DNA from: Rufibacter tibetensis
Lineage (GTDB): Bacteria; Bacteroidota; Bacteroidia; Cytophagales; Hymenobacteraceae
Direction: 5' to 3'
Assembly: GCF_001310085.1 (NCBI RefSeq)
Contig: NZ_CP012643.1
Coordinates: 899,001-963,000, forward strand
Length of the DNA stretch: 64,000 nucleotides
In this document: positions 1-64,000 of the stretch, piece after piece
How the letters are laid out: the number at the start of each line of letters is the position of its first letter
Position numbering within the stretch: the first letter of the stretch is position 1
Notes under the pieces: model-generated
What the model was told of the DNA's origin: nothing
What the model saw: the letters and a program-made list of their open reading frames with translations, nothing else
Database searches by the model: none
Translations under genes and position numbers: made by a program

Positions 1-248
1 TGGCCTCTACGGTGAAGAACCTGGAGAAAAAGGAATTTGTGCAGGCAGAACGCCTGGGGAACACATACCGGTACACGCCGCTCATCAAAGCCGAAGAGTA
101 CAAGAAAAAGTTCATGAAGGGGTTTGTGGGAGACTACTTCCAAAACTCCTACAAAGAGCTAGTGGCCTTCTTCGTGAAGGAAAAACAACTGAGCCCCGAG
201 GAGCTGAAAGAAATCATGGACATGATTGAAAACCAAAAATCTGAATGA
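1..248 (+). CDS. BlaI/MecI/CopY-type transcriptional repressor (3' part only)
   Basis: The window opens inside this gene; the frame is open from base 3 and stops at 246-248, so only about 81 C-terminal residues are visible and the start lies outside. The residues STVKNLEKKEFV followed by NTYRYTPLIKAEEY match the end of the winged-helix DNA-binding domain and the linker into the dimerisation helices of the BlaI/MecI family. Such repressors bind operator DNA as dimers and are inactivated by proteolysis triggered by a membrane M56 peptidase. The next gene is exactly such a peptidase and begins 1 base after this stop, so the two form a classical blaI-blaR1-like pair. The regulated target is not visible; no beta-lactamase is in the window. 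Family assignment is firm, target unknown. Confidence 0.85.
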   Translation, partial: ASTVKNLEKKEFVQAERLGNTYRYTPLIKAEEYKKKFMKGFVGDYFQNSYKELVAFFVKEKQLSPEELKEIMDMIENQKSE

Positions 249-249
249 T

Positions 250-1638
250 ATGCCGGCGCTCCTCCTCTACCTCCTGCAAGTGAACGTTGGTCTGGTTCTC
301 TTCTACCTCACGTACCAGTTGGTCCTTCGGCAGATTACGTTTTACAGCCTAAACCGCCTGTTCCTTCTTACCGGGCTTGTGCTTTCCAGTTTATACCCCC
401 TGGTAGATGTGCTGTCTTTGTTTGAAGAAAAAAAGCAGATTTACCAAACCTTCCAGACCTTTTCTCCAAACTGGGTAATACATCAGATGCCTACGCCGGA
501 AGCCTCTGGATTTGATTTCTGGCTTATCCCGGTGGGAGTCTTCTGGCTGGGCGTAGGAGTGATGACGCTGCGCTTTCTAGGACAATTGGCCTCGTTATAC
601 ACCATCCACCAAAAATCTAAGAACGCCTCTTACAGAGGATTCAAGTACCGGAAGATCCAGGCCAGTTTGCCTCCTTTCTCCTTCGGAAAAACCATTTACT
701 TTAATTCAGGGCAGCACCCAGAGAGAGATTGGCTGCCTATTCTTCAACATGAGCATACCCACGTGCGGGAATGGCACACGCTGGACATTCTGCTAGTAGA
801 GATTACCACGCTCTTCCACTGGTTCAACCCAGCAGTGTGGCTGTTGCGCAAGTCTCTGAAACAAAATCTTGAGTTCCTTACTGATCAGCAAACCCTGAAG
901 GCTGGCCTGGACCGGAAACAGTACCAGTTCTCGCTTTTACAAACCACAGAGGCCTCGTCCCTTTCATTTACCTCTTCTTTTAGTTATCCATCTTTAAAAC
1001 ACCGAATTATGATGATGAACAAAGCTCCTTCTTCCCGTGCGCAGCACCTGCGTTTTGTGGTTGCCTTGCCATTGCTGGCGTTCTCGCTTGTTTCTTTGCA
1101 GGGCATCGCCACAGCGAACTCCACTCCTCTCTGGGAAACTTCCCCTCAGGATGGTCCCGCTAAGAAGACCATCTCTCCTCAAGATGATTATGATGTTTTC
1201 CTGCGCAGAAACCCTAGCATTGACAAAGTGGGCTGGAACCAGAACACGATCTACATCCACCTGAAATCTGGAAAAACTGAAACGTACCCCCGCACAGCGG
1301 AGGGCACCGCGGCGGCTGAGAAGAAGTACGGCACCCTACCCCCACCTCCGCCGCCACCACCCGCTCCTCCTGCCGCGCCAGATGCTGCCTTGGCACCACC
1401 TCCTCCACCTCCTCCCTTAAATGTGGAACTGAACTCTGACTTCAAAAAGCGCAATCCTACTATAAAAGGACTAAGTGTTGGCGATGAAAGCTTGTACGTG
1501 ATTTTTAAATCCGGGGAAGTGGAGAGTTTTGACACTACCCCAACTGGCTTGGCTGCCTTTGAGAAGAAATACGGCAAGCTTCCTCCGCCTCCGCCACCCC
1601 AAAGAAAATCTGCTCCTAAAACGAAAACAGATAATTAA
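250..1638 (+). CDS. BlaR1/MecR1-like M56 membrane metallopeptidase with duplicated proline-rich tail
   Basis: Predicted integral membrane zinc peptidase that would cleave or trigger cleavage of the upstream repressor. I place the start at ATG 250, one base after the repressor stop; an earlier in-frame TTG at 226 would overlap the repressor. Hydrophobic segments lie near residues 3-25, 30-48, 92-115 and 267-285. The zinc motif HExxH is at residues 167-171 (HEHTH), followed by WFNPAVW, both typical of M56. The exported tail after residue 290 holds two copies of a roughly 50-residue unit (about 315-365 and 396-447), each with RNP, SG(K/E) and EKKYG then a run of prolines (nine and six or more). 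No penicillin-binding sensor domain and no TonB domain is seen, so the signal it senses is unknown. Length 462 residues. Confidence 0.85.
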   Translation: MPALLLYLLQVNVGLVLFYLTYQLVLRQITFYSLNRLFLLTGLVLSSLYPLVDVLSLFEEKKQIYQTFQTFSPNWVIHQMPTPEASGFDFWLIPVGVFWLGVGVMTLRFLGQLASLYTIHQKSKNASYRGFKYRKIQASLPPFSFGKTIYFNSGQHPERDWLPILQHEHTHVREWHTLDILLVEITTLFHWFNPAVWLLRKSLKQNLEFLTDQQTLKAGLDRKQYQFSLLQTTEASSLSFTSSFSYPSLKHRIMMMNKAPSSRAQHLRFVVALPLLAFSLVSLQGIATANSTPLWETSPQDGPAKKTISPQDDYDVFLRRNPSIDKVGWNQNTIYIHLKSGKTETYPRTAEGTAAAEKKYGTLPPPPPPPPAPPAAPDAALAPPPPPPPLNVELNSDFKKRNPTIKGLSVGDESLYVIFKSGEVESFDTTPTGLAAFEKKYGKLPPPPPPQRKSAPKTKTDN

Positions 1639-1647
1639 TTCGCCCCC

Positions 1648-1683
1648 GTTTCAGGCCTGCTTCCTAAAAAGCAGGCCTGAAAC
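1648..1683. repeat. 36-nt intergenic palindrome, copy 1 (perfect arms)
   Basis: Two perfect 13-nt arms GTTTCAGGCCTGC and GCAGGCCTGAAAC surround a 10-nt spacer TTCCTAAAAA. It lies 10 bases after the M56 stop and probably also works as its terminator. One of the best copies of the dispersed family described in the findings. Confidence 0.85.
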
Positions 1684-1750
1684 GAGTTCACCCAGGGCAT
1701 CCACTTTCCCCTGCACCTTCTAGCTGGTTAGCTTTTCAGGTAAATCCTCC

Positions 1751-1758
1751 TAGCTTTG
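1751..1758 (+). promoter_or_regulatory. Candidate Bacteroidota -7 promoter element
   Basis: TAGCTTTG matches the TAnnTTTG -7 consensus. It is 29 bases before the TTG start of the ABC ATPase, a spacing similar to other genes in this window. No clear -33 TTG is seen. Confidence 0.5.
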
Positions 1759-1786
1759 CAGGATACCCTTTTCAACCTACCCAGAT

Positions 1787-2689
1787 TTGGCAGACATTTT
1801 AACTATTCAAGGGCTGAGCAAACGTTATGGCACGGTGCAGGCCTTAGACCAATTGAGCATTAACGTACCAGAGGGCAGCATCTATGGCCTTCTGGGACCC
1901 AATGGCAGTGGCAAAACCACCACCCTGGGTATTGTGCTGGATGTGATTAATGCCAGCGCCGGCACCTTCCAATGGTTCGGGCAACCTATCTCTAAAAATA
2001 CTAAACGTCGCATTGGCGCCCTGCTGGAAACCCCTAACTTCTACCCCTATCTTTCCGGCGAAGAAAACTTGCGCCTTTCCGCTGATGTAAAGGGAGTGGA
2101 CCACGCCCGCATCCCCGGCGTGCTGCAAACCGTAGGCCTAGCCCAACGCAAAGACAACAAGTTCAAGGGCTACTCTCTGGGCATGAAACAGCGGTTAGCC
2201 ATTGGTGCTGCGCTTTTGGGCGATCCAGAGGTGCTGGTGCTGGATGAACCAACCAATGGCCTAGATCCTGAAGGTATTGCCGAGGTGCGCCAGTTGATCC
2301 TTTCTATTGCAAGTCAGGGCAAATCCATTGTATTAGCTAGCCATTTACTGGATGAGGTAGAAAAGGTATGTACCCACATGGCGGTTCTGCGCAGCGGCAA
2401 ACTGAAAGCTGAAGGACCGGTCTCTTCCATCCTGGCCACCAATGACCTGGTATTTATCAGTGGCGGAGCACCGTTGGAAGCTTTATTACAGATAGCCTGT
2501 ACCCTGCCCTTCGTTTTGGAGGCCCGCCAGGTAAAAGGACAAGTACAGTTGGCGCTGCAACCTGCCACCGATAGCTCAGAACTCAACCGTGCCTTCTTCA
2601 ACCAGGGCATTGCCTTAGGTCAAATAGTGGTGCGCAAGAAAAGTCTGGAAAGCCAGTTCCTGGAAATCATTAAAGCCGACCACGCATGA
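1787..2689 (+). CDS. ABC transporter ATP-binding protein (DrrA/BcrA type)
   Basis: Cytoplasmic ATPase of an ABC-2 type exporter. Walker A GPNGSGKT is at residues 37-44, the signature is the variant SLGMKQR, and Walker B with D-loop is VLVLDEPTNGLDPEG; the switch His follows in LASHLLDEVE. The C-terminal 90 residues are the usual variable tail of this class. Length 300 residues is typical. The start must be the TTG at 1787: no ATG or GTG is in frame between it and the upstream stop, and the first residues ILTIQGLSKRYG are the normal N-terminus. The stop overlaps the start of the permease gene by 4 bases (ATGA), indicating translational coupling. Members of this class export lipids, antibiotics or peptides; the substrate cannot be told from sequence. 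Confidence 0.92.
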   Translation: MADILTIQGLSKRYGTVQALDQLSINVPEGSIYGLLGPNGSGKTTTLGIVLDVINASAGTFQWFGQPISKNTKRRIGALLETPNFYPYLSGEENLRLSADVKGVDHARIPGVLQTVGLAQRKDNKFKGYSLGMKQRLAIGAALLGDPEVLVLDEPTNGLDPEGIAEVRQLILSIASQGKSIVLASHLLDEVEKVCTHMAVLRSGKLKAEGPVSSILATNDLVFISGGAPLEALLQIACTLPFVLEARQVKGQVQLALQPATDSSELNRAFFNQGIALGQIVVRKKSLESQFLEIIKADHA

Positions 2690-3459
2690 CCTCCCTTCTT
2701 CGCATAGAACTACGCAAAATACTGCCTTATTCCACCTTTTGGGTACTGCTGTTGTTGCAGTGCAGCCTTCTATTTATCTTCTTTTATGCCCGCGGCAATG
2801 TAATGGTCAATGGGAAAATGGCTGGCGCCGAACTCTACCAATTCCCCAAGCTCTGGATGCACTTGACCTACGTTTCCAGTTTCCTGAACCTGATTCCGGG
2901 TATTTTGATCATCATTCTGGTGTCTGATGAATACGCGTTCAGAACCCTTCGGCAGCAAATCATTGACGGCTTCTCCCGGGCAAACGTGGTGCAGAGCAAA
3001 TCTGCTGTCATTCTGCTGCTGGCGTGCGTGCTGGCAGTTTATGTGTTTATCTTGGGCCTGGGTTTTGGGTTGTATCATCGTACTGGTGAGGGCACTTCAT
3101 CCGTTTTGACAGACGCCCAGTTTGTTCTCTATTATTTAGTACAACTGATTGGCTATATGGCCCTAGCCATGCTAATTGCGTTCCTGCTCCGGAAAACCGG
3201 ATTAGCCATTCTGGTGTTCATGGCCTACACCTTGGTAATTGAACGACTCATTCACTGGCAAACGCCTGATACCTTAGACAAGTACTTTCCTATGAAGGTT
3301 TTAGGTTCTTTAACGCCCAGCCCACACAGCGAGGTGGAGCAACTCATGTTAGGAATCACCGATTCCCTTACCGCCTTGCAAGCCCTGATCCCGGCGATGC
3401 TATACGTGGGTCTCTTCTGCTTTCTTTCTTACCAGTTGCTAAGGACAAGAGATTTGTAA
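2686..3459 (+). CDS. ABC-2 type transporter permease
   Basis: Membrane partner of the preceding ATPase. The 257-residue protein has about six hydrophobic segments, the first near residues 15-35 and the last near 235-252 (ALIPAMLYVGLFCFLSYQLL). A conserved-looking stretch DEYAFRTLRQQIIDGFSR after the second segment is the typical cytoplasmic loop (coupling helix) of ABC-2 permeases of the multidrug/lantibiotic-immunity group. The ATG at 2686 overlaps the ATPase stop by 4 bases. The gene ends before a strong bidirectional terminator. Substrate unknown. Confidence 0.85.
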   Translation: MTSLLRIELRKILPYSTFWVLLLLQCSLLFIFFYARGNVMVNGKMAGAELYQFPKLWMHLTYVSSFLNLIPGILIIILVSDEYAFRTLRQQIIDGFSRANVVQSKSAVILLLACVLAVYVFILGLGFGLYHRTGEGTSSVLTDAQFVLYYLVQLIGYMALAMLIAFLLRKTGLAILVFMAYTLVIERLIHWQTPDTLDKYFPMKVLGSLTPSPHSEVEQLMLGITDSLTALQALIPAMLYVGLFCFLSYQLLRTRDL

Positions 3460-3464
3460 ACATT

Positions 3465-3500
3465 CGTTTTTGACTGTTTTCTTGAAAACAGCCCTAAAAG
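3465..3500. repeat. 36-nt intergenic palindrome, copy 2
   Basis: Arms CGTTTTTGACTG and CAGCCCTAAAAG with spacer TTTTCTTGAAAA; the inner 8 bases of each side (CTGTTTTC/GAAAACAG) pair perfectly. Its last five bases are shared with the left arm of the terminator that follows. Confidence 0.8.
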
Positions 3501-3540
3501 CAGAACGCCCCGCTAAAGTTTAGCGGGGCGTTCTGCTTTT
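3496..3540. terminator. Long perfect hairpin, bidirectional terminator
   Basis: Bases 3496-3517 pair perfectly with 3519-3540 (22 bp, nominal 1-nt loop), starting AAAAGCAGAACG and ending in TTTT on both strands. It lies between convergent genes, the ABC permease (+) and the secreted protein (-), and should stop transcription from both. Confidence 0.9.
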
Positions 3541-3570
3541 AAAACATTTATCTTGACCTACTGCATAAGC

Positions 3571-4290
3571 TTACATATCTACAGAACTGGTTCTAACCTC
3601 AGGCTGAGAAATGGCGCCTAGATAACTCACAATCTTGGCTAAGTCTGGCAGGCTAGTATATTTCAGTTTGTTCTGCCGCACGTATTCTTTCATGACATTG
3701 CTTTTCTTGCCATAGATCATCTCCAGGTCCTTTTTCACATTACGGAGCTCTTTCACTTTCCCGTTAGGCAGCAAAACAAAGAAATTCTCTAAGCGCTGCT
3801 CCACGTACATAGGCCCACCCATCGGATAACCGCCATAGGGGTTATAATATCCACCACGGTAATAACCGTTACGGTACATAGGGTCACGGCTGATGTCTCG
3901 GCGGGTCATGGTTTCGCGCTTGAGCAGGCCATAGTTTCCAATCACAATCTGTTCAAAAAAAGCCGGAGCCAGAAAATCACTGTAGTCGTTCCCGAAGTTC
4001 CAGCGCTGGGTCACAAACACCCGGCGGTAGCGTCCTTCGTTGTCAATGGCCTCAAAGCCGCGTACAGCCACTGGGGCGTAAGCAACCACAGAACCATCGG
4101 TTTTCAGAATCCTTACCAAGTCCTCTGACCGGTGATAAGTAATCTTCCCGCTCACTGAGTCCCCTGAGGCCAGGTACACTCTTCCCATGGGCCATTCATC
4201 CACCAACCCTGAAGATTGCCCCATGGCAGTGGAAGCCCAAATACACAGTACTACTAAAAGCCCATACACTCTTCTTACCATCGTCTTCAT
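3571..4290 (-). CDS. Secreted protein of unknown function
   Basis: I do not recognise a named family. The 239-residue protein begins with a clear signal peptide (residues 1-24, MKTMVRRVYGLLVVLCIWAS then TAMGQ), predicting export to the periplasm or beyond. The mature part has a beta-rich first half (RVYLASGDSVSGKITY, VAYAPVAVRGFEAID), a short Gly/Tyr/Pro-rich stretch near residues 142-160 (NGYYRGGYYNPYGGYPMGG), and a charged helical C-terminus. No catalytic motif stands out. A second ATG at residue 4 is possible as start. It is monocistronic between two strong terminators. Similar small secreted proteins with Gly-Tyr linkers are frequent hypothetical proteins in Cytophagales. Confidence 0.7.
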   Translation of the reverse strand: MKTMVRRVYGLLVVLCIWASTAMGQSSGLVDEWPMGRVYLASGDSVSGKITYHRSEDLVRILKTDGSVVAYAPVAVRGFEAIDNEGRYRRVFVTQRWNFGNDYSDFLAPAFFEQIVIGNYGLLKRETMTRRDISRDPMYRNGYYRGGYYNPYGGYPMGGPMYVEQRLENFFVLLPNGKVKELRNVKKDLEMIYGKKSNVMKEYVRQNKLKYTSLPDLAKIVSYLGAISQPEVRTSSVDM

Positions 4291-4500
4291 CTTATAAGCC
4301 TCTTATAAAAGTAACATGCCCTTCTTAAAAAAATATACTTCAAAAAACTGAGGAAGGTTGTCTCATTCCCAGTACATTATAACGCATACAGAGCAATTTT
4401 CGTGCATAACTTTTGAGCCTTTGTCCAAGCCATTTCTACTGTCCCTTTTCCAAGTACAATTTGACGGATAAAGACCTGTTTCACAACTACGTTATAGGAT

Positions 4501-4544
4501 ATAAAGCAAAAAGGCGGAAGAAATCTTCCGCCTTTTTGCTTTAT
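4501..4544. terminator. Perfect hairpin terminator of ribBA
   Basis: Bases 4501-4521 pair with 4524-4544 (21 bp, 2-nt loop) around GGCGGAAGA/TCTTCCGCC, with T-runs on both sides. Its outer end overlaps the ribBA stop codon (4541-4543). Confidence 0.88.
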
Positions 4545-5743
4545 TTTTTAAGAATCAAATGACCCAACTTGTCTCTTTTGGTAGTGAGGTACCGCTGGTT
4601 GTGGGCATTAGGCGTAATCTCAATGGGCACCTGCTCCACAATCTGCAGACCATATCCTATCAAACCTGTGCGTTTACGCGGATTGTTAGACAGGAGCCGC
4701 ATTTTAGTTACACCAAGGTCTCTCAGGATCTGGGCACCTACGCCGTAATCACGCTCATCGGTCCCGAAGCCTAATTGCAGGTTGGCCTCAACGGTGTCTA
4801 AGCCCTGCTCCTGTAATTTATAGGCTTTGAGTTTGTTTAGAAGCCCAATGCCTCTTCCCTCCTGGTTCATGTATACAATCACCCCTTTGCCTGCCTGCTC
4901 AATCACTTCCATGGCCCTGTGCAGTTGCGGACCACAGTCACAGCGGCAAGAGCCGAAGATATCACCCGTCACACAGGAAGAGTGCACCCGTACCAACACG
5001 GGCTCGCCTTCTTCCCAGGTACCTTTCACCAGGGCGAGATGTTTGGCGTTGTTGCTGCGTTGCGTGTAGGCATACAAATCAAAGTCGCCCCAATCGGTAG
5101 GCAGTTCTACGGCGATTTCGCGCTCAATTAAGCTTTCCTTTTGCAGGCGATAGGTGATTAGGTCTTTGATGGAGATCAGCTTCAGGTCAAAGCGTTCGGC
5201 TACTTTCTCCAGGTCTGGCATGCGAGCCATGGTGCCATCTTCGTTCATGATCTCCACCAAAACCCCGGCCGGCGCCAACCCAGCCAACTGGGCCAGGTCA
5301 ACTGCTGCTTCGGTGTGGCCAGCTCTTCTGATCACGCCTTCTTTGCGAGCACGCAACGGGAAGATATGCCCAGGTTTGCCTAAAGAAGCAGGATCGGTTT
5401 TTGGGTCTGCCAAAGCCAGTATAGTTTTGGCTCTGTCTGAGGCCGAAATACCAGTGGTACAGCCGTGCCCCAGCAAGTCAACAGAAACCGTGAACGGAGT
5501 AGAATGCAAAGCGGTGTTGCGGCCTACCATCAGTTCCAGACCTAGTTCATCGCAGCGCTCCTCAGTAAGCGGGGCACAGATAAGCCCACGGCCGTGGGTA
5601 GCCATGAAATTGACAATCTCGGGAGTGATTTTCTCCGCGGCACAGATAAAATCGCCTTCATTCTCGCGGTCGTCATCGTCTACCACAATCACTACCTTAC
5701 CGGCTTTTATATCCTCAATTGCGTCTTCTATTTTATCTAACAT
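4541..5743 (-). CDS. ribBA: Bifunctional riboflavin biosynthesis protein RibBA
   Basis: Makes both precursors of riboflavin: the N-terminal half is 3,4-dihydroxy-2-butanone-4-phosphate synthase (from ribulose 5-phosphate), the C-terminal half GTP cyclohydrolase II. The DHBP synthase motif [10 protein letters not shown] is at residues 22-31. The cyclohydrolase zinc cysteines follow the pattern C257-x10-C268-x-C270 in [17 protein letters not shown], and NQEGRGIGL follows near residue 293. I choose ATG 5743 because [16 protein letters not shown] is the usual N-terminus; the longer frame starts with TTG at 5773 and adds an unrelated segment. Length 400 residues is normal. A TATCTTTG promoter element lies 60 bases upstream. 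No FMN riboswitch is apparent, and no other riboflavin gene is adjacent. Confidence 0.97.
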
Positions 5744-5802
5744 GATGTTGTCTTCTTCAGTAAAGCAAGCCAAACCAAACTACATGCCTGCTTTTGGATG
5801 CG

Positions 5803-5810
5803 CAAAGATA
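5803..5810 (-). promoter_or_regulatory. -7 promoter element of ribBA
   Basis: On the minus strand TATCTTTG, an exact TAnnTTTG match, 60 bases before the ribBA ATG; it supports the shorter start. No obvious -33 TTG is seen. Confidence 0.65.
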
Positions 5811-6009
5811 GCGGTTTTTGAATGGTAAAGGTGCGCATACCTGGGCATAGCATTAACACGCGTTATACTTACCTTCTGTATAACAACCCTACGAAAGAAT
5901 TAGTGACGAAGCAGGTAAATTTTCCGGCGAAACAGCAGAATGATCTTTGAAGGACAAAATATTTAGATCAACCAAATGAAAACCGATGCGACAGTCTCCA
6001 CAAGAAAAA

Positions 6010-6051
6010 GGCGCTTTTAGCCTGTTTTAAAAAAATCAGGCTAAAAGCGCC
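6010..6051. repeat. 36-nt family palindrome, copy 3 (extended stem)
   Basis: GGCGCTTTTAGCCTG (6010-6024) pairs perfectly with CAGGCTAAAAGCGCC (6037-6051), 15 bp with a 12-nt spacer. The family core is 6014-6047. The extension may make this a terminator for transcripts from either side. Confidence 0.85.
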
Positions 6052-6066
6052 AAATAAAAGAAGGAT

Positions 6067-6102
6067 ATTTTAAGCTGATTCTCTGGAAAACAGCCTTTAG
6101 AC
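6067..6102. repeat. 36-nt family palindrome, copy 4
   Basis: Blocks ATTTTAAGCTGA, TTCTCTGGAAAA, CAGCCTTTAGAC; 16 bases after copy 3. Arms are imperfect (AAGCTG/CAGCCTT). Confidence 0.65.
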
Positions 6103-6218
6103 AAGAGGCAGATGGGATACTAAGTAGTGCTAGTTCATGGAAACAGGCCACAAACCCAAGGGCTTATCATAAAGAATAATACTATACCCTAAGAAGAAAC
6201 TCCTTTAGACAGGACGGT

Positions 6219-7238
6219 TTAAGAGTAAAACAACTTGGTAAACTTTTCAATTTGCGCCTGAGACCCTAATAAGATGAGGATGTCTCCGGCCTGAAGGCGC
6301 ATATCACCGTCTGGACTCACCAGAAATTCACTTCCGTTACGGTTAAGTCCAATGAGGGTGGCACCCGTGCGGTTGCGAAGGTCCAACTCACGGATGCTGA
6401 GGCCACGCAAATCCTGATGAAGCTGGTCAAGGTGCACTTCTTCCAGGTGCATTTTCTTTGGGCCTGTCCCATTCAGCAGTTCCAGGAAATGAATGACCTC
6501 TGGCTGGGTGATGAGACTTGCCATATGACTACCGCCAATTTCATCAGGCATGACCACGTAATTGGCGCCCGCTCTTTTTAGTTTCTGTTCGGTGGTTTTT
6601 TCTGAGGCCCGGGCAATGATCTGCATATCTGGGTTCAAGCCACGGGCCGTGAGCGCCACAAACACATTATCAGCGTCTTTAGGCAACGTGGAAATAAGGG
6701 CTTTCGCTTGCTGCACCCCTGCTCTTATGAGCAGTTCATCATCGGTGGCGTCGCCGGTCAGGCAGTTCAGCTTGCCGTCGCCTTCTGGTTTGCTGTTAAA
6801 GAGATCGGCATTTTGCTCAATGACCACAATGCGCTCGCCACAGGCTAAAAGGTCACGGGTGGCTTTTGATCCGTTTCGGCCGAAGCCGCACACAATTACA
6901 TGGCCAGTGAAGCGCTTTATTTCACGTTCATTCATATAGTTTTTCCAGATGCTCCTTAGTTCGCCTTCAAACAGGTACGTGGTCAATACTGAGACGGTAT
7001 ATGTAATGATGCCCAGGTTCACGAGCAAGTAAAAAGCAGTAAACAACCGGCCTCTGGTTGAAAGCGGATGCACTTCCTGGAAACCGGTGGTGGAAATGGT
7101 GATCACCGTCATGTAAAACGCCTCTTCCAGCGTGTACCCTTCTAAAAGCTGAAACCCAACTACTCCGGTAACCATGCTGGCTACAATAAGCCAGAAGGCC
7201 CAGATAAACCGGTACAGCTTCAGTTGGCGCCACTTCAT
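6219..7238 (-). CDS. Potassium channel/RCK (TrkA-N, TrkA-C) protein with atypical filter
   Basis: Membrane ion-channel subunit of 339 residues. Residues 9-30 form TM1 and about 70-92 TM2, with a pore loop between them; the filter region reads TISTTGFQEV where potassium channels usually have TVGYG or TVGFG, so the last position of the GYG triplet is Gln rather than Gly. The cytoplasmic part is an RCK N domain with the nucleotide motif VCGFGRNGS near residue 118 and an acidic residue at the end of the next strand (VVIEQ), then a TrkA-C domain from about 260 ending in LQAGDILILLGS. Architecture is that of MthK-like single-pore channels. The ATG at 7238 overlaps the dnaG stop by 4 bases, so it is translated with primase. 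Ion selectivity is uncertain because of the filter. Confidence 0.88.
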   Translation of the reverse strand: MKWRQLKLYRFIWAFWLIVASMVTGVVGFQLLEGYTLEEAFYMTVITISTTGFQEVHPLSTRGRLFTAFYLLVNLGIITYTVSVLTTYLFEGELRSIWKNYMNEREIKRFTGHVIVCGFGRNGSKATRDLLACGERIVVIEQNADLFNSKPEGDGKLNCLTGDATDDELLIRAGVQQAKALISTLPKDADNVFVALTARGLNPDMQIIARASEKTTEQKLKRAGANYVVMPDEIGGSHMASLITQPEVIHFLELLNGTGPKKMHLEEVHLDQLHQDLRGLSIRELDLRNRTGATLIGLNRNGSEFLVSPDGDMRLQAGDILILLGSQAQIEKFTKLFYS

Positions 7239-9229
7239 CTGCTTACCACTATGCCCAGAAGATCTGCTATTTGCTTTTCAAACTCTTTCAGGGCCTTGAT
7301 GGTGCGCAGGGTTTTGTCTAGTTCCTGGGCCTCTGTCAGGCGGGGGAGCGTATCCATTTGTTCCTTGATCATGAGTTGCACGTTGCGCCACTTCAGACGC
7401 AGCACCTCGCGCTCAGAGCCATAAGAAACCAAGTCGCTTTCGTGGGGAACAATAATTTCATGGGTGGCCCAGCCTTTGCTTAGCTCGTACTTTTCACTGA
7501 GCAGGTCCACCACCTCTGTGCGTATTTCCTTTTCTTCGTGCTGCATGAATTCTGAAGCGGTAGGCAGAAATCCTTGCTCCAGCTTGAGGCGGCACAGATC
7601 AAACAGCTTTTTGTAAATAGGGGTCTTAAATTCAATGTCTTCCAACTCGCCCAACATGAATTGGCTGGCAGTGAGGCCCTCCTCCACTTCTTTGTCGGCG
7701 TAGTTCAGGATAAACCTAATGACCTCCCGCTCACGCGTACGGAGCACAGAATTCTGGTCGGTCTCCTGCTGGTCTTCCTCCTCGTACATGGCTGCCTCGG
7801 CAGCTGCCGCGGCCTCCGCTTCCGCGGCCATTTCCTCAAAGGAACCGGGAGCGTAGGAAGAGGACGAAGAACCGTAGGAAGATGGTTGCGAGGGTTGAGA
7901 CCGGGAGTTCTTTTGCTCCGTGAGGTGGATCTTGTTGTACTCTGAAATCAGCACCTGCTCGTCAATCCCGAACAGCAAACTGCACTGCTTCAGGAACACT
8001 GAGCGCTTAATGGCATCCGGAATCTTGGCGATGGACACCACCATCTCCCGTATGGCATCGGCTTTCTTGACCGGATTATCCTTGGCTTCCTGCGCGTACA
8101 GCTCTGATTTAAACGAGATAAAGTCCTGGCTGTGTTTCTCCAGGTAGGCCTTGAAAGCGGTATCCCCTACTTTGCGGATGTAACTGTCCGGGTCATCGCC
8201 ATCAGGGAACAAGACCACGTTCACGTTGAGGCCTCCTTCCAGAATCAGGTCAATTCCGCGTAAAGAGGCTTTAATCCCGGCCGGGTCACCGTCATACAGC
8301 ACCGTGATGTTTTTGGTGTACCGCCCGATGAGCTTGATCTGGTTCTCAGTAAGCGAGGTGCCCGAAGAAGCCACCACGTTTTCAATGCCGCCCTGGTGTA
8401 GCGAAAGCACATCCAGGTACCCTTCTACCAGGTAGCAGTTGTCTTCCTGTCGGATAGACTGCTTCGCCTGAAACATACCATACAGCACATCAGACTTGTG
8501 GTAAATGGGCGACTCCGGCGAGTTGACGTACTTGGGGGATTTCTTGTCGTTGGTCTTGAGCGTACGCGCGCCAAACCCAATGGTACGGCCCGACACGTTC
8601 TGGATGGGGAACATTACCCTACCACGGAATCGGTCATACTGCTTGCCCTCTTCCTGTTTGACAATGGTGAGGCCGGTTTCTTCCAGATACCTCAGGGCGA
8701 AGCCTTTTTCCAGGGCCGCTTTGGTGAAATCATCCCAGGAGTCTAAGCTATACCCCAGCTCAAACTTATTGATGGTAGCCGCTGAAAGGCCGCGCTGCTT
8801 GAAATAGGGCGCGCCTATGCTTTGCCCCTCGTCGTTTTTGTGGAGGGCGTTTACGTAGTATTTCTTTGCGAAGTCAGACAGAATGTAGAGGCTGTCGCGC
8901 TCGTTCTGTGCCTGTACTGCCGCCGGGCTCTGGTCTTCCTCAATGTCAATGCTGTACTTCTTAGCCAGGTACTTGAGCGCCTCTACATAGCTGGTGCCTT
9001 CCACATCCATGATGAACTGCACCGCGTTGCCCGCCTTGCCGCACCCAAAGCATTTATAGATGCCTTTATTGGGCGCTACGCTGAACGAGGGTGATTTCTC
9101 ATGGTGGAAAGGACAGCACGCCCATAGGTTCTGGCCTTTCTTCTTCAAACTCACAAAATCCCCTACTACCTCCACAATGTCGGCTTGCAGGATGATCTGG
9201 TCAACAACTTCTTTCTTTATCAGGGCCAT
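7235..9229 (-). CDS. dnaG: DNA primase
   Basis: Synthesises RNA primers at the replication fork. The N-terminal CHC2 zinc finger has C39, H42, C60 and C63 (CPFHHEKSPSF ... YKCFGCG). The central catalytic core follows, with TOPRIM motifs VEGYLDV near residue 267 and LYDGDPAG near residue 311. A low-complexity Ser- and Glu/Ala-rich linker (about residues 440-485) leads to the C-terminal helicase-binding region. Length 664 residues is normal for Bacteroidota. A TATCTTTG element lies 28 bases before the ATG. The 3' end overlaps the ion-channel gene by 4 bases. Assignment is secure. Confidence 0.97.
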   Translation of the reverse strand: MALIKKEVVDQIILQADIVEVVGDFVSLKKKGQNLWACCPFHHEKSPSFSVAPNKGIYKCFGCGKAGNAVQFIMDVEGTSYVEALKYLAKKYSIDIEEDQSPAAVQAQNERDSLYILSDFAKKYYVNALHKNDEGQSIGAPYFKQRGLSAATINKFELGYSLDSWDDFTKAALEKGFALRYLEETGLTIVKQEEGKQYDRFRGRVMFPIQNVSGRTIGFGARTLKTNDKKSPKYVNSPESPIYHKSDVLYGMFQAKQSIRQEDNCYLVEGYLDVLSLHQGGIENVVASSGTSLTENQIKLIGRYTKNITVLYDGDPAGIKASLRGIDLILEGGLNVNVVLFPDGDDPDSYIRKVGDTAFKAYLEKHSQDFISFKSELYAQEAKDNPVKKADAIREMVVSIAKIPDAIKRSVFLKQCSLLFGIDEQVLISEYNKIHLTEQKNSRSQPSQPSSYGSSSSSYAPGSFEEMAAEAEAAAAAEAAMYEEEDQQETDQNSVLRTREREVIRFILNYADKEVEEGLTASQFMLGELEDIEFKTPIYKKLFDLCRLKLEQGFLPTASEFMQHEEKEIRTEVVDLLSEKYELSKGWATHEIIVPHESDLVSYGSEREVLRLKWRNVQLMIKEQMDTLPRLTEAQELDKTLRTIKALKEFEKQIADLLGIVVSR

Positions 9230-9256
9230 GGGTACTCAGGAAAATAGGGAGGTAGA

Positions 9257-9264
9257 CAAAGATA
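9257..9264 (-). promoter_or_regulatory. -7 promoter element of dnaG
   Basis: TATCTTTG on the minus strand, 28 bases before the dnaG ATG at 9229; same octamer as before ribBA, apbC and fahA. Confidence 0.65.
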
Positions 9265-9339
9265 CAGAAATCCTCTTGCGATTGTCTCTGGTTCAACCCC
9301 CGATATTTATTTGCATGGAAGCAGCTCCACGAACACATA

Positions 9340-9366
9340 AAAGGCCAGCTATGGAGGCTGGCCTTT
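9340..9366. terminator. Hairpin terminator after lipoprotein gene
   Basis: AAAGGCCAGC (9340-9349) pairs perfectly with GCTGGCCTTT (9357-9366), loop of 7. On the minus strand the stem is followed by a short T-run, so it probably ends the transcript of the lipoprotein gene at 9416-9922. Confidence 0.75.
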
Positions 9367-9380
9367 AGATAGAATGACTG

Positions 9381-9416
9381 GTTTATCTCTGTTTTTTGAA
9401 ATTTGCCCTGAAAAAT
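9381..9416. repeat. 36-nt family palindrome, copy 5 (degenerate)
   Basis: Blocks GTTTATCTCTGT, TTTTTGAAATTT, GCCCTGAAAAAT. Its end touches the last base of the following lipoprotein gene's stop codon at 9416. Confidence 0.55.
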
Positions 9417-9922
9417 CAAGGCATAGAGTTCACTTTCCCCTGGAACTCGCCCTGGGTGAAGTTTACAGTTTCAGGTGAACCAGTGCTATATTCCGTCAAT
9501 TTTCTGGCCCTAAACCGAAAAGTGCCCTTGATCACATTAGCATCAGGATTCCACTCCGTAATCACGATTTCGGCATTCCCGTCATCTTTGTCTAATTTAT
9601 ACGAACTGACCACTACATCGCCGCCTACCAAGCCATAGTAACGTGCCTGGCCGGTAGCAGGCAGTTTATAGGTGCCAACCCCCTTGAACCCAATGGACAT
9701 AGAAACCCATCCATCTACCTTGTGCCCTCCAATGAACAAAGAATCAGCATCCTTTGAATCTTGACCTTTCCTTAGACCAACAGAAGCTCCTTGTTCTGAC
9801 TCCCATTTTACCCCATCCTTTTGGGTAATAAAATAATTTTCTGGTGCAGGAGCTTCCTCCTCTAAGCAAGAAAACAAGAACAAAGGTGCTAAGAGCAGGA
9901 ACAGGGAGCGTAAATACTTCAT
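9416..9922 (-). CDS. Small lipoprotein, DUF6252-like
   Basis: Predicted exported lipoprotein of 168 residues. I choose ATG 9922 because it gives MKYLRSLFLLLAPLFLFSC, a textbook lipoprotein signal with lipobox FLFSC; the longer frame to 9985 adds an unrelated leader. The mature part is a small beta-rich domain (QKDGVKWESEQ, VSMSIGFKGVGTYKL, NAEIVITEWNPDANVIKGTF) resembling the Bacteroidota domain DUF6252, in which a ligand-like N-terminus is followed by a GTF strand; this family match is from memory and tentative. It is the last of four minus-strand lipoprotein genes. Function unknown. Confidence 0.75.
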   Translation of the reverse strand: MKYLRSLFLLLAPLFLFSCLEEEAPAPENYFITQKDGVKWESEQGASVGLRKGQDSKDADSLFIGGHKVDGWVSMSIGFKGVGTYKLPATGQARYYGLVGGDVVVSSYKLDKDDGNAEIVITEWNPDANVIKGTFRFRARKLTEYSTGSPETVNFTQGEFQGKVNSMP

Positions 9923-9996
9923 AGTTCTTGTATTGTCGTTAAAATGGTTTTCTGCTGAAATAAGATCAATGCAAAGCGGGCACAATTTGAGTCATC

Positions 9997-10032
9997 ATTT
10001 CAAGGGTATTTTTTGTAAAACAGGCCTGAAAC
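9997..10032. repeat. 36-nt family palindrome, copy 6
   Basis: Blocks ATTTCAAGGGTA, TTTTTTGTAAAA, CAGGCCTGAAAC. The right arm is at consensus, the left arm is decayed. Lies between two lipoprotein genes. Confidence 0.75.
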
Positions 10033-10055
10033 AATTGGTTTATAAATGGAGCTAG

Positions 10056-10580
10056 TTACTCTGGCAAAGAGCACAACTCAGCCGACAGGTAGACCAACTT
10101 CGCATTCTGGTAGCGGGAGTGCAACACCAAACCCCCTTCTTTGGATAGGGTAGCCAAATTTACTTCTTCCAAGGCTTGCAGATAGAGCAACTCCAATTGC
10201 AGTAACTTCCCCGAGACACCTATCTTGGTACTTCCCACCTGCCTAACGTCAAGCACCACAGTCTGCGGATCTTCTGAAGGCACAATAGGGGAACCTGTCA
10301 CCGAGTAGCGGCCGAAGTAATGGTTCACGGGCAAGGTGCCGTTGAGGTCATAGGCAAATGGCTCGTTCGACTGCTGGTATGTGGAGACATTGGTCAGGTT
10401 CAGCCTGATGTTCTGGCCCTCTACTCTGGTGGTTCCGCCTCCCTCCTTTGGCAGTTCTATGTACTGCAGAACCTTTGGACGAGGATCATCTTTCTCCCAA
10501 CAACCGCTCACCAGAAAAATCACCAGCAGCAAGGAAGCAACCAGAAAGAGAGGTGTTCTGAAAGTAAATAGCCTTGACAT
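10056..10580 (-). CDS. META-domain-like lipoprotein (paralogue A)
   Basis: Predicted lipoprotein of 174 residues; the signal MSRLFTFRTPLFLVASLLLV ends in lipobox LVSGC. The mature domain contains the order typical of META/HslJ folds: LPVNHYFGRYSV, then YLQALEEVNLATLSKEGGLVL, then NAKLVYL at the end. It is a clear paralogue of the protein at 11168-11692 (shared NG.LP.N.Y.G.Y.V, DVRQ, LLYLQAL..V and a terminal VKLVF-like strand). META proteins in other bacteria are heat- or stress-related outer-envelope proteins; a role here is not known. It is in a run of four lipoprotein genes with gaps of 42 to 133 bases. Confidence 0.75.
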   Translation of the reverse strand: MSRLFTFRTPLFLVASLLLVIFLVSGCWEKDDPRPKVLQYIELPKEGGGTTRVEGQNIRLNLTNVSTYQQSNEPFAYDLNGTLPVNHYFGRYSVTGSPIVPSEDPQTVVLDVRQVGSTKIGVSGKLLQLELLYLQALEEVNLATLSKEGGLVLHSRYQNAKLVYLSAELCSLPE

Positions 10581-10654
10581 AATAATGAGGTAGCAGGTTT
10601 AGAAATGGTGTACTTCAATAGAAATAGAGCAGGTGATTTGCTGCGGAAGGAGGG

Positions 10655-11125
10655 TTACTTAAGCTTAGCAATAGAAGCCTCAACCTGGTCTAGAAAAGGG
10701 TGCAGGTACTCTGGCACATTATGTCTGAATTTGTCAATCAGGAAGTACCGTCTCATGCCATTTACCCCCACCTCAAGATAGTACCCTCCCCCGTCAGTCG
10801 CGTCCGGACTTCCAATAACGGTTCTGTCTTCCTGCAGCAATCGGGTAGGTACTAGGTGGGGCAAGTCTTTTACCTTTTCAAACAAATCGAGGCTTTTCAG
10901 GACGAAGTTTGCTTCATAGGGTTTGTTGCTACTGGGGTATCGGTCATTGGTGTCTTCGTAGAGTTGCCCGTCCTGTATTTTGAAGATCTCTATGCAGCTT
11001 TCGCCGCCGCAAAAGCCATGGTAATGCCCGAACACGAGATAGTCAGGAGACTCCAAAGTAGCATCATCTTCCTGACAAGAGACAAGGGTCAGGACCGCTA
11101 AACAGTAAAAAAGAATCTTTCTCAT
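10655..11125 (-). CDS. Small lipoprotein of unknown function
   Basis: Predicted lipoprotein of 156 residues, signal MRKILFYCLAVLTLVSC with lipobox LVSC. The mature protein begins FGHYHGFCGGESCIEIFKI, with two cysteines in a CGGESC arrangement that could form a disulfide, then YEDTNDRYP and a Gly-rich DATDGGGYYLEVGVNG near the C-terminus. I recognise this FGHxHGFC pattern only as a recurrent hypothetical lipoprotein of Cytophagales. It sits between the two META-like paralogues. Confidence 0.7.
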   Translation of the reverse strand: MRKILFYCLAVLTLVSCQEDDATLESPDYLVFGHYHGFCGGESCIEIFKIQDGQLYEDTNDRYPSSNKPYEANFVLKSLDLFEKVKDLPHLVPTRLLQEDRTVIGSPDATDGGGYYLEVGVNGMRRYFLIDKFRHNVPEYLHPFLDQVEASIAKLK

Positions 11126-11167
11126 GGGTATTAGATTGTATTGTGACCTTCAAATGGTAAAGCAGCT

Positions 11168-11692
11168 TCAATTGCCACACGAAGAGGCACCTCTTACAAA
11201 GACCAGTTTCACGTTCTTTTCTGAAGACGAAAGGGTGAGCACATCATTCTTTACTTCAAAGGTGTCCACGTCCCGTAAAGCCTGGAGATAATAACTCTCA
11301 AACTGCCTTACGTCGGGTGTGGCGTTTACCTCAGTAGTCACCAGGTTGACAAAGTTCAACTTGCCGGTTTGGTTGAAAAGCGCTTCTTCTGAAACCTGGT
11401 AATTTCCGGAGTAGGAATTTGCAGGAAGCTTCCCGTTCATTTTGTACCCCCAGAACTTACCAGTTTCAGCAGGATCCTCCTCTTTGGTGAAGATAAGATC
11501 AGAGCACATGCCGTAATCTGGGGCGGCAAAATTGTTGTAGGCAGCCGGCTCCTCCTGTGACAGCATCCAGGAACCTTGTAAGGAAAGGGCAGGATCATCA
11601 GTTGAGTCAGCACAGCCCCAAAACGAAATAAAACTCAATAAAACCAGCACCACACGTACAGGCAGATAAGTGAAACTAAGCAAATGCTTCAT
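11168..11692 (-). CDS. META-domain-like lipoprotein (paralogue B)
   Basis: Predicted lipoprotein of 174 residues, first of the four-gene cluster. The signal ends SFISFWGC. The mature part starts LQGSWMLSQEEPAAYNNF, the usual opening of a lipocalin/META-type domain, and continues NGKLPANSYSGNYQV, PDVRQFESYYLQALRDVDTFEVKNDVLTLSS, KNVKLVFV, matching the strand-helix-strand order of META/HslJ. Paralogue of 10056-10580, same length; each has two or more cysteines late in the chain (ASSCGN here). Function unknown. Confidence 0.75.
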   Translation of the reverse strand: MKHLLSFTYLPVRVVLVLLSFISFWGCADSTDDPALSLQGSWMLSQEEPAAYNNFAAPDYGMCSDLIFTKEEDPAETGKFWGYKMNGKLPANSYSGNYQVSEEALFNQTGKLNFVNLVTTEVNATPDVRQFESYYLQALRDVDTFEVKNDVLTLSSSEKNVKLVFVRGASSCGN

Positions 11693-11791
11693 AGGGGAAT
11701 CTTTAAGGAGTTTATTCTTTTAGCCACTTACGGCTTTTGGAATGATGACCCTTCTGCCAACCCAATGGTTGCACCTGCCTCCATACTTTTT

Positions 11792-11827
11792 ATTTCTGCC
11801 TTTCTTTTTGGAAACCAGCCTTAAAAT
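11792..11827. repeat. 36-nt family palindrome, copy 7
   Basis: Blocks ATTTCTGCCTTT, CTTTTTGGAAAC, CAGCCTTAAAAT, in the divergent gap between the lipoprotein cluster and apbC; it lies just upstream of the apbC promoter. Confidence 0.65.
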
Positions 11828-11840
11828 GGCTTCTGGTAGC

Positions 11841-11867
11841 TTGTTAAACAGATAGTGCGTATCTTTG
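11841..11867 (+). promoter_or_regulatory. Promoter of apbC-nfu operon
   Basis: TATCTTTG at 11860-11867 with a TTG at 11841-11843 about 16 bases upstream; the ATG follows 30 bases later. Good fit to the Bacteroidota -33/-7 promoter. Confidence 0.65.
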
Positions 11868-11896
11868 TATAAGCGAATTTTATCGCTGTAGAAAGT

Positions 11897-13000
11897 ATGG
11901 CAATTACCCAAGAAGACGTATTAAAAGCCCTTAGTTATGTAGAGGAACCAGATCTTGGCAAAGACCTGGTGACTTTGAACATGATTGAGGACGTACAAAT
12001 AAACGGTTTGGATGTAGCCTTCACGGTGATCCTGACTACTCCCGCTTGTCCGTTGAAAGACTTGATCCGGAACGCTTGTATCCGAGCCATCCACACCATG
12101 GTTGACAAAGACGCGAACGTAACCGTGAACATGACGTCACGGGTGACTTCGGCCCGCCAGGATAACCAGGCGTTGCTGAAGGGCGTGAAGAACATCATTG
12201 CGGTGGCTTCTGGAAAAGGCGGTGTAGGTAAATCTACCCTGACAGCTAACCTGGCTGTGGCGCTGGCTCAGTCTGGTGCCAAAGTAGGCTTGGTAGATGC
12301 CGATATCTCCGGGCCATCGATGCCTACCATGTTTGGGGTGGAAGATGCCCGCCCGGCGGTGTACCGCATGCCTGATGGCCGAAACCTGATTGAGCCCATT
12401 GAGAAATACGGCATTAAACTGATGTCTATCGGGTTCCTTGCCCCGGCCGAGAGTGCGGTAGTGTGGCGCGGCCCTATGGCCAGCTCTGCTTTAAAGCAGT
12501 TTATTACCGAGGTAGACTGGGGTGAACTTGATTATTTGCTTATAGACCTGCCTCCGGGAACCAGTGACATTCACTTGACGTTGGTACAGACAGTACCAGT
12601 AACAGGTGCTATCATTGTCACTACGCCTCAAAAAGTAGCCATTGCCGATGCCGTAAAAGGGTTGCAGATGTTCAGACAACCGCAGATCAACGTTCCGATT
12701 TTGGGATTGGTGGAAAACATGGCGTATTTTACCCCAGCAGAACTTCCAGAGAATAAATATTATATCTTTGGGCAAGGCGGTGGCCGTGATCTGGCTGAGC
12801 GCTACGGGGTTCCGTTCATTGGCGAAGTACCGTTGGTGCAAAGCATTCGCGAGAGCGGCGACCAAGGAGCTCCGCAGATTTTGCAGGAAGGCGCAGTTGC
12901 TTCTCTTGCATTTGAACAAGTAGCACAGGAAGTGGCCCGGCAGGTATCTGTCAGAAACGCTAGCCTGGGCAAAACCAAAATAGTAGAAATTAAAGCGTAA
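11897..13000 (+). CDS. apbC: Iron-sulfur cluster carrier ATPase (Mrp/ApbC/NBP35)
   Basis: P-loop protein that carries and delivers [4Fe-4S] clusters in the cytoplasm. The N-terminal about 90 residues are a MIP18/DUF59 domain (LKALSYVEEPDLGKDLV, TTPACPLKD). The deviant Walker A motif GKGGVGKST is at residues 106-114 and the switch sequence DADISGPSMP follows. In many Mrp proteins a CxxC pair holds the bridging cluster after the ENM motif; here that region is ENMAYFTPAELPENKYYIFG, with no cysteine, which I recall as normal for Bacteroidota members. Length 367 residues. The scaffold gene begins 4 bases after its stop, so the pair forms an Fe-S delivery operon. Confidence 0.93.
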   Translation: MAITQEDVLKALSYVEEPDLGKDLVTLNMIEDVQINGLDVAFTVILTTPACPLKDLIRNACIRAIHTMVDKDANVTVNMTSRVTSARQDNQALLKGVKNIIAVASGKGGVGKSTLTANLAVALAQSGAKVGLVDADISGPSMPTMFGVEDARPAVYRMPDGRNLIEPIEKYGIKLMSIGFLAPAESAVVWRGPMASSALKQFITEVDWGELDYLLIDLPPGTSDIHLTLVQTVPVTGAIIVTTPQKVAIADAVKGLQMFRQPQINVPILGLVENMAYFTPAELPENKYYIFGQGGGRDLAERYGVPFIGEVPLVQSIRESGDQGAPQILQEGAVASLAFEQVAQEVARQVSVRNASLGKTKIVEIKA

Positions 13001-13004
13001 TATA

Positions 13005-13274
13005 ATGGCAGAGAACGCACTAAATGAGATTTTACTCCAGAAAGTGGAGCAAGCCCTTGATTCTATCCGTCCGTACCTGAAAACAGACGGTGGTGATGTA
13101 AAGGTGCTGGAAATCACTGAGGATAAGGTGGTGTTGCTGGAACTGATGGGTGCCTGCGGCTCCTGCCCAATGTCTGCCATGACCTTCAAAGGCGGTATTG
13201 AGCAAGCCATCATGCGCGCCGTGCCTGAAATCAAAGGAATTCAGGCTGTGAACCTTACGCCAATGGACGTTTAA
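13005..13274 (+). CDS. NifU C-terminal domain Fe-S scaffold protein
   Basis: Small cytoplasmic scaffold of 89 residues consisting only of the NifU C-terminal (Nfu) domain. The cluster-binding CxxC is C51-G-S-C54, preceded by LKTDGGDVKVLEI, both hallmarks of the family. The ATG is 4 bases downstream of the apbC stop. It most likely assembles or transfers [4Fe-4S] clusters together with ApbC. A strong terminator follows. Confidence 0.93.
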   Translation: MAENALNEILLQKVEQALDSIRPYLKTDGGDVKVLEITEDKVVLLELMGACGSCPMSAMTFKGGIEQAIMRAVPEIKGIQAVNLTPMDV

Positions 13275-13293
13275 GAGACGGTACAATAGACTT

Positions 13294-13343
13294 AAGAGCC
13301 GGTCAGTTTTACAAGTAAGCGCTTGTAAAACTGACCGGCTCTT
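13294..13343. terminator. Long perfect hairpin terminator of apbC-nfu
   Basis: Bases 13294-13315 pair perfectly with 13322-13343 (22 bp, 6-nt loop), core AGAGCCGGTCAG, followed by TTTT. Confidence 0.9.
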
Positions 13344-13344
13344 T

Positions 13345-13380
13345 TCTTGTAGGTTGTTTTTCAAAAACACGCTTAAAAAG
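13345..13380. repeat. 36-nt family palindrome, copy 8
   Basis: Blocks TCTTGTAGGTTG, TTTTTCAAAAAC, ACGCTTAAAAAG directly after the terminator. Confidence 0.65.
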
Positions 13381-13450
13381 CCTACTACTCATGTGCGCTG
13401 GCAATTTGCCAAGGCTACTTCATTAAAATTCCTTTTCTCGTAGACCTTTT

Positions 13451-13458
13451 TATCTTTG
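13451..13458 (+). promoter_or_regulatory. -7 promoter element of fumarylacetoacetase
   Basis: TATCTTTG 23 bases before the ATG at 13481; no clear -33 TTG. Confidence 0.6.
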
Positions 13459-13480
13459 TTATTCACCCTTCCCAACCGTT

Positions 13481-14758
13481 ATGCTCAACGCCAACGACCC
13501 ATCGCTCCACTCCTGGATTCAGATTGCCCCAGAAAGTGATTTCCAGATCCAGAACCTGCCTTTCGGGATTTTTCAGGCAGCAGACCGGGACCCGCGGGTG
13601 GGCGTAGCCATTGGCGAGTACGTGTTGGATGTATACGTGCTCACCCAGCATGGGCTCTTTGATATGTTGGACGTGGAAGACCCCACTGTATTCCACCGCC
13701 CCTTCCTCAACGATTTAATGTCTTTAGGCAGAACTATCTGGCGCCAGGTGCGGGGCCGCATTTCTGAACTCCTGCGCAATGACAACCCTGAGATTAGAGA
13801 CAACCGGACCTTGATGGCCGAGTGCCTCCTGAAGCAGAAAGATGTGCAGATGCTTCTGCCAGTGCTCATTCCTAACTACACAGACTTCTACTCCAGCATT
13901 GAACACGCCACCAATGTGGGCTCTATGTTCCGGGACCCCGCCAATGCCTTGTTGCCCAACTGGAAGCACTTGCCCGTAGGCTACCATGGCCGCGCCTCTT
14001 CCATCGTCCCGTCAGGGGTACCTATCAGGAGGCCCAAAGGCCAGACCAAACCCGCCGATGCCGAGGTTCCTATCTTCGGGCCTACCAAACAGCTGGACTT
14101 TGAGTTGGAGGTGGCCTTTATCACCGGGCAACCTACCCAATTAGGCAATTCCCTCACCACCGAGGAAGCAGAGGAATACATCTTTGGGATGGTTCTGTTT
14201 AACGACTGGTCAGCCCGGGATATACAGGCGTGGGAATACGTGCCGCTGGGGCCATTCCTGGCGAAGAACTTCGGCTCCTCCATTTCCCCCTGGGTTGTGA
14301 CGCTGGATGCTTTAGAACCTTTCCGGGTACCGGGACCGGTGCAGGACCCCAAGGTGTTGCCTTACCTGGAGTACAGCGGAAACAAGAACCTGGATATTCA
14401 ACTGGAGGTAACGCTGCAGGCACCGGGCTCAGCGGAAGAGGCGGTAATTTGCCGGTCCAATTACAAGCACATGTATTGGAACATGAACCAGCAGTTGGCG
14501 CACCATACGGTAAATGGCTGCAATCTGGAAGTAGGTGACCTGTACGCCTCAGGGACCATCAGCGGTCCTACTACAGACTCTTATGGTTCTATGCTGGAGT
14601 TGACGTGGCGCGGCACCAAGCCGCTGCAACTGCCCAACGGCACCGAACGCAAGTTCCTCCAAGATGGCGATGTTATTACCATGCGCGGCTACGCCGAAAA
14701 GAATGGCGTTCGGGTAGGATTTGGGGAAGTACGCACTGAGATTCTTCCTGCCTTTTGA
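13481..14758 (+). CDS. fahA: Fumarylacetoacetase
   Basis: Last enzyme of tyrosine/homogentisate breakdown: hydrolyses 4-fumarylacetoacetate to fumarate and acetoacetate in the cytoplasm. The 425-residue length and two-domain layout fit the family: an N-terminal SH3-like domain (LPFGIFQAAD, DNPEIRDNRTLMAECL) and a catalytic FAH domain from about residue 125 with YTDFYSSIEHATNVG (metal-binding Asp and catalytic His), LPVGYHGRASSIVPSG, ELEVAFITG and FNDWSARDIQAWEYVPLGPF. Its neighbour is a flavin reductase-like protein often found with this pathway; homogentisate dioxygenase and HPPD are not in the window. Confidence 0.95.
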   Translation: MLNANDPSLHSWIQIAPESDFQIQNLPFGIFQAADRDPRVGVAIGEYVLDVYVLTQHGLFDMLDVEDPTVFHRPFLNDLMSLGRTIWRQVRGRISELLRNDNPEIRDNRTLMAECLLKQKDVQMLLPVLIPNYTDFYSSIEHATNVGSMFRDPANALLPNWKHLPVGYHGRASSIVPSGVPIRRPKGQTKPADAEVPIFGPTKQLDFELEVAFITGQPTQLGNSLTTEEAEEYIFGMVLFNDWSARDIQAWEYVPLGPFLAKNFGSSISPWVVTLDALEPFRVPGPVQDPKVLPYLEYSGNKNLDIQLEVTLQAPGSAEEAVICRSNYKHMYWNMNQQLAHHTVNGCNLEVGDLYASGTISGPTTDSYGSMLELTWRGTKPLQLPNGTERKFLQDGDVITMRGYAEKNGVRVGFGEVRTEILPAF

Positions 14759-14836
14759 GATTTGAAATTTAGGGAGGTGGAAATTTGAAGAGTTTTTCCA
14801 CATCCTATATCTGCTTTAATCTTCAAATCCATCGCC

Positions 14837-15751
14837 ATGCAAACCTTCAACCCGAAAGAGATACCCACCGGTCAATTCCATAGTTTTATGTTGGGCGCCA
14901 TTGCGCCCAGACCCATCGCTTTCGCCAGTACCATAGACAACGAGGGGAACGTAAACCTAAGCCCTTTTAGCTTTTTTAACTGCTTTGGCTCCAATCCGCC
15001 TATCCTTATCTTCTCCCCTGCCCGCCGGGTCCGTGACAATACCGGCAAACACACCTTAGACAATGTACTGGATACGGGTGAGGTAGTGATCAACATTGCC
15101 AACTATGCCATTGTAGAACAAATGTCTCTGGCCAGCACAGAATATGACAAGGGCGTAAATGAGTTCGTGAAAGCTGGTCTAACCCCAGTTGCCTCTACCT
15201 TAGTAAAACCACCCCGCGTGGCGGAAGCCCCAGTGGCCTTTGAGTGCAAAGTAGTAGAGGTGAAATCTATGGGAGAAAAAGGCGGCGCGGCAAACCTGGT
15301 CATCTGTGAAGCTATTCTCCTGCACGTTAAAGACGAGGTATTTGACACCAGTGGCAAAACCATTGACCCAGTCAAATTAGACGCCGTTGCCCGCTTAGGC
15401 GGTGATTGGTACCTCCGCACTACCCCTGATTGCTTGTTTGAATTGCCCAAGTCTCTTCAGAACAAAGGGATTGGGATAGACCAGCTGCCAGAACACATCC
15501 GGAACAGCTCCGTGTTAACCGGCAATAACTTAGCCCGTTTGGGTAATACTGCTATCTTGCCTACCGAAGCGGAAGTGCATGAATTCATGCAAGACCCCAT
15601 GTACCGCTATTTGATTCAAGCACACCAACACAACCCTGCTGAAGCAGAAAGACAGATACACCTATTGGCTAAAAAGCTACTGGAAGAAGGCCACGTACAT
15701 GACGCATGGAAAGCCTTGCTGACTCTAACATTGGAGAAGAAAGCCAATTAG
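14837..15751 (+). CDS. Flavin reductase-like FMN-binding split-barrel protein
   Basis: Flavin-binding protein of 304 residues. The first about 200 residues are a flavin reductase-like split barrel (LGAIAPRPIAFASTID, NLSPFSFFNCFGSNPPIL, NIANYAIVEQMSLAS, LDAVARLGGDWYLRT). The C-terminal about 90 residues form an added helical segment (LPTEAEVHEFMQDPMYRYL) common in this Bacteroidota subgroup. It lies 78 bases after fahA with no terminator between, so co-transcription and a role in aromatic amino acid breakdown are plausible but inferred. Enzymatic reaction unknown. Confidence 0.85.
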   Translation: MQTFNPKEIPTGQFHSFMLGAIAPRPIAFASTIDNEGNVNLSPFSFFNCFGSNPPILIFSPARRVRDNTGKHTLDNVLDTGEVVINIANYAIVEQMSLASTEYDKGVNEFVKAGLTPVASTLVKPPRVAEAPVAFECKVVEVKSMGEKGGAANLVICEAILLHVKDEVFDTSGKTIDPVKLDAVARLGGDWYLRTTPDCLFELPKSLQNKGIGIDQLPEHIRNSSVLTGNNLARLGNTAILPTEAEVHEFMQDPMYRYLIQAHQHNPAEAERQIHLLAKKLLEEGHVHDAWKALLTLTLEKKAN

Positions 15752-15752
15752 C

Positions 15753-15788
15753 GTTTTGAAGCTCTTTTTGTCAAAACATCTTCAAAAC
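15753..15788. repeat. 36-nt family palindrome, copy 9
   Basis: Blocks GTTTTGAAGCTC, TTTTTGTCAAAA, CATCTTCAAAAC. Outer 9 bases pair perfectly (GTTTTGAAG/CTTCAAAAC). Confidence 0.75.
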
Positions 15789-15809
15789 CTTGCTGGGGCA
15801 GTAAATAGA

Positions 15810-15857
15810 AAAGCTGTTTTGGATCTCTTTTCCTGAAAAGAGATCCAAAACAGCTTT
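15810..15857. terminator. Bidirectional terminator built on palindrome copy 10
   Basis: Bases 15810-15832 pair perfectly with 15835-15857 (23 bp, 2-nt loop). The inner 36 bases (15816-15851) are a family copy with blocks GTTTTGGATCTC, TTTTCCTGAAAA, GAGATCCAAAAC. It separates the convergent flavin reductase and ald genes, showing that members of the repeat family can serve as terminators. Confidence 0.88.
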
Positions 15858-15902
15858 CTGCTTTAGTTAAAAACGACCAGTTAAAACTTAATCTATCAAT
15901 CC

Positions 15903-17144
15903 TTAATTCCGGACAGCAATCATCAGGCTCAACTCTTTGTACCGCATGTTGAATTTCTTTGCGATGGCGGCATTGGTAAGGCTGCCTTTGTAAATGTAAA
16001 CGCCGCTGCGATAATGCTCGTGGGTGAAGAGGGCTTCGTTTACGCCGCCGTATTTAGAAATCTCCAGGAACATGGGCGTAAAGATGTTGCTTAGAGCTTT
16101 GGTAGCCGTGCGCGGAACCCTTGACGGAATGTTTGGAACACAGTAGTGAATCACATCATATTTCCGGTAGACAGGGCGCTTGTGCGTGGTCATCTCTGAG
16201 GTCTCAAAACAACCGCCTTCGTCAATGCTCACGTCAATAATGACTGAGCCAGGGTTCATTTTGGCGACTACCTCTTCTGAAATCATGCACGGTACCTGGC
16301 CGTCTTCGGTGGTAACCGCTCCTATCACCACATCCGCGTCCTGAATCTCTTTGTGCAGTATGGTGTGGTCTAACGTGGAGGTGAAGAGTTGGGTACCTAC
16401 GTTCTGCTTAAGGCGGCGTAGTTTGTAGAGGTGGTCATCAAAGACCTTTACTTCGGCACCAAGACCTAGGGCAGCACGAGTGGCGTATTCAGCCACAGTA
16501 CCGGCCCCGATGATGACTACTTTGGACGGTGGCACACCCGTTATTCCGCCCAGAATCACCCCTTTTCCTTCGTTACTGCTGCTTAGGTATTCAGCGGCAA
16601 TCAGCATGACGGTACTGCCTGCAATTTCGCTCATGGCCCGTACCACCGGTTTTGTGTCTGATTTGTCCTTTAAAAGTTCAAAAGAGATAGCGCTGATCTT
16701 TTTCTTGCAAAGAGCGCTAATGTATTCTGAGGTGAGGCTACCAATTTGCAACGCCGAGATGAGGGTTTGTCCGGGTTTGAAGAACTCCAGTTCATCATAA
16801 GTAGGCGGGGCAATCTTGAGGAGGATGTCTGCCTCGTAAACTTCTTTGGTGGAGTAGACAATTACGCCGCCCGCCTCAGAATATTCATGGTCAGAGTACT
16901 TGGAGGGGGCACCGGCACCGGATTCAATCCAAACCTCATGCCCGTTGTCGGTGAGTTGTTTCACCGCCTCAGGAGTAAGGCCTATGCGGTTTTCCTGTAG
17001 AGAAGACTCTTTGGGGAGACCAATAAACAAACTCCGTTTGCGGGTCTCAACCGCCAACATTGACTCTTTGGGCATAAGACTGCGGGCTGTAGCCTTGGTC
17101 AATGCCTCAAACCCGCTGTTCTTCTCCGTCATTTCCTCCATCAT
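15903..17144 (-). CDS. ald: Alanine dehydrogenase
   Basis: NAD-dependent enzyme interconverting alanine and pyruvate plus ammonium. The AlaDH/PNT N-terminal domain is seen in IGLPKESSLQENRIGLTPEAV and SKYSDHEYSEAGG, and the NAD-binding domain in KVVIIGAGTVAEYATRAALGLGAEVKVFDD (GxGxxxxxA). The end region HYCVPNIPSRVPRTATKALSN is typical. The protein is 413 residues, about 40 longer than Bacillus Ald, owing to an N-terminal extension common in Bacteroidota. The start is uncertain: ATG 17144 overlaps tsaE by 38 bases, ATG 17132 by 26. Last gene of the porX-tsaE-ald cluster. Confidence 0.9.
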   Translation of the reverse strand: MMEEMTEKNSGFEALTKATARSLMPKESMLAVETRKRSLFIGLPKESSLQENRIGLTPEAVKQLTDNGHEVWIESGAGAPSKYSDHEYSEAGGVIVYSTKEVYEADILLKIAPPTYDELEFFKPGQTLISALQIGSLTSEYISALCKKKISAISFELLKDKSDTKPVVRAMSEIAGSTVMLIAAEYLSSSNEGKGVILGGITGVPPSKVVIIGAGTVAEYATRAALGLGAEVKVFDDHLYKLRRLKQNVGTQLFTSTLDHTILHKEIQDADVVIGAVTTEDGQVPCMISEEVVAKMNPGSVIIDVSIDEGGCFETSEMTTHKRPVYRKYDVIHYCVPNIPSRVPRTATKALSNIFTPMFLEISKYGGVNEALFTHEHYRSGVYIYKGSLTNAAIAKKFNMRYKELSLMIAVRN

Positions 17145-17586
17145 ATACTCTCATACTAATGATACGCGCTTCTTCGGTCTCTCCTGTTTCTATAGACACT
17201 TCTACCCCCTCATCGGGCAGTAGATTTGCTACTTTAGAGGGCCATTCTATGAGGCAAAGGTTACCGGAACTGAAATATTCCAGCGCTCCCATATCTAGGG
17301 CCTCTTCCTCATTTTCGACCCTATAAAAATCAAAATGGTAAATGAGTTCCCCACCTTCCCCTTCGTACTCATTCACGAGGGAAAACGTAGGGCTGCTAAC
17401 CGGCTCATGAACCCCTTTCTGGGCACATATTGCCTTGATAAAGGTGGTTTTACCCGCCGCCATTTCACCTTCAAACAAAATTATCTTTTTTTGTCCGATA
17501 AATGATAATAAATCAGCGGCAGCGGCGGGTAAATCCGATTTTGTGGAGAGATGAAGCGTTTGTTCACGCGTTCCCTTATCAGGCAT
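17107..17586 (-). CDS. tsaE: tRNA t6A37 threonylcarbamoyl adenosine biosynthesis ATPase TsaE
   Basis: ATPase of the TsaBDE complex that makes N6-threonylcarbamoyladenosine at tRNA position 37. The P-loop GEMAAGKT is at residues 40-47, and SSPTFSLVNEYEG and HFDFYRVENEEEALDMG are family signatures. Length 159 residues. It overlaps porX by 8 bases upstream and ald by about 26-38 bases downstream, so the three genes form one transcript. Confidence 0.93.
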   Translation of the reverse strand: MPDKGTREQTLHLSTKSDLPAAAADLLSFIGQKKIILFEGEMAAGKTTFIKAICAQKGVHEPVSSPTFSLVNEYEGEGGELIYHFDFYRVENEEEALDMGALEYFSSGNLCLIEWPSKVANLLPDEGVEVSIETGETEEARIISMRVYDGGNDGEEQRV

Positions 17587-19141
17587 TTTTAGTAGAAAGT
17601 GTTATAAACGGAATGATACATTCCTCCAAAGATACGCCCCCGTGCTGGAACGTGTCTTTGTAATGGTTCACGTAGTAGTTGTAATTATTAGGGTACGCAA
17701 AAAAGTCATCGTTCATGGCGAACACGTAGGCCGTAGACACGTTGCTTTTGGGCAAGTGAAAACGCTCCGGCTTGCGGCACACTAATACATCCTTCTCGGT
17801 GAAGCCCAAGTTCTTGCCGTGCTTGTAGCGCAGGTTGGTGTTAGTGTTGCGGTCGCCCACAATCTTGAATGGCTTTTTTACGCGCACGGTACCGTGGTCT
17901 GTGGTGATGATGAGACGGCCCTTGCGGTCCGCAATGGCTTTAAGGGTATCAAACAGAGGCGAGTGCATAAACCAGGAACGCGTCAGAGAACGATAGGCAG
18001 CCTCATCGGCGGCTAGTTCCCTGATCATCTGCATGTCTGTACGGGCATGGGAGAGCATGTCCACGAAGTTGTAGACAATCACGTTGAGCTTGTTGTTCTC
18101 CAAGTTATTGAACTTGGTTAAAAGCTCCTTTCCGGCGTTATTATTCGTGATTTTATGGTAGCTGAACTTATCACTGATCTTGTTCTGCTGAAACTGGATT
18201 TCCAGGAAATCTTCTTCGTGCAGGTTCTTGCCTTCTTCCTCATCATCAGACACCCACAGGTTAGGGTAGCGTTTGGCAATGTCGGCGGGCAGCATGCCTG
18301 AGAAAATGGCGTTACGGGCGTAAGCAGTGGTAGTAGGCAATATGGAGTAATACATCTCCTCCTGCTCCACGTTGAAATAGTCTGTGATGATGGGTTCCAG
18401 TACTTTCCATTGGTCATAGCGCAGGTTGTCTATCAAGACAAAGTACACCGGCACATCGCTTTCCTTCATCATCGGGAAAACGCGGTCCTTAAACAGCCTG
18501 TGTGACATCAACGGAATCTCATCGGTTTCGTCGTTCACCCACTCTTCATAATTGTCCATGATGAACTTCGCGAAGTTGGTGTTGGCCTCGTCTTTCTGCA
18601 TGTTGATCACCTCGGCCATGCTTTTGCCTTCCGTGTCAGCAATCTCCAGTTCCCAGAAAACCAATTTCTTGTATACATCGGCCCATTCCTGGTAATTCAG
18701 GCGTTCCCCGAAAGCCATGCCCAAGGTTCTGAAGTCGCGCTGGTACGAACTGTTGGTTCTTTCCTCTACCAGACGGCGGTTGTCCAGAATCTTCTTGATA
18801 GAAAGCAGTATCTGGTTCGGGTTGATGGGCTTGATAAGGTAATCGGCTATTTTAGACCCGATGGCCTCTTCCATGATGTGTTCTTCCTCGCTTTTGGTTA
18901 TCATGACCACCGGTAGCGTAGGCCGAACGGCTTTAATTTCACTTAAGGCCTCTAAACCACTTAGGCCGGGCATGTTTTCGTCTAAGAAGACAAGGTCATA
19001 CGTCTGCTCCTGCACCTTCTCCACAGCATCGGCCCCGCTGTTTACCGGGGTGATGTCGTAACCTCTGTCAGTTAAGAAGAGAATATGCGGCTTGAGGAGG
19101 TCAATCTCGTCGTCCGCCCACAAAATAGTATATCTTTGCAT
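17579..19141 (-). CDS. porX: T9SS response regulator PorX (receiver plus PglZ domain)
   Basis: Two-component response regulator that in Bacteroidota controls the type IX secretion system with the sensor PorY and sigma factor SigP. Residues 1-120 are a receiver domain with acidic pocket D10-D11, phospho-acceptor D54 (FLDENMP) and the TK/KP motifs (VMITKS, LIKPINP). The remaining 400 residues carry an alkaline-phosphatase-like PglZ domain with IDNLRYDQW, TTTAYARNA, FVDMLSHARTD and TTDHGTVRV. No DNA-binding domain is present, as expected. Length 520 residues is standard. The T9SS-sorted GH74 protein in this same window is a likely client of the secretion system it governs. First gene of an overlapping cluster with tsaE and ald. 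Confidence 0.95.
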   Translation of the reverse strand: MQRYTILWADDEIDLLKPHILFLTDRGYDITPVNSGADAVEKVQEQTYDLVFLDENMPGLSGLEALSEIKAVRPTLPVVMITKSEEEHIMEEAIGSKIADYLIKPINPNQILLSIKKILDNRRLVEERTNSSYQRDFRTLGMAFGERLNYQEWADVYKKLVFWELEIADTEGKSMAEVINMQKDEANTNFAKFIMDNYEEWVNDETDEIPLMSHRLFKDRVFPMMKESDVPVYFVLIDNLRYDQWKVLEPIITDYFNVEQEEMYYSILPTTTAYARNAIFSGMLPADIAKRYPNLWVSDDEEEGKNLHEEDFLEIQFQQNKISDKFSYHKITNNNAGKELLTKFNNLENNKLNVIVYNFVDMLSHARTDMQMIRELAADEAAYRSLTRSWFMHSPLFDTLKAIADRKGRLIITTDHGTVRVKKPFKIVGDRNTNTNLRYKHGKNLGFTEKDVLVCRKPERFHLPKSNVSTAYVFAMNDDFFAYPNNYNYYVNHYKDTFQHGGVSLEECIIPFITLSTKNA

Positions 19142-19180
19142 GGCTAGTTATTGTTTTTTCACAGCGTGTATAGGGCTGGC

Positions 19181-19216
19181 GTTTCTTGCGTTATTTCTAA
19201 AAAATAGCACCTAATC
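19181..19216. repeat. 36-nt family palindrome, weak copy
   Basis: Blocks GTTTCTTGCGTT, ATTTCTAAAAAA, TAGCACCTAATC fit the 36-nt frame, but both arms are far from consensus. Sits in the divergent gap between porX and the HD gene. Confidence 0.35.
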
Positions 19217-19289
19217 TGTAAATGCTTTTCGTACTTATACGCATACTTTTACATTTACCGACAACGGACACTAGAAGAACTAAGTTATC

Positions 19290-20528
19290 TTGAATAAGAA
19301 AAAAATCTTCAACGACCCGGTTTACGGCTTCATCACGGTTCCGTCTGACCTTCTTTTTGACATCATCCAGCACCCCTACTTTCAGCGCCTTCGGCGGATA
19401 AAGCAGTTAGGGCTTACAGAGTTTGTGTATCCGGGGGCGTTGCATACCCGCTTTCACCACGCATTGGGTGCCATGCACCTCATGAGCATTGCCCTTCAGA
19501 GCCTGAGTGGCAAAGATAACATCATAACTGACAAAGAATGCGAAGCTTCCATGGCGGCTATTTTGCTTCATGACGTGGGGCACGGCCCGTTCTCGCACGC
19601 CTTGGAGACCGCTATCTTTGATCAGGTACCCCATGAGCAGATTTCATTGCATATCATGGAACTGCTGAACCAGGAGTTTGGTGGCCGCCTGCAATTGGCC
19701 ATAGACATCTTCACCGATAATTACCACCGCCACTTCTTTCACCAACTGGTTTCCAGCCAACTAGACGTGGACCGTCTGGATTACCTTAACCGCGACAGCT
19801 TTTACACTGGCGTGTCTGAAGGAAAAATAGGCGCAGACCGGCTGCTCAAAATGTTGAACGTAGCCGATGACCAATTAGTGGTAGAGGAAAAAGGTATTTA
19901 CTCCATTGAGAGTTTTTTGGTGAGCCGCCGGCTTATGTACTGGCAGGTGTACATGCACAAAACCGTAACTAGCGCCGAGCAAATGGTCATGAAGATCATG
20001 CAGCGGGCGCGTGAGCTTACCCAACGCGGCTATGATGTACCCGCCAGCACCAACCTGCAGTTCTTCCTGCGTGAGAGCCTTTCCATTCTGGACTTTGAAC
20101 GGGACCCAACCATTCTGAAACGCTTCGTTTCTTTAGATGACTATGATGTCTGGAGCGGGATAAAAGCCTGGGCCGAACACCCCGATAAGATCTTAAGCTA
20201 CCTTTCTACCTGTCTTTTGGAGCGGAAACTCTTCAAAATACTCCTCTCTCCTACTCCCTTTGATCTGGATTTCCTGGTGGGTGTAAGGGAGTTGGCTCAG
20301 GAGAACTTTGGCATTTCTGCTGAGGAGGCGCACTATATGGTGGTAGAAGGTAAGATCAGTAACAATGCCTATGAATCTGGAGGCGAGAACATAAATGTTC
20401 TCACTAAACAAAGCCTGGTAGTAGATGTAGCCGTGGCCTCAGATTTACCAAATATTCAAGCCTTGAGCAAAAAAGTAGAGAAGTACTACGTGTGTTATCC
20501 TAAAGAAATCACCAGAATGAGTTTATAG
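19290..20528 (+). CDS. HD-domain phosphohydrolase (dGTPase-like)
   Basis: Cytoplasmic metal-dependent phosphohydrolase of 412 residues. The HD motif is seen as RFHHALGAMHL (H56/H57) and LLHDVGHGPFSHALE (H94-D95), followed by SSQLDVDRLDYLNRDSFYTGV, all as in the dGTP triphosphohydrolase-like family related to Bacillus YwfO and SAMHD1. The start is TTG 19290: MNKKKIFNDPVYGFI is the conserved N-terminus and no ATG is close. It probably hydrolyses nucleotides, but the substrate is not proven for this subgroup. Divergent from porX. Confidence 0.88.
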   Translation: MNKKKIFNDPVYGFITVPSDLLFDIIQHPYFQRLRRIKQLGLTEFVYPGALHTRFHHALGAMHLMSIALQSLSGKDNIITDKECEASMAAILLHDVGHGPFSHALETAIFDQVPHEQISLHIMELLNQEFGGRLQLAIDIFTDNYHRHFFHQLVSSQLDVDRLDYLNRDSFYTGVSEGKIGADRLLKMLNVADDQLVVEEKGIYSIESFLVSRRLMYWQVYMHKTVTSAEQMVMKIMQRARELTQRGYDVPASTNLQFFLRESLSILDFERDPTILKRFVSLDDYDVWSGIKAWAEHPDKILSYLSTCLLERKLFKILLSPTPFDLDFLVGVRELAQENFGISAEEAHYMVVEGKISNNAYESGGENINVLTKQSLVVDVAVASDLPNIQALSKKVEKYYVCYPKEITRMSL

Positions 20529-20540
20529 ATGGCAACTGTG

Positions 20541-20575
20541 TCTTAGGCCTGTTTTGCTTTAAATACCATGAAAGC
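20541..20575. repeat. 36-nt family palindrome, half copy
   Basis: Left arm TCTTAGGCCTG then TTTTGC; the right half (AAAGCCGC) is decayed. Confidence 0.4.
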
Positions 20576-20628
20576 CGCATTTAGCTTCCATTCTCTTCAC
20601 ACTAAACTTTATTTAGTCTATTCCTTAC

Positions 20629-21042
20629 ATGATCATTTATCAAAGTGGCTTGATCACCTTAGACTACGACCCAGCCACTGATATTCTATACATAAAATGG
20701 CCGGATGTCCAAGATTTTCTTGTGCCAGAGATCAAGCAGGCACTACACATCTTGGTAGATCATATTAGAAGCTATGACATCAAGAAGCTTTTAATTGAAT
20801 CAAGTAAAGCCTCTTTGGATATACCCGGAGACGAGTATAAAGTAGTAGTGAATGAATTTGGGCAGAACCTCATGAACTCCCGGTTAGAGAAGTTAGCCCG
20901 TATCTTAACTCCTAACACTATGCGGGAAACGAAGGTAGAAGAAGTCAAGCAAGAGCTTAACTTCTCCGTAGCTATGCGCACGTTCACTGATAAAAAGAAA
21001 GCCCTTTCGTGGCTAAAAGGAACAGTGGCGGAAGAAGCTTAA
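20629..21042 (+). CDS. STAS/SpoIIAA-like small protein
   Basis: Cytoplasmic protein of 137 residues, unknown function. The sequence LDYDPATDILYIKWPDVQDFLVPEI, HILVDHIRSYDIKKLLIESSKA and the C-terminal FTDKKKALSWLKG match the SpoIIAA/STAS-like fold seen in many Bacteroidota single-domain proteins, where the last motif (D..KAL.WL) is characteristic. ATG 20629 is the only sensible start. It stands alone between an HD hydrolase gene and a strong convergent terminator. Confidence 0.75.
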   Translation: MIIYQSGLITLDYDPATDILYIKWPDVQDFLVPEIKQALHILVDHIRSYDIKKLLIESSKASLDIPGDEYKVVVNEFGQNLMNSRLEKLARILTPNTMRETKVEEVKQELNFSVAMRTFTDKKKALSWLKGTVAEEA

Positions 21043-21085
21043 CTATGCGGGGAAATATCAAATTGGGTTTGATTCTAACTTAATC

Positions 21086-21121
21086 ACTCTAGGCCTGTTT
21101 CAAGGAAAGTAAGCCTTAAAC
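21086..21121. repeat. 36-nt family palindrome, copy 11
   Basis: Blocks ACTCTAGGCCTG, TTTCAAGGAAAG, TAAGCCTTAAAC; inner arms pair with one mismatch. Confidence 0.75.
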
Positions 21122-21200
21122 CCCTTGCCGTCTTTAAATTTAAGCAAGCTTATAAGGTCTGTTCAATATTAGTATTACGCTTTTATTCTGGACAGGCAAT

Positions 21201-21264
21201 AGTTTTAACCTAAATAAAAAAGGAAGAGCAGTTTTGCTCTTCCTTTTTTATTTAGGTTAAAACT
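21201..21264. terminator. 30-bp perfect hairpin, bidirectional terminator
   Basis: Bases 21201-21230 pair perfectly with 21235-21264 with a 4-nt loop GTTT; core AGGAAGAGCA/TGCTCTTCCT flanked by A6 and T6. It separates the STAS-like gene (+) from the first PUL (-). The longest perfect stem in the window. Confidence 0.92.
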
Positions 21265-21328
21265 AAGTTACGTAACTGAAGCCTTTATATTATGAAAGCT
21301 CTTCATACGTAAAATGTCAAAGGTTTTA

Positions 21329-22501
21329 TTAAGGAATGACATTTGGTACTACCCGCAGGTTGTCAATCCCGAATTGGGCTTTTGTACCCGGTCCTACAAA
21401 ATGGAAGGAAACAGCGTAGCCATTTGCATTATAAGTAAACGTGTTTCCATTTCTGTTATTAGCCTCATAAATATCCTTAAAAGGAATAGTTACCGTTTGC
21501 CATTTATTCTGAGTATTGATATTTGGGCTCCAAGAATAAGTAGCCTTATCTCTTCCTCCTGGATCACCAGTACCAAAGTGAATTCTAGCACCATTATAAA
21601 CCAATGGAGACACTGTATTTATCTCAAATTTCAAGACATAATTGGCAGGATTAGCAAAAGCAGCTGCTGGAATATTTTTGGTTTTTTGCTTTATAGTTCC
21701 ATCACCTACCCATGCTTCAAACCAACCACCAGTATCTACTTTATCCAGGCGCAGGAATTTGCCACTGATAGGTCTAATATTACCATCTCCGCTAGAGATA
21801 AAGTTAGGACCATGCCACCAGCCGGTAAAATCCGTATCCTCATAATCAGCAATTAGGTTGCGGTTATCGCGGAACCAGAAAACTGATTCTGACTCGCCGA
21901 ACTTGCTTTTGATCGTTAAAGGTCCAGGTTGAGCAGTAGCAGGCACTCTTACCTGTAGTACATTAGATTTTGCTTCAACAACTTCAGCTTTTACTTTAGT
22001 ATTATTGGCACCGGTAAAGAAAACTTCCACCGGGGCATAGAAGAAGTCGCCTCTGATGACTGCTATTTCTCCGGCTGCCACGTACTCACTTTCCATAAAA
22101 GTTGGCTTTGGCTCACTAATATCAACTGCAAAGTCATGCAACAATTCTTCACCATTAGCGAATACAAGCCGCATTTTATTGGTGATTTCATTAGGAATCT
22201 CTGTAGGTACCCGGGTAATGATAGAAGTATTGGTAATGAAGGTAGATTGAAGCGCTGCCTTTCGGTCATTTATCCATAACTCACGCACATTACCTAAGTT
22301 TTCACCTATGATAGCAATCATTCTCCCCTGAGAAGCCTCTGTAATCAGGGAATCTGCTGCTGCCGGGCGGGTAACCCGGATGTGGGTAATCATAGGTTTA
22401 CCGCCATTCGAAAGATCATCATCTTCCGAACAGCTGGTGAAAGTCCCTGCCATTACTAAGGCAACTACAAGGAACAAGACGTATTTTATTTGACTTTTCA
22501 T
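21329..22501 (-). CDS. Surface glycan-binding lipoprotein (IPT/TIG type)
   Basis: Predicted outer-surface lipoprotein of 390 residues, lipobox TFTSC (C24) followed by SEDDD, an acidic surface-export signal seen in Bacteroidota. Residues about 37-210 contain two IPT/TIG-like Ig domains (ITHIRVTRP ... GRMIAIIGENLGNV, then PTFMESEYVAAGEIAVIRGDFFYAPVEV). The C-terminal about 180 residues are a beta-sandwich (NLIADYEDTDFTGWWHG, FLRLDKVDTGGWFEAWVGDG, FGIDNLRVVP) like the carbohydrate-binding region of SusE/F-position proteins. Third gene of the SusC-SusD operon, 31 bases after SusD. Ligand unknown. Confidence 0.85.
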   Translation of the reverse strand: MKSQIKYVLFLVVALVMAGTFTSCSEDDDLSNGGKPMITHIRVTRPAAADSLITEASQGRMIAIIGENLGNVRELWINDRKAALQSTFITNTSIITRVPTEIPNEITNKMRLVFANGEELLHDFAVDISEPKPTFMESEYVAAGEIAVIRGDFFYAPVEVFFTGANNTKVKAEVVEAKSNVLQVRVPATAQPGPLTIKSKFGESESVFWFRDNRNLIADYEDTDFTGWWHGPNFISSGDGNIRPISGKFLRLDKVDTGGWFEAWVGDGTIKQKTKNIPAAAFANPANYVLKFEINTVSPLVYNGARIHFGTGDPGGRDKATYSWSPNINTQNKWQTVTIPFKDIYEANNRNGNTFTYNANGYAVSFHFVGPGTKAQFGIDNLRVVPNVIP

Positions 22502-22532
22502 ATGATTTTCACTTTCTAAACCAGATTTCTAA

Positions 22533-24260
22533 TTAATCAAATTTATAATCAACCGCTGGTTGCGCTAAGCTTGGCGATTGGCTAAGTTCCACAGATGGTA
22601 ACGGCATAAAGAAGTTACTAGCGCTTACGTTAGGATTCCGTTCAGTCATCCAAGAAGTTTTAGTAAATGTCCAGCCAGTTGGATTAGGAAAACGATCTGG
22701 CTTAGCCAAGAACAAGGCACGGTCTTGGTTATTTATGATACTATATGCTTTCTGCGGATTATAGTAATGGATTCTGACTAATTCATACCAGGTTAGACTT
22801 TCCATGGCAAACTCCTTCACCCATTCTTCAAACACCTGGTCTCTTCCAGAGGTAGGATAGTTACGAGCCATCTGAATTGGTCCGGCTACAGATGGTAGGC
22901 CAGCACGGTTGCGGATATCATTAAAGTATTGAACCGCAATAGGATCAGAAGTTGATTCAGCATTTCCAATGGCAGCATCAACATAAGTCAGGTACATTTC
23001 TGCTAAGCGCATCATATACGTATTGTGCGGATATCTTTGTTGAGCGGCTTGTCCACCCAAATCCAGATCGTTTCCAACTACATACTTTTTGATAACAGCA
23101 AAATTATTAGTTGCCGTAGCGCCAGGGGCAGCCCAGGTTAATTTCTCCTTTGTAACCTTGTTAGTGATTTCCGGATAGTGGAAACCAGGCAGCATAAAGG
23201 TGGCTTTTAACCGTTGGTCAGGGGTAGAGCCAAGGGTTTGTCCGTCATTAGCCGGATTAGCATCTCCTTGGTTTGTAATCAAGCCTTCATATAAACTCAT
23301 CATCCACCAGGTAGCGCTGTAGTTACCACCCCAACCATCGTTATTCACCGCTATTTCGCCCATTGGGTATATTTGGGAAGCCATGGTATTAGCTGCTGCG
23401 TAATTGTCGCCAAAAACCCACTGGTTTTCAAAAAGTGATTCAACGTTATTATCGTAAGGGTACTTGAAAAGATTCTCATAAGGTCTAACCAACGATTTAC
23501 CACTCTGGGTGATTACGCGTTGAGCATATTCTTTCGCCTTGTTCAAGAAATCCTGGTTCCGTTGTCCGCCTGATGAACCAACACCAGCCCGGGTAAGGTA
23601 GGTACGGGCTAACATACCTTCTGCCGACCATCTGGTTACTCTTCCGGGTTGTGTGGAAGTGAGAGGCAGGTTATCTGCTGCAAACAAATAATCACGGGTA
23701 ATAAACTCCCATACACTTGGAATAGTGTTTTTAACCTTACCAGGACTATTTAAATCTGCAACGTTGTCAGTGATAATAGGAACTTCCCCAAAAGTTGTTA
23801 CCAAAATGCTATAGGCAGTTGCGCGCATAAAACGTGCTTCACCAATTGCCTGGTTCTTAACCGCAACAGTTACGTCTGGCCCAGCTAACTTATTAATGTT
23901 ATAAATAGCCATGTTTGACTGCGCAATAACATTATAGCAAGCTTGGTAAGCCCATAAGGTAGATCTTGAAACGCCGGTAGCTCTGAAGAACACATTATCC
24001 CGCCGCTCTGCCGGACCATCCCATGGATAAAACAAAGTACCTCCGCGAATGTCACCTATGAAATAGGAGGCTTGGTCATGATAGTCTTTCCAGGCTACAT
24101 TATAAAGAGGGGAAGTCGCCGCTAAAATCTGGGCATCTGTTTTAAAGAAAGCACCGTCAGTTAACGTATCTAGTGGTGGCCTTTCTAAAAATTCATCTTT
24201 ACAACCGGTGAACATAGCCAGGGCGGCAAACGCCCCGGCTAAAATATATCTATTCATCAT
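22533..24260 (-). CDS. SusD/RagB-family outer membrane lipoprotein
   Basis: Glycan-capture lid of a SusCD importer. The 575-residue protein starts with a lipoprotein signal ending MFTGC (C20), followed by the family opening KDEFLERPPLDTLTDGAFF. TPR-like helices (ANMAIYNINKLAGPDVTVAVKNQAIGEARFMRATAYSILV) and the terminal block ELVRIHYYN ... FFMPLPSVELSQSPSLAQ are characteristic. It lies 24 bases downstream of its SusC partner. Base composition of this operon is visibly more AT-rich than the housekeeping genes. Confidence 0.95.
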   Translation of the reverse strand: MMNRYILAGAFAALAMFTGCKDEFLERPPLDTLTDGAFFKTDAQILAATSPLYNVAWKDYHDQASYFIGDIRGGTLFYPWDGPAERRDNVFFRATGVSRSTLWAYQACYNVIAQSNMAIYNINKLAGPDVTVAVKNQAIGEARFMRATAYSILVTTFGEVPIITDNVADLNSPGKVKNTIPSVWEFITRDYLFAADNLPLTSTQPGRVTRWSAEGMLARTYLTRAGVGSSGGQRNQDFLNKAKEYAQRVITQSGKSLVRPYENLFKYPYDNNVESLFENQWVFGDNYAAANTMASQIYPMGEIAVNNDGWGGNYSATWWMMSLYEGLITNQGDANPANDGQTLGSTPDQRLKATFMLPGFHYPEITNKVTKEKLTWAAPGATATNNFAVIKKYVVGNDLDLGGQAAQQRYPHNTYMMRLAEMYLTYVDAAIGNAESTSDPIAVQYFNDIRNRAGLPSVAGPIQMARNYPTSGRDQVFEEWVKEFAMESLTWYELVRIHYYNPQKAYSIINNQDRALFLAKPDRFPNPTGWTFTKTSWMTERNPNVSASNFFMPLPSVELSQSPSLAQPAVDYKFD

Positions 24261-24284
24261 ATTAAGTATTTCAGTTAAAATAAA

Positions 24285-27200
24285 TTAGAAATCAATTCCA
24301 AAGTTGAAAGAGTAGATAGGAGTAATTGGATAGCGACCAGTATCAACCCCAATAGGAGCATTATCATTCCCAATATTTGGACCAACATAAGAACCTACCT
24401 CAGGGTCGTAGCCGGTGTATTTAGTGAACGTGTACAAGTTCTGAGCGCTAACTCCCACTCTGGCTCCCTTCACAAATCTTGTTTTAGCAAGAAGTGTAGT
24501 AGGCACGTTATAGTTCAAAGAAATGTTCTTGATTCTAACAAAAGAACCATCTTCTACATATTTAGAAGTGTGACGGGCAAAGTTCTTGTTAACATCACCA
24601 CCAGAAAGACGAGGAACATTTGTTCCCGGATTTTCCAACACACCTTCAGTATTCACTCTGGCATAATCTCTGGCTTCTCTGAACATATTCTGCCCCACGT
24701 TAATGTTGTTAGGGTTTGAATTACGGAAACGTACATAGTTGTACACATCGTTCCCAAATGTTCCGGTTAATAAGACGCTTAAATTGAAGCCTTTATAAGA
24801 GAAGTCGTTTGTGAAACCACCAAAGTATTTAGGCCATGGGCTACCGATTTTAGTCATGTCCAACTCATTGATGATGCCATCACCATTCAGGTCACGGAAT
24901 TTTACATCCCCTACCCAAACACTATTTTGTCCAACCGGGAAAGGTTTTCCCTGGCTATCAGCAGGGCGTGCACTAGCTTGAACTTCTTCCACAGTTTGGA
25001 AAATACCTTCCTCAATGAAACCGTAAAAGAACCAAGGAGATTCACCTACTACTGTTCTTTGTGACCAAAGCGGTTGGATATACCAATCTGGAGCATTGCG
25101 AGCAACTATACTGGATTCTGTATAAAGTTGAGTAACCTCAGCTTTAAAGTGGGAAATATTTAAATTTGATTCCCATTTAAAATCACCCTTGTCCATGTTA
25201 ATGGTGTTAAGAGATGCACTCCAGCCTTTGTTTTGAAGTGCACCAAAGTTTACAAGAGGAGCCTGAACAGAACCATTACCAGTAGATCCCATATACCAAG
25301 GTAAAGAGCTTCTCACAATAACATTATCTGTCTTTTTGATATAGTAGTCAGCTTCTAATTGAACACGGTTTTCAAATAAACCTAGGTTGATACCAAAATT
25401 ATTCGTTAATGTTTCTTCCCACTTGAAATTTGGGTTAGGATAGTTGGCAGCTAAGAAACCAGATCCCCATGGTGTTGGATATGGGTTGAGTCTTGCATAA
25501 ATGTTACCACCAGCACCTTGATTACCAGTTAAACCAGTTTCAAAACGCAACCTTAAATCGCTAACTACCGGAACCGCAAAAAATGGTTCTTCTGATACAC
25601 GCCAAGCCGCAGAGATGGAAGGGAAATACCCCCATCTGTTTTCAGGTCCAAAGTTTGCTGAGCCATCAGCACGGAATGCACCTTGAATAATGTAACGATC
25701 TCCAAAGTTATAGTTGATCCTGCCCAGGTAAGACTCCATTGCCCAATCGCCTTGTCCACCACCGGTAGTCTGGCTTGCATTTTGTTCACCCGCATTGATA
25801 TCTATAACCTCGTTCGTATTAAACCCACGTCTGCCAAGGGTAGTATTTTGCCAGGTAGACTCCTGTGATTCGTGCGTGGCCATTACAGTTAAACTATGCT
25901 TTCCAAACTGTTTAGCATATTGTAACATTTGGTTCCAGTTCCAATAGGTATTAGTTTCGTTCCTGATGTCTAACCGGGCAATGATATTCCGCTGGAAACC
26001 AAAAGTATAGGTTGGCTGAAAGTTTGTTCCTGCTCCGGTTCCATAATCAGCATTGAATGAAGTGCGGAATTCTAATCCTTCGGCTAGGTTAACAGTTGCA
26101 TTTAAGCCACCTAGAATTCGCCGTCTCACCATATCATTGGTGATGATATTAGCTAAGCCAATTGGGTTGGCCGGCGTAAACTGTTCAGCATCATCAGGGC
26201 TACCATCTGGGTTGAGTCTGCGCTCACCACCACCAAAGGTTCCATCTAAATTTCTTACAGGAATGGCTGGTGACAATTGAATGGCATTGTTGATGATATC
26301 AAACTGAGTGGTTGAGATTTGTTCGTTTGTTTGAGCAAAGTTTAAGTTCGCACCTAAAGTAAGCCATTTACGGGCTTTACTATCCAAGTTCAACCTTACG
26401 GAGGCACGGTCAAATCCTGAACCTACTGCTACACCCTGCTGATCCAGGTACTCACCTGACAAATAAAAGCGGGTACTTTCACTACCACCGCTCAGGTTCA
26501 ACTGGTGCTTGTTCATAGGAGCGTTATTAAATAACTCACGCTGCCAATTTGTTCCTTCTCCTAAAAGAGAAGGATCCAGGAAATCTTCGCGAATAGCTCC
26601 ACCTGCAAGGGCCTTATATTCATTAAACATTTGGGCGTATTCGCGCAGATTCATTACCTCCAGTTCTTTTGGTGGGGTTTGCACACTGGTTAAATAAGAG
26701 TAATTCACTCTTACATCGCCAGCTTTACCTCTTTTTGTGGTGATTAGAACCACACCATTAGTACCACGGGAACCGTAAATAGCAGTAGCAGAAGGACCTT
26801 GCAAGATATCCATGCTTTCTATGTCAGTTGGGTTAAGGGAAGCTAACGGGTTAACACCCGAAGTAGAAGTGGAACCCTGCACCTGCACACCATCTATCAC
26901 ATATAAAGGCTCATTAGAACCGTTGATAGAGTTGATACCTCTGATGTTTACTGAAATACCACCACCCGGAGCACCTGTATTTTGGGTTACGTATACACCC
27001 GGAGCACGTCCCTGAATAGCTTGTTCTACCGTTGTATTAACGGTTCTTTCTATGGCTTTTGCACCAATAGTAGTCTGAGCCGAAGGCACATCACTGGCTC
27101 TTAGTTCCCCATAACCAGTAACAACTACTTCGTTCAGGGTCTGAGCATCTTCTCTCAGGCTAACATTGATAGTAGACCTGTCTCCTACTGTTACTTCCTG

Positions 27201-27509
27201 GGCGACATACCCAATAAATGTAACCACTAGCACATCTGTGTTGCCAGCTTCTAAGGAGAAGTTACCGTTGGCATCTGTAGAAGCTCCATTGGTTGTACCT
27301 TTTACCACAACGCTAACGCCCGGCATCCCCGAATTATCAGTGGCGGAAACCACTCTACCAGTAACAGTTCTTCTGGCACCCTGTGCCAGACCATCATACG
27401 CCTGGATAAAAACGGATAAAAGGATAGCAAACGCCATCCATACCGTTTTAGACCTTAAGACATAGTTACTTTTGGGGTAATCTTTGTCTGAGTACAAGTT
27501 TTTAATCAT
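24285..27509 (-). CDS. SusC/RagA-family TonB-linked outer membrane protein
   Basis: TonB-dependent oligosaccharide importer of 1074 residues. A signal peptide (about residues 25-43, VWMAFAILLSVFIQAYDGLAQG) with a longer than usual N-region is followed by the carboxypeptidase-regulatory-like domain (TVTGRVVSATDNSGMPGVSV), the SusC signature LNEVVVTGYGE, the plug (EQAIQGRAPGVYVTQ ... IRGINSINGSNEPLYVIDG) and a 22-strand barrel to the C-terminal aromatic residue F. Its operon holds SusD and a surface lipoprotein. No regulator gene is next to it; the upstream gap is unusually long and carries an 8-G run 65 bases before the ATG. Confidence 0.95.
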   Translation of the reverse strand: MIKNLYSDKDYPKSNYVLRSKTVWMAFAILLSVFIQAYDGLAQGARRTVTGRVVSATDNSGMPGVSVVVKGTTNGASTDANGNFSLEAGNTDVLVVTFIGYVAQEVTVGDRSTINVSLREDAQTLNEVVVTGYGELRASDVPSAQTTIGAKAIERTVNTTVEQAIQGRAPGVYVTQNTGAPGGGISVNIRGINSINGSNEPLYVIDGVQVQGSTSTSGVNPLASLNPTDIESMDILQGPSATAIYGSRGTNGVVLITTKRGKAGDVRVNYSYLTSVQTPPKELEVMNLREYAQMFNEYKALAGGAIREDFLDPSLLGEGTNWQRELFNNAPMNKHQLNLSGGSESTRFYLSGEYLDQQGVAVGSGFDRASVRLNLDSKARKWLTLGANLNFAQTNEQISTTQFDIINNAIQLSPAIPVRNLDGTFGGGERRLNPDGSPDDAEQFTPANPIGLANIITNDMVRRRILGGLNATVNLAEGLEFRTSFNADYGTGAGTNFQPTYTFGFQRNIIARLDIRNETNTYWNWNQMLQYAKQFGKHSLTVMATHESQESTWQNTTLGRRGFNTNEVIDINAGEQNASQTTGGGQGDWAMESYLGRINYNFGDRYIIQGAFRADGSANFGPENRWGYFPSISAAWRVSEEPFFAVPVVSDLRLRFETGLTGNQGAGGNIYARLNPYPTPWGSGFLAANYPNPNFKWEETLTNNFGINLGLFENRVQLEADYYIKKTDNVIVRSSLPWYMGSTGNGSVQAPLVNFGALQNKGWSASLNTINMDKGDFKWESNLNISHFKAEVTQLYTESSIVARNAPDWYIQPLWSQRTVVGESPWFFYGFIEEGIFQTVEEVQASARPADSQGKPFPVGQNSVWVGDVKFRDLNGDGIINELDMTKIGSPWPKYFGGFTNDFSYKGFNLSVLLTGTFGNDVYNYVRFRNSNPNNINVGQNMFREARDYARVNTEGVLENPGTNVPRLSGGDVNKNFARHTSKYVEDGSFVRIKNISLNYNVPTTLLAKTRFVKGARVGVSAQNLYTFTKYTGYDPEVGSYVGPNIGNDNAPIGVDTGRYPITPIYSFNFGIDF

Positions 27510-29115
27510 AAGGTAATTTGAATTAGGTAGTAAAATTTACAACAATAATGCACTTCTGAAAAATCTAAGCCTTGGGGGGGGATTGGCTGGTGATACTGAA
27601 ACTAGCAGAACTTTCAAGAGGAGGTTTTTATGTCTTTCAAGGATTTGTAGTTTGATTTCAAACCCTCGTATCCTTAAGCAACCATATGATCAACCTTCTC
27701 CTCCTTTTTTCTTCAAGGTTCCTCCAAACGTCTTTTAGCGGCTTTACAAAACTAAGAATATTTTAAGCAGCTGTATAATACTTTTTTATCAAATCTTTGT
27801 TTGAATGTGTACTTTAAGTCTCGTCTTAAATGCCAACGATGGCATAAAGATTAAAAAAAAATAGCTGTTTATCAAAATTAAAGCTTACCTACTTCTAAGA
27901 TATTCACTTTTGATGAATTTTCAATACAGTACCCGATAATTTAGATATACTCAATCAGACAGAAACAATCCAAAGCATCATACTCGATTGATGAAAGATT
28001 ACTTATCCGCATTCGTATACTATTTCAAAGAATAAATACTAAGATTAAGTTCAAAGCAAGTAATCCTATTTTAACAAGCCTCTTGTAAGAAATGTATTTT
28101 AAACACTTATCAGAGAGATGGAAGGTTTTTTTTTAAGCTCTTTTACTTACCAGTAATGTAATGATTTACTGTTAGACTTACAGTTGAAACTCATTAAGTA
28201 GTAAGATTTAAAAGAGTAAATTTCTTGCAGAGTACCTTGGCTGATACAAGAATATTTTTTTTTGCTTCGCTATATTAGTTGCCTTTGTAGTCTTACCTAA
28301 CGTGGAACATTCGTTTCTAATTAATCAACTCCAAGGAATATTACTTTTTACTCCCTTCCCATTCCCCCAACTAGCGCAACCCTTTCTTTATAAAATTTAA
28401 AAAGATAATGGAATACTTAATATATTTTGCATTATTTATAAAAGGTCTCTTTCACATGCCTGAAGGCGTTCTGGAACCTCATATTTAAAACTAGGATCCA
28501 ACAAGGCAAGCAATTTCATCAGCATGTTCTTTAATCCACACCCTAAAAGTAGATAATATTTTCAGATTCTAGCACCTGCTAATGTTTCAGACCTAGACAC
28601 AAAATGTTAAAACCTTCAAAAAACAGGGCGTAGGTTGATGTTTTTGCAAAAAAAATTCTAAAAATCACTCGTCAGTGAGAAATTTCAAACCTGGCAAAAG
28701 GGTATGTGCTCCGAGCACTTCTTTCTTATTAGAGAAGCTAAGAACCAAGAGAAATTGAAATACAGGTGAGTAAATTAAGATTTCCTCTTTATGAAAAACC
28801 TATGTCGATGTTTATAGTAGTGACCGAGCACTACCAGGTTCAGTTGAGAAAGCCAGGCAACTCATGGTATTTCTGAGTATATCTTAAATTGTTTTACCGA
28901 ATACCTTTGGAGCATTTATGCAGTGAAGTTCTTCCTTTATAACTAATTGAATATTAGCTTACATTTTAGAACCAAGCTTAAAAGATTTAAGAAGCTTAAA
29001 GTGGCCTGAAACAAAACTCATAGAAGAATCTACTTAACACATATACATTTAGTCTTCTTTCTGCAAAACCCTTTGTTCTTTCAAATTGTAAAGCCCCTTC
29101 CCTCCTGATAAAACT
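27510..29115. other. 1.6-kb AT-rich non-coding gap between divergent genes
   Basis: No open frame of note on either strand. It holds the upstream regions of SusC (-) and the GH88 gene (+). Visible features: a run of eight G at 27574-27581, several T8-T9 and A8-A9 runs, purine-rich GAGGAGG near 27621 facing CTCCTCC near 27705, and a lone right arm GTGGCCTGAAAC of the 36-nt family at 29001-29012. I see no clear TAnnTTTG promoter. It may hold regulatory RNA or the remains of a lost gene. Confidence 0.6.
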
Positions 29116-30339
29116 ATGCGAACATTTTCCCTTCATCTGAAGATTACCCTGTTGTTTTTTGGATTGATCCAGTTTGGCTGCCGCTCAGGCAAACAGTTGG
29201 GTCAGTTTGCTCCTGAGGTTACCACTATTTCTCCTGAAGCAATCTCCAGAGTTTACCAAGAAGCCGCTGCACAATACAAAGCACTGGCCTCCAAGTTGCC
29301 ACAAGGACAATTCCCGAAGACCTATTATGCCAAAGTAGACAAACTAGAAACCAGCGGATCTGACTGGTGGTGTAGTGGCTTTTACCCGGGAACCTTGCTG
29401 TACCTCTACCAAACAACTGGCGACCAGCAATTGTATGCAGAAGCTTCCCGCATCATGGAAGATTTGAAAAAAGAGCAGTACAATACCTCTACCCATGACC
29501 TGGGCTTTATGATGTATTGCAGCTTCGGGAACGCAAACCAGATCAAGCCGAGGCCAGAGTACAAAGACATTCTGGTGAACAGTGCCAAATCCCTTTCCAC
29601 CCGCTTCAACCCGAAGGTAGGTGCCATTAAATCCTGGGATTCTGACCCGAAGGATTTCCTGGTGATTATTGACAACATGATGAACCTGGAAATCTTGTTC
29701 TGGGCTACCCGCACCACTGGCGACTCATCCTTTTACAAGACCGCCGTTACTCATGCAAACACCACGCTCCAGCACCACTTCCGGCCAGATTACAGCACGT
29801 ACCATGTGTTGAACTATGATCCTGCCACGGGAGAAGTAAAAGAGAAAAAAACTGCGCAAGGCTACGCCGATGAATCAGCTTGGGCGCGGGGTCAGGCATG
29901 GGGGCTTTATGGCTACACCGTCATGTACCGGGAGACCAAAGATCAAAAATACCTGACCCAGGCTACTCGCATGGCAGACTTCATGCTGAACCACCCAAAT
30001 CTTCCGAAAGACAAGATCCCTTACTGGGACTTCAACGCGCCTAACATCCCTAACGCGCTTCGGGACGCCTCTGCAGGGGCCATCAATGCGGCAGCCCTGC
30101 TGGAACTTTGCCGCTACGCTCCTGCCGATGCCGCCAAAAAGTACTTCAATGCCGCCGAAACTATCCTGACAACCCTTTCCACCGACACCTACCGAGCGGC
30201 ACCCGGCACCAATGGTGGCTTTCTCCTGAAACACGGGGTTGGGCACCATCCGGCAGGTACAGAAGTGGATACGCCTCTCACTTATGGTGACTACTATTAT
30301 ATAGAAGCCTTGCGCCGGTACCAGGAGCTTTTGAAGTAA
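29116..30339 (+). CDS. GH88 unsaturated glucuronyl hydrolase (lipoprotein)
   Basis: Hydrolyses unsaturated glucuronyl residues left at the non-reducing end of oligosaccharides by polysaccharide lyases. The 407-residue protein has a lipoprotein signal (LIQFGC, C22). The (alpha/alpha)6 barrel carries the two family aspartates in THDLGFMMYCSFGNA and VIIDNMMNLEILFWA, then GYADESAWARGQAWGLYGY and PYWDFNAP. Read divergently from the first SusCD operon, it suggests that locus targets a uronic-acid glycan rather than xyloglucan; no lyase is in the window. Assignment to GH88 is firm, GH105 less likely. Confidence 0.92.
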   Translation: MRTFSLHLKITLLFFGLIQFGCRSGKQLGQFAPEVTTISPEAISRVYQEAAAQYKALASKLPQGQFPKTYYAKVDKLETSGSDWWCSGFYPGTLLYLYQTTGDQQLYAEASRIMEDLKKEQYNTSTHDLGFMMYCSFGNANQIKPRPEYKDILVNSAKSLSTRFNPKVGAIKSWDSDPKDFLVIIDNMMNLEILFWATRTTGDSSFYKTAVTHANTTLQHHFRPDYSTYHVLNYDPATGEVKEKKTAQGYADESAWARGQAWGLYGYTVMYRETKDQKYLTQATRMADFMLNHPNLPKDKIPYWDFNAPNIPNALRDASAGAINAAALLELCRYAPADAAKKYFNAAETILTTLSTDTYRAAPGTNGGFLLKHGVGHHPAGTEVDTPLTYGDYYYIEALRRYQELLK

Positions 30340-30367
30340 AGCGCTGCAATGCCCTACATTCCTCTTT

Positions 30368-30404
30368 GTTTTAGATGTGTTTTTGTAAAAACAGGCTTAA
30401 AAAC
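30368..30404. repeat. 36-nt family palindrome, copy 12 (37 nt)
   Basis: Blocks GTTTTAGATGTG, TTTTTGTAAAAA, CAGGCTTAAAAAC. Right arm near consensus. Confidence 0.7.
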
Positions 30405-30430
30405 TGTTTTTTATGATTTCAGTTAAAATC
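30395..30430. repeat. 36-nt family palindrome, overlapping weak copy
   Basis: GCTTAAAAACTG and CAGTTAAAATC flank TTTTTTATGATTT. It shares bases with the right arm of the previous copy; the spacer resembles that of the copy at 35706. Confidence 0.4.
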
Positions 30431-30486
30431 TCTAACCTCCTTTGGAGTATAACCGCTAATCACTTCAAAATTAGAACTTCTCATCT

Positions 30487-30585
30487 ACTTTGTCATCCTG
30501 AAAAGACTTTATGGGCGTATTAGAAAAGCTTTTAGTAAGCACCATTAATGTTCTGTTCACAAGATCCTTTCAGGATGACAAAAGT
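30487..30585. mobile_element. MITE-like element with about 20-bp terminal inverted repeats
   Basis: ACTTTGTCATCCTGAAAAGA (30487-30506) and, on the other strand, ACTTTTGTCATCCTGAAAGG ending at 30585 match with one indel and one mismatch. The 58 bases between carry no gene. Size and layout fit a miniature inverted-repeat element or a large intergenic hairpin; no transposase or target duplication is identified. Confidence 0.55.
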
Positions 30586-30702
30586 GATGGAGATAAAAGA
30601 AGGCTGCACATGGAACAGTCTACCGCTAGAGAGAAAGTTAAGGTATTAGGATTTTGTTTGGCCCTACTCTCACTTGAGAATCCTCATTCTAACTTAAACT
30701 TC

Positions 30703-30738
30703 CTTTCGAGGCTTTTTTCTGAAAAAAAGCCCTAAAAC
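30703..30738. repeat. 36-nt family palindrome, copy 13
   Basis: Blocks CTTTCGAGGCTT, TTTTCTGAAAAA, AAGCCCTAAAAC. Well-paired inner arms (GGCTTTTTTC/GAAAAAAAGCC). Confidence 0.75.
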
Positions 30739-30742
30739 GAAA

Positions 30743-30769
30743 GAGCCGCAGTCCAGAAGACTGTGGCTC
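30743..30769 (-). terminator. Hairpin terminator after the GH3 gene
   Basis: GAGCCGCAGTC (30743-30753) pairs with GACTGTGGCTC (30759-30769) with one mismatch; on the minus strand it is followed by a pyrimidine-rich TTTCGTTTT. Confidence 0.7.
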
Positions 30770-30793
30770 ATGTAGGTGTTAAGCTAATTCAAA

Positions 30794-33028
30794 TTACAAC
30801 GTCACTTCTCCCCTGGCCCGGATGTCTTTGGAAGAGGAACCGGCCAGGATCTGGAATTTACCGGGCTCTAAGACCCATTGCTTTTTGCCTTCATCATAGA
30901 ACTGGAACGCATCTTTCTTTAAGGTAAGCGTCACGGTTTTGCTTTCGCCGGGTCTCAGGAATACTTTCTGGAAGGCTTTCAGTTCTTTCTCCGGGCGCTT
31001 CACCGAGGCTTGCTCGTCTTTCACGTACAGCTGCACCACTTCACCACCCGCTACTGAGCCGGTGTTTTTCACTTGAAGAGTTACCTGAACAGCATCGCCC
31101 TGGCGGTTTACTTTCAGATCATTGTAGCCGAAGGTGGTGTAAGACAGACCATGCCCGAAGTGGAAGAGCGGCTCCACGTTATAGGTGTCAAAGTATCGGT
31201 AACCCACAAAGATGTCTTCTTTGTATTCCACGTTCAGGGTGTCTCGGTCACCGGGGTATTGGCCCAACGCATGGGCGGGTGAATCCTGCAGCTTTTTAGG
31301 GAAAGAAACCGGCAGCTTGCCAGAGGGGTTGGTCTCCCCGAAGAGCACTTTGGCAATGGCGGTGCCGCCTTCCATACCCGGATACCAAGCCTGCACGATG
31401 GATTTGGTTTGGTTTACCCACTGGGTCATGTCAATCGGGCCACCACCGATGAGCACCACCACGGTGTTGGGGTTGGCTTTCAGCACGGCGGTGAGCAGTT
31501 GGTCCTGGGCAAAAGGCATGGTGAGGTTCGGTTTGTCAGCACCTTCTGAGTCAAAGGCCCCGCCGTTCCAATCATCGGTAAAGCCGTGCGTCCAGCCGCC
31601 CACGAAGATCACGCGCTAAGCACTTTTGGCGGCCTGCACGGCTTCGTCGATCAGCTTCTGGTTTGCCTTTTGGGCACGGGTCACTTCAAAGCCGGGAGCA
31701 AACGTCACTTTCACGCCTGAGCCTACCATTTTCCGGATGCCCTGCAGTGGCGTCACTTCGTACGGGGGACGCACCTGCGAGGAACCTCCGCCCATGGCTT
31801 GTTTGCGGGTGGCATTGGCGCCTATCACGGCAATGGATTTTACGCCTGTTTTCTGCAAAGGCAGCATATTTCCGTCGTTTTTCAGCAGCACGATGGATTC
31901 CTCGGCTACTTTGCGGGCGGTTTCCTGGTGGGCTTTAGTGCTCAGGGCACCCGGCGTGCGTTTCGCCCCGATCATGTTGGTGTGGTACATCACACGCAAG
32001 ATCCGGCGCACTTTCTCGTCAATCAAGGCCTCTTTCACCTGGCCACTTTTCACCAAGGTGATGACCGTATCGCCCATCAGGAATTTGTTATAATTGATGT
32101 TGGGCATCTGCAACAGATCAGTCCCCATTTCAATATCAGTGCCGTTGTTAATGGCTTGCATGGTATTCAGGACGGCGCCCCAGTCACTCACCACCAAACC
32201 TTTGAAACCCCACTCCCCTTTTAGGATGTCGTTGATAAGGTATTGGTTATGGGTGGCGTACTGGCCCCTGAATTTGTTGTATGCACCCATGATGGTGAGG
32301 GCCCCACCCTCGGTGATGGCAGCTTTGAAGGCTGGCAAATACAACTCGCGTAGGGCCCGCTCACTCATTTTCACGTCTACTTTGGCGCGGTTCACTTCCT
32401 GGTTGTTGGCGGCATAATGCTTCACGCAGGCAGCAATGCCCTGGTCCTGCACTCCTTTAATATAGCCTACCGCCATGCGGGCCGACAGGTACGGATCTTC
32501 GCTCAGGTATTCAAAGTTACGGCCGTTCAAAGGCGTGCGCATGATGTTCACGCCCGGCCCCAGGATGATGTCTTTGCCCCGCGCCTTCGCCTCGCTGCCC
32601 AGCACTTCGCCGAAGGCATAGCCTAACTCAGGGTTCCAAGTGGCGGCCAGGCCCACGCCGGTTGGTAAATAGGTGGAGGAGTCTGTTCCGGCATTGTCTA
32701 GCGACCAATCGCGCCCGTGTTCCGGCCGTACCCCGTGCGGACCATCGGACATGACCATCTCGGGAATGCCTAAGCGGGCCACTCCGCCCGAGGAAAAGGA
32801 AGAGACGCCGTGAATCATGTTCACTTTCTCTTCCAGGGTCATTTTGGAAATCAAGTCATTAATCTGGGCTTCGTGTAACATGTTAATGCCATTGCCCTCT
32901 AAATCGGCGGGGGAACCACCTGTGGTGTTCATGTTTTGCCCAGCCTTTTCTGAGGTGGAACAAGCAACGGTAAAGGCTACCAGCGCCAAACTGCAAAGCA
33001 TTTTAGAGCCAGGGAATCGGTAAGTCAT
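30794..33028 (-). pseudogene. GH3 beta-glucosidase (BglX type) interrupted by one in-frame TAG
   Basis: Periplasmic or surface beta-glucosidase, likely the last step of xyloglucan oligosaccharide breakdown. Read from ATG 33028 the frame is intact for 470 codons, meets TAG at 31616-31618, and continues in the same frame for 273 more codons to 30794. Part one has a lipoprotein signal (FTVAC), the GH3 N-terminal barrel and the nucleophile motif VVSDWGAV. Part two, starting RVIFVGGWTHGF, holds the rest of the GH3 C-terminal domain (EGADKPNLTMPFAQ, PGMEGGTAIAKVLFG) and the fibronectin III-like domain (GEVVQLYVKD). The stop follows QAAKSA; one change from GAG, CAG or AAG would explain it. No frameshift or other damage is seen, so it is a very recent mutation, a sequencing error or a read-through stop. 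The second part could start at GTG 31612, but alone it would lack the active site. Confidence 0.9.
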
Positions 33029-33050
33029 AGGTATTAATGGGTAAATAAAC

Positions 33051-33086
33051 TGTTTTGTAATGTTTTGAGAAAAAAAGCCCTGAAAG
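33051..33086. repeat. 36-nt family palindrome, copy 14
   Basis: Blocks TGTTTTGTAATG, TTTTGAGAAAAA, AAGCCCTGAAAG, between GH74 and GH3 genes. Confidence 0.6.
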
Positions 33087-33091
33087 GCGCG

Positions 33092-35557
33092 CTATTGTTT
33101 GATGATTTTGATGGTTTGCACGCGGTCCTGATACCTGGCCGTGAGTACATATAGTCCCCGAGCCAGCGTTTGCCCCACGAAAGATTGCCCGGAGCTGCTT
33201 CCTTTCTCCACCAATGCCCCGGTCAAGGTCCTGATTTCATAGGTAAATTTATGCGGGGCTTTCATCTTCAGACCTTGCGGAAAAGGATTGGGGCCATAGG
33301 CTAATTCCAGTTTTTGGTCATGGGAAATGCCGCTGATCACACCCGGAGCGTTTCCGTACACAATGCCCCGCCCGGCAGTGGCCACGTACACCCGGCCGTA
33401 CACCCGCGGGTCACCGGTGATGTCATTGATGCCGCCAAACTGGTGCTGGTCATCGGTGACTCTGACCCAGGTGGCACCGGCATCATCTGACCGAAAGAAG
33501 CCCATTTGGTTATTCACCTTGCCAACTATGAAGACTGCCGGATACGTAGCTCCTTCTCGGGCTTTCCCGAAACCCACTTTGGTCGCTTCCTGCACGTTGG
33601 CAACACTGGTGAAAGAACTTCCTGAATTGATGGAGCGGTACAGGCCGCTGGCAGGATTGGTAAGCCACACATCGCCTTCCACTCCGTAGGTTGGGTACAC
33701 GGTAGAGGCCCACAGTTGCCAACTTGCCACAACCGGCAACCCAGTGGCACCTGCAGTAAAAGAAGTTCCGCCGTTGGTGCTCACTAGTACCCGGCCCGCT
33801 TCGGCATCATACACGTAAAATTTGCGGGCATTCACCCGATCTGCCATGGGCTTCAAACCACCTTTGATGATGCCTGAGGCAGCCGTCCAACTGGTGCCGC
33901 GGTTGGTAGAATAATAGACTGAGTTTACACCGCCAGGAGCCCACACCAACGTAGCTCCATCCGCTGAAACCGCGATGGTTCCACCCCCATTTACTCCAGC
34001 TGGAGCCGAAGGGAAAGCCGTCCAGGAAGTACCTCCGTCGGTAGAATATGCGCCATATTTCCCGTCGGCATTGTTGTGGGTGCGCACCATGAAAGAGGAC
34101 TGGTTCGCGGCATAGTCAATCCAGGTGTTGGTACCGTACCGTGGGTTCAGTCTTCCGGCTGTGGGGGAAACATCCAGATTGTCGTGCCGGAAACCGTCAA
34201 TGTCGCCAATGGCACTCACCAGTGGTGCTCCGGTGAGCGGACTAATTAGTTTGAGCGGTACTGTTTCCTCCAAGCCTTTGTTCTGGAAAAACCATGAGAT
34301 TCGGCTTTGATCAGTTTCCCGGAGGTTAGTGGTTTGGTAGACGCCGTAGCCGGTCACAAACCAAGCAGTGTTGGCGTCAAACGGGTCAATTTCTATGTCT
34401 CCCAACCAGTGCGGACTGGAGGCTGCGGCATACGGCGCCGAGGTATGGTCTCGGGTAGCGCCTCCTAACACCGCTTTCCAAGTGGCGCCTCCGTCGGTGC
34501 TGAGGTAGATTTCGTCGTTGGGCCACCAGCGGTTAAGGGTAGAGACTAGGACCGTGTTGGGGTTCTGCGCATCCAGGCTGAGGCCTGCAAAACCTCCTTG
34601 GCCAGAGGGCAAGGTCAAATCCATCCAGACATTGGTAGTGGGGTTGAACTTGCGCACGGCTCCGGCGGTGGCGCCATTGGGGCCGGGACTGTTCGCGTAG
34701 GTCACGTACAAGGTTCCGTCTGGGGCCATCTCGGCGTGGTGCGGCATATACGTCGTGCTCTGCCCGGGCACAGCTTCCCAGGTGGTACCGCCGTCGGTGC
34801 TGCGGTACAGGTTGGTGCTCCCCATTCGGAGCACACCCACGTAGAGGTTTTGGGTAGCCGTGCCCGCCGTTCCATTGCGTTTATCGAACAACACAAACCC
34901 GATGCCTCCGCTGCCGGGGTTGGTTTGGCTTACCGGAAAGCTACTCACTTTGCTCCAGGTACTGCCGGAGTTGGTGCTGCGCCAAAGGCCATCGGTGCTG
35001 GTGCCTAAGTACAAAGTGCTGCCCAGGTTGGGATCTACCTGCAACCGCTCGCCCGTGGAGCGGCCGTCTTCGTTTCCGCCCAGTTTGATGGAAAGATTGG
35101 TTCTAATCCAGGTGGCGCTGCGGTCAGAGGAAGCCATGATGGCCCCGGTGCCTGCCCAGGATTGAGAATAGAGGCCGGTGGCCAGGTACACTTTGTCTGG
35201 GTTAGACGGATCCACCGCCACACTCAGCACGCCCATTTGATTTTCATCGGTGCGGGTGAGGTGGTCCTGCAGCGGAATCCAAACCTTGTTGGTGGCATCC
35301 CACCGGAACGCGCCACCCACATCGGTACGGGCGTAGAGCAGGTTTCTTTCAGTGGGGTGATACACCAGCCCCGTGACAAAACCGCCGCCGTTGATCTGCA
35401 CGCTCTTCCACTGGTACGCCTCTGCCTTCTGAGCCTGAACCGGCGAAACACTTAGACACACCAAAAGCAGCAACAGCCCACCCACCACATTTCTCCGGCG
35501 GCCAATCCCTCTTTGAAGGAGAAACTTCAATCCATTTTGAGTAAAGCGTTTGCTCAT
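33092..35557 (-). CDS. GH74 xyloglucanase with T9SS C-terminal sorting domain
   Basis: Extracellular endo- or exo-xyloglucanase cutting the beta-1,4-glucan backbone. Start set at ATG 35557 (MSKRFTQNGLKF..., then signal peptide LLLLLVCLSVSPVQAQ); the longer frame to 35650 begins inside a palindromic repeat. The mature protein is a twin seven-bladed propeller: WKSVQINGGGFVTGLVYHP, YARTDVGGAFRWD (presumed first catalytic Asp), GNEDGRSTGERLQVDPN, many SxDGGxTW blades, and SAIGDIDGFRHD (presumed second Asp). The last about 75 residues (YGPNPFPQGLKMK ... LARGLYVLTARY, ending KIIKQ) form a type A T9SS sorting domain, so export depends on the secretion system regulated by PorX. Length 821 residues. 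Confidence 0.92.
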   Translation of the reverse strand: MSKRFTQNGLKFLLQRGIGRRRNVVGGLLLLLVCLSVSPVQAQKAEAYQWKSVQINGGGFVTGLVYHPTERNLLYARTDVGGAFRWDATNKVWIPLQDHLTRTDENQMGVLSVAVDPSNPDKVYLATGLYSQSWAGTGAIMASSDRSATWIRTNLSIKLGGNEDGRSTGERLQVDPNLGSTLYLGTSTDGLWRSTNSGSTWSKVSSFPVSQTNPGSGGIGFVLFDKRNGTAGTATQNLYVGVLRMGSTNLYRSTDGGTTWEAVPGQSTTYMPHHAEMAPDGTLYVTYANSPGPNGATAGAVRKFNPTTNVWMDLTLPSGQGGFAGLSLDAQNPNTVLVSTLNRWWPNDEIYLSTDGGATWKAVLGGATRDHTSAPYAAASSPHWLGDIEIDPFDANTAWFVTGYGVYQTTNLRETDQSRISWFFQNKGLEETVPLKLISPLTGAPLVSAIGDIDGFRHDNLDVSPTAGRLNPRYGTNTWIDYAANQSSFMVRTHNNADGKYGAYSTDGGTSWTAFPSAPAGVNGGGTIAVSADGATLVWAPGGVNSVYYSTNRGTSWTAASGIIKGGLKPMADRVNARKFYVYDAEAGRVLVSTNGGTSFTAGATGLPVVASWQLWASTVYPTYGVEGDVWLTNPASGLYRSINSGSSFTSVANVQEATKVGFGKAREGATYPAVFIVGKVNNQMGFFRSDDAGATWVRVTDDQHQFGGINDITGDPRVYGRVYVATAGRGIVYGNAPGVISGISHDQKLELAYGPNPFPQGLKMKAPHKFTYEIRTLTGALVEKGSSSGQSFVGQTLARGLYVLTARYQDRVQTIKIIKQ

Positions 35558-35612
35558 AATTCCTTTGTAGGGGTGAAGTAATTCTGGTTTGTGCGCATCC
35601 GTACTGCCCAAC

Positions 35613-35648
35613 CTTTTCAAGGTTGTTTTCTGAAAACAGGTCCTAAAC
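35613..35648. repeat. 36-nt family palindrome, copy 15
   Basis: Blocks CTTTTCAAGGTT, GTTTTCTGAAAA, CAGGTCCTAAAC, upstream of the GH74 gene. The first residues of the falsely extended GH74 frame are encoded by it. Confidence 0.8.
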
Positions 35649-35705
35649 AAGAACCTGCTTCCCTCTCGTTGACATCCACATCTTGCTATTAAATTAAGAA
35701 AGATC

Positions 35706-35742
35706 GTTTTGAGGCTGTTTTTTATGGATTTGCCCGAAAAAC
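35706..35742. repeat. 36-nt family palindrome, copy 16, covering the GH95 stop codon
   Basis: Blocks GTTTTGAGGCTG, TTTTTTATGGATT, TGCCCGAAAAAC. The GH95 stop (35722-35724) is in its centre, and its right half encodes the last residues VFRANP. Confidence 0.7.
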
Positions 35743-38145
35743 CAACTGCACCGACTTCCCGGCAGGAAGATTTACCTGCATGTTCTTTCCTGCGCTGGTA
35801 GATTTTCCTCCGGAAACTATCTGCATATTTTTGGGTGCCTGCACTGTGATTTCCTGTTTTCTTGGTGCTTTGAGCACGGCAGTTACTTCCTGTTTGCTCC
35901 AGGAAAGTTTCTCCACCTCTACCCCGCCTCTCAAAAGCAAGCCTGAGATAGATCCGGTTTCCCAGGCCTCTGGCAAAGCGGGCAGCAGTTTCACCAAACC
36001 TGGCTCTGAATACACCATGGCGCGCATGATCACTGAGGGGTAACCGCCGCTCAGGTCCATGTTGAACAGCGAGCCCGGATTGTGATAGGTGCCCAAACCG
36101 TTGGTCCAGTAGTAGCGGGCAATCCAGTCAATCAACTGAGCGGTCGTGGGCGCGTCTTCCAAGTTGGCGGTCACAAAGGCCATCTGCGCCAGTCCGAATA
36201 CCATTTCACCTCCGTTTTCTTTGTAGCGGAACTTCATTTTTTCCTCCACTACTTTGCGCGCGCCCTCCATCAGTTTGGGATTGTTCTTGAAATCCGGGTC
36301 TACCTGGTCATAGAGGCTGTACAGATGCGAGATGTGGCGGTGCTGATGATTGTTCTGCAGGCCGGTCCAGAGCCATTCTTTTAGGGAACCGGCTTCGTCT
36401 ACCTCGTAGGCGGGCATTTTGGTCAACATTTCCTGCCATTTCTTAACCTGAGCCTTATCTGTTTTCAACTCCTGCGCTGCCGCAATGCAGTTTCTGAGCA
36501 GTTGTTTCGCAATCATGACATCCATGGTGGCGTTAATGCTGGCCTGCGATTTATGGTTAGCGGGATTGTTCTCGGGCGAGTACGATGGATTGAACACGTA
36601 TTTCCCGTCTTCGCCTGTTTTCAGAAAATCCTCATAAAACAGCGCTGATTCTTTCATGAACGGGTACGCCCGCTCCTTCAGGAAGGTACGGTCGCCGGTG
36701 TGCAGCCAATAGTCGTTGTAGAAACTTGCGGTCCAACCGGCACCTCCGGTCCAGAGGCTGAGGCACCAGATGGGGTCAAAGTGGTTGTCCCAGCCGTGGC
36801 TGCTGGTGTGCGAGGGCACGTGAATACCGCGCGTCCCGAACATCTTTCTGGCATTGTCCCGGTAAAACTGTAGGCGCTTATCGTGGTAATCAAAGTAGGC
36901 GTGCATGAGCTCCGGAACGCGGCTGGTGAGCAGCGCCGATATGGCGACCTCCACGTTGCCGTCATGGGTAAAATCTGAGGACCAAGCCGGTGACCAAGTA
37001 CCGCCCCAAATGCCCTGCAAGTTAGGAGGATTGATACCGGTGGCCGAGATGATGTTGTAACGTGCGGCATCAAACTGCTTTTCAATAATGGCAGGGGCCA
37101 CTTTGCCGCTTTTGGTTTTCAGGTTCAGCGTCTCGGTATACAGGTTGGCTTCGGCCCCGCCGCCTAAATCTAGTTTTACTCTGTTAAACAACTCACCATG
37201 TACATTTTTATGGCGCGTCACCAAGGCCTGGCAATCTGATGTCAAGGAAGTAAGATGCTTCTTAATCTGGTCAACCTGTGATTGGGCGTAGTTATAATTC
37301 GCGTTAATCTTGATGAAGACCAACACTTCATCAGCGTTTTGGACGATGAACTCGTTGCCCTCAGTGCGGGAACTGCCGCCCTTCACTTCTACCCGGCCCA
37401 CGCCTTCGTAGCCCTGCAGACTGCCCGGCCAACGCTTTTTGTACGCGCTGCGGTAGGTGAGCCATTTGTTATCGGCTGCGCCAATGTTCACGCTTTCCAC
37501 GGTGCTATTAATCTGGTTCCACTGGGTCCATTCCACTGGTCTGCGGGCGAAGGAAAGGCGTCCGTTAATTTTACCAGTTCCTTTGATAGAGATGACCACC
37601 GCACTATCAGGGCGGGATACAAACAGGGTGCGCTGGTAGGTTCCGTTGGCATCGGTCCAGGTGACTTTGGCCTCTCCGGTTTCAAAGTCTACGGTGCGCA
37701 CGTACTTCTGCACGTTGGACGGCTCCATCTGCAGGCGTACGTCAAACGCGGGCACGTACGGGTTAGACCACAGGTGTCCGCCGTAGCCTTCTTTCATGCT
37801 CTGCTCCACCGGAATCTTGGCCGCCTCCTCCCCTTTTCCCTGCAAAATATGTGCGCGGATTTCATCCAATCGGCTGGCTTGGTCAATGGGGGGCTTGGGC
37901 TCAGTGGCCGGAAGATACAGTTGAGCCTGATTCAGGATAATGGTCTCATCATGCGGATTGCCCATCACCATAGCCCCCATGGCACCGTTGCCACTCAGCA
38001 GCGCGTGTTCCCAATTGGGCGCCGGTTGCCAACTGGCGAAACCTTTCTTAGGCTGGGTAAAAAGATCTGCCTGGCCCAAGACCGTGAACTGGCTTCCTGT
38101 CAAAAGTAAAAACAGCAGCAAAAATGGAGGGTAGCGATGCAGCAT
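35722..38145 (-). CDS. GH95 alpha-L-fucosidase
   Basis: Inverting glycosidase that removes alpha-1,2-linked L-fucose (some members act on L-galactose), here probably from fucosylated xyloglucan side chains. The 807-residue protein has a signal peptide ending VLGQ, the N-terminal super-sandwich domain with LLSGNGAMGAMVMGNPHDETIILNQAQLY, an (alpha/alpha)6 barrel with NLQGIWGG, WSSDFTHDGNVE, INATMDVMIAKQLL and HRHISHLYSLY, and a C-terminal sandwich. All are typical of GH95. It predicts a periplasmic location. The last residues are written by an intergenic-type palindrome. A CTTCTG-G6-CAGAAG hairpin lies about 40 bases upstream of the ATG. Confidence 0.93.
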   Translation of the reverse strand: MLHRYPPFLLLFLLLTGSQFTVLGQADLFTQPKKGFASWQPAPNWEHALLSGNGAMGAMVMGNPHDETIILNQAQLYLPATEPKPPIDQASRLDEIRAHILQGKGEEAAKIPVEQSMKEGYGGHLWSNPYVPAFDVRLQMEPSNVQKYVRTVDFETGEAKVTWTDANGTYQRTLFVSRPDSAVVISIKGTGKINGRLSFARRPVEWTQWNQINSTVESVNIGAADNKWLTYRSAYKKRWPGSLQGYEGVGRVEVKGGSSRTEGNEFIVQNADEVLVFIKINANYNYAQSQVDQIKKHLTSLTSDCQALVTRHKNVHGELFNRVKLDLGGGAEANLYTETLNLKTKSGKVAPAIIEKQFDAARYNIISATGINPPNLQGIWGGTWSPAWSSDFTHDGNVEVAISALLTSRVPELMHAYFDYHDKRLQFYRDNARKMFGTRGIHVPSHTSSHGWDNHFDPIWCLSLWTGGAGWTASFYNDYWLHTGDRTFLKERAYPFMKESALFYEDFLKTGEDGKYVFNPSYSPENNPANHKSQASINATMDVMIAKQLLRNCIAAAQELKTDKAQVKKWQEMLTKMPAYEVDEAGSLKEWLWTGLQNNHQHRHISHLYSLYDQVDPDFKNNPKLMEGARKVVEEKMKFRYKENGGEMVFGLAQMAFVTANLEDAPTTAQLIDWIARYYWTNGLGTYHNPGSLFNMDLSGGYPSVIMRAMVYSEPGLVKLLPALPEAWETGSISGLLLRGGVEVEKLSWSKQEVTAVLKAPRKQEITVQAPKNMQIVSGGKSTSAGKNMQVNLPAGKSVQLVFRANP

Positions 38146-38217
38146 GGGTTTGTGTTAAAGGATCTGGTAAAGAGAAAACCCTTCTGGGGGGGCAGAAGAG
38201 CTTTCCCTCTGAATGTT

Positions 38218-38253
38218 GTATATGCCTTGTTTTCAGAAAACAGGAGATAAAAG
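38218..38253. repeat. 36-nt family palindrome, copy 17
   Basis: Blocks GTATATGCCTTG, TTTTCAGAAAAC, AGGAGATAAAAG; the core CCTTGTTTTC/GAAAACAGG pairs well. Confidence 0.7.
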
Positions 38254-38257
38254 GATT

Positions 38258-38914
38258 CTACTTGCGAGCTGTTTGGGCTGATTTCACCTTCAAAGATTTG
38301 TAGACTTCATTTGCCAGCAGGGCCGCACCGGCATCATTGGGGTGAATGCCGTCATACGTCAATTCGGGCTTTCCCAGAAAAGGTGTGTACAGGTCAATGG
38401 TCTTCGATTTCGTTTTCTTGGCGACTTTCTTCACTGCCGGTACAATCTCAGTGTTCACCACCGGTTTGCTGATACTGAATTTTTCTTCGAACACCGGCAC
38501 CGGGGTGCAAACGTACACCTTGGGTTTAGAGGCTAGTTTCTTGAAAGAGGCCACAAACTGAATGTAATCAGGCACGAACTCATCTTTGAATTTCCAGTTC
38601 ATGGGCTTGGAATCGTTGGTGCCCAGTTTGATGATGACGATGTCGGGGTTCCAGGCCAGGGCGTCCTGGTATTTGGTTTCGTTCCAGAACGGCTGATTTC
38701 CTTTTTTCAGGAGCGTACGGCCACTCACTCCGAAGTTGCGCACCTCGTAGGCACCGCCCAATAGTTGCTGTAGAACTGCGGGATAGGTTTGCTTGAGACC
38801 GGCTCCTTCGGTGATACTGTTGCCCACGCAGGCTACTTTTATTTTGTTCTGCGCCGAGGCTCCAAAACAAACCAGCAATACCAACAGATAGAGGAGAGAG
38901 AAATGCTTTTTCAT
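38258..38914 (-). CDS. SGNH/GDSL hydrolase, probable carbohydrate esterase
   Basis: Secreted esterase of 218 residues with signal peptide ending GASAQ. The four SGNH blocks are visible: ACVGNSITEGAGL (nucleophile S33), FGVSGRTLLKKG, LGTNDSKPMNW and YDGIHPNDAG (catalytic Asp and His). Inside a xyloglucan locus the natural guess is removal of acetyl groups from galactosyl or glucosyl residues, but SGNH enzymes are broad. It is 112 bases upstream of the GH95 gene in the same direction. Confidence 0.88.
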   Translation of the reverse strand: MKKHFSLLYLLVLLVCFGASAQNKIKVACVGNSITEGAGLKQTYPAVLQQLLGGAYEVRNFGVSGRTLLKKGNQPFWNETKYQDALAWNPDIVIIKLGTNDSKPMNWKFKDEFVPDYIQFVASFKKLASKPKVYVCTPVPVFEEKFSISKPVVNTEIVPAVKKVAKKTKSKTIDLYTPFLGKPELTYDGIHPNDAGAALLANEVYKSLKVKSAQTARK

Positions 38915-38952
38915 GAAGAGGTGGATTAACTAAGTGGTTAAATTTTCTCTCT

Positions 38953-38988
38953 ATTTTAAGGCTAATTCTTCTAAATCAGGCTTAAAAC
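38953..38988. repeat. 36-nt family palindrome, copy 18
   Basis: Blocks ATTTTAAGGCTA, ATTCTTCTAAAT, CAGGCTTAAAAC, between GH2 and the esterase gene. Confidence 0.75.
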
Positions 38989-39005
38989 TGAGAGATACCT
39001 TTTCT

Positions 39006-41468
39006 TTACTTTTTCAGTTGAATGGTCACGGTGGCCGGAGCCAGACCTTCAGATGTGGCGGTCAGTTTCACCGTGCCGGCTTCTTCCTGGGCCTGCAGAA
39101 TGGCCAGCGCCAAGCCATTGAACGCTTTGCGATGGCTGGCTTTAAAAGACTCCAAGCTGGTCTGCAAGCCGTTGTCCACACCCGCGATGGTCGCTTTGCC
39201 GTCAAGGGTGAAATTGACCAAGTTATTGGCGGTGGGTACCAGGTTGCCGTCTTTGTCTAGGATCTTCACCGTCACGAAAGACAGGTCTTTGCCATCGGCA
39301 GAGAGTTGGGTACGGTCGGCTTCCAACACAATTTTGGCGGGATCACCGGCAGTTTTGACTTCCTTGGTGAGTACTTCTTTGCCGTTTGCGCGGGACACGG
39401 CTCTTAGGGTACCCGGCTGAAACGGCACTCGCCAGAGCACATGCAGGTCATCGCCTTGCTTTTTCTTGATGCCCTGTGACTTGCCGTTCAGGAAAAGCTC
39501 CACCTCATCGGCGTTGTTGTAATAAGCCTTAACATCCACGGTTTTGCCAGGTAGCCAGTTCCAGTGCGGGAACACGTGCAACACGGGTTTGTTTGTCCAT
39601 TCGCTTTGGTACATGTAGTACACGTCTTTCGGGAAGCCGGCCAAATCTACAATCCCGAAGTACGAGCTGCGGGCTGGCCAAACGTATGGGGTAGGTTCGC
39701 CCAGGTAATCAAAACCGGTCCAGATGTACTGCCCCGATAAGTAAGCGTGCTTTTTGATTACTTTCCAGGTCTCCTCGTGGGTAGAACCCCAAGGGGTGCT
39801 CACGTTGTCATACGCCGAGACGGTGAGGTCTTTGTTTCCGTCGTGGAAAGGAATGTCCCAGCGTTTGGGCCACCGACGGATGCTGTCTGCCGGCATGTCA
39901 TAATGCCCGCGGGTCATCAACGCAGAGACAGTTTCGGTAGCGATGAATTTCTGACCCGGGAAGGTCTGCGGAAACTTCTCAAAGTCCTGGTGGTGGTAGT
40001 TGAAGCCAAACAGATCCAGCGCGCCTGATTTGTAGATGGTGTTGTTAGGGGTTGGCTCATTTATGCCCACCGTAACAGGGCGGGTAGTATCCAGGCTCTT
40101 CACAATGTCTACCAACTCCTTCGCAATAGTTGTTCCTTCCGGTGCCCACTGCTCCGGTATCTCGTTCCCGACGCTCCAGATAAAGACGCTGGGGTGGTTG
40201 CGGTCGCGCTTGATGAAATCTTTTAGGTCGCGTTTGTGCCACTCGTCCCAGTCATGGCTATAGTCAAACTTGGTTTTCTCTTTCTTCCACATGTCAAAAG
40301 ACTCGTCCATGACAATGAAGCCCATTTTGTCGCATAGGTCCAGCAGCTCAGGCGTGGGCGGGTTGTGCGAGGTCCGGATGCCGTTTACGCCCATGGCCTT
40401 CAGGATTTCCAATTGGCGCTCCAAGGCCCGCACGTTCACGGCGGCACCCAGCGCACCCAGGTCATGGTGGTTGCACACGCCATTAATTTTCATGGATTTG
40501 CCGTTCAGGGTAAAACCTTTCTGCACGTCAAAGTTGAAGGTCCTAATGCCCAGCGGCGTCTCGTAGTTGTCCACCACTTTTCCTTTTTGCTCTACCAGCG
40601 TCACCACCCGGTACAGGTACGGCTGCTCCACTGACCACACCGTAGGGTTGCTGACAGTTAAGTTCTGCTTTACTTCGGTGAGCGCATTGGCTTGGCCGGA
40701 TTTTAAAGCTACATTCTCAGAAGAAGCCTTCGCCACTTCTTTGCCCTGGGCATCATACACCAGCGTACGCAGCGTGATGTTCCCTCCCTGCTGCCGGGCA
40801 TTTCTGATGTTAGTAGTAATGGCCACTGAAGCAGATTGCTCTGACACCTGCGGGGTAGTCACAAACGTGCCCCACTGTTCTACGTGCACCGGATTGGTTT
40901 TCACCAGCCATACGTTGCGGTAAATGCCAGACCCAGAATACCAGCGGGAATTGGGTTGTTGGGAGTTGTCTACTTTTACGGCCACTACGTTCTGCTCCTT
41001 CCCAAACTTGAGGTAAGGTGTTAGATCATACCGGAAGGAGATATAGCCATTGGGTCGTTTGCCCAAATACTGGCCATTTACCCAAACTTCAGAGTTGGTG
41101 TACACGCCGTCAAAGTCAATGTAAAAGAGCTTGTCTTTGTCTTTCGCGTCTAGGGTGAAGGCTTTGCGGTACCAGCCGGTGCCGCCGGGTAATGCGCCAC
41201 CGTTGTAGCTGGCCGGGTGCTTCTTATCAAACTTGCCTTCAATGCTCCAGTCATGCGGCAGGCTTAGTTTACGCCATTGGGTGTCATTGAAATTGGCATC
41301 TTTGGCTCCGGCATTTTCGCCGAGGGCAAAGGACCAGTTCTTTGTAAAATCGGAACGTTCCCGCACCGCCACGTTGGAGGTTTTACAGGAAGAAGCACTT
41401 AAAAGCAATAGGAAAGCAACGGCCCATGAAAAGCCGATGGGGAGATAAGGAGTATTCGTTTTTTGCAT
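39006..41468 (-). CDS. GH2 beta-galactosidase (lipoprotein)
   Basis: Retaining beta-galactosidase of 820 residues, likely removing galactose from xyloglucan side chains. The lipoprotein signal ends LLLSASSC (C28). Domains in order: GH2 sugar-binding (FTKNWSFALGE, LPHDWSIEG, SYNGGALPGGTGWYRK), Ig-like, TIM barrel with the acid/base Glu in FIWSVGNEIPEQW and the nucleophile Glu in KFIATETVSALMTRG, then a DUF4982-like domain and a C-terminal invasin-like Ig domain (ADRTQLSADGKDLSFVTVKILD). No other Met precedes the lipobox, so ATG 41468 must be the start although it lies inside a 36-nt palindrome. It is separated from the SusCD part of the locus by a terminator. Confidence 0.93.
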   Translation of the reverse strand: MQKTNTPYLPIGFSWAVAFLLLLSASSCKTSNVAVRERSDFTKNWSFALGENAGAKDANFNDTQWRKLSLPHDWSIEGKFDKKHPASYNGGALPGGTGWYRKAFTLDAKDKDKLFYIDFDGVYTNSEVWVNGQYLGKRPNGYISFRYDLTPYLKFGKEQNVVAVKVDNSQQPNSRWYSGSGIYRNVWLVKTNPVHVEQWGTFVTTPQVSEQSASVAITTNIRNARQQGGNITLRTLVYDAQGKEVAKASSENVALKSGQANALTEVKQNLTVSNPTVWSVEQPYLYRVVTLVEQKGKVVDNYETPLGIRTFNFDVQKGFTLNGKSMKINGVCNHHDLGALGAAVNVRALERQLEILKAMGVNGIRTSHNPPTPELLDLCDKMGFIVMDESFDMWKKEKTKFDYSHDWDEWHKRDLKDFIKRDRNHPSVFIWSVGNEIPEQWAPEGTTIAKELVDIVKSLDTTRPVTVGINEPTPNNTIYKSGALDLFGFNYHHQDFEKFPQTFPGQKFIATETVSALMTRGHYDMPADSIRRWPKRWDIPFHDGNKDLTVSAYDNVSTPWGSTHEETWKVIKKHAYLSGQYIWTGFDYLGEPTPYVWPARSSYFGIVDLAGFPKDVYYMYQSEWTNKPVLHVFPHWNWLPGKTVDVKAYYNNADEVELFLNGKSQGIKKKQGDDLHVLWRVPFQPGTLRAVSRANGKEVLTKEVKTAGDPAKIVLEADRTQLSADGKDLSFVTVKILDKDGNLVPTANNLVNFTLDGKATIAGVDNGLQTSLESFKASHRKAFNGLALAILQAQEEAGTVKLTATSEGLAPATVTIQLKK

Positions 41469-41493
41469 GTTTTCCTAAAAAGGCATTTAAAAC
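41458..41493. repeat. 36-nt family palindrome, copy 19, covering the GH2 start codon
   Basis: Blocks GTTTTTTGCATG, TTTTCCTAAAAA, GGCATTTAAAAC. The GH2 ATG (41466-41468) lies in its left block; a hairpin would hide the start. Confidence 0.75.
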
Positions 41494-41601
41494 AGACCTT
41501 GGTTGAGGTGCTGGTAGTGGCAGAAAACCGTGTCATAAAATGGGTAAAGCCACAAGCAAAATGTCGCTGTCCTGGAAAGAAGAACGCAGAAAAGACCCGG
41601 T

Positions 41602-41637
41602 GTTTTCGGGCAGTTTTTCTAAAAAGAAGGCTAAGAC
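41602..41637. repeat. 36-nt family palindrome, copy 20
   Basis: Blocks GTTTTCGGGCAG, TTTTTCTAAAAA, GAAGGCTAAGAC. Confidence 0.7.
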
Positions 41638-41724
41638 AAGTCAACTCTTCCTTTAAAGCTAAGTACAGGAGCGGCGGCCTCTGATGAAATTATGAAAGGA
41701 GTTCTATCTACTTTCAGCATAAAA

Positions 41725-41763
41725 AAACCGGTAGCCGCAGACATCTGCTGCGGCTACCGGTTT
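41725..41763 (-). terminator. Hairpin terminator ending the GH31-SusCD operon
   Basis: Bases 41725-41740 pair perfectly with 41748-41763 (16 bp, 7-nt loop, core CCGGTAGCCGCAG); on the minus strand a run of seven T follows. Confidence 0.9.
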
Positions 41764-41771
41764 CTTAGATG

Positions 41772-43151
41772 TTAGTTTCCTAGCACATAGTGGAACGCGA
41801 ACCACTCATCTTTGGCGGCATCATAGCTGGTTCCGAACCAGATTCCTTTTGACTGAAAATCGGTTGGAAAGGCTTTGATTACCTTGAGTTTGTTCGTGGT
41901 TGGGTTCATCCAAGAACCTGGGTTCTGGATCAGGGTGTTGCCCACTAATGTGATTTCATTTGTGGCTTCATCTATGGTGAAGGTACCGGTGGTTTGCACG
42001 CCGTTTTGGTTACGAGTGTAGTTCTGTCCGCCGAAACGGTCGAAACGGATCCAGGAGCCCGTGGCAGCGGCATCCCAACTGTTGTTCCAACCCCAGTCAC
42101 GTGAAGAAGCATGCCCAGTAGTCCAGCCATTTCCTTTGCCAATCCAGTCAACCGGGTTACCGGTGGCATCCAGTCTCCATACCCGTCCGGAAGATGGACC
42201 TCCAGTCAGCATGTTCAACAACTCGCCTGCCTTGAACGTTGGGTCAAACCCTTCATCTTTCGGCTTTGGACCCGCATCTACCGGCACATAGTTATCGGCG
42301 TATTCTTTGGAGATGTAGTTCCAGACGTAAAGGTAATCGCCTTCGCTGTTGGTTCTTCTCACGCCTATCTGCAGGGCGTTTTCGGTTAAGGACAATACTA
42401 CCAGGTTGTTCGTCCAGTTGGAAGCGTTGGCGATGAAGCTTGGCGAGCGCAGGATGGTTCCGCCGGAGGTGCTGATGGTTTTACCGGCGGCATCAAAGGA
42501 ATAAGTTCCGGTTTCGTCTTTGCCCTCAGACACTTTGTGGTTTTTGAAAAAAGGCCCGCCTTTCAGGCTGAAGGTCATGGTGCTGCCCATCTCGGCGGCC
42601 GGAATGATCCAAGTGTTGTCTTTGTAACTTGGAGCCCAACCTAATTTAGCGGTTCCGTCCTGCATGTTTTCCCACTTGGTGAGGGGCTCATAGAAATAGA
42701 GCGGTCCGTCAAACATGCCATGGTTACCGAAATCCAGGATCCAGGTTTTCTCCTGGCCTACGCCACCCGTCAGGTACGTCCACAGCGGGTCGTTCACGTA
42801 ACTGAAGTTGTCTTGGGTCACTTTCACCGTGATGGGGTCTGCGTCTACTATCCCTCCGGCTGTCATCGCCGAGAACTTGATCACGTAGTCGCCTTTGAAA
42901 GCAAACCGAACCGTGTCTACCGTACGGGTTGACTTGCCTGTCCCGAAGTCCCACATAGAAATGGTTTCGGGTGTTTCATTGATCAGGATCACGGTGTTTC
43001 CGCCCGGATCAATGGTGCGGTCCTGCACCACTTTGTACTTCAGCTCTGACTTGTCGAGCATTCGGCCCAACTCCATATCATCATCCTGGCAAGCCGTGTT
43101 GAACAGCAGCGGCACCAGGAGAAAATAGAATAGTATTCTTAAGTTTTTCAT
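41772..43151 (-). CDS. Surface glycan-binding lipoprotein (PKD type)
   Basis: Predicted surface lipoprotein of 459 residues. Start set at ATG 43151, giving MKNLRILFYFLLVPLLFNTAC (lipobox C21) followed by acidic QDDD; the longer frame to 43220 runs back into a palindromic repeat. Residues about 35-115 form a PKD-like Ig domain (ETISMWDFGTGKSTRTVDTVRFAFKGDYVIKFSAM). Two similar beta-sandwich units follow (WTYLTGGVGQEKTWILDF ... and LLNMLTGGPSSGRVWRLD ...), each with LTGG and W.LD, suggesting an internal duplication. Position after SusD implies glycan binding at the cell surface. Confidence 0.82.
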   Translation of the reverse strand: MKNLRILFYFLLVPLLFNTACQDDDMELGRMLDKSELKYKVVQDRTIDPGGNTVILINETPETISMWDFGTGKSTRTVDTVRFAFKGDYVIKFSAMTAGGIVDADPITVKVTQDNFSYVNDPLWTYLTGGVGQEKTWILDFGNHGMFDGPLYFYEPLTKWENMQDGTAKLGWAPSYKDNTWIIPAAEMGSTMTFSLKGGPFFKNHKVSEGKDETGTYSFDAAGKTISTSGGTILRSPSFIANASNWTNNLVVLSLTENALQIGVRRTNSEGDYLYVWNYISKEYADNYVPVDAGPKPKDEGFDPTFKAGELLNMLTGGPSSGRVWRLDATGNPVDWIGKGNGWTTGHASSRDWGWNNSWDAAATGSWIRFDRFGGQNYTRNQNGVQTTGTFTIDEATNEITLVGNTLIQNPGSWMNPTTNKLKVIKAFPTDFQSKGIWFGTSYDAAKDEWFAFHYVLGN

Positions 43152-43187
43152 CTGCTTTTGATTTTTATGGTAAGCGGGAAGCCTAAT

Positions 43188-43223
43188 GGTTTTAAGGCGA
43201 TTTTCTGAAAAGGGCTTCAAAAC
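43188..43223. repeat. 36-nt family palindrome, copy 21
   Basis: Blocks GGTTTTAAGGCG, ATTTTCTGAAAA, GGGCTTCAAAAC, between SusD and the surface lipoprotein gene inside an operon. Confidence 0.75.
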
Positions 43224-43265
43224 ACACCCGGCTTCCGTTTTCTCCTATTGAATTTTTAACACTGA

Positions 43266-44864
43266 TTACCAACCGGCATTTTGCTTAAGCATTCCGTTAG
43301 AAAGCGTGATCTGGTTGTAAGGAATCTGCTGCAGGCCTTTGGTCTTGATGATTTTATCAGCGGCAATGGTCTTAGCTGCCGCCGTTCCGCCGTTCTCTAC
43401 CGTGGTGGTCTCGGCAATAGCCGCCGCCGCCACGTTAATGCCCTGGCGAAGCAGATCATAGTACCGGATGCCCTCACCGGCAAATTCCAAGCGACGTTCG
43501 TTCATGATATTGGCCTGAGAAACCGCCAACGGTGTGAATTTGTCTTTGTAGGCTCTCCGGCGTACTCTGTCAAAGTAAGTTTGTGCGTTCGGGCTACCCA
43601 GTTCAGCGGCCATCAGCAGCACATCAGCGAACCGGATGGAAACGTAGTCCTGGTACTGCCCGATCATAAAGTTGGTACCGCCTAAGTTTACCGGTAGGCT
43701 GTTGCCTTTCTCATCTACCATAGGGCTGTACTTTTTCCCGTAATAGCCGGTATATTCCCGCTGCTTGCCTTTGTTTTTGAAGTCGATCTTTTCATCGGCG
43801 ATGGAAATAATAGACCCAAATCGACGGGTGTCATTCGCCGAGAAAGCATTCCACAATTTCGGGTTTACGGTAGCCCCGCCCCAGCCATTGCCGTAGGGGT
43901 AGCTGGCCTGCTCGCGGATGCCGGTCATGACCATCCAATGGTTTCCGTCGGCGTTACCGTTATAGTTACTGGTGTATGAGTACTTGATGGCGAACACGGT
44001 TTCTTTGTTATCCTCTCCGGCGTAGTTGGCCACTGAGGCCGCTGGCCAGAGGTTGGCGTAGTCTTCTACTAAATCGAACCCTCCGTTTGATATCACATCT
44101 TCTACCGCTGCTAGGGCTTGTGCTTTGGTAACTTCGCCCACCAGATCTGCTTTGCCATAGTAGCCGGTGTAATACAGGAAAACCCGCCCGGTCAATGCTT
44201 GAGCAGCCCACTTGGTCACCCGGCCATACGTGGCTGGGTTTTGAGCAGTGTAAGAAGTGCTGGGTAAATTGGCCGCGGCAAACTTCAGGTCCTGCGCAAT
44301 TACTTTGTATACCTCATCTGGGTTGGCTTGGGCTACATTCTCGGCAGAAGGCTCGGTTAACAAAGGAATGTTGCCCCAAAGGCGTACCATGTCAAAATAC
44401 AGGTATGCGCGAATGTAACGGGCTTCGGCTGCGTAGGTATTCTTAAGGGCCGTTTGGGTGCCCCACTCTATGCCCTCCAGTTTGCTAAGAAGCATGTTGC
44501 ACCGGTAAACAGCCGCATAGTACGCCCGCCAGTTGGCTTCAAACAGGTTCCGGTCTGCAGGAGATCGAGCCATGTCAAACTCATCCAGCGCCTGGTACCC
44601 GAAACCGTCACCGTTGCCGGTACCTCCAAAAGCGTTGTCTGATAACACCTCGGCGGCCACCGGTAAACTGATACCATCTGCCCAAATCCGCTGCAACCCG
44701 TCATAGCAACCTACCAATGACTTGAAGGCATCCTCTGGGGTTCGGTAAGAATTGCTTTCGGTTTGGGTGGTGATGGGTTCTGTATCTAAGAAATCCTGGC
44801 AGGAGCCCAGTGAAAGAAGGCCCACTGCTAAGGCGAATGTTTTTATATGTCTCATGTTTTTCAA
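43266..44864 (-). CDS. SusD/RagB-family outer membrane lipoprotein
   Basis: Glycan-binding partner of the adjacent SusC, 532 residues. Lipoprotein signal ends LLSLGSC (C22), followed by QDFLDTEPITTQTESNSYRTPEDAFKSLVGCYDGLQ, the usual SusD opening. Helical repeats (NTYAAEARYIRAYLYFDMVRLWGNIPLLTEP) and a late ADVLLMAAELGSPNAQTYFDRVRRRAY and ERRLEFAGEGIRYYDLLR block are diagnostic. It lies 9 bases downstream of its SusC gene. No residues for ligand binding can be assigned by eye. Confidence 0.95.
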   Translation of the reverse strand: MKNMRHIKTFALAVGLLSLGSCQDFLDTEPITTQTESNSYRTPEDAFKSLVGCYDGLQRIWADGISLPVAAEVLSDNAFGGTGNGDGFGYQALDEFDMARSPADRNLFEANWRAYYAAVYRCNMLLSKLEGIEWGTQTALKNTYAAEARYIRAYLYFDMVRLWGNIPLLTEPSAENVAQANPDEVYKVIAQDLKFAAANLPSTSYTAQNPATYGRVTKWAAQALTGRVFLYYTGYYGKADLVGEVTKAQALAAVEDVISNGGFDLVEDYANLWPAASVANYAGEDNKETVFAIKYSYTSNYNGNADGNHWMVMTGIREQASYPYGNGWGGATVNPKLWNAFSANDTRRFGSIISIADEKIDFKNKGKQREYTGYYGKKYSPMVDEKGNSLPVNLGGTNFMIGQYQDYVSIRFADVLLMAAELGSPNAQTYFDRVRRRAYKDKFTPLAVSQANIMNERRLEFAGEGIRYYDLLRQGINVAAAAIAETTTVENGGTAAAKTIAADKIIKTKGLQQIPYNQITLSNGMLKQNAGW

Positions 44865-44873
44865 GGCTAAAAG

Positions 44874-47800
44874 TTAAAATCTCAGGTTAGCGCCTACCAT
44901 CATGGTTCTAGGGCGTGGGTAGTAGCCCACGTCTACTCCTTGGGCAAAGCCGTCGGTGTAGCCAATTTCTGGGTCCATGCCGTCATATTTGGTGAAGGTG
45001 TAGAGATTCAGGACGGAGGCAAAAACGCGGAACTGACGCGCGCGGCTGCTTTGCTTCATCAGCTGCCCCAGGTTGTACCCAATGGTAACGTTGCTGATTC
45101 TCAAGAAGTCACCGTCCTGAACGTACAGGTCAGAGAAGTTGGTCCAGTTACGCGCATCTTCGGTTACTCTAGGCATGGTGTTAGAGGAACCCGGTCCGTG
45201 CCAACGGTCCAGGATACGGGCCGTGTAGTTGGCCAGCGGGTTGGCGTGGTTCCGGTACGACTGCACAATCTGGTTTCCGGCTACCCCGGAGGCCAGGAAA
45301 GAGAAGTCAAAGCCTTTGTAGTCACCAGAGAAGGTAAGGCCGAAGGTGTACTCCGGGTTCGGGTTCCCGATGTTGGTCTTGTCTAGTTCAGTGATTATGC
45401 CATCGCCGTTCACGTCTACATAGCGTACGTCACCCGGCTGCGCATTTGGCTGAATCAGGCCGTTTTCAGCAGAACGGTAAGCGGCCACCTCTGCTTCGGA
45501 CTGGAAGATACCGGCTGTTTTGTAGCCGTAGAAATATCCGATAGGAAAGCCGTTCTGAGCGCGGTAGAACTCGGGAGCGTTGTCAAACAATTGGTTTGTG
45601 GCTCCGTGGATGATACCGTCAGCGCTTGGGATTTCTCCTACTCTGTTTTTGTTGTAAGCTCCGTTTACGCCTACCCTGTAGTTGAAGGCACCAATGCTGC
45701 TGTTGTACGCCAGTGCTACTTCTACCCCGCTGTTTCTTACATTACCTCCGTTGATGAAAGGAGCCTCAGCGCCGGCGGTGGCCAGAATAGGCGCTACGAT
45801 CAACCAGTCTTTGCTGGTTTTGATGTAGTAGTCAAAGTTGAAATCTACTTTTCCGTTCAGGAAACGAGCATCAAACCCTACGTTGGTTTGTTCTGAAGTT
45901 TCCCAATGAAGGTCTGGGTTTCCTAACCGGCTGCTGTAAGAACCCGGTGTCAGCATACCTTCAGTAGGTCCGAAGATATAGTTGGTGTTTCTAATTTGAA
46001 CTGGTGCCAGGTACTGGAAGAAACCACCGTTCAGGTTCCCCACTTGTCCCCAGCTGGCTCTCAGTTTCAGGAAAGACATCCAATCTGCCGTGCTAGACAT
46101 GAACTCCTCATTGGTCAAGACCCAACCCGCCGAAACAGATGGGAAATAGCCCCAACGGTTCAGGAAACGAGAAGTGCCGTCGGCCCGGAACGTGGCATTT
46201 AACAAATACGTCTCTTTGAAGTTGTAGCTCACCCGCCCGAAGTACGACATGCGCTTGTCTTCGTCGGTTGGGCCACCGCCCACGGTCATGTTAGGAGCTC
46301 CTTCGGTGTTAGTGGCATTAGACAACCAGGCATACCGGATGTCGCCAATGTTCAGGTTACGGTTACTGCCGTTAATGCCTGAACCCAGGAACTGGAAAGC
46401 CGATGAACCCGCCATTACTTCCAGGTTATGGTTTGCCCCTATGTTAAAGCCATAGCTTAAGGTGTTGTCAAACATGAGGGTTCTGCCTTTGCCCATGGAC
46501 TGGTTTACCTGGGTAAAATTGCTGAACGAGAAAGCTGATAAGGTGTAGATTGGGGTATAAGAACGGCTTTCATTTGCGTAATAATCTACGCCTAGGCTGG
46601 TTCGGAACCGCAGGTTCTTGATAGGCTCCACCACCATGTATACATCTCCCAACAGGCGTTGGTTGTTGCGTCTGTTCTGGTTGCCGTACACCATTTGGGC
46701 GTAAGGGTTGGCCTCTCCGGAATACCAAACAGGGGCAGCTTTGCCATCGTTATTCCAGAAATTTCCCTCTGCATCATACATAGGTACAAACGGGCTGGTG
46801 TTGAAGGCGCCGCGCAGAGTGTTGTTGTACTGGTTGCCCACGCCAATGCCGTTGTTGTTCACGTACGCGAAGGTCAAATGCTGGCCAAACCGCAACACGT
46901 CTTTCAACAGCTTGTGCTCAGAATTGATCCGGAAGTTGTAGCGCTCATAATTGGAAAGGCTTTTTCCGCCTACTACTCCTTCGGTACCAGTGTACGCCAG
47001 TGAGGTAGAGAACGTAGACATCTGTGTTCCGCCGGAAACCCCTAACGAGTAGTTTTGGGTCACCGCGTCTTTCACAAACATTTCGTCCATCCAGTCTGTG
47101 TTGACGGGCAATGTATTCAACTGCTCGTTGTTGAAATATGGGGCTTTGCCGGAGTTCACGGCGGCCTCGTTCATGATACCGGCATATTCGCGGGCATCCA
47201 ACAGACGCGCCTTTCTGGCCACGTTCTGCACACCATAATAAGTATCAAAGGTGATTTGGGCCGGTTGATCTGTTTTCCCTTGCTTGGTAGTCACGAGCAC
47301 AACCCCGTTAGCTGCCTGCGACCCATAAATAGCCGCCGAAGCCGCATCTTTCAACACGTCAATGGATTCAATGTCTGCCGGGTTCAGGTAATTGATATCA
47401 CCCGTGATTACTCCGTCCACTACGTACAGTGGGCTGGCATTGGCAATGGTTCCTAAGCCCCTGATTACTACGCGCATTCCCTCGCCCGGCTGCCCGGAAG
47501 AAGAAGCGATCTGCACCCCTGGGGTTTGCCCCTGCAAGGCTTGCAAGGCGTTGGTGGTGCTTTGCCGCTGCAGGTCATCGCCTTTCACCTGCACAGTAGC
47601 GCCGGTCACCAGTTTTTTCTGCTGTACGCCATAGCCAATCACCACTACCTCTTCCAAGGCTTTGGCATCGGTTTTCAGGACCACGTTCACTTGCGATCTG
47701 CCATTCACGGCTACCTCTTGGGTTACATATCCAATGTAGGTGATGACCAGCGTCTCATTGCCGGTGGGGAGGTTCAGCTGAAAGTTTCCCTCCACGTCTG

Positions 47801-47957
47801 TACCAGTAGCCAGGGAAGCATTGCCTTTAACACTAATAGTGGCCCCAATGATGGCATCGCCACCTTCCTGGGAGGTGACCCTTCCCCTGACGGTTTGTTG
47901 GGCGAAGGCTACCCCGCATAAACAGAGCAGCCATGTAAGCAGTAGGTATTTTCTCAT
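44874..47957 (-). CDS. SusC/RagA-family TonB-linked outer membrane protein
   Basis: TonB-dependent importer of 1027 residues, probably for xyloglucan oligosaccharides. Signal peptide residues 1-19 (ending GVAFAQ), carboxypeptidase-regulatory-like domain (VRGRVTSQEGGDAIIGATI), SusC signature LEEVVVIGYG, plug with LQALQGQTPGVQIASSSGQPGEG and VIRGLGTIANASPLYVVDG, then the barrel ending in RF. It lies between the GH31 gene (49-base gap upstream) and SusD in one operon. Confidence 0.95.
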   Translation of the reverse strand: MRKYLLLTWLLCLCGVAFAQQTVRGRVTSQEGGDAIIGATISVKGNASLATGTDVEGNFQLNLPTGNETLVITYIGYVTQEVAVNGRSQVNVVLKTDAKALEEVVVIGYGVQQKKLVTGATVQVKGDDLQRQSTTNALQALQGQTPGVQIASSSGQPGEGMRVVIRGLGTIANASPLYVVDGVITGDINYLNPADIESIDVLKDAASAAIYGSQAANGVVLVTTKQGKTDQPAQITFDTYYGVQNVARKARLLDAREYAGIMNEAAVNSGKAPYFNNEQLNTLPVNTDWMDEMFVKDAVTQNYSLGVSGGTQMSTFSTSLAYTGTEGVVGGKSLSNYERYNFRINSEHKLLKDVLRFGQHLTFAYVNNNGIGVGNQYNNTLRGAFNTSPFVPMYDAEGNFWNNDGKAAPVWYSGEANPYAQMVYGNQNRRNNQRLLGDVYMVVEPIKNLRFRTSLGVDYYANESRSYTPIYTLSAFSFSNFTQVNQSMGKGRTLMFDNTLSYGFNIGANHNLEVMAGSSAFQFLGSGINGSNRNLNIGDIRYAWLSNATNTEGAPNMTVGGGPTDEDKRMSYFGRVSYNFKETYLLNATFRADGTSRFLNRWGYFPSVSAGWVLTNEEFMSSTADWMSFLKLRASWGQVGNLNGGFFQYLAPVQIRNTNYIFGPTEGMLTPGSYSSRLGNPDLHWETSEQTNVGFDARFLNGKVDFNFDYYIKTSKDWLIVAPILATAGAEAPFINGGNVRNSGVEVALAYNSSIGAFNYRVGVNGAYNKNRVGEIPSADGIIHGATNQLFDNAPEFYRAQNGFPIGYFYGYKTAGIFQSEAEVAAYRSAENGLIQPNAQPGDVRYVDVNGDGIITELDKTNIGNPNPEYTFGLTFSGDYKGFDFSFLASGVAGNQIVQSYRNHANPLANYTARILDRWHGPGSSNTMPRVTEDARNWTNFSDLYVQDGDFLRISNVTIGYNLGQLMKQSSRARQFRVFASVLNLYTFTKYDGMDPEIGYTDGFAQGVDVGYYPRPRTMMVGANLRF

Positions 47958-48006
47958 AGGTAATAAAATGACGTGAATAGATTGATTATAGGATCAGGTA
48001 AGGGGA

Positions 48007-50862
48007 TTATTTCAGTTTCACCGAGGAGGCACTGCCCGAATAGGCAATGGTAGCGTCTGGCTTGGCATCAAAAGCTAGGGCTTTGGCTTTGCCCGGCTGC
48101 ACAAACACCACGTTGAAGGTGCGCTTCAGCAACATGCCATTGAATTCGCCCTGGCGTTTGCCCACAGTAAGGGTTTTGGAGGCCTCATTATAGGTGATGG
48201 GAATGGTAGCGAACTTGCCTTGCTCGTAGTTGTAGTTTGTGTTTTCGTCTTCGTACAACTCAAAAGAAGCATCTTTGCCTCCGTACACATACAAGGTGAT
48301 GGTCTCGGCTGGCTTTTCAGTCGTGTATTGCAATTCTGGTCCGAATGGCAGAATAGAGCCTTCTTTCACGAACAGCGGCATGCGCTCATAAGGGGCTGCG
48401 GCCGTGATCTGCTGACCACCTTTCTGGTAAGAACCGTCATAGAGGCTGTACCAACCGGTATTGGCAGGCAGATACAGTTTACGGCTGGTAGCCTTGGCTT
48501 CATACACTGGGTTCACCAACAAGCTAGGCCCAAACATGAACTGATCACCAATGTTCAGCACGTTTTTATCAGTGCCGAAGTCCATCACCAGCGGACGCAT
48601 GATGGTGCCGTTCTTGTGATACACCTGCCCGGTAAGCGAGTAGATGTACGGCATCAGGCGGTAGCGCAGCTTGTTGTAGTACACAATAGCTTGGTATGCC
48701 TTGTGGTTTTCAGGCGCAATGTTGTACACCTCCCGGAACGGAAACTGGCCATGCGCACGATACAAGGGCGTGAAAGTGCCGTACTGGTACCAGCGGGTGT
48801 TCAGCTCGCGCCATTCTTCCTGTACCTCAGGCGTCATAGTGCCACGGTCATACTTGTTTTCCACGAAGAAACCTCCAATATCCGTTGTCCAGTAAGGCAA
48901 GCCAGACAAGGAGAAGTTCAGACCGGCCGGAATCTGGCGGCCCATTTCCTCAAATGTAGACGCAATGTCTCCGCTCCAGGTGGCGGCTCCGTAGCGCTGC
49001 AACCCTCCAAAGGCCGAACGGGTCAAGATGAACACCCGGTCATTGGGGTTGGTACCGCGCTGTCCTTCATAGATGCCTTTGTTGTGCTGCAGCACGTAGG
49101 CGTTGAAGTACTTATCGGCAGGTCCTAAATACGTAGGGTTCATCAAGGCCTTGCGGTGCGCAATAGACGAGTTGGAAAGGATGTCTGGCTCAGAGGCATC
49201 TTGCCACCAGGCGTCAATGCCCATTTTGTAGAGCTTTTCGCTAATCAGGTCCCAAAACATCTTGCGGCCCTCGGGGTTAAAGGCGTCATAGAACGTAGAC
49301 ACGTAGCCTTTGCCAATCCAGTCTCTGATTTGCTCATTAATGCTGGTTTTATATAACAGGCCTTTCTGGTCAAACTTCTTGTAAGCGTCAATGCCTTCAT
49401 AGAACTTAGGCCAGGTGGAGATCATGATCTTGGCATTGTTGGCGTGCACCTCGTTGATCATGCCTTTTGGGTCTGGGAACCGGGTCCCGTCAAACTCTTG
49501 GCTTCCCCACTGGTCTTCTTTCCAGTAAGACCAGTCCTGCACAATGTTATCTAACGGAATCTGGCGCTTGCGGAATTCCTTTACCACTTCCAGTAGTTCC
49601 TGCTGCGTTTTGTAACGCTCGCGGCTCTGCCAGAAGCCCATGGCCCACTTAGGCATTACCTGCGCCTTACCGGTCAGTTCACGGTAACCACTCACCACTT
49701 CGTCCATGTTTTTGCCGTGCACAAAGTAGTAGTCCATTTTATCACCAGCCTCAGAAGAGAAGGCAACGGTATTCAGGTCTTGGGCAGGTTGTGGGGTCAA
49801 GAACCGAAGCGCCAGGTAAGACACATTGCCATCTGGGTTCCACTCCATTTTAAAGGAGTGCTTCTTTCCTTTCTGCAGAGGCGCCTTGAACACCGACATG
49901 CCCGGGTTCCAGGCTTCGCGCCAGCGGTCCAGCAGCAGTTTGTTGTCAATCCATACCTTCACGTACCCGGAAGAAGGCATCTCGAACCGGTGGTCACCGG
50001 TTGCGTCGCTTTCAATGAAGCCTTCCCAGGTCATCAAGCCTCCTTCTAAGGAGTAGCCAGTAGGGTATTTGTTTTGGTCTTCCAGGAACTCATAGCTGAT
50101 CTCAGACTCCTGACGCACAATAGGTGCTTTCCCGGTCTTTTTATCAAAAGCATAGGTAGCGGTAAGGCCGCCGGCCTTCTGGTCTTTGCCGTAAAGTTTC
50201 AGTTTGGAAAGCTGCTGATACGGGCGCACATCGCCAAATTTGGTGATAGAGTTGTTATCCCACAGGATGCCGTAGTTTTTGCTGGACACCAGGAAAGGCA
50301 CCACCGCAACCGAGTTGTATTGGGTAAGGTCTACCTGCCAGCCTCTGTAATTCATCAGGCCGGCCTGGTGCTGGCCCAAACCATAGAATGCCTCATCTTT
50401 GTCTACATTGAATGCTTTCTTTAATTGGTAGCTTTGAGTAGTACCAAAGGTAACCGGCGCGAAGGCCTGCTTTCCTGCATTGTTTTCCTGCAGCAACACT
50501 TTCCCGCTTTTATCAAAGAAAGTAACCGCCCCGTTCTCAGCACCTACTTCCACCCGAAGGGCTTTGGTGTTTAAAACTAAAGTTTTGCCTTTCTCCTGAT
50601 ATTGCCAATCGGTTTTCTTGGTTTTGTCTTCCAGCACCATGAGGCTGGCTTCCTCAGAGAACTTCTCCACTGGCGTAGCCGATACCTGGATGATATTGTC
50701 CCCCACTACCCGAACCTTCACAATCTTGGGTTGGCCGTTAGCTGGTTTTTCCAACCGCACCAATACACCGTCTTCCAGTTTCTGGTAGTTCTTTATTGCA
50801 GGCTGCTTAAAGGAAAACAGCGTCCCGATGAGCGCTAAACAAAGCGTGTTTCTAAGCTTCAT
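48007..50862 (-). CDS. GH31 alpha-xylosidase with PA14 insertion
   Basis: Retaining glycosidase of 951 residues, most likely the alpha-xylosidase that removes xylose from the non-reducing end of xyloglucan oligosaccharides. Signal peptide about residues 1-20. The N-terminal GH31 sandwich is interrupted by a PA14-like module at about residues 255-365 (YSLEGGLMTWEGFIESDATGDHRFEMPSSGYVKVWIDNKLLLDRW), a layout known from the xyloglucan-acting enzyme Xyl31A of Cellvibrio. The barrel has WSYWKEDQWG, nucleophile Asp in DAWWQDASEPD, and acid/base Asp in WSGDIASTFEEM. Starch-type alpha-glucosidase activity is a less likely alternative. First gene of the GH31-SusC-SusD operon and next to the regulator. 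Confidence 0.92.
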   Translation of the reverse strand: MKLRNTLCLALIGTLFSFKQPAIKNYQKLEDGVLVRLEKPANGQPKIVKVRVVGDNIIQVSATPVEKFSEEASLMVLEDKTKKTDWQYQEKGKTLVLNTKALRVEVGAENGAVTFFDKSGKVLLQENNAGKQAFAPVTFGTTQSYQLKKAFNVDKDEAFYGLGQHQAGLMNYRGWQVDLTQYNSVAVVPFLVSSKNYGILWDNNSITKFGDVRPYQQLSKLKLYGKDQKAGGLTATYAFDKKTGKAPIVRQESEISYEFLEDQNKYPTGYSLEGGLMTWEGFIESDATGDHRFEMPSSGYVKVWIDNKLLLDRWREAWNPGMSVFKAPLQKGKKHSFKMEWNPDGNVSYLALRFLTPQPAQDLNTVAFSSEAGDKMDYYFVHGKNMDEVVSGYRELTGKAQVMPKWAMGFWQSRERYKTQQELLEVVKEFRKRQIPLDNIVQDWSYWKEDQWGSQEFDGTRFPDPKGMINEVHANNAKIMISTWPKFYEGIDAYKKFDQKGLLYKTSINEQIRDWIGKGYVSTFYDAFNPEGRKMFWDLISEKLYKMGIDAWWQDASEPDILSNSSIAHRKALMNPTYLGPADKYFNAYVLQHNKGIYEGQRGTNPNDRVFILTRSAFGGLQRYGAATWSGDIASTFEEMGRQIPAGLNFSLSGLPYWTTDIGGFFVENKYDRGTMTPEVQEEWRELNTRWYQYGTFTPLYRAHGQFPFREVYNIAPENHKAYQAIVYYNKLRYRLMPYIYSLTGQVYHKNGTIMRPLVMDFGTDKNVLNIGDQFMFGPSLLVNPVYEAKATSRKLYLPANTGWYSLYDGSYQKGGQQITAAAPYERMPLFVKEGSILPFGPELQYTTEKPAETITLYVYGGKDASFELYEDENTNYNYEQGKFATIPITYNEASKTLTVGKRQGEFNGMLLKRTFNVVFVQPGKAKALAFDAKPDATIAYSGSASSVKLK

Positions 50863-51108
50863 TTGTTAGATAGTAAAAGTGAATTTTGATTTTTCCTTGT
50901 TTAGAGTAGTACCTATTTCAGAAGGTCAACTTTAGGAGGAAAATTAACAGCATGAAGGTAGGTAGGACCTGAGGAGGGCATATGTATCAAATGTTTCCTA
51001 TCTATGTTGCATCGGTTAACAAATGAAAAAACCGCATTTTCAGTACGTAAAAGCGGGTTTTATTTTACAAAATGTTAACAAGCCTTTCCCTCACCTCAGC
51101 AAGTCTCT

Positions 51109-51145
51109 GTTTCCCGCCCCTTTTCACAAAAGCAGGTCTTAAAAG
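51109..51145. repeat. 36-nt family palindrome, copy 22 (37 nt)
   Basis: Blocks GTTTCCCGCCCC, TTTTCACAAAAG, CAGGTCTTAAAAG; right arm near consensus. Confidence 0.65.
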
Positions 51146-51203
51146 GAAGAGGATAGCCACAGATAGAAAAATCAGACTACTAGAGGACTAGATATGTATT
51201 GCT

Positions 51204-51240
51204 GATTTGAAATTGTTTTTCAGAAAATGGGCAAGAAATC
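51204..51240. repeat. 36-nt family palindrome, copy 23 (degenerate)
   Basis: Blocks GATTTGAAATTG, TTTTTCAGAAAAT, GGGCAAGAAATC. Confidence 0.5.
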
Positions 51241-51301
51241 CACTGCCTCTGTTAAGAAGAAAAAGCCTTCCAAAGCCTGCAGCTAGTCGGCCCTAAAACA
51301 A

Positions 51302-51333
51302 GAAAGCAGCAGCCCGTAACGGCTGCTGCTTTC
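51302..51333 (-). terminator. Hairpin terminator of the HTCS gene
   Basis: GAAAGCAGCAGCC (51302-51314) pairs perfectly with GGCTGCTGCTTTC (51321-51333); TTGTTTT follows on the minus strand. Confidence 0.85.
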
Positions 51334-51353
51334 AAAATAATTAGGTCAAATAC

Positions 51354-54300
51354 TTAAGCGGTGGGCTGGGACTGTTTGCTCTCGGCGTAAACCGAAGGCA
51401 GCATGTGGTACGCTTCTTTGAAGTATTTAGAGAAATATCTTGGGTTGTTGAACCCAACGGCATATGCCACCTCGGCTACCGTTAACTGACTTTTCTCCAG
51501 AAGCTGGGCTGCCCGCTCTAACCTGATTTTCCGGATGAACTCTACTGGGGACTGGCCCGTGAGCGCCACAATGCGCTTGTACAGGTAAACCCTACTCATG
51601 CCCAATTCGCGGCTCATAAACTCTACTGAGAATTCAGGACAGTCAATGTTGTCTTCTACTACCTTAATAGCTTTTTGAATGAGTTTATCATCTAGGGAGA
51701 CAATGTCAATGGAGCTGGTTTGCACGCTGATTTTCTTGCCGTAGGCCTTTTGCAGGAGCTGACACTGTGCAATGAGGTTTGACATACGGGAAAGCAGCAA
51801 TTCAAAATTAAAAGGCTTGGTAATGTAGTCGTTTGCACCAATACCCAGACCTTTCAGCTTCTGTTCCTCCGCGGTTTGGGCGGTGAGCAGAATGAACGGA
51901 ATGTGCGAGGTACGGGCATCTGACTTGATTTTCTTGCAGAAGTCAATGCCATTCAACTCCGGCATCATCAGGTCACTTACAATAAGGTCTGGCATTGCAG
52001 AAAGTGCCTTTTGCCAGCCTTCTTTCCCGTTTTTAGCCTCCAGTACCGTAAAATGTGAACTCAAGCTATCCTTCAGGTAGGTTCTGAAATCTTCACTGTC
52101 TTCTACTAGTAACACTACTAATTTGTGGTCAGGAGCTGCAGAAGAAGCCTGTATTGTAGTCTCTAAAGCAGGAACTACCGAAACTGTTTCTTCCTCTACT
52201 TCAAATATGCCAGACTCCTGCGTGATAGAGCCGCTTACCTTTATAGGCAAGGTGACAATGAAACAGCTTCCTTTGCCCAACTCACTCTGCACCTGAATCA
52301 AGCCCCCATGGATTTTCACGAACTCGCGGGTAATAGACAACCCAATGCCGCTGCCTTGGTTCACCAGGTTATCTGGCACGTCTTCCCGGAAGAACCGATC
52401 AAAAATCTTTTCCTGATTTTCTTTAGAGATTCCAATGCCCGTATCAGAGACTTTGATTTCTAGCAGGTATAGCCCTTGGGAGTTTGAGTCATTCTCGTGA
52501 CAGTTCACTTCTACCTTGATGTCCCCGTTCTCAGGAGTAAATTTAAAAGCGTTAGAAAGCAGGTTGAACAGAATCTTGCCCAGCTTGTCCATGTCAAAGG
52601 AGGCATGCAGCTCTTTGATGCTGGTTTCAAAGGACAGATTAACATGGTTTTTCTCCGACAAATCTGAAAAAGCATACACAGCTTCCTTGATAAACTTGAC
52701 AATGTTGCCGTGCGAAGGAGCGAACGCCACTTCCTCTACCTCCAGCTTCCTGAAATCTAGCAATTGATTTACCAGATGCAGCAGGCGTTTGGCATTACGG
52801 TTGATCATCTGGAACTGCTTGGTTTGTTCCGCATCCTGCGTGGTGGCCAGCAATCTTTCCAAGGGAGCCAAAATAAGGGTAAGTGGCGTCCGGAATTCAT
52901 GGCTGATGTTGGTAAAGAATTTGATTTTCATGAGGTGCAATTCCCGCATGTGTTTCACCTCGCGGCGCTCCCGCTCCAGCTCAAATTTCTGGTTTGCCTT
53001 TTGTTTCTCAACACGACGGATCAGCACCAAAATCAAAAAGGCCAGCACGAAATAAGTGACATACGCTACATCTGACCGCCAAAAGGGCACCTGCACTTCA
53101 ATATCTAGGCTGATGCCCTCTTTGTTCCAGACTCCGTCATTGTTGGAGGCTTTAACCACCAGTTGGTATTTACCAGGATCTAAGTTGGTGTAGGTGATGC
53201 GGCGGTTACCTCCATCTGTGGTGTGCCACTCCTTGTCAAAGCCTTCCAGTTTGTACTGGTACTTGTTTTTCTCTGAATGGAAAAAGTTGAGTGCCGCAAA
53301 CTCCACGGTGAACATGTTTTGGTCATGCTGGAGCGAAATCTGCTTTGTATCCGCCAGCGCTCTAGGCAAGATCACGCTGCCGCCTACCTCCTCACCTACT
53401 TTCAGGCTTCTGCTGAATAGCTGGAAATCTGTAAAGACAATAGCCGGCACCACTTTATTGCTGGTTAATTCACCTGGCTGGAAAATGTTGAACCCATTGG
53501 GGCCGGCAAACACCACTTCGCCTTTTCTGGTCAGGTAAGCCGCATTTTCATTAAAGACTTTGCCTTGCAACCCGTCAGATTCATCAAAATTGCGCGTTAC
53601 AAAGGAAATCTCATGGGCTTGCCTTCCTGTCATCTCCAGTTTTGAAATGCCGTTAGGGGTACTGATCCAGAGATTATGCTGTTTGTCTTCCAGAATGTTC
53701 AGAATGATGTTATCTGACAGGCCATTCTCTTTGGTGAAGAGCCTAAAGGAGTTGGTTCTGGGATCAAAGAGGTTCAGGCCCTCATTAGTCCCTACCCACA
53801 TTTTCTGCCGGCTGTCCCGGAAAATACTCAGCACTGAGTTACTGCTCAGGCTTTTGGGGTTTTGAGGGTCATTTTTGAATTGTAACAGCTTTCCAGAAGC
53901 CAGATTAAGCACCTCTACCCCAATGTCCCCCCCAGTCCAAAGATTACCTTTCGCATCTTCGGCGATGGCTGCTACATACAGTCCCTCTAACCCTGGTTTA
54001 GTAGCAGAGCGGCCATAGGAAAGGAATTTGCCCGTGCTGGGTTCCAACCGCTGCAAACCACCCCGCATGGTACCTATCCAGAGCCGATTTTGACTGTCTT
54101 GGAAGAGCTCCCACACATTGTCATGGCCTAAACTATAGGTATCCTGTGCATTGTGCTTGTAGCGGGTAAACTTCTTTCCATCAAACTTGTTGAGGCCGCC
54201 CAGGTAAGTTCCTATCCAGAGATTCTGATCTTTATCCAGAAGCAGACTTACTACTACGTTGTTGCTGAGGCTGTTCGGGTCTTTTGAGTTATGCTGATAG

Positions 54301-55526
54301 CGGGTGTACTGGCCGGTGCTTCGGTTCCAATAAAGCAAACCGCCCCCATTAGTGCCCATCCAGAGATTTCCCTTTGCGTCTTCCACAAACCGGTTAATGT
54401 CATCATAGGGTAAACTCCCTTTTACCAGCAACTGGTTTTGGTGGTGCTGAAACCGAAGCAGGTTCTTGTGGTAGTAGTTGACGCCTTTTTTGTAGGTACC
54501 TAACCAGATGATCCCTTCCCGATCTTTGTAGATGGAGATTAAGCTATTATGCGAAAGACTGTTTTCTATTTCAGGGCCGTTTTGAACAAATTGCACCGAA
54601 AGGTCTCTCTTGTTCACGATGTTGATGCCGCCGTGGTCGGTGGCCAGCCAGATGGTGCCGTCTTCGTTTTCCACGATGCCCCGCACCAGGTTGGTGTTCA
54701 ACCGCAACGTAGGCGCATTCTCATGAAGTTGCTGGAAAGTTTTAGTGGCTGGACGATACAGGAAAGCCCCAATGCTTTCATAAGACGAATAAACCCACAG
54801 GTCTCCGTTCTGGTCAATGGTCATTCCGTATCCCATTGCCTGTCCTTTAAAAATATTCTGCAGTCCCTTTTCCTGCGCCTCCACCTTCAAGGTTTTGGCG
54901 TTAAGCTTTTCCAGCACCCCATTGGCGTGCAACAGCCACAGGTCTCCTTCCTGAGTAAAGGAAATGGCGTTTATGGGATTTGAAACGGCTTGGCTTGCAC
55001 CGGTAGCAGTTCCTTTTACCGGAGTAGACACCTTCGTTTTAGGGTTGAACCTGGTTAGGCCTTGTCCGGTTTGCAGAAACCAGTAATTGCCGTATTTGTC
55101 TTGCTGGATGTTTTCAACCGGCGCCTGCGGAAGGGAATACTGTTTCAGCAGGGGCTCATAATCTCGGTCAAACCGATCTTCTTTGGGCTTGTAAACCGTG
55201 AGTCCTTTCTGCGAGGTGACCCAAATGTTCCCTTCGGGGTCTTCAAAAAGCTTACTGATGTTGTTATCCCTGAGAGAGGCAGTGTTTCGGGAGTTATGCC
55301 GGAAGACTTTCACTCCGTAGCCATCAAACCGGTTAAGGCCAGAAGAAGTACCTATCCAAATGTACCCTTTGCTGTCTTTCAGGAAACTGTTGACCTGGTT
55401 GTGTGAAAGCCCGTTGTTGACATCTATGCGCAGAAAACGACGCTGTTCTCCTGAATTCCCAAACACCTGGGTTATGTTTGCCATCAAGGCAAAAAAGACA
55501 ACAACAATATTGACAAGTAAGCGCAT
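51354..55526 (-). CDS. Hybrid two-component system regulator (HTCS) of the PUL
   Basis: One-protein sensor and transcription activator of 1390 residues. Signal peptide (ALMANITQVFGN) then a periplasmic double propeller of Reg_prop repeats (many GxIWIGTxxGLNxF copies, about residues 35-690), a Y_Y_Y domain (about 735-800) and one membrane segment near 815-835 (YVTYFVLAFLILVLIRR). The cytoplasmic part has HisKA with phospho-His in NISHEFRTPLTLIL near residue 877, HATPase_c with SGIGLSITREFVKIHGG, a receiver with LLVEDSED and phospho-Asp in IVSDLMMPEL near 1184, and an AraC-type DNA-binding domain from about 1295 (FSVEFMSRELGMSRVYLYKR, AYAVGFNNPRYFSKYFKE). Such proteins bind an oligosaccharide outside and switch on the neighbouring locus. 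Confidence 0.96.
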   Translation of the reverse strand: MRLLVNIVVVFFALMANITQVFGNSGEQRRFLRIDVNNGLSHNQVNSFLKDSKGYIWIGTSSGLNRFDGYGVKVFRHNSRNTASLRDNNISKLFEDPEGNIWVTSQKGLTVYKPKEDRFDRDYEPLLKQYSLPQAPVENIQQDKYGNYWFLQTGQGLTRFNPKTKVSTPVKGTATGASQAVSNPINAISFTQEGDLWLLHANGVLEKLNAKTLKVEAQEKGLQNIFKGQAMGYGMTIDQNGDLWVYSSYESIGAFLYRPATKTFQQLHENAPTLRLNTNLVRGIVENEDGTIWLATDHGGINIVNKRDLSVQFVQNGPEIENSLSHNSLISIYKDREGIIWLGTYKKGVNYYHKNLLRFQHHQNQLLVKGSLPYDDINRFVEDAKGNLWMGTNGGGLLYWNRSTGQYTRYQHNSKDPNSLSNNVVVSLLLDKDQNLWIGTYLGGLNKFDGKKFTRYKHNAQDTYSLGHDNVWELFQDSQNRLWIGTMRGGLQRLEPSTGKFLSYGRSATKPGLEGLYVAAIAEDAKGNLWTGGDIGVEVLNLASGKLLQFKNDPQNPKSLSSNSVLSIFRDSRQKMWVGTNEGLNLFDPRTNSFRLFTKENGLSDNIILNILEDKQHNLWISTPNGISKLEMTGRQAHEISFVTRNFDESDGLQGKVFNENAAYLTRKGEVVFAGPNGFNIFQPGELTSNKVVPAIVFTDFQLFSRSLKVGEEVGGSVILPRALADTKQISLQHDQNMFTVEFAALNFFHSEKNKYQYKLEGFDKEWHTTDGGNRRITYTNLDPGKYQLVVKASNNDGVWNKEGISLDIEVQVPFWRSDVAYVTYFVLAFLILVLIRRVEKQKANQKFELERERREVKHMRELHLMKIKFFTNISHEFRTPLTLILAPLERLLATTQDAEQTKQFQMINRNAKRLLHLVNQLLDFRKLEVEEVAFAPSHGNIVKFIKEAVYAFSDLSEKNHVNLSFETSIKELHASFDMDKLGKILFNLLSNAFKFTPENGDIKVEVNCHENDSNSQGLYLLEIKVSDTGIGISKENQEKIFDRFFREDVPDNLVNQGSGIGLSITREFVKIHGGLIQVQSELGKGSCFIVTLPIKVSGSITQESGIFEVEEETVSVVPALETTIQASSAAPDHKLVVLLVEDSEDFRTYLKDSLSSHFTVLEAKNGKEGWQKALSAMPDLIVSDLMMPELNGIDFCKKIKSDARTSHIPFILLTAQTAEEQKLKGLGIGANDYITKPFNFELLLSRMSNLIAQCQLLQKAYGKKISVQTSSIDIVSLDDKLIQKAIKVVEDNIDCPEFSVEFMSRELGMSRVYLYKRIVALTGQSPVEFIRKIRLERAAQLLEKSQLTVAEVAYAVGFNNPRYFSKYFKEAYHMLPSVYAESKQSQPTA

Positions 55527-55961
55527 CTATCTACTTTAAACTTCTCTGAAGGAGACATTCACCCTCCTCAAACCCCTCTTTCCTCTGGAAGGCAAAGGCT
55601 TTTTTCCTCCAAATATGACTTCCACCTTAAAGCTAATTTTGATAAGCCAGTTTAGGTTGAAGATAAGCATCAAATACCAACCCCACCTTTAAAATCATAT
55701 GCAATATAGGCTTTTTTACAAAATTCAGGGAGGTCTTTTTTAGATCCGTCAAGAACCTCCCACGTTATTAGCCTTATATTATTAAAACCTCAAAAAGAGA
55801 ATTGAGCTCTTTGAACCCTTCGGTTCTTTTGAAAAAGGTAGATACCCAATTTTCCTTCACCTGCTACAAATTGCCCATTTTTTATAAAACAAGGCATAAA
55901 CGCCAAAATCGATCTTTGTTCGTTACTCTTTTCAAGCGGGATAATCTTTATCGAGAGTTAT

Positions 55962-55997
55962 GTTTAAAGGGTACTTTTCAGAAAATAGCTTTAAAAC
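55962..55997. repeat. 36-nt family palindrome, copy 24
   Basis: Blocks GTTTAAAGGGTA, CTTTTCAGAAAA, TAGCTTTAAAAC. Confidence 0.7.
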
Positions 55998-56113
55998 TGT
56001 TTTCAACTCAAACTATTCAGACCGCTCAAGGATATCGTATTTATACTGAATGGTTTACTGCAGTGTGGGTAAGTCCTTGCGGGTGAGATATCACCGGTTA
56101 AAAATTGTTTCCT

Positions 56114-56121
56114 TAACTTTG
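56114..56121 (+). promoter_or_regulatory. -7 element abutting the lpxD start
   Basis: TAACTTTG matches TAnnTTTG but ends only 4 bases before the lpxD ATG (56126), where other genes here have 23 to 60 bases. If used, the lpxD mRNA would be leaderless. Confidence 0.45.
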
Positions 56122-56125
56122 CCTT

Positions 56126-57148
56126 ATGGAATTCACGGTACAACAGATTGCTGATTTACTCCAGGGTCAGGTGGAGGGAGACGGTAACGCCAAGGTAAAC
56201 AGACTCGCGAAAATTGAAGAAGGCACATCCGGTGCCCTTTCTTTTCTGTCTAACGCAAAGTACGAGCACTACCTCTATACCACAGGGGCTACCGCAGTCA
56301 TCGTATCTAAAACTCTGGGAATCAAGCAACCCATTTCCGCGAACCTTATTCGGGTGGAAGACCCGTATTCCTCCTTTTCTACCTTGCTGGAAGTCTACCA
56401 ACAGGCGGTGGCCGCTGCCCGGCAGGGCGTGGAGGAGCCCTGTTTCATAGGCGAAAACTCTACCATCGGGAACAGGCATTATAGGGGTGCTTTCTCTTAT
56501 ATCGGCAAAAACTGTAAGATTGGAAGTGGCGTGCACATTTACCCCCAGGTGTACATTGGTGATAACGTGACCATAGGCGATAATACTGTTCTATTTGCCG
56601 GGGCTAAGGTTTACGCCGACTGTGTAATTGGGAACTCTTGTACCATCCATGCCGGAGCCGTGATTGGCAGTGATGGATTTGGCTTCGCACCGCAGAAAGA
56701 CGGGTCCTACAAGGCTATTCCACAAACAGGCAATGTAGTCTTGGAAGACAATGTACGTATTGGCGCCAATACCACGGTTGACTGCGCTACTATGGGTTCT
56801 ACCATCATCAGAACCGGAACCAAGATTGATAACCTGGTGCAGGTAGCCCATAATGTGGAGATTGGTCGCCACACGGTGATAGCTGCCCAGACGGCATTTG
56901 CGGGATCTTCCAAAGTGGGTAATTACTGCACCATTGCTGGTCAGGTAGGCGTGGTAGGCCACGTGAGCATTGCAGATAAAACCATTGTAGGTGCTAAATC
57001 AGGCATTTCTAAAAACATCAAAGAAGAAGGAACTTTTGTACAAGGAGCACCGGCTTTCGACTATAAACAAAACCTGAGGGCCATGGCTGTTTTCCGGAAA
57101 CTACCCGAGTTGCAGAAACAGGTAGACGAACTCAGAGAAAAGCTTTAA
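56126..57148 (+). CDS. lpxD: UDP-3-O-(3-hydroxyacyl)glucosamine N-acyltransferase LpxD
   Basis: Adds the second acyl chain in lipid A biosynthesis. The 340-residue protein has the N-terminal uridine-binding domain (EFTVQQIADLLQGQVEGDG, LSFLSNAKYEHYL) and a left-handed beta helix of hexapeptide repeats from about residue 105 (IGENSTIGN, IYPQVYIGDNVTIGDN). The region GSDGFGFAPQKDG and the catalytic His in LVQVAHNVEIG are conserved. The start agrees with family N-termini. First gene of lpxD-lpxC/fabZ-lpxA, 31 bases before the next. Confidence 0.96.
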   Translation: MEFTVQQIADLLQGQVEGDGNAKVNRLAKIEEGTSGALSFLSNAKYEHYLYTTGATAVIVSKTLGIKQPISANLIRVEDPYSSFSTLLEVYQQAVAAARQGVEEPCFIGENSTIGNRHYRGAFSYIGKNCKIGSGVHIYPQVYIGDNVTIGDNTVLFAGAKVYADCVIGNSCTIHAGAVIGSDGFGFAPQKDGSYKAIPQTGNVVLEDNVRIGANTTVDCATMGSTIIRTGTKIDNLVQVAHNVEIGRHTVIAAQTAFAGSSKVGNYCTIAGQVGVVGHVSIADKTIVGAKSGISKNIKEEGTFVQGAPAFDYKQNLRAMAVFRKLPELQKQVDELREKL

Positions 57149-57179
57149 CTTTAGCCCCTCTTTACCTATTTAGTGCTTC

Positions 57180-58574
57180 ATGAACGATAAACAGCATACC
57201 ATAAAGGCACCGGTGACGGTATCTGGGATTGGATTGCATACGGGAGTGGTGTCAAACATGACCTTCATGCCTGCTCCCATCAACCACGGGTATAAATTTC
57301 AACGCATTGATTTGCCTGAACAGCCTATTGTAGACGCCGATGTAGACAATGTGGTGGACCTCTCCCGCGGAACGACCATTGAACAGAACGGCGCCCGCGT
57401 GAACACCGTGGAACACGTATTGGCTGCCTTGGTTGGGTTAGAGATAGACAACGTTCTCATTCAGATTGACGGTCCTGAGCCTCCCATCATGGACGGTTCC
57501 TCTATTCTTTTTGTAAGACCGCTGTTAGAAGTGGGTCTGGAAGAACAAAACGCCCTGCGTAACTTCTTTGAAGTTCCGGAAGAAATTATGTTCCGGGACG
57601 GTTCCCGCGAGACCGAGATCGCGATTCTTCCCTTGGATGATTACCGCGTGACCGTGATGGTAGATTACCATTCACCGGTTTTGGGTTCTCAGCACGCCTC
57701 CTTAACAGATTTGCGGCAGTTTAAAGATGAGATTGCTTCTTGCCGCACCTTCTGCTTCCTGCACGAAATTGAAATGCTCTACAAGCAAAACCTGATTAAA
57801 GGTGGTGACTTGAGCAACGCCATTGTGGTGGTAGACCGTGTGGTGGAAGACAATGAATTAGATTATTTGTCTGACCTTCTGAAGAAGCCTAAAGTGGCCG
57901 TGAAGAAGGAAGGAATTCTTAATAATGTAGACCTGCGCTACAAAAATGAACCTGCCCGCCATAAACTCCTTGATTTGATTGGAGACTTAGCATTGGTAGG
58001 CCGTCCGTTAAAAGGTCAGATTCTGGCAGCTCGTCCAGGGCACGCGTCTAACGTGGCATTTGCCAAGAAGATTAAGAAATACATCAAGGAGACATCGGTG
58101 AAGAACGTGCCGGTGTATGATCCTAAGAAATCGCCGGTGATGGACATCAATCGCATCGCGCAGACCTTACCGCACCGCTACCCCTTCCTACTGATTGATA
58201 AGATCATCCACCTGGATGAAACTACCGTGACGGGTGTGAAGAACGTGACCATGAATGAGTCGTTCTTTCAGGGGCATTTTCCGGGTAATCCCGTTATGCC
58301 GGGTGTGATCCTGATTGAGGCTATGGCCCAAACTGGTGGAATATACGTGTTAAGCACCGTGCCCGATCCTGAAAATTACTGGACGTACTTTATGGGCGTG
58401 GACAAATGCCGTTTCCGCCGTAAAGTAGTGCCCGGTGACACCATTATTTTTAAATGCGAACTGTTGGCGCCCATTAAACGTGGCATAGCCAGAATGCAGG
58501 GTCAGGCGTATGTAGCCGGACAATTGGTGATGGAGGCCGAGATGTTAGCAAGTATCGTAAGAAAAGACGCATGA
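57180..58574 (+). CDS. lpxC/fabZ: LpxC-FabZ fusion: UDP-3-O-acyl-GlcNAc deacetylase / 3-hydroxyacyl-ACP dehydratase
   Basis: Bifunctional enzyme of 464 residues, a fusion standard in Bacteroidota. Residues 1 to about 305 are LpxC, the zinc deacetylase committing to lipid A synthesis (TVSGIGLHTG, NTVEHVLAALVGLEIDN with a zinc His, MDGSS, RHKLLDLIGDLALVG with zinc His and Asp). Residues about 320-464 are FabZ, the hot-dog dehydratase of fatty acid synthesis (LPHRYPFLLIDKI, QGHFPGNPVMPGVILIEAMAQ with catalytic His and Glu). The fusion ties lipid A commitment to the supply of acyl chains. Overlaps lpxA by 4 bases. Confidence 0.97.
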   Translation: MNDKQHTIKAPVTVSGIGLHTGVVSNMTFMPAPINHGYKFQRIDLPEQPIVDADVDNVVDLSRGTTIEQNGARVNTVEHVLAALVGLEIDNVLIQIDGPEPPIMDGSSILFVRPLLEVGLEEQNALRNFFEVPEEIMFRDGSRETEIAILPLDDYRVTVMVDYHSPVLGSQHASLTDLRQFKDEIASCRTFCFLHEIEMLYKQNLIKGGDLSNAIVVVDRVVEDNELDYLSDLLKKPKVAVKKEGILNNVDLRYKNEPARHKLLDLIGDLALVGRPLKGQILAARPGHASNVAFAKKIKKYIKETSVKNVPVYDPKKSPVMDINRIAQTLPHRYPFLLIDKIIHLDETTVTGVKNVTMNESFFQGHFPGNPVMPGVILIEAMAQTGGIYVLSTVPDPENYWTYFMGVDKCRFRRKVVPGDTIIFKCELLAPIKRGIARMQGQAYVAGQLVMEAEMLASIVRKDA

Positions 58575-59362
58575 ATCAGCCATTAGCTTACATCCACCCA
58601 GAAGCCAAAATCGCCACCAACGTAGTGGTAGAACCTTTTACTACCATCTCTAAAAACGTGGAGATAGGCGAAGGTACCTGGATTGGCCCCAACGTAACCA
58701 TCATGGAAGGTGCCCGCATTGGAAAAAATTGCCAGATTTTTCCGGGTGCGGTGATCTCTGCTCCGCCTCAGGACCTGAAGTACAAAGGCGAGCCGTCTAC
58801 AGTATCCATCGGTGACAATACCATTATCAGAGAGTGCGTGACCTTGAACCGGGGCACGGCTTTAGATAAAAACACCACGGCTATTGGTTCAAACTGCCTC
58901 ATCATGGCGTACGTGCACGTGGCCCATGATTGCATTATTGGCAACAACGTGATTGTGGCGAATGGTGTGCAGTTAGCCGGCCACATTGTGGTACATGACC
59001 ACGTGTTTATTGGAGGCACCTCTGCTGTGCACCAGTTTGTAAGCATCGGGGCGCATGCCATGGTATCGGGTGGTTCACTGGTGCGCAAAGACGTGCCTCC
59101 GTTCATCAAGGCGGCCCGTGAGCCTTTGTCTTACGCTGGCGTTAACTCCATCGGCTTACGCCGCAGAGGGTTCTCCAACGAGCAGATTACCGATATTCAG
59201 CAAATCTATCGCATTTTGTTCATGAGTGGCCTGAATACGGCCTCTGCGGTAGAGAAAATTGAGATTGACTTAGCGCCTAGCTCAGAACGCGATGAAATTG
59301 TGAATTTTGTGCGCAATTCGGGTCGGGGCATTATCAAAGGGTATCAACGAGATGCGGATTAA
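58571..59362 (+). CDS. lpxA: Acyl-ACP--UDP-N-acetylglucosamine O-acyltransferase LpxA
   Basis: First acylation step of lipid A. The 263-residue protein is a left-handed beta helix of hexapeptide repeats (IHPEAKIATNVVVEPF, IGPNVTIMEGARIG) with the catalytic His in HVAHDCIIGNNVIVANG and the substrate region GGTSAVHQFVSIGAHAMVSGGS. The C-terminal helices start at YAGVNSIGLRRRGFS. ATG overlaps the lpxC-fabZ stop by 4 bases; its own end overlaps the following ABC ATPase by 11 bases. Confidence 0.97.
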   Translation: MNQPLAYIHPEAKIATNVVVEPFTTISKNVEIGEGTWIGPNVTIMEGARIGKNCQIFPGAVISAPPQDLKYKGEPSTVSIGDNTIIRECVTLNRGTALDKNTTAIGSNCLIMAYVHVAHDCIIGNNVIVANGVQLAGHIVVHDHVFIGGTSAVHQFVSIGAHAMVSGGSLVRKDVPPFIKAAREPLSYAGVNSIGLRRRGFSNEQITDIQQIYRILFMSGLNTASAVEKIEIDLAPSSERDEIVNFVRNSGRGIIKGYQRDAD

Positions 59363-59993
59363 GCTTTCCTCTTTAGGCAAGCGCTTTAATTACGAGTGGA
59401 TTTTCCGGAATCTGTCCTATGAATTTGTCTCAGGAAAGGCGTACGCCATCTTGGGGCACAATGGATCCGGGAAATCCACTTTGCTTTCTATTCTCAGCGG
59501 TTTTCAACTTCCCTCAGAAGGCTCCATTTCCTACTCCTTAAATGGAAAAGATGTTCCCGTTGATGAACTCTACCGCTCCCTCTCCTTGGCTGCTCCATAC
59601 CAGGACTTGCTGGAGGAGTTCACGCTGGAGGAAATGATCCAGTTTCATACCCGCTTCAAAACTCTACGCGGTATCACTCCCCAACAACTTCCTGATCTTC
59701 TGCAATTACAAGCTGCCAAGCACAAACTGGTAAGGGATTTCTCCTCAGGCATGCGCCAACGTTTAAAACTTGGCTTGGCTCTTTATTCAGAATCCCCTCT
59801 CCTGCTGCTAGATGAACCTACTACTAACCTGGATCAAGCAGGTGTAGCCTGGTACCTGGAGCACCTGGAAAGAAACCGACAAAACCGCTTGGTCATCATC
59901 GGCTCTAACGTTCCGCATGAGTACAGCTTTTGCGACGAGCAGTTGCCTATCAATGAATTCCATCACAAAGCTCCAGAGCGGAAAAGAGGATAA
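59352..59993 (+). CDS. Orphan ABC transporter ATP-binding protein
   Basis: Cytoplasmic ATPase of 213 residues. Start set at ATG 59352 (MRIKLSSLGKRFNYEWIF), 11 bases inside lpxA; a longer frame from 59307 adds lpxA-overlapping sequence. Walker A GHNGSGKST, signature FSSGMRQRLKLGLAL, Walker B LLLLDEPTTNLDQAG, and a degenerate switch region (IGSNVPHEYSFCD) with no clear His at the usual place. No permease follows; the transcript ends soon after. Its coupling to lpxA suggests a role in envelope lipid transport, but this is inference. Confidence 0.85.
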   Translation: MRIKLSSLGKRFNYEWIFRNLSYEFVSGKAYAILGHNGSGKSTLLSILSGFQLPSEGSISYSLNGKDVPVDELYRSLSLAAPYQDLLEEFTLEEMIQFHTRFKTLRGITPQQLPDLLQLQAAKHKLVRDFSSGMRQRLKLGLALYSESPLLLLDEPTTNLDQAGVAWYLEHLERNRQNRLVIIGSNVPHEYSFCDEQLPINEFHHKAPERKRG

Positions 59994-60030
59994 GTCTGGC
60001 AAAAATGATTGCCCCTTATTAACCAGCGGA

Positions 60031-60066
60031 GCTTTTCAGCCTGATTTCCTAAAACACTCCCAAAAC
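60031..60066. repeat. 36-nt family palindrome, copy 25
   Basis: Blocks GCTTTTCAGCCT, GATTTCCTAAAA, CACTCCCAAAAC; left arm better kept than right. Confidence 0.6.
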
Positions 60067-60079
60067 GCTCAAACTGAAA

Positions 60080-60103
60080 AAAGCCACCCCTGAAGGTGGC
60101 TTT
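60080..60103 (-). terminator. Hairpin terminator after the esterase-family gene
   Basis: AAAGCCACC (60080-60088) pairs with GGTGGCTTT (60095-60103), loop 6; on the minus strand six T follow. May also stop the lpx operon from the other side. Confidence 0.75.
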
Positions 60104-60163
60104 CCCATATATGTAGTAAGATGGCGCAGATACGTTTACAGAACAGCTAACAAGTAGTATTGT

Positions 60164-61444
60164 TTACTCGTTTGCCGGATACATTTCTGGTGGCTCTTTC
60201 TCTTTTGTCTTGACAATAAACGGCCTAAGCGCTTCTGTTTCATCTAAGTACAGGAAGGCATCATACCGTTCTGGGATGATGGTGGGCACGTAATTGCCGT
60301 ATTTCTCCCGATTAGGGTCATACACTACTCCAATAGCCCGATGAGCGATCTGCTGTCTTGCTTCCTCAACTTCCCGGAGTTCACGGGAGAGCAGGAGTTT
60401 ATCAGTACCACCCAGATTGTGGAGCCAGTCTTCCCAGGAACCTTTACGAGCGGGTGGGACTTCCATCTTTTTCATGGGCGCACCCCAGGAATCGCTGGCA
60501 ATGACAGAACCTTCATAGGAGCCGAATCCGGCCAGATACACATTCTCTCTTCCGTATTGTTCACGGGCTAATTGCCCTATGTTCACCATACCGGCCCGGG
60601 CCATGTCGGTGAAGCGGGCATCCCCTATGTGGGTATTGTGCTCCCAAATAATGGCTTTGGAATTTGGGCCGTGGAATTCCAATAAGCGATTCAGGGTTTC
60701 CATCATGTGCCCATCACGCACGTTCCAGGAACTGCCACCCCCTTTTATCATGGCTTTGTAGTAACGCTCAGCGTTTACTGCCACTAAGGCGTTTTGCTCA
60801 GCGTCAAAAACAGCTTCGGGGTTGCCTGGCTCTTCTCTTTCCCGCTTGCCTAATTCCTGCAGCATAGAGATCACCTCCTCTTCGCAGTCTTCAGAGACGT
60901 AAGCTACGGCGCGGGCGTATTCCTGCGGATCTGAGCTGTACGGTTCAAAGCATTTGAACGCTTCCTTGGCTGCTTTCACTGCATGACCATCCTTTTTCTC
61001 AAGGTATTTCATGATGTGCTGCAGCGAATCCCAGAGGCTGTACACGTCTAAGCCATAGAAACCTATTTTGTTTGTGTTAGGACGGTCATTGTTTTCTTTA
61101 AGCCATTCTACCAAGGCTGCTACTTCCCAGTTGCCCCACATCCAGGTAGGCCAGCGGTTGAAGTGCTTCAGGATATCAGATACCTTGGTGCCCGGTTTGC
61201 AATAGCCCCGTATGAACTTATTAATCTGGTAGCAATCTGGCCAATCACCCTCCACGGCTATGAAGATGAAGCCTTTCTCTTCTATGAGGCGCTTAGAGAT
61301 GGCAGTGCGCCAGGAGTAGTATTCAGAGGTGCCGTGGGAGGCCTCCCCCAACATCACAATACGGGCGTCTCCAATATCGTCCAGCAGAATATCTAAATCA
61401 GCTTTGTTCTCCAGCCGGTGGTACGGCAGTTTTGAATAAGTCAT
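60164..61444 (-). CDS. Erythromycin esterase family protein
   Basis: Hydrolase-like protein of 426 residues. Family blocks: RIVMLGEASHGTSEYYSWR near residue 30 (GEASHG motif), FIAVEGDWPDC, WGNWEVAALVEWL, GFYGLDVYSLWDSL and IIWEHNTHIGDAR, the last with the presumed catalytic His. EreA/EreB proteins open the lactone of erythromycin, but most chromosomal relatives in environmental bacteria, often called succinoglycan-biosynthesis-like, are uncharacterised; resistance should not be assumed. No signal peptide, so cytoplasmic. Single gene with its own terminator. Confidence 0.88.
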   Translation of the reverse strand: MTYSKLPYHRLENKADLDILLDDIGDARIVMLGEASHGTSEYYSWRTAISKRLIEEKGFIFIAVEGDWPDCYQINKFIRGYCKPGTKVSDILKHFNRWPTWMWGNWEVAALVEWLKENNDRPNTNKIGFYGLDVYSLWDSLQHIMKYLEKKDGHAVKAAKEAFKCFEPYSSDPQEYARAVAYVSEDCEEEVISMLQELGKREREEPGNPEAVFDAEQNALVAVNAERYYKAMIKGGGSSWNVRDGHMMETLNRLLEFHGPNSKAIIWEHNTHIGDARFTDMARAGMVNIGQLAREQYGRENVYLAGFGSYEGSVIASDSWGAPMKKMEVPPARKGSWEDWLHNLGGTDKLLLSRELREVEEARQQIAHRAIGVVYDPNREKYGNYVPTIIPERYDAFLYLDETEALRPFIVKTKEKEPPEMYPANE

Positions 61445-61505
61445 GGAACTTGAGGGAAATATGAACTCCCTGCCTTTTACCCCGCAATGGTTTTAAAAGT
61501 TTACA

Positions 61506-61541
61506 TGTTTTTGCCCTATTTTCAGAAAACATGAGCTAAAC
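61506..61541. repeat. 36-nt family palindrome, copy 26
   Basis: Blocks TGTTTTTGCCCT, ATTTTCAGAAAA, CATGAGCTAAAC. Confidence 0.65.
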
Positions 61542-61627
61542 TCTACTCCAACCAAGATTCACTTCTTGGAATAACAAAATTTATAGGTCATATGTGTTAT
61601 TGCCTTCTTTGGGAATGCCAAAGCAAA

Positions 61628-61658
61628 AAGGGTAGCCACATCAAGTGCAGCTACCCTT
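61628..61658 (-). terminator. Hairpin terminator after the DUF4197 gene
   Basis: AAGGGTAGC (61628-61636) pairs with GCTACCCTT (61650-61658), loop 13; TTTTTGC follows on the minus strand. Confidence 0.75.
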
Positions 61659-61680
61659 CTTTATCTATTTAGTCCAATGC

Positions 61681-62436
61681 TTACCTAGACCCGAATACGC
61701 GCTTAAGAAGTTCTGTGGTGCGGGCAATTGGGTTTTCCCGAATGTTAGCTTCTTCCTGGGCTACCAAGGTAAAAAGACCATCAATGGCTTTCTGGGTGGC
61801 ATAAGACTCCAGATTTGGATCAGCCTTCTTCACCAGCGGAATCTGGTTGTATCGGTTTACCAGGTCAGCGTAATATCTGGTGGCATTTACCTTGTCAAGC
61901 GACTGCCGCATGATAGGGCTGAACGCAGAGGTCAATTGGCTGGTGGTAGTGCGTTTCAGGTACTGCGTTGCCGCATCACGCTCACCACGCAGAATGTTCC
62001 AGACATCGCTGAAGGTTAATTGCTTGATGGCGTTCAGGAAGATAGGAGCAGCGCTTTTAGCAGCGTCCTCGGCCCCCCGGTTCAAAGTAAGAATGAATTT
62101 ATCTACTTCAGAACCTAAGCCAACCGACCGAAGGGTATTTTCCACGCGCTGCACGTCTGGCGGGAAAGGAATCCTGATCAGGCTGTTCTTATAAAAACCA
62201 TCTGTTTGCGAAGCTTGGGTGGCGCCTTTGTTGATGCCCTGCGAAAGCGCTTGCTTTAACCCAGAGGCCACTTCAGATTGGGTAAGGGCTCCAGTTTGCC
62301 CTACTTGTCCGGTTTGCTGCGCCACGGCACCCAAGGTTTGCTCTATCTGGGCGGTAGTGCAGGAAGTCACTCCAACTAAAAGGAAGCTGCCTAAAACAAA
62401 TGCCGGAGAGACTAGTTTCTTTATACGTGCGTACAT
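61681..62436 (-). CDS. DUF4197 lipoprotein
   Basis: Predicted lipoprotein of 251 residues. Start set at ATG 62436, which gives MYARIKKLVSPAFVLGSFLLV ending in lipobox GVTSC; the longer frame to 62475 lacks a signal. The mature all-helical region (SEVASGLKQALSQGINKGATQASQTDGFYKN, IRIPFPPDVQRVENTLRSVGLG, LNRGAEDAAKSAAPIFLNAIKQLTFSDVWNIL, LKRTTTSQLTSAFSPIM) matches DUF4197, a family of unknown function found in many Gram-negative bacteria. Divergent from cinA. Confidence 0.88.
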   Translation of the reverse strand: MYARIKKLVSPAFVLGSFLLVGVTSCTTAQIEQTLGAVAQQTGQVGQTGALTQSEVASGLKQALSQGINKGATQASQTDGFYKNSLIRIPFPPDVQRVENTLRSVGLGSEVDKFILTLNRGAEDAAKSAAPIFLNAIKQLTFSDVWNILRGERDAATQYLKRTTTSQLTSAFSPIMRQSLDKVNATRYYADLVNRYNQIPLVKKADPNLESYATQKAIDGLFTLVAQEEANIRENPIARTTELLKRVFGSR

Positions 62437-62442
62437 GTTTAT

Positions 62443-62450
62443 TACTTTTG
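62443..62450 (+). promoter_or_regulatory. -7 promoter element of cinA
   Basis: TACTTTTG fits TAnnTTTG, 46 bases before the cinA ATG. Confidence 0.45.
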
Positions 62451-62495
62451 ATCTACGATGGTCAAGAGGGCACACGCATAAATCAAGCCAAATAA

Positions 62496-63758
62496 ATGAA
62501 AAAGGAAATATCGGCAGAAATCATGACCATTGGTGATGAGCTGCTGTACGGTCAGGTGATTGACACCAACTCTGCCTGGTTAGGCCAGGAATTAGGAAAA
62601 ATAGGCATTAGGGTAAAGCAGATCACCAGCATCTCAGACAACCCTGATGCCATTACGGAAGCCCTGAACCAAGCCATCTCCCGTGCCGATGTCATCCTGA
62701 TCACCGGCGGCCTGGGACCTACCAAAGACGACCTCACCAAACACACCCTCACCCGCTACTTCAACACTGAACTGCAACTGCACCAACCTTCTCTTGATGA
62801 CGTGGAGGAAATCTTCAGAAAATATAACCGCCCTATGCTGGAGGTAAACCGACAGCAGGCGTTTTTACCAGCGTCCTGCACGCCCATCCGGAACGTACTT
62901 GGCACCGCATCAGGCATGTTGTTTTATGAGCAGGAAACGGTCATTGTGTCTATGCCCGGCGTACCCTTTGAAATGAAACGCATGGTCACCGACACGGTAA
63001 TTCCCTACTTAAAGCAGCATTTTGCACTTCCAAAGATTATCCATAAAGTAGTGCAGACGGTTGGCATTGGGGAATCTTTCCTGGCCGAGAAAATTGCAGA
63101 TTGGGAAGACAACCTGCCACCTAACCTGAAGTTGGCGTATTTACCTTTCTTAGCTGGCGTTCGCCTTCGCTTAACAGGTTTCTCCCAAGAGGGGCTAGAC
63201 CTGGAAACCCAGTTGCAGGAGCAGGTGGATAAACTATCAGCCCTCTTGCCAGACAACATTTTTGCCTACGGCGAAGTCTCCCTGGAAGAAGCCATTGGCC
63301 AAATGTTGAAAGATCAAAACCTTTCTATTGCCACTGCCGAAAGCTGCACTGGCGGCTTAGTGGCGCACAAACTTACCAGTGTACCCGGAAGTTCGGCTTA
63401 CTTTATGGGAAGCGTGGTGGCGTATAGCAACGAGGTTAAGAAAGCGCAGTTAGGCGTACCTGCCCAGACGCTAGAAACCCATGGGGCCGTAAGCGAAGAA
63501 ACCGTCAAGGCCATGGCCCAAGGCGTGCGCCAACTCCTTAAAACCGACATTGGCATTTCTACCAGCGGCATTGCCGGTCCGGACGGTGGTACCCCTGAAA
63601 AACCAGTAGGCACCATCTGGATTGCTTACGCCGATGCCCATCAAACCATTGCCCGTAAGATCAACTATAACAAGACCCGCCTGCTGAATATTGAGTACAC
63701 AGCCCTGCAAGTTCTGGACCTAATCAGGCAAAGTTTACGCCGCCGGGTTGAGGAATAA
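62496..63758 (+). CDS. cinA: CinA-like protein: MoCF domain plus nicotinamide-nucleotide amidase
   Basis: Two-domain cytoplasmic protein of 420 residues. Residues about 5-170 form a molybdopterin-binding-like (COG1058) domain with ADP-ribose pyrophosphatase activity in characterised members (IMTIGDELLYGQVIDTNSAWLG, ITGGLGPTKDDLTK). From about residue 260 comes the PncC-type domain that deamidates NMN in pyridine nucleotide salvage (IATAESCTGGLVAHKLTSVPGSSAYFMGSVVAYSNEVK, GISTSGIAGPDGGTPEKPVG). Length is normal. ATG 62496 fits the conserved N-terminus. Confidence 0.95.
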   Translation: MKKEISAEIMTIGDELLYGQVIDTNSAWLGQELGKIGIRVKQITSISDNPDAITEALNQAISRADVILITGGLGPTKDDLTKHTLTRYFNTELQLHQPSLDDVEEIFRKYNRPMLEVNRQQAFLPASCTPIRNVLGTASGMLFYEQETVIVSMPGVPFEMKRMVTDTVIPYLKQHFALPKIIHKVVQTVGIGESFLAEKIADWEDNLPPNLKLAYLPFLAGVRLRLTGFSQEGLDLETQLQEQVDKLSALLPDNIFAYGEVSLEEAIGQMLKDQNLSIATAESCTGGLVAHKLTSVPGSSAYFMGSVVAYSNEVKKAQLGVPAQTLETHGAVSEETVKAMAQGVRQLLKTDIGISTSGIAGPDGGTPEKPVGTIWIAYADAHQTIARKINYNKTRLLNIEYTALQVLDLIRQSLRRRVEE

Positions 63759-63921
63759 GCAAAAAAGCCTAAATTTGCCTAACAACAGTTAGGTTCGCAG
63801 GAAACTGTTACGGTTTAACAGGCATCATTCGCTGTTTTTCTGTAACATTGTACATACCTGTACCCTCGCCTGGCTGCGGTAATCAGATCCTTGTTAACCA
63901 AAAATTGACGTACTCATACAT

Positions 63922-64000
63922 ATGGCTCTTGTAGAAATGGTGATGCCCAAGATGGGCGAAAGTATCATGGAAGGCACCGTGCTTAAATGGTTAAAGCAAG
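63922..64000 (+). CDS. 2-oxoacid dehydrogenase E2 (dihydrolipoamide acyltransferase), 5' end only
   Basis: Only the first 26 codons are in the window: ALVEMVMPKMGESIMEGTVLKWLK, the first strands of a lipoyl domain of E2 acyltransferases. The lipoyl lysine and catalytic domain lie beyond the edge, so pyruvate, 2-oxoglutarate and branched-chain types cannot be told apart. The 163 bases upstream carry two short hairpins (63778-63793 and 63805-63821) and no clear promoter. Confidence 0.85.
   Translation, partial: MALVEMVMPKMGESIMEGTVLKWLKQ

Follow-up and report, generated by a model that had tools for sequence, protein, structure and literature searches.

A 36-bp dyad-symmetric motif of T and A tracts is enriched throughout the genus Rufibacter, most densely just behind stop codons

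Introduction

The gaps between the genes of a 64,000-nt stretch of the Rufibacter tibetensis chromosome (NZ_CP012643.1, positions 899,001 to 963,000; hereafter the window) are dotted with imperfect palindromes of about 36 nt. What are these sequences, and what could have spread them? The original prediction offered three readings: a selfish REP-like element, a general 3′-end hairpin, or a chromosome-organising site.

The motif and its copy number

Scored with a symmetric 36-nt profile, the window has 38 matches of at least 14 bits. The original prediction had listed about 25 good copies and several weak ones; all 26 listed starts were recovered within 12 nt at this threshold. In a 464-kb sample (the window together with 20 other stretches, each of 20 kb), which also served as the training set of the profile, 273 matches were counted versus 7 in an order-2 Markov control. 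The 20 stretches alone (400 kb) had 235 matches, and 10 with the same profile read backwards. A pattern search of the whole genome found 99 forward and 102 reverse matches, the reversed pattern giving none on either strand. Ten loci of the genus not used for training (Rufibacter, Sabulibacter) held 9 to 20 matches each, and an Adhaeribacter locus (L017) held none. By extrapolation from the 464-kb sample, the chromosome carries about 3,000 copies at 14 bits, more than the one to two thousand first estimated. They are spread evenly along it, with 8 to 18 copies in each of 23 chromosomal 20-kb blocks. The motif is almost absent from a second contig of 235 kb; 20 kb of that contig, compared by megablast with a plasmid collection, gave no match, and any designation of it as a plasmid would be conjecture.

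The information of the motif is concentrated in four phased tracts, TT (3,4), TTT (14-16), AAA (21-23) and AA (33,34), and not in the GGCCTG arms that had been taken as the constant part of the frame. The spacers between the tracts drift and show weak base preferences, and columns outside 1-36 carry at most 0.13 bit each. Half-site spacing is sharp, at 18-20, and when dyads of intergenic DNA are counted without bias, the maxima fall at TTT-N16-AAA, N15, N4 and N27. Perfect and degenerate copies occur side by side, and in some copies a third tract lies one further helical turn outward. A distance of 7 bp separates the two inner tracts, which puts them out of register with the outer pairs; this helical phase differs from that of a simple bend.

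Copies in the window and their position relative to genes

No strand is assigned to any copy. Several have their centre shortly behind a stop codon: 27 nt at 1648..1683 (28.6 bits; a strong hairpin, -26.0), 23 nt at 3465..3500 (29.8 bits; followed by a GC-rich terminator-like hairpin with a T tail), 29 nt at 20540..20575 (19.7 bits; present in 7/7 orthologous gaps, with G037 and L007 representing the same genome), 22 nt at 38218..38253 (19.6 bits; the stop belongs to a minus-strand gene) and 35 nt at 38953..38988 (28.4 bits), orthologous gaps being compared for the last two. The copy at 15753..15788 (30.5 bits; orthologous gaps compared) lies immediately behind a stop in a convergent gap, that at 9380..9415 (22.0 bits) adjoins the stop of a minus-strand gene, that at 35706..35741 (21.5 bits) overlaps a stop codon region, and a marginal one at 17574..17609 (14.5 bits) sits at a gene end. 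Another is found at a gene edge (41458..41493, 28.6 bits), and three at the edges of called ORFs, namely 13345..13380 (22.5 bits), 35613..35648 (28.1 bits; a long ORF with a TTG start) and 43188..43223 (28.9 bits; TTG start).

Convergent gaps contain the copies at 21086..21121 (20.8 bits), 30368..30403 (32.7 bits; overlapped by a weak one at 30395..30430, 15.4 bits), 30703..30738 (32.6 bits) and 60031..60066 (22.4 bits). Short tandem gaps contain 9997..10032 (30.3 bits) and 33051..33086 (21.6 bits), a long tandem gap is the setting of both 51109..51144 (25.2 bits) and 51204..51239 (25.0 bits), for which orthologous gaps were compared, and a further tandem gap holds 61507..61542 (23.4 bits). 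In divergent gaps we mapped 11792..11827 (26.0 bits; kept in relatives), 19181..19216 (23.6 bits; kept in 2/12 orthologous gaps), 55962..55997 (33.2 bits) and a weak copy at 55866..55901 (15.8 bits). Further copies are those at 6013..6048 (31.9 bits; a strong hairpin, -18.4), 6067..6102 (21.1 bits) and 41602..41637 (26.2 bits).

Inside genes, copies were mapped to a GDSL-lipase-like gene (38524..38559, 24.8 bits) and a hybrid two-component regulator gene (54568..54603, 19.7 bits), both compared with orthologues. Weak ones lie at 31837..31872 (15.3 bits), 32829..32864 (15.2 bits), 36606..36641 (15.9 bits) and 49223..49258 (15.3 bits), and a marginal one, absent from the earlier list, at 965..1000 (14.2 bits).

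With genes called throughout as longest ORFs, not by a trained gene finder, and with uncertain starts, motif density peaks 20-30 nt behind stop codons. Oriented by their gene, 72 copies behind stops are mirror-symmetric with respect to transcription, with no strand asymmetry. The motif is strongly depleted in genes. It had been described as lying only outside genes or at their edges; deep inside ORFs of at least 250 aa (256 kb), however, there are 54 matches versus 5, 1 and 6 in three controls.

Distribution and conservation

Every one of the 16 Rufibacter genomes is enriched in the motif, and 184 genomes from five other genera of the same family, the Hymenobacteraceae, have it at control level; its over-representation is genome-wide and lineage-specific. 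It recurs in orthologous gaps: among 118 pairs, 62 have it on both sides, 12 only in our genome, 9 only in the relative and 35 in neither; with the 7 pairs of L007, the same genome as G037, taken out by hand count, the figures are 59, 11, 9 and 32 of 111.

The tracts (anchors) are better conserved than the spacers. In 75 aligned site pairs from 21 sites, identity was 87.5% at anchors, 64.6% in spacers and 64.2% in flanks. A stricter control, runs of TTT or AAA that lie in these gaps but not in the motif, reached 79.6% identity (versus 88.9% for anchors), which weakens the argument from conservation; against this control, anchors were more conserved at 14 of 20 sites (p 0.02, a value that, like all p-values here, ignores kinship). 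Within genes (7 sites), codon third positions with A or T were kept in 55/73 cases at anchors and in 2570/6311 cases over the remainder of these genes. Neither these counts nor the conservation pairs are independent, as relatives share history. The motif is thus a dyad-symmetric site with conserved putative contact positions, less markedly so against the same-gap control.

Intragenic copies arose by substitution. At 21 coding sites, several of which count a single site more than once because related genomes or overlapping loci share it, the orthologues that could be aligned differed by point substitutions, with no gap of motif size (one site, in L138, had no relative). The length differences were one residue at one site (L008/L134) and, in a distant paralogue, a gap of 4 residues.

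Proposed sites for a putative DNA-binding protein

Of the three readings first offered, the chromosome-organising site fits best, given the mirror symmetry, the helical phasing, the genus-wide occurrence, the even chromosomal spread and the near-absence from the second contig; the protein that would bind such sites is putative. We consider it somewhat more probable than otherwise that a dyad-symmetric nucleoid protein reads the copies as sites in duplex DNA. Acting as a dimer, or as a dimer of dimers, it would touch the four short T or A tracts, each half of the site being a tract pair one helical turn apart and the halves lying about 18-19 bp apart. The roughly 3,000 sites, densest just behind stops, would anchor this nucleoid-associated protein, which may bend or bridge DNA or handle transcription supercoils at gene ends.

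Among known proteins, HU and GapR were considered as the reader. No expansion of the HU family was found in the genus, Rho and SMC are present there as elsewhere, and GapR is absent from 19/19 genomes searched; none of HU expansion, loss of Rho, loss of SMC or GapR therefore sets the genus apart. GapR is a nucleoid protein of similar behaviour, acting as a dimer of dimers on AT-rich DNA at gene 3′ ends (PMC8510090), but besides the absence of its family, the available text of that paper gives no fixed 36-bp GapR site. LexA was rejected since the form of its site reported for Hymenobacteraceae among the Bacteroidetes, CTAA-N5-TTAG (PMC8565304), differs from the motif.

Alternative explanations

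The motif could instead be a DNA uptake signal or the product of a similar drive, in which DNA bearing it is preferentially taken up or converted, so that it spreads by substitution with no service to the cell. We hold this to be unlikely, although it would suit a genus-specific motif with thousands of copies, of substitution origin also inside genes, partly within terminator hairpins and nearly missing from the second contig. The described uptake sequences, USS and DUS, are likewise lineage-specific, number about a thousand or more, and occur in and outside genes and sometimes in terminators (PMC1852404). They are, however, signals of 9-11 nt in the account of that source, whereas the Rufibacter motif is long (36 bp), dyad-symmetric and degenerate. 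Moreover, PilT, the sole uptake machinery searched for, had no match over the cut-off in the 16 genus genomes; there was one 48-position fragment in G012 (E 5.7e-4), below the cut-off.

The sharp peak behind stops would also fit an element that acts as RNA in 3′ untranslated regions, either as a hairpin or bound by a protein, and protects or ends transcripts. A minority of copies do double as hairpins. A two-way terminator-like hairpin at 15808..15859, in a convergent gap, has as its stem the copy at 15816..15851 (30.7 bits; MFE -20.1 for 36 nt and -33.3 for 56 nt); the relatives compared have this hairpin with changed arms and preserved pairing. In addition, 18/273 copies fold below -15 kcal/mol, versus 1 expected from chimeras, and 18/273 have at least 9 of 12 variable pairs complementary, versus about 3 expected. 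Most copies are nevertheless not good hairpins: the median folding energy of the 273 copies is -4.1 versus -4.0 for chimeras, and covariation is weak, spacer pairs being near shuffle level with three exceeding shuffles at z 2.1-3.6. The 3′-end hairpin reading thus holds for the strongly folding copies and the one terminator stem, and not for the rest, where there is almost no covariation. Rfam covariance models at gathering thresholds had no match in the window, and with folding and covariation backing a hairpin for a minority only, a hairpin or RNA family was rejected. Nor does the motif replace terminators, since the two co-occur: with a home-made, uncalibrated detector, terminator-like hairpins were found at 61/128 gene ends with the motif and 21/64 without. 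Motif and terminator overlapped in only 7/80 pairs, the copy at 15816 being an exception. Considering also the lack of strand asymmetry and the copies within genes and in divergent gaps, an RNA element is improbable.

Little probability is likewise given to intrinsic DNA shape, by which phased A/T tracts would be selected for curvature or supercoil placement with no dedicated reader. Tracts one turn apart, with a third one turn further out in some copies, would be expected of such a signal, but the inner tracts break the phase, and the restriction to one genus together with the weak spacer preferences suggests a specific reader.

Least probable of all, and very unlikely, is an old selfish family, REP-like or MITE, of which decay has left only the most constant letters: the coexistence of perfect and degenerate copies and a resemblance to REPs in copy number, length and placement favour it, but motif-free orthologues align to the coding copies with no motif-sized insertion, a point against insertion of either kind of element, and anchors are kept while spacers drift. 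REPs associated with RAYTs are palindromes of 20-40 bp in hundreds to thousands of copies, close behind ORFs near their 3′ ends, in convergent and same-direction gaps (PMC3733652). Unlike them, the Rufibacter motif has no GTAG or CGTC foot at its ends, where flanking columns lack information, little stem covariation and no link to a RAYT. As first stated, no RAYT-type transposase lies in the window; the single Y1/RAYT-type match of the genome is elsewhere (C1:187026-187253). Y1 matches number 1-6 in 15 of the 16 genus genomes, similar numbers occur in motif-free genera, and G012 has none and is nevertheless rich in the motif, so RAYT genes do not track it. On the missing foot, RAYT link and insertion signature, the selfish REP-like reading was set aside.

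Significance

A search of open-licence literature, mostly of titles and abstracts, found no matching description of the motif. HIP1 of cyanobacteria is also an over-represented palindrome spread over the genome (PMC4390886), but it is an 8-mer tied to methyltransferases, and the Rufibacter motif consists of T/A tracts set in a 36-bp frame and is strongly under-represented in genes.

If the copies are indeed sites of a nucleoid protein, a bolder extension, which we regard as doubtful though possible, is that Rufibacter has a sequence-addressed chromatin of its own. A putative new protein family would read the four-tract, 36-bp code at about 3,000 places, one per gene gap just behind stops, and would have shaped the DNA between genes, and synonymous codons too, throughout the genus. 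If the nucleoid-protein reading is right, point mutation has given one bacterial genus thousands of binding sites, located behind most of its genes and even within codons. This would offer a natural system for studying the spread of nucleoid proteins together with that of their sites, and what gene ends need, as well as a test of selection versus drive as the spreader of genome-wide motifs, for which the motif-free sister genera would be ready-made controls.

Anatomy and placement of the motif

A symmetric profile, iterated on the window plus twenty 20-kb stretches of the same genome (the sample; 464 kb, 273 copies at 14 bits), resolved strong columns at TT(3,4), TTT(14-16), AAA(21-23) and AA(33,34), of 1.2-1.4 bits each, which we call anchors. 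Weaker columns were found at G1, T2, C10, T11 and their mirror-image positions, and the flanks carry at most 0.13 bit. The genome comprises 5.41 Mb in three contigs; the chromosome (C1) has 5,165,513 bases, with the window at 899001-963000. The original prediction listed 26 copies of a 36-nt palindrome, outside genes or at their edges; all 26 were recovered at ≥14 bits, together with 12 further matches in the window, 7 of them deep within genes. Chance would give about one match per window at this threshold (7 in 464 kb in a Markov control). Left-to-right half-site spacing in the sample copies is 18-20, sharp at 19, with a smaller second peak one turn further out (30-31), and left-left pairs are spaced 11-12. 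Counting gapped dyads across intergenic DNA without any profile gave peaks at TTT-N16-AAA, N15, N4, N14, N5 and N27, with no such peak in the second contig. No prior account of the motif was found in the literature searched.

By our own gene calls, 155 sample copies are entirely intergenic, 86 lie entirely within ORFs of at least 90 aa and 25 are at edges. Among gaps of 100-200 bp, a copy is present in 18/23 convergent, 30/48 tandem and 4/17 divergent ones. Density is maximal (11.6-11.9 per kb) with the copy centre 20-30 nt behind the stop, falls to about 4-7 per kb between 30 and 100 nt and 1.6-3.0 beyond 100, and is 0.23 within genes; the sample has no comparable peak at gene starts. Pooling the genus, in which orthologous gaps are counted repeatedly, gave the same peak behind stops.

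All 23 chromosomal 20-kb blocks contain 8-18 copies (mean 11.8). The entire 235-kb second contig (C2) has 9 matches, of which 2 reach 20 bits, and the reversed control gives 4; chromosomal density would predict about 139. The third contig (7.5 kb) has 3. C2 (L143, L144, L146-L155) is nearly motif-free despite ample intergenic DNA. One megablast search of a plasmid collection with 20 kb of C2 gave no match.

Conservation within the genus

The nearest named relatives of the window's fumarylacetoacetase are from Rufibacter spp. and Sabulibacter ruber (85-92% identity). The pattern TTTT-N7-TTTT-N4-AAAA-N7-AAAA, with at most two mismatches, occurs 1160-2739 times in each of the 16 genus genomes (reversed control, 42-111), the window's genome having the fewest. 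The 184 genomes of five other genera of the family have 1-180 matches, the control level, and a stricter pattern matched once when run on 294 further genomes sampled from the class.

Orthologous gaps were compared in 118 pairs: 62 have the motif in both members, 12 in the window's genome alone, 9 in the relative alone and 35 in neither. Convergent pairs all share it (19/19), and divergent pairs often disagree (both 11, window's genome only 10, relative only 4, neither 7). Across 75 aligned site pairs, identity is 87.5% in anchors, 64.6% in spacers and 64.2% in flanks. Central TTT/AAA are 90.0% identical versus 78.5% for other TTT/AAA runs in the aligned gaps; within the same gaps, anchors reach 88.9% versus 79.6% for such runs outside the motif, the anchors being the higher at 14/20 sites (p 0.02). 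These controls weaken the argument from anchor conservation.

Inside genes, 255.7 kb of own ORF interiors gave 54 matches versus 5 (reversed profile), 1 (halves shifted by 5) and 6 (shifted by 3). Genus relatives gave 21 versus 0, 1 and 4 in 355.9 kb, with some loci overlapping, and other Bacteroidota showed no excess (26 versus 26, 31 and 28 in 685 kb). Orthologues showed no motif-sized gap wherever a relative aligned, among 21 listed sites of which several are one site in related genomes and one is without a relative. With the residue unchanged, anchor third positions ending in A or T were kept in 55/73 cases versus 2570/6311 elsewhere in the same genes, counted over 7 window sites and 29 site-genome pairs, with some distant relatives keeping none.

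Hairpin or double-stranded DNA site

A hairpin is realized by some copies. In 18/273 copies, 9 or more of the 12 variable pairs are complementary, versus about 3 copies expected; 18 of 273 fold below -15 kcal/mol versus 1 in chimeras. Overall, spacer-pair complementarity is near the level of shuffled halves (three pairs above at z 2.1 to 3.6, the central pair below), and median folding energy is alike in copies and chimeras (-4.1 and -4.0 kcal/mol). Gene-oriented copies 10-45 nt behind stops are mirror-symmetric (n=72). Terminator-like hairpins occur at 61/128 gene ends with the motif and 21/64 without, and the two rarely overlap (7/80 pairs). In one convergent gap, one of these well-paired copies (15816-15851) forms the stem of an AAAAGC...GCTTTT hairpin, a two-way terminator-like structure spanning 15808-15859, present with altered arms in all nine relatives compared at this gap. 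These arms differ between relatives yet still pair, a clean case of covariation.

The halves are symmetric about a dyad and keep a set distance, the anchors are retained as the spacers drift, and copies originate by substitution and occur in coding as well as untranslated DNA. Together these features point to recognition of the motif in its double-stranded form by a putative protein.

Other repeats and window features

A second dispersed inverted repeat near GGACACGAGC...GCTCGCGCCAGC occurs several times in the genome's sampled stretches and in the gap left of fumarylacetoacetase (L010/L014). Low-complexity repeat runs resembling GATTTGAAGATGTGG were seen in the gap 14758-14836 and in the orthologous gaps (L007-L017) of many relatives, including Adhaeribacter. 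In sister genera, other short palindromes are over-represented, TATATA in G002 (394 times in 200 kb, L156-L165) and CCTAGG in G004 (241 times in 200 kb, L166-L175), often as ACCTAGGT between genes; possibly every genus carries a genome-wide word of its own. At 30794-33028, a family 3 glycoside hydrolase is apparently split across two ORFs: the N-terminal domain and the beginning of the C-terminal one fall in the first, the remainder and an Fn3-like domain in the second. A frameshift or an error in sequencing may be the cause.

Candidate readers and possible biological role

Spread of the motif by drive through DNA uptake is possible; PilT gave no match over the cut-off in any of 39 genomes surveyed, including those of the genus. 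The presence of Y1/RAYT genes does not follow that of the motif. None of HU, Rho and SMC distinguishes the genus from comparison genomes, and the GapR family is absent from 19/19 genomes searched. The peak behind stops may simply reflect DNA between stop and terminator being least constrained. Alternatively, by analogy with GapR of Caulobacter, which acts at gene ends (PMC8510090), the site may have a role at gene ends. Copy number and even spread suggest that the putative reader of this double-stranded site is a nucleoid protein, not an ordinary regulator.
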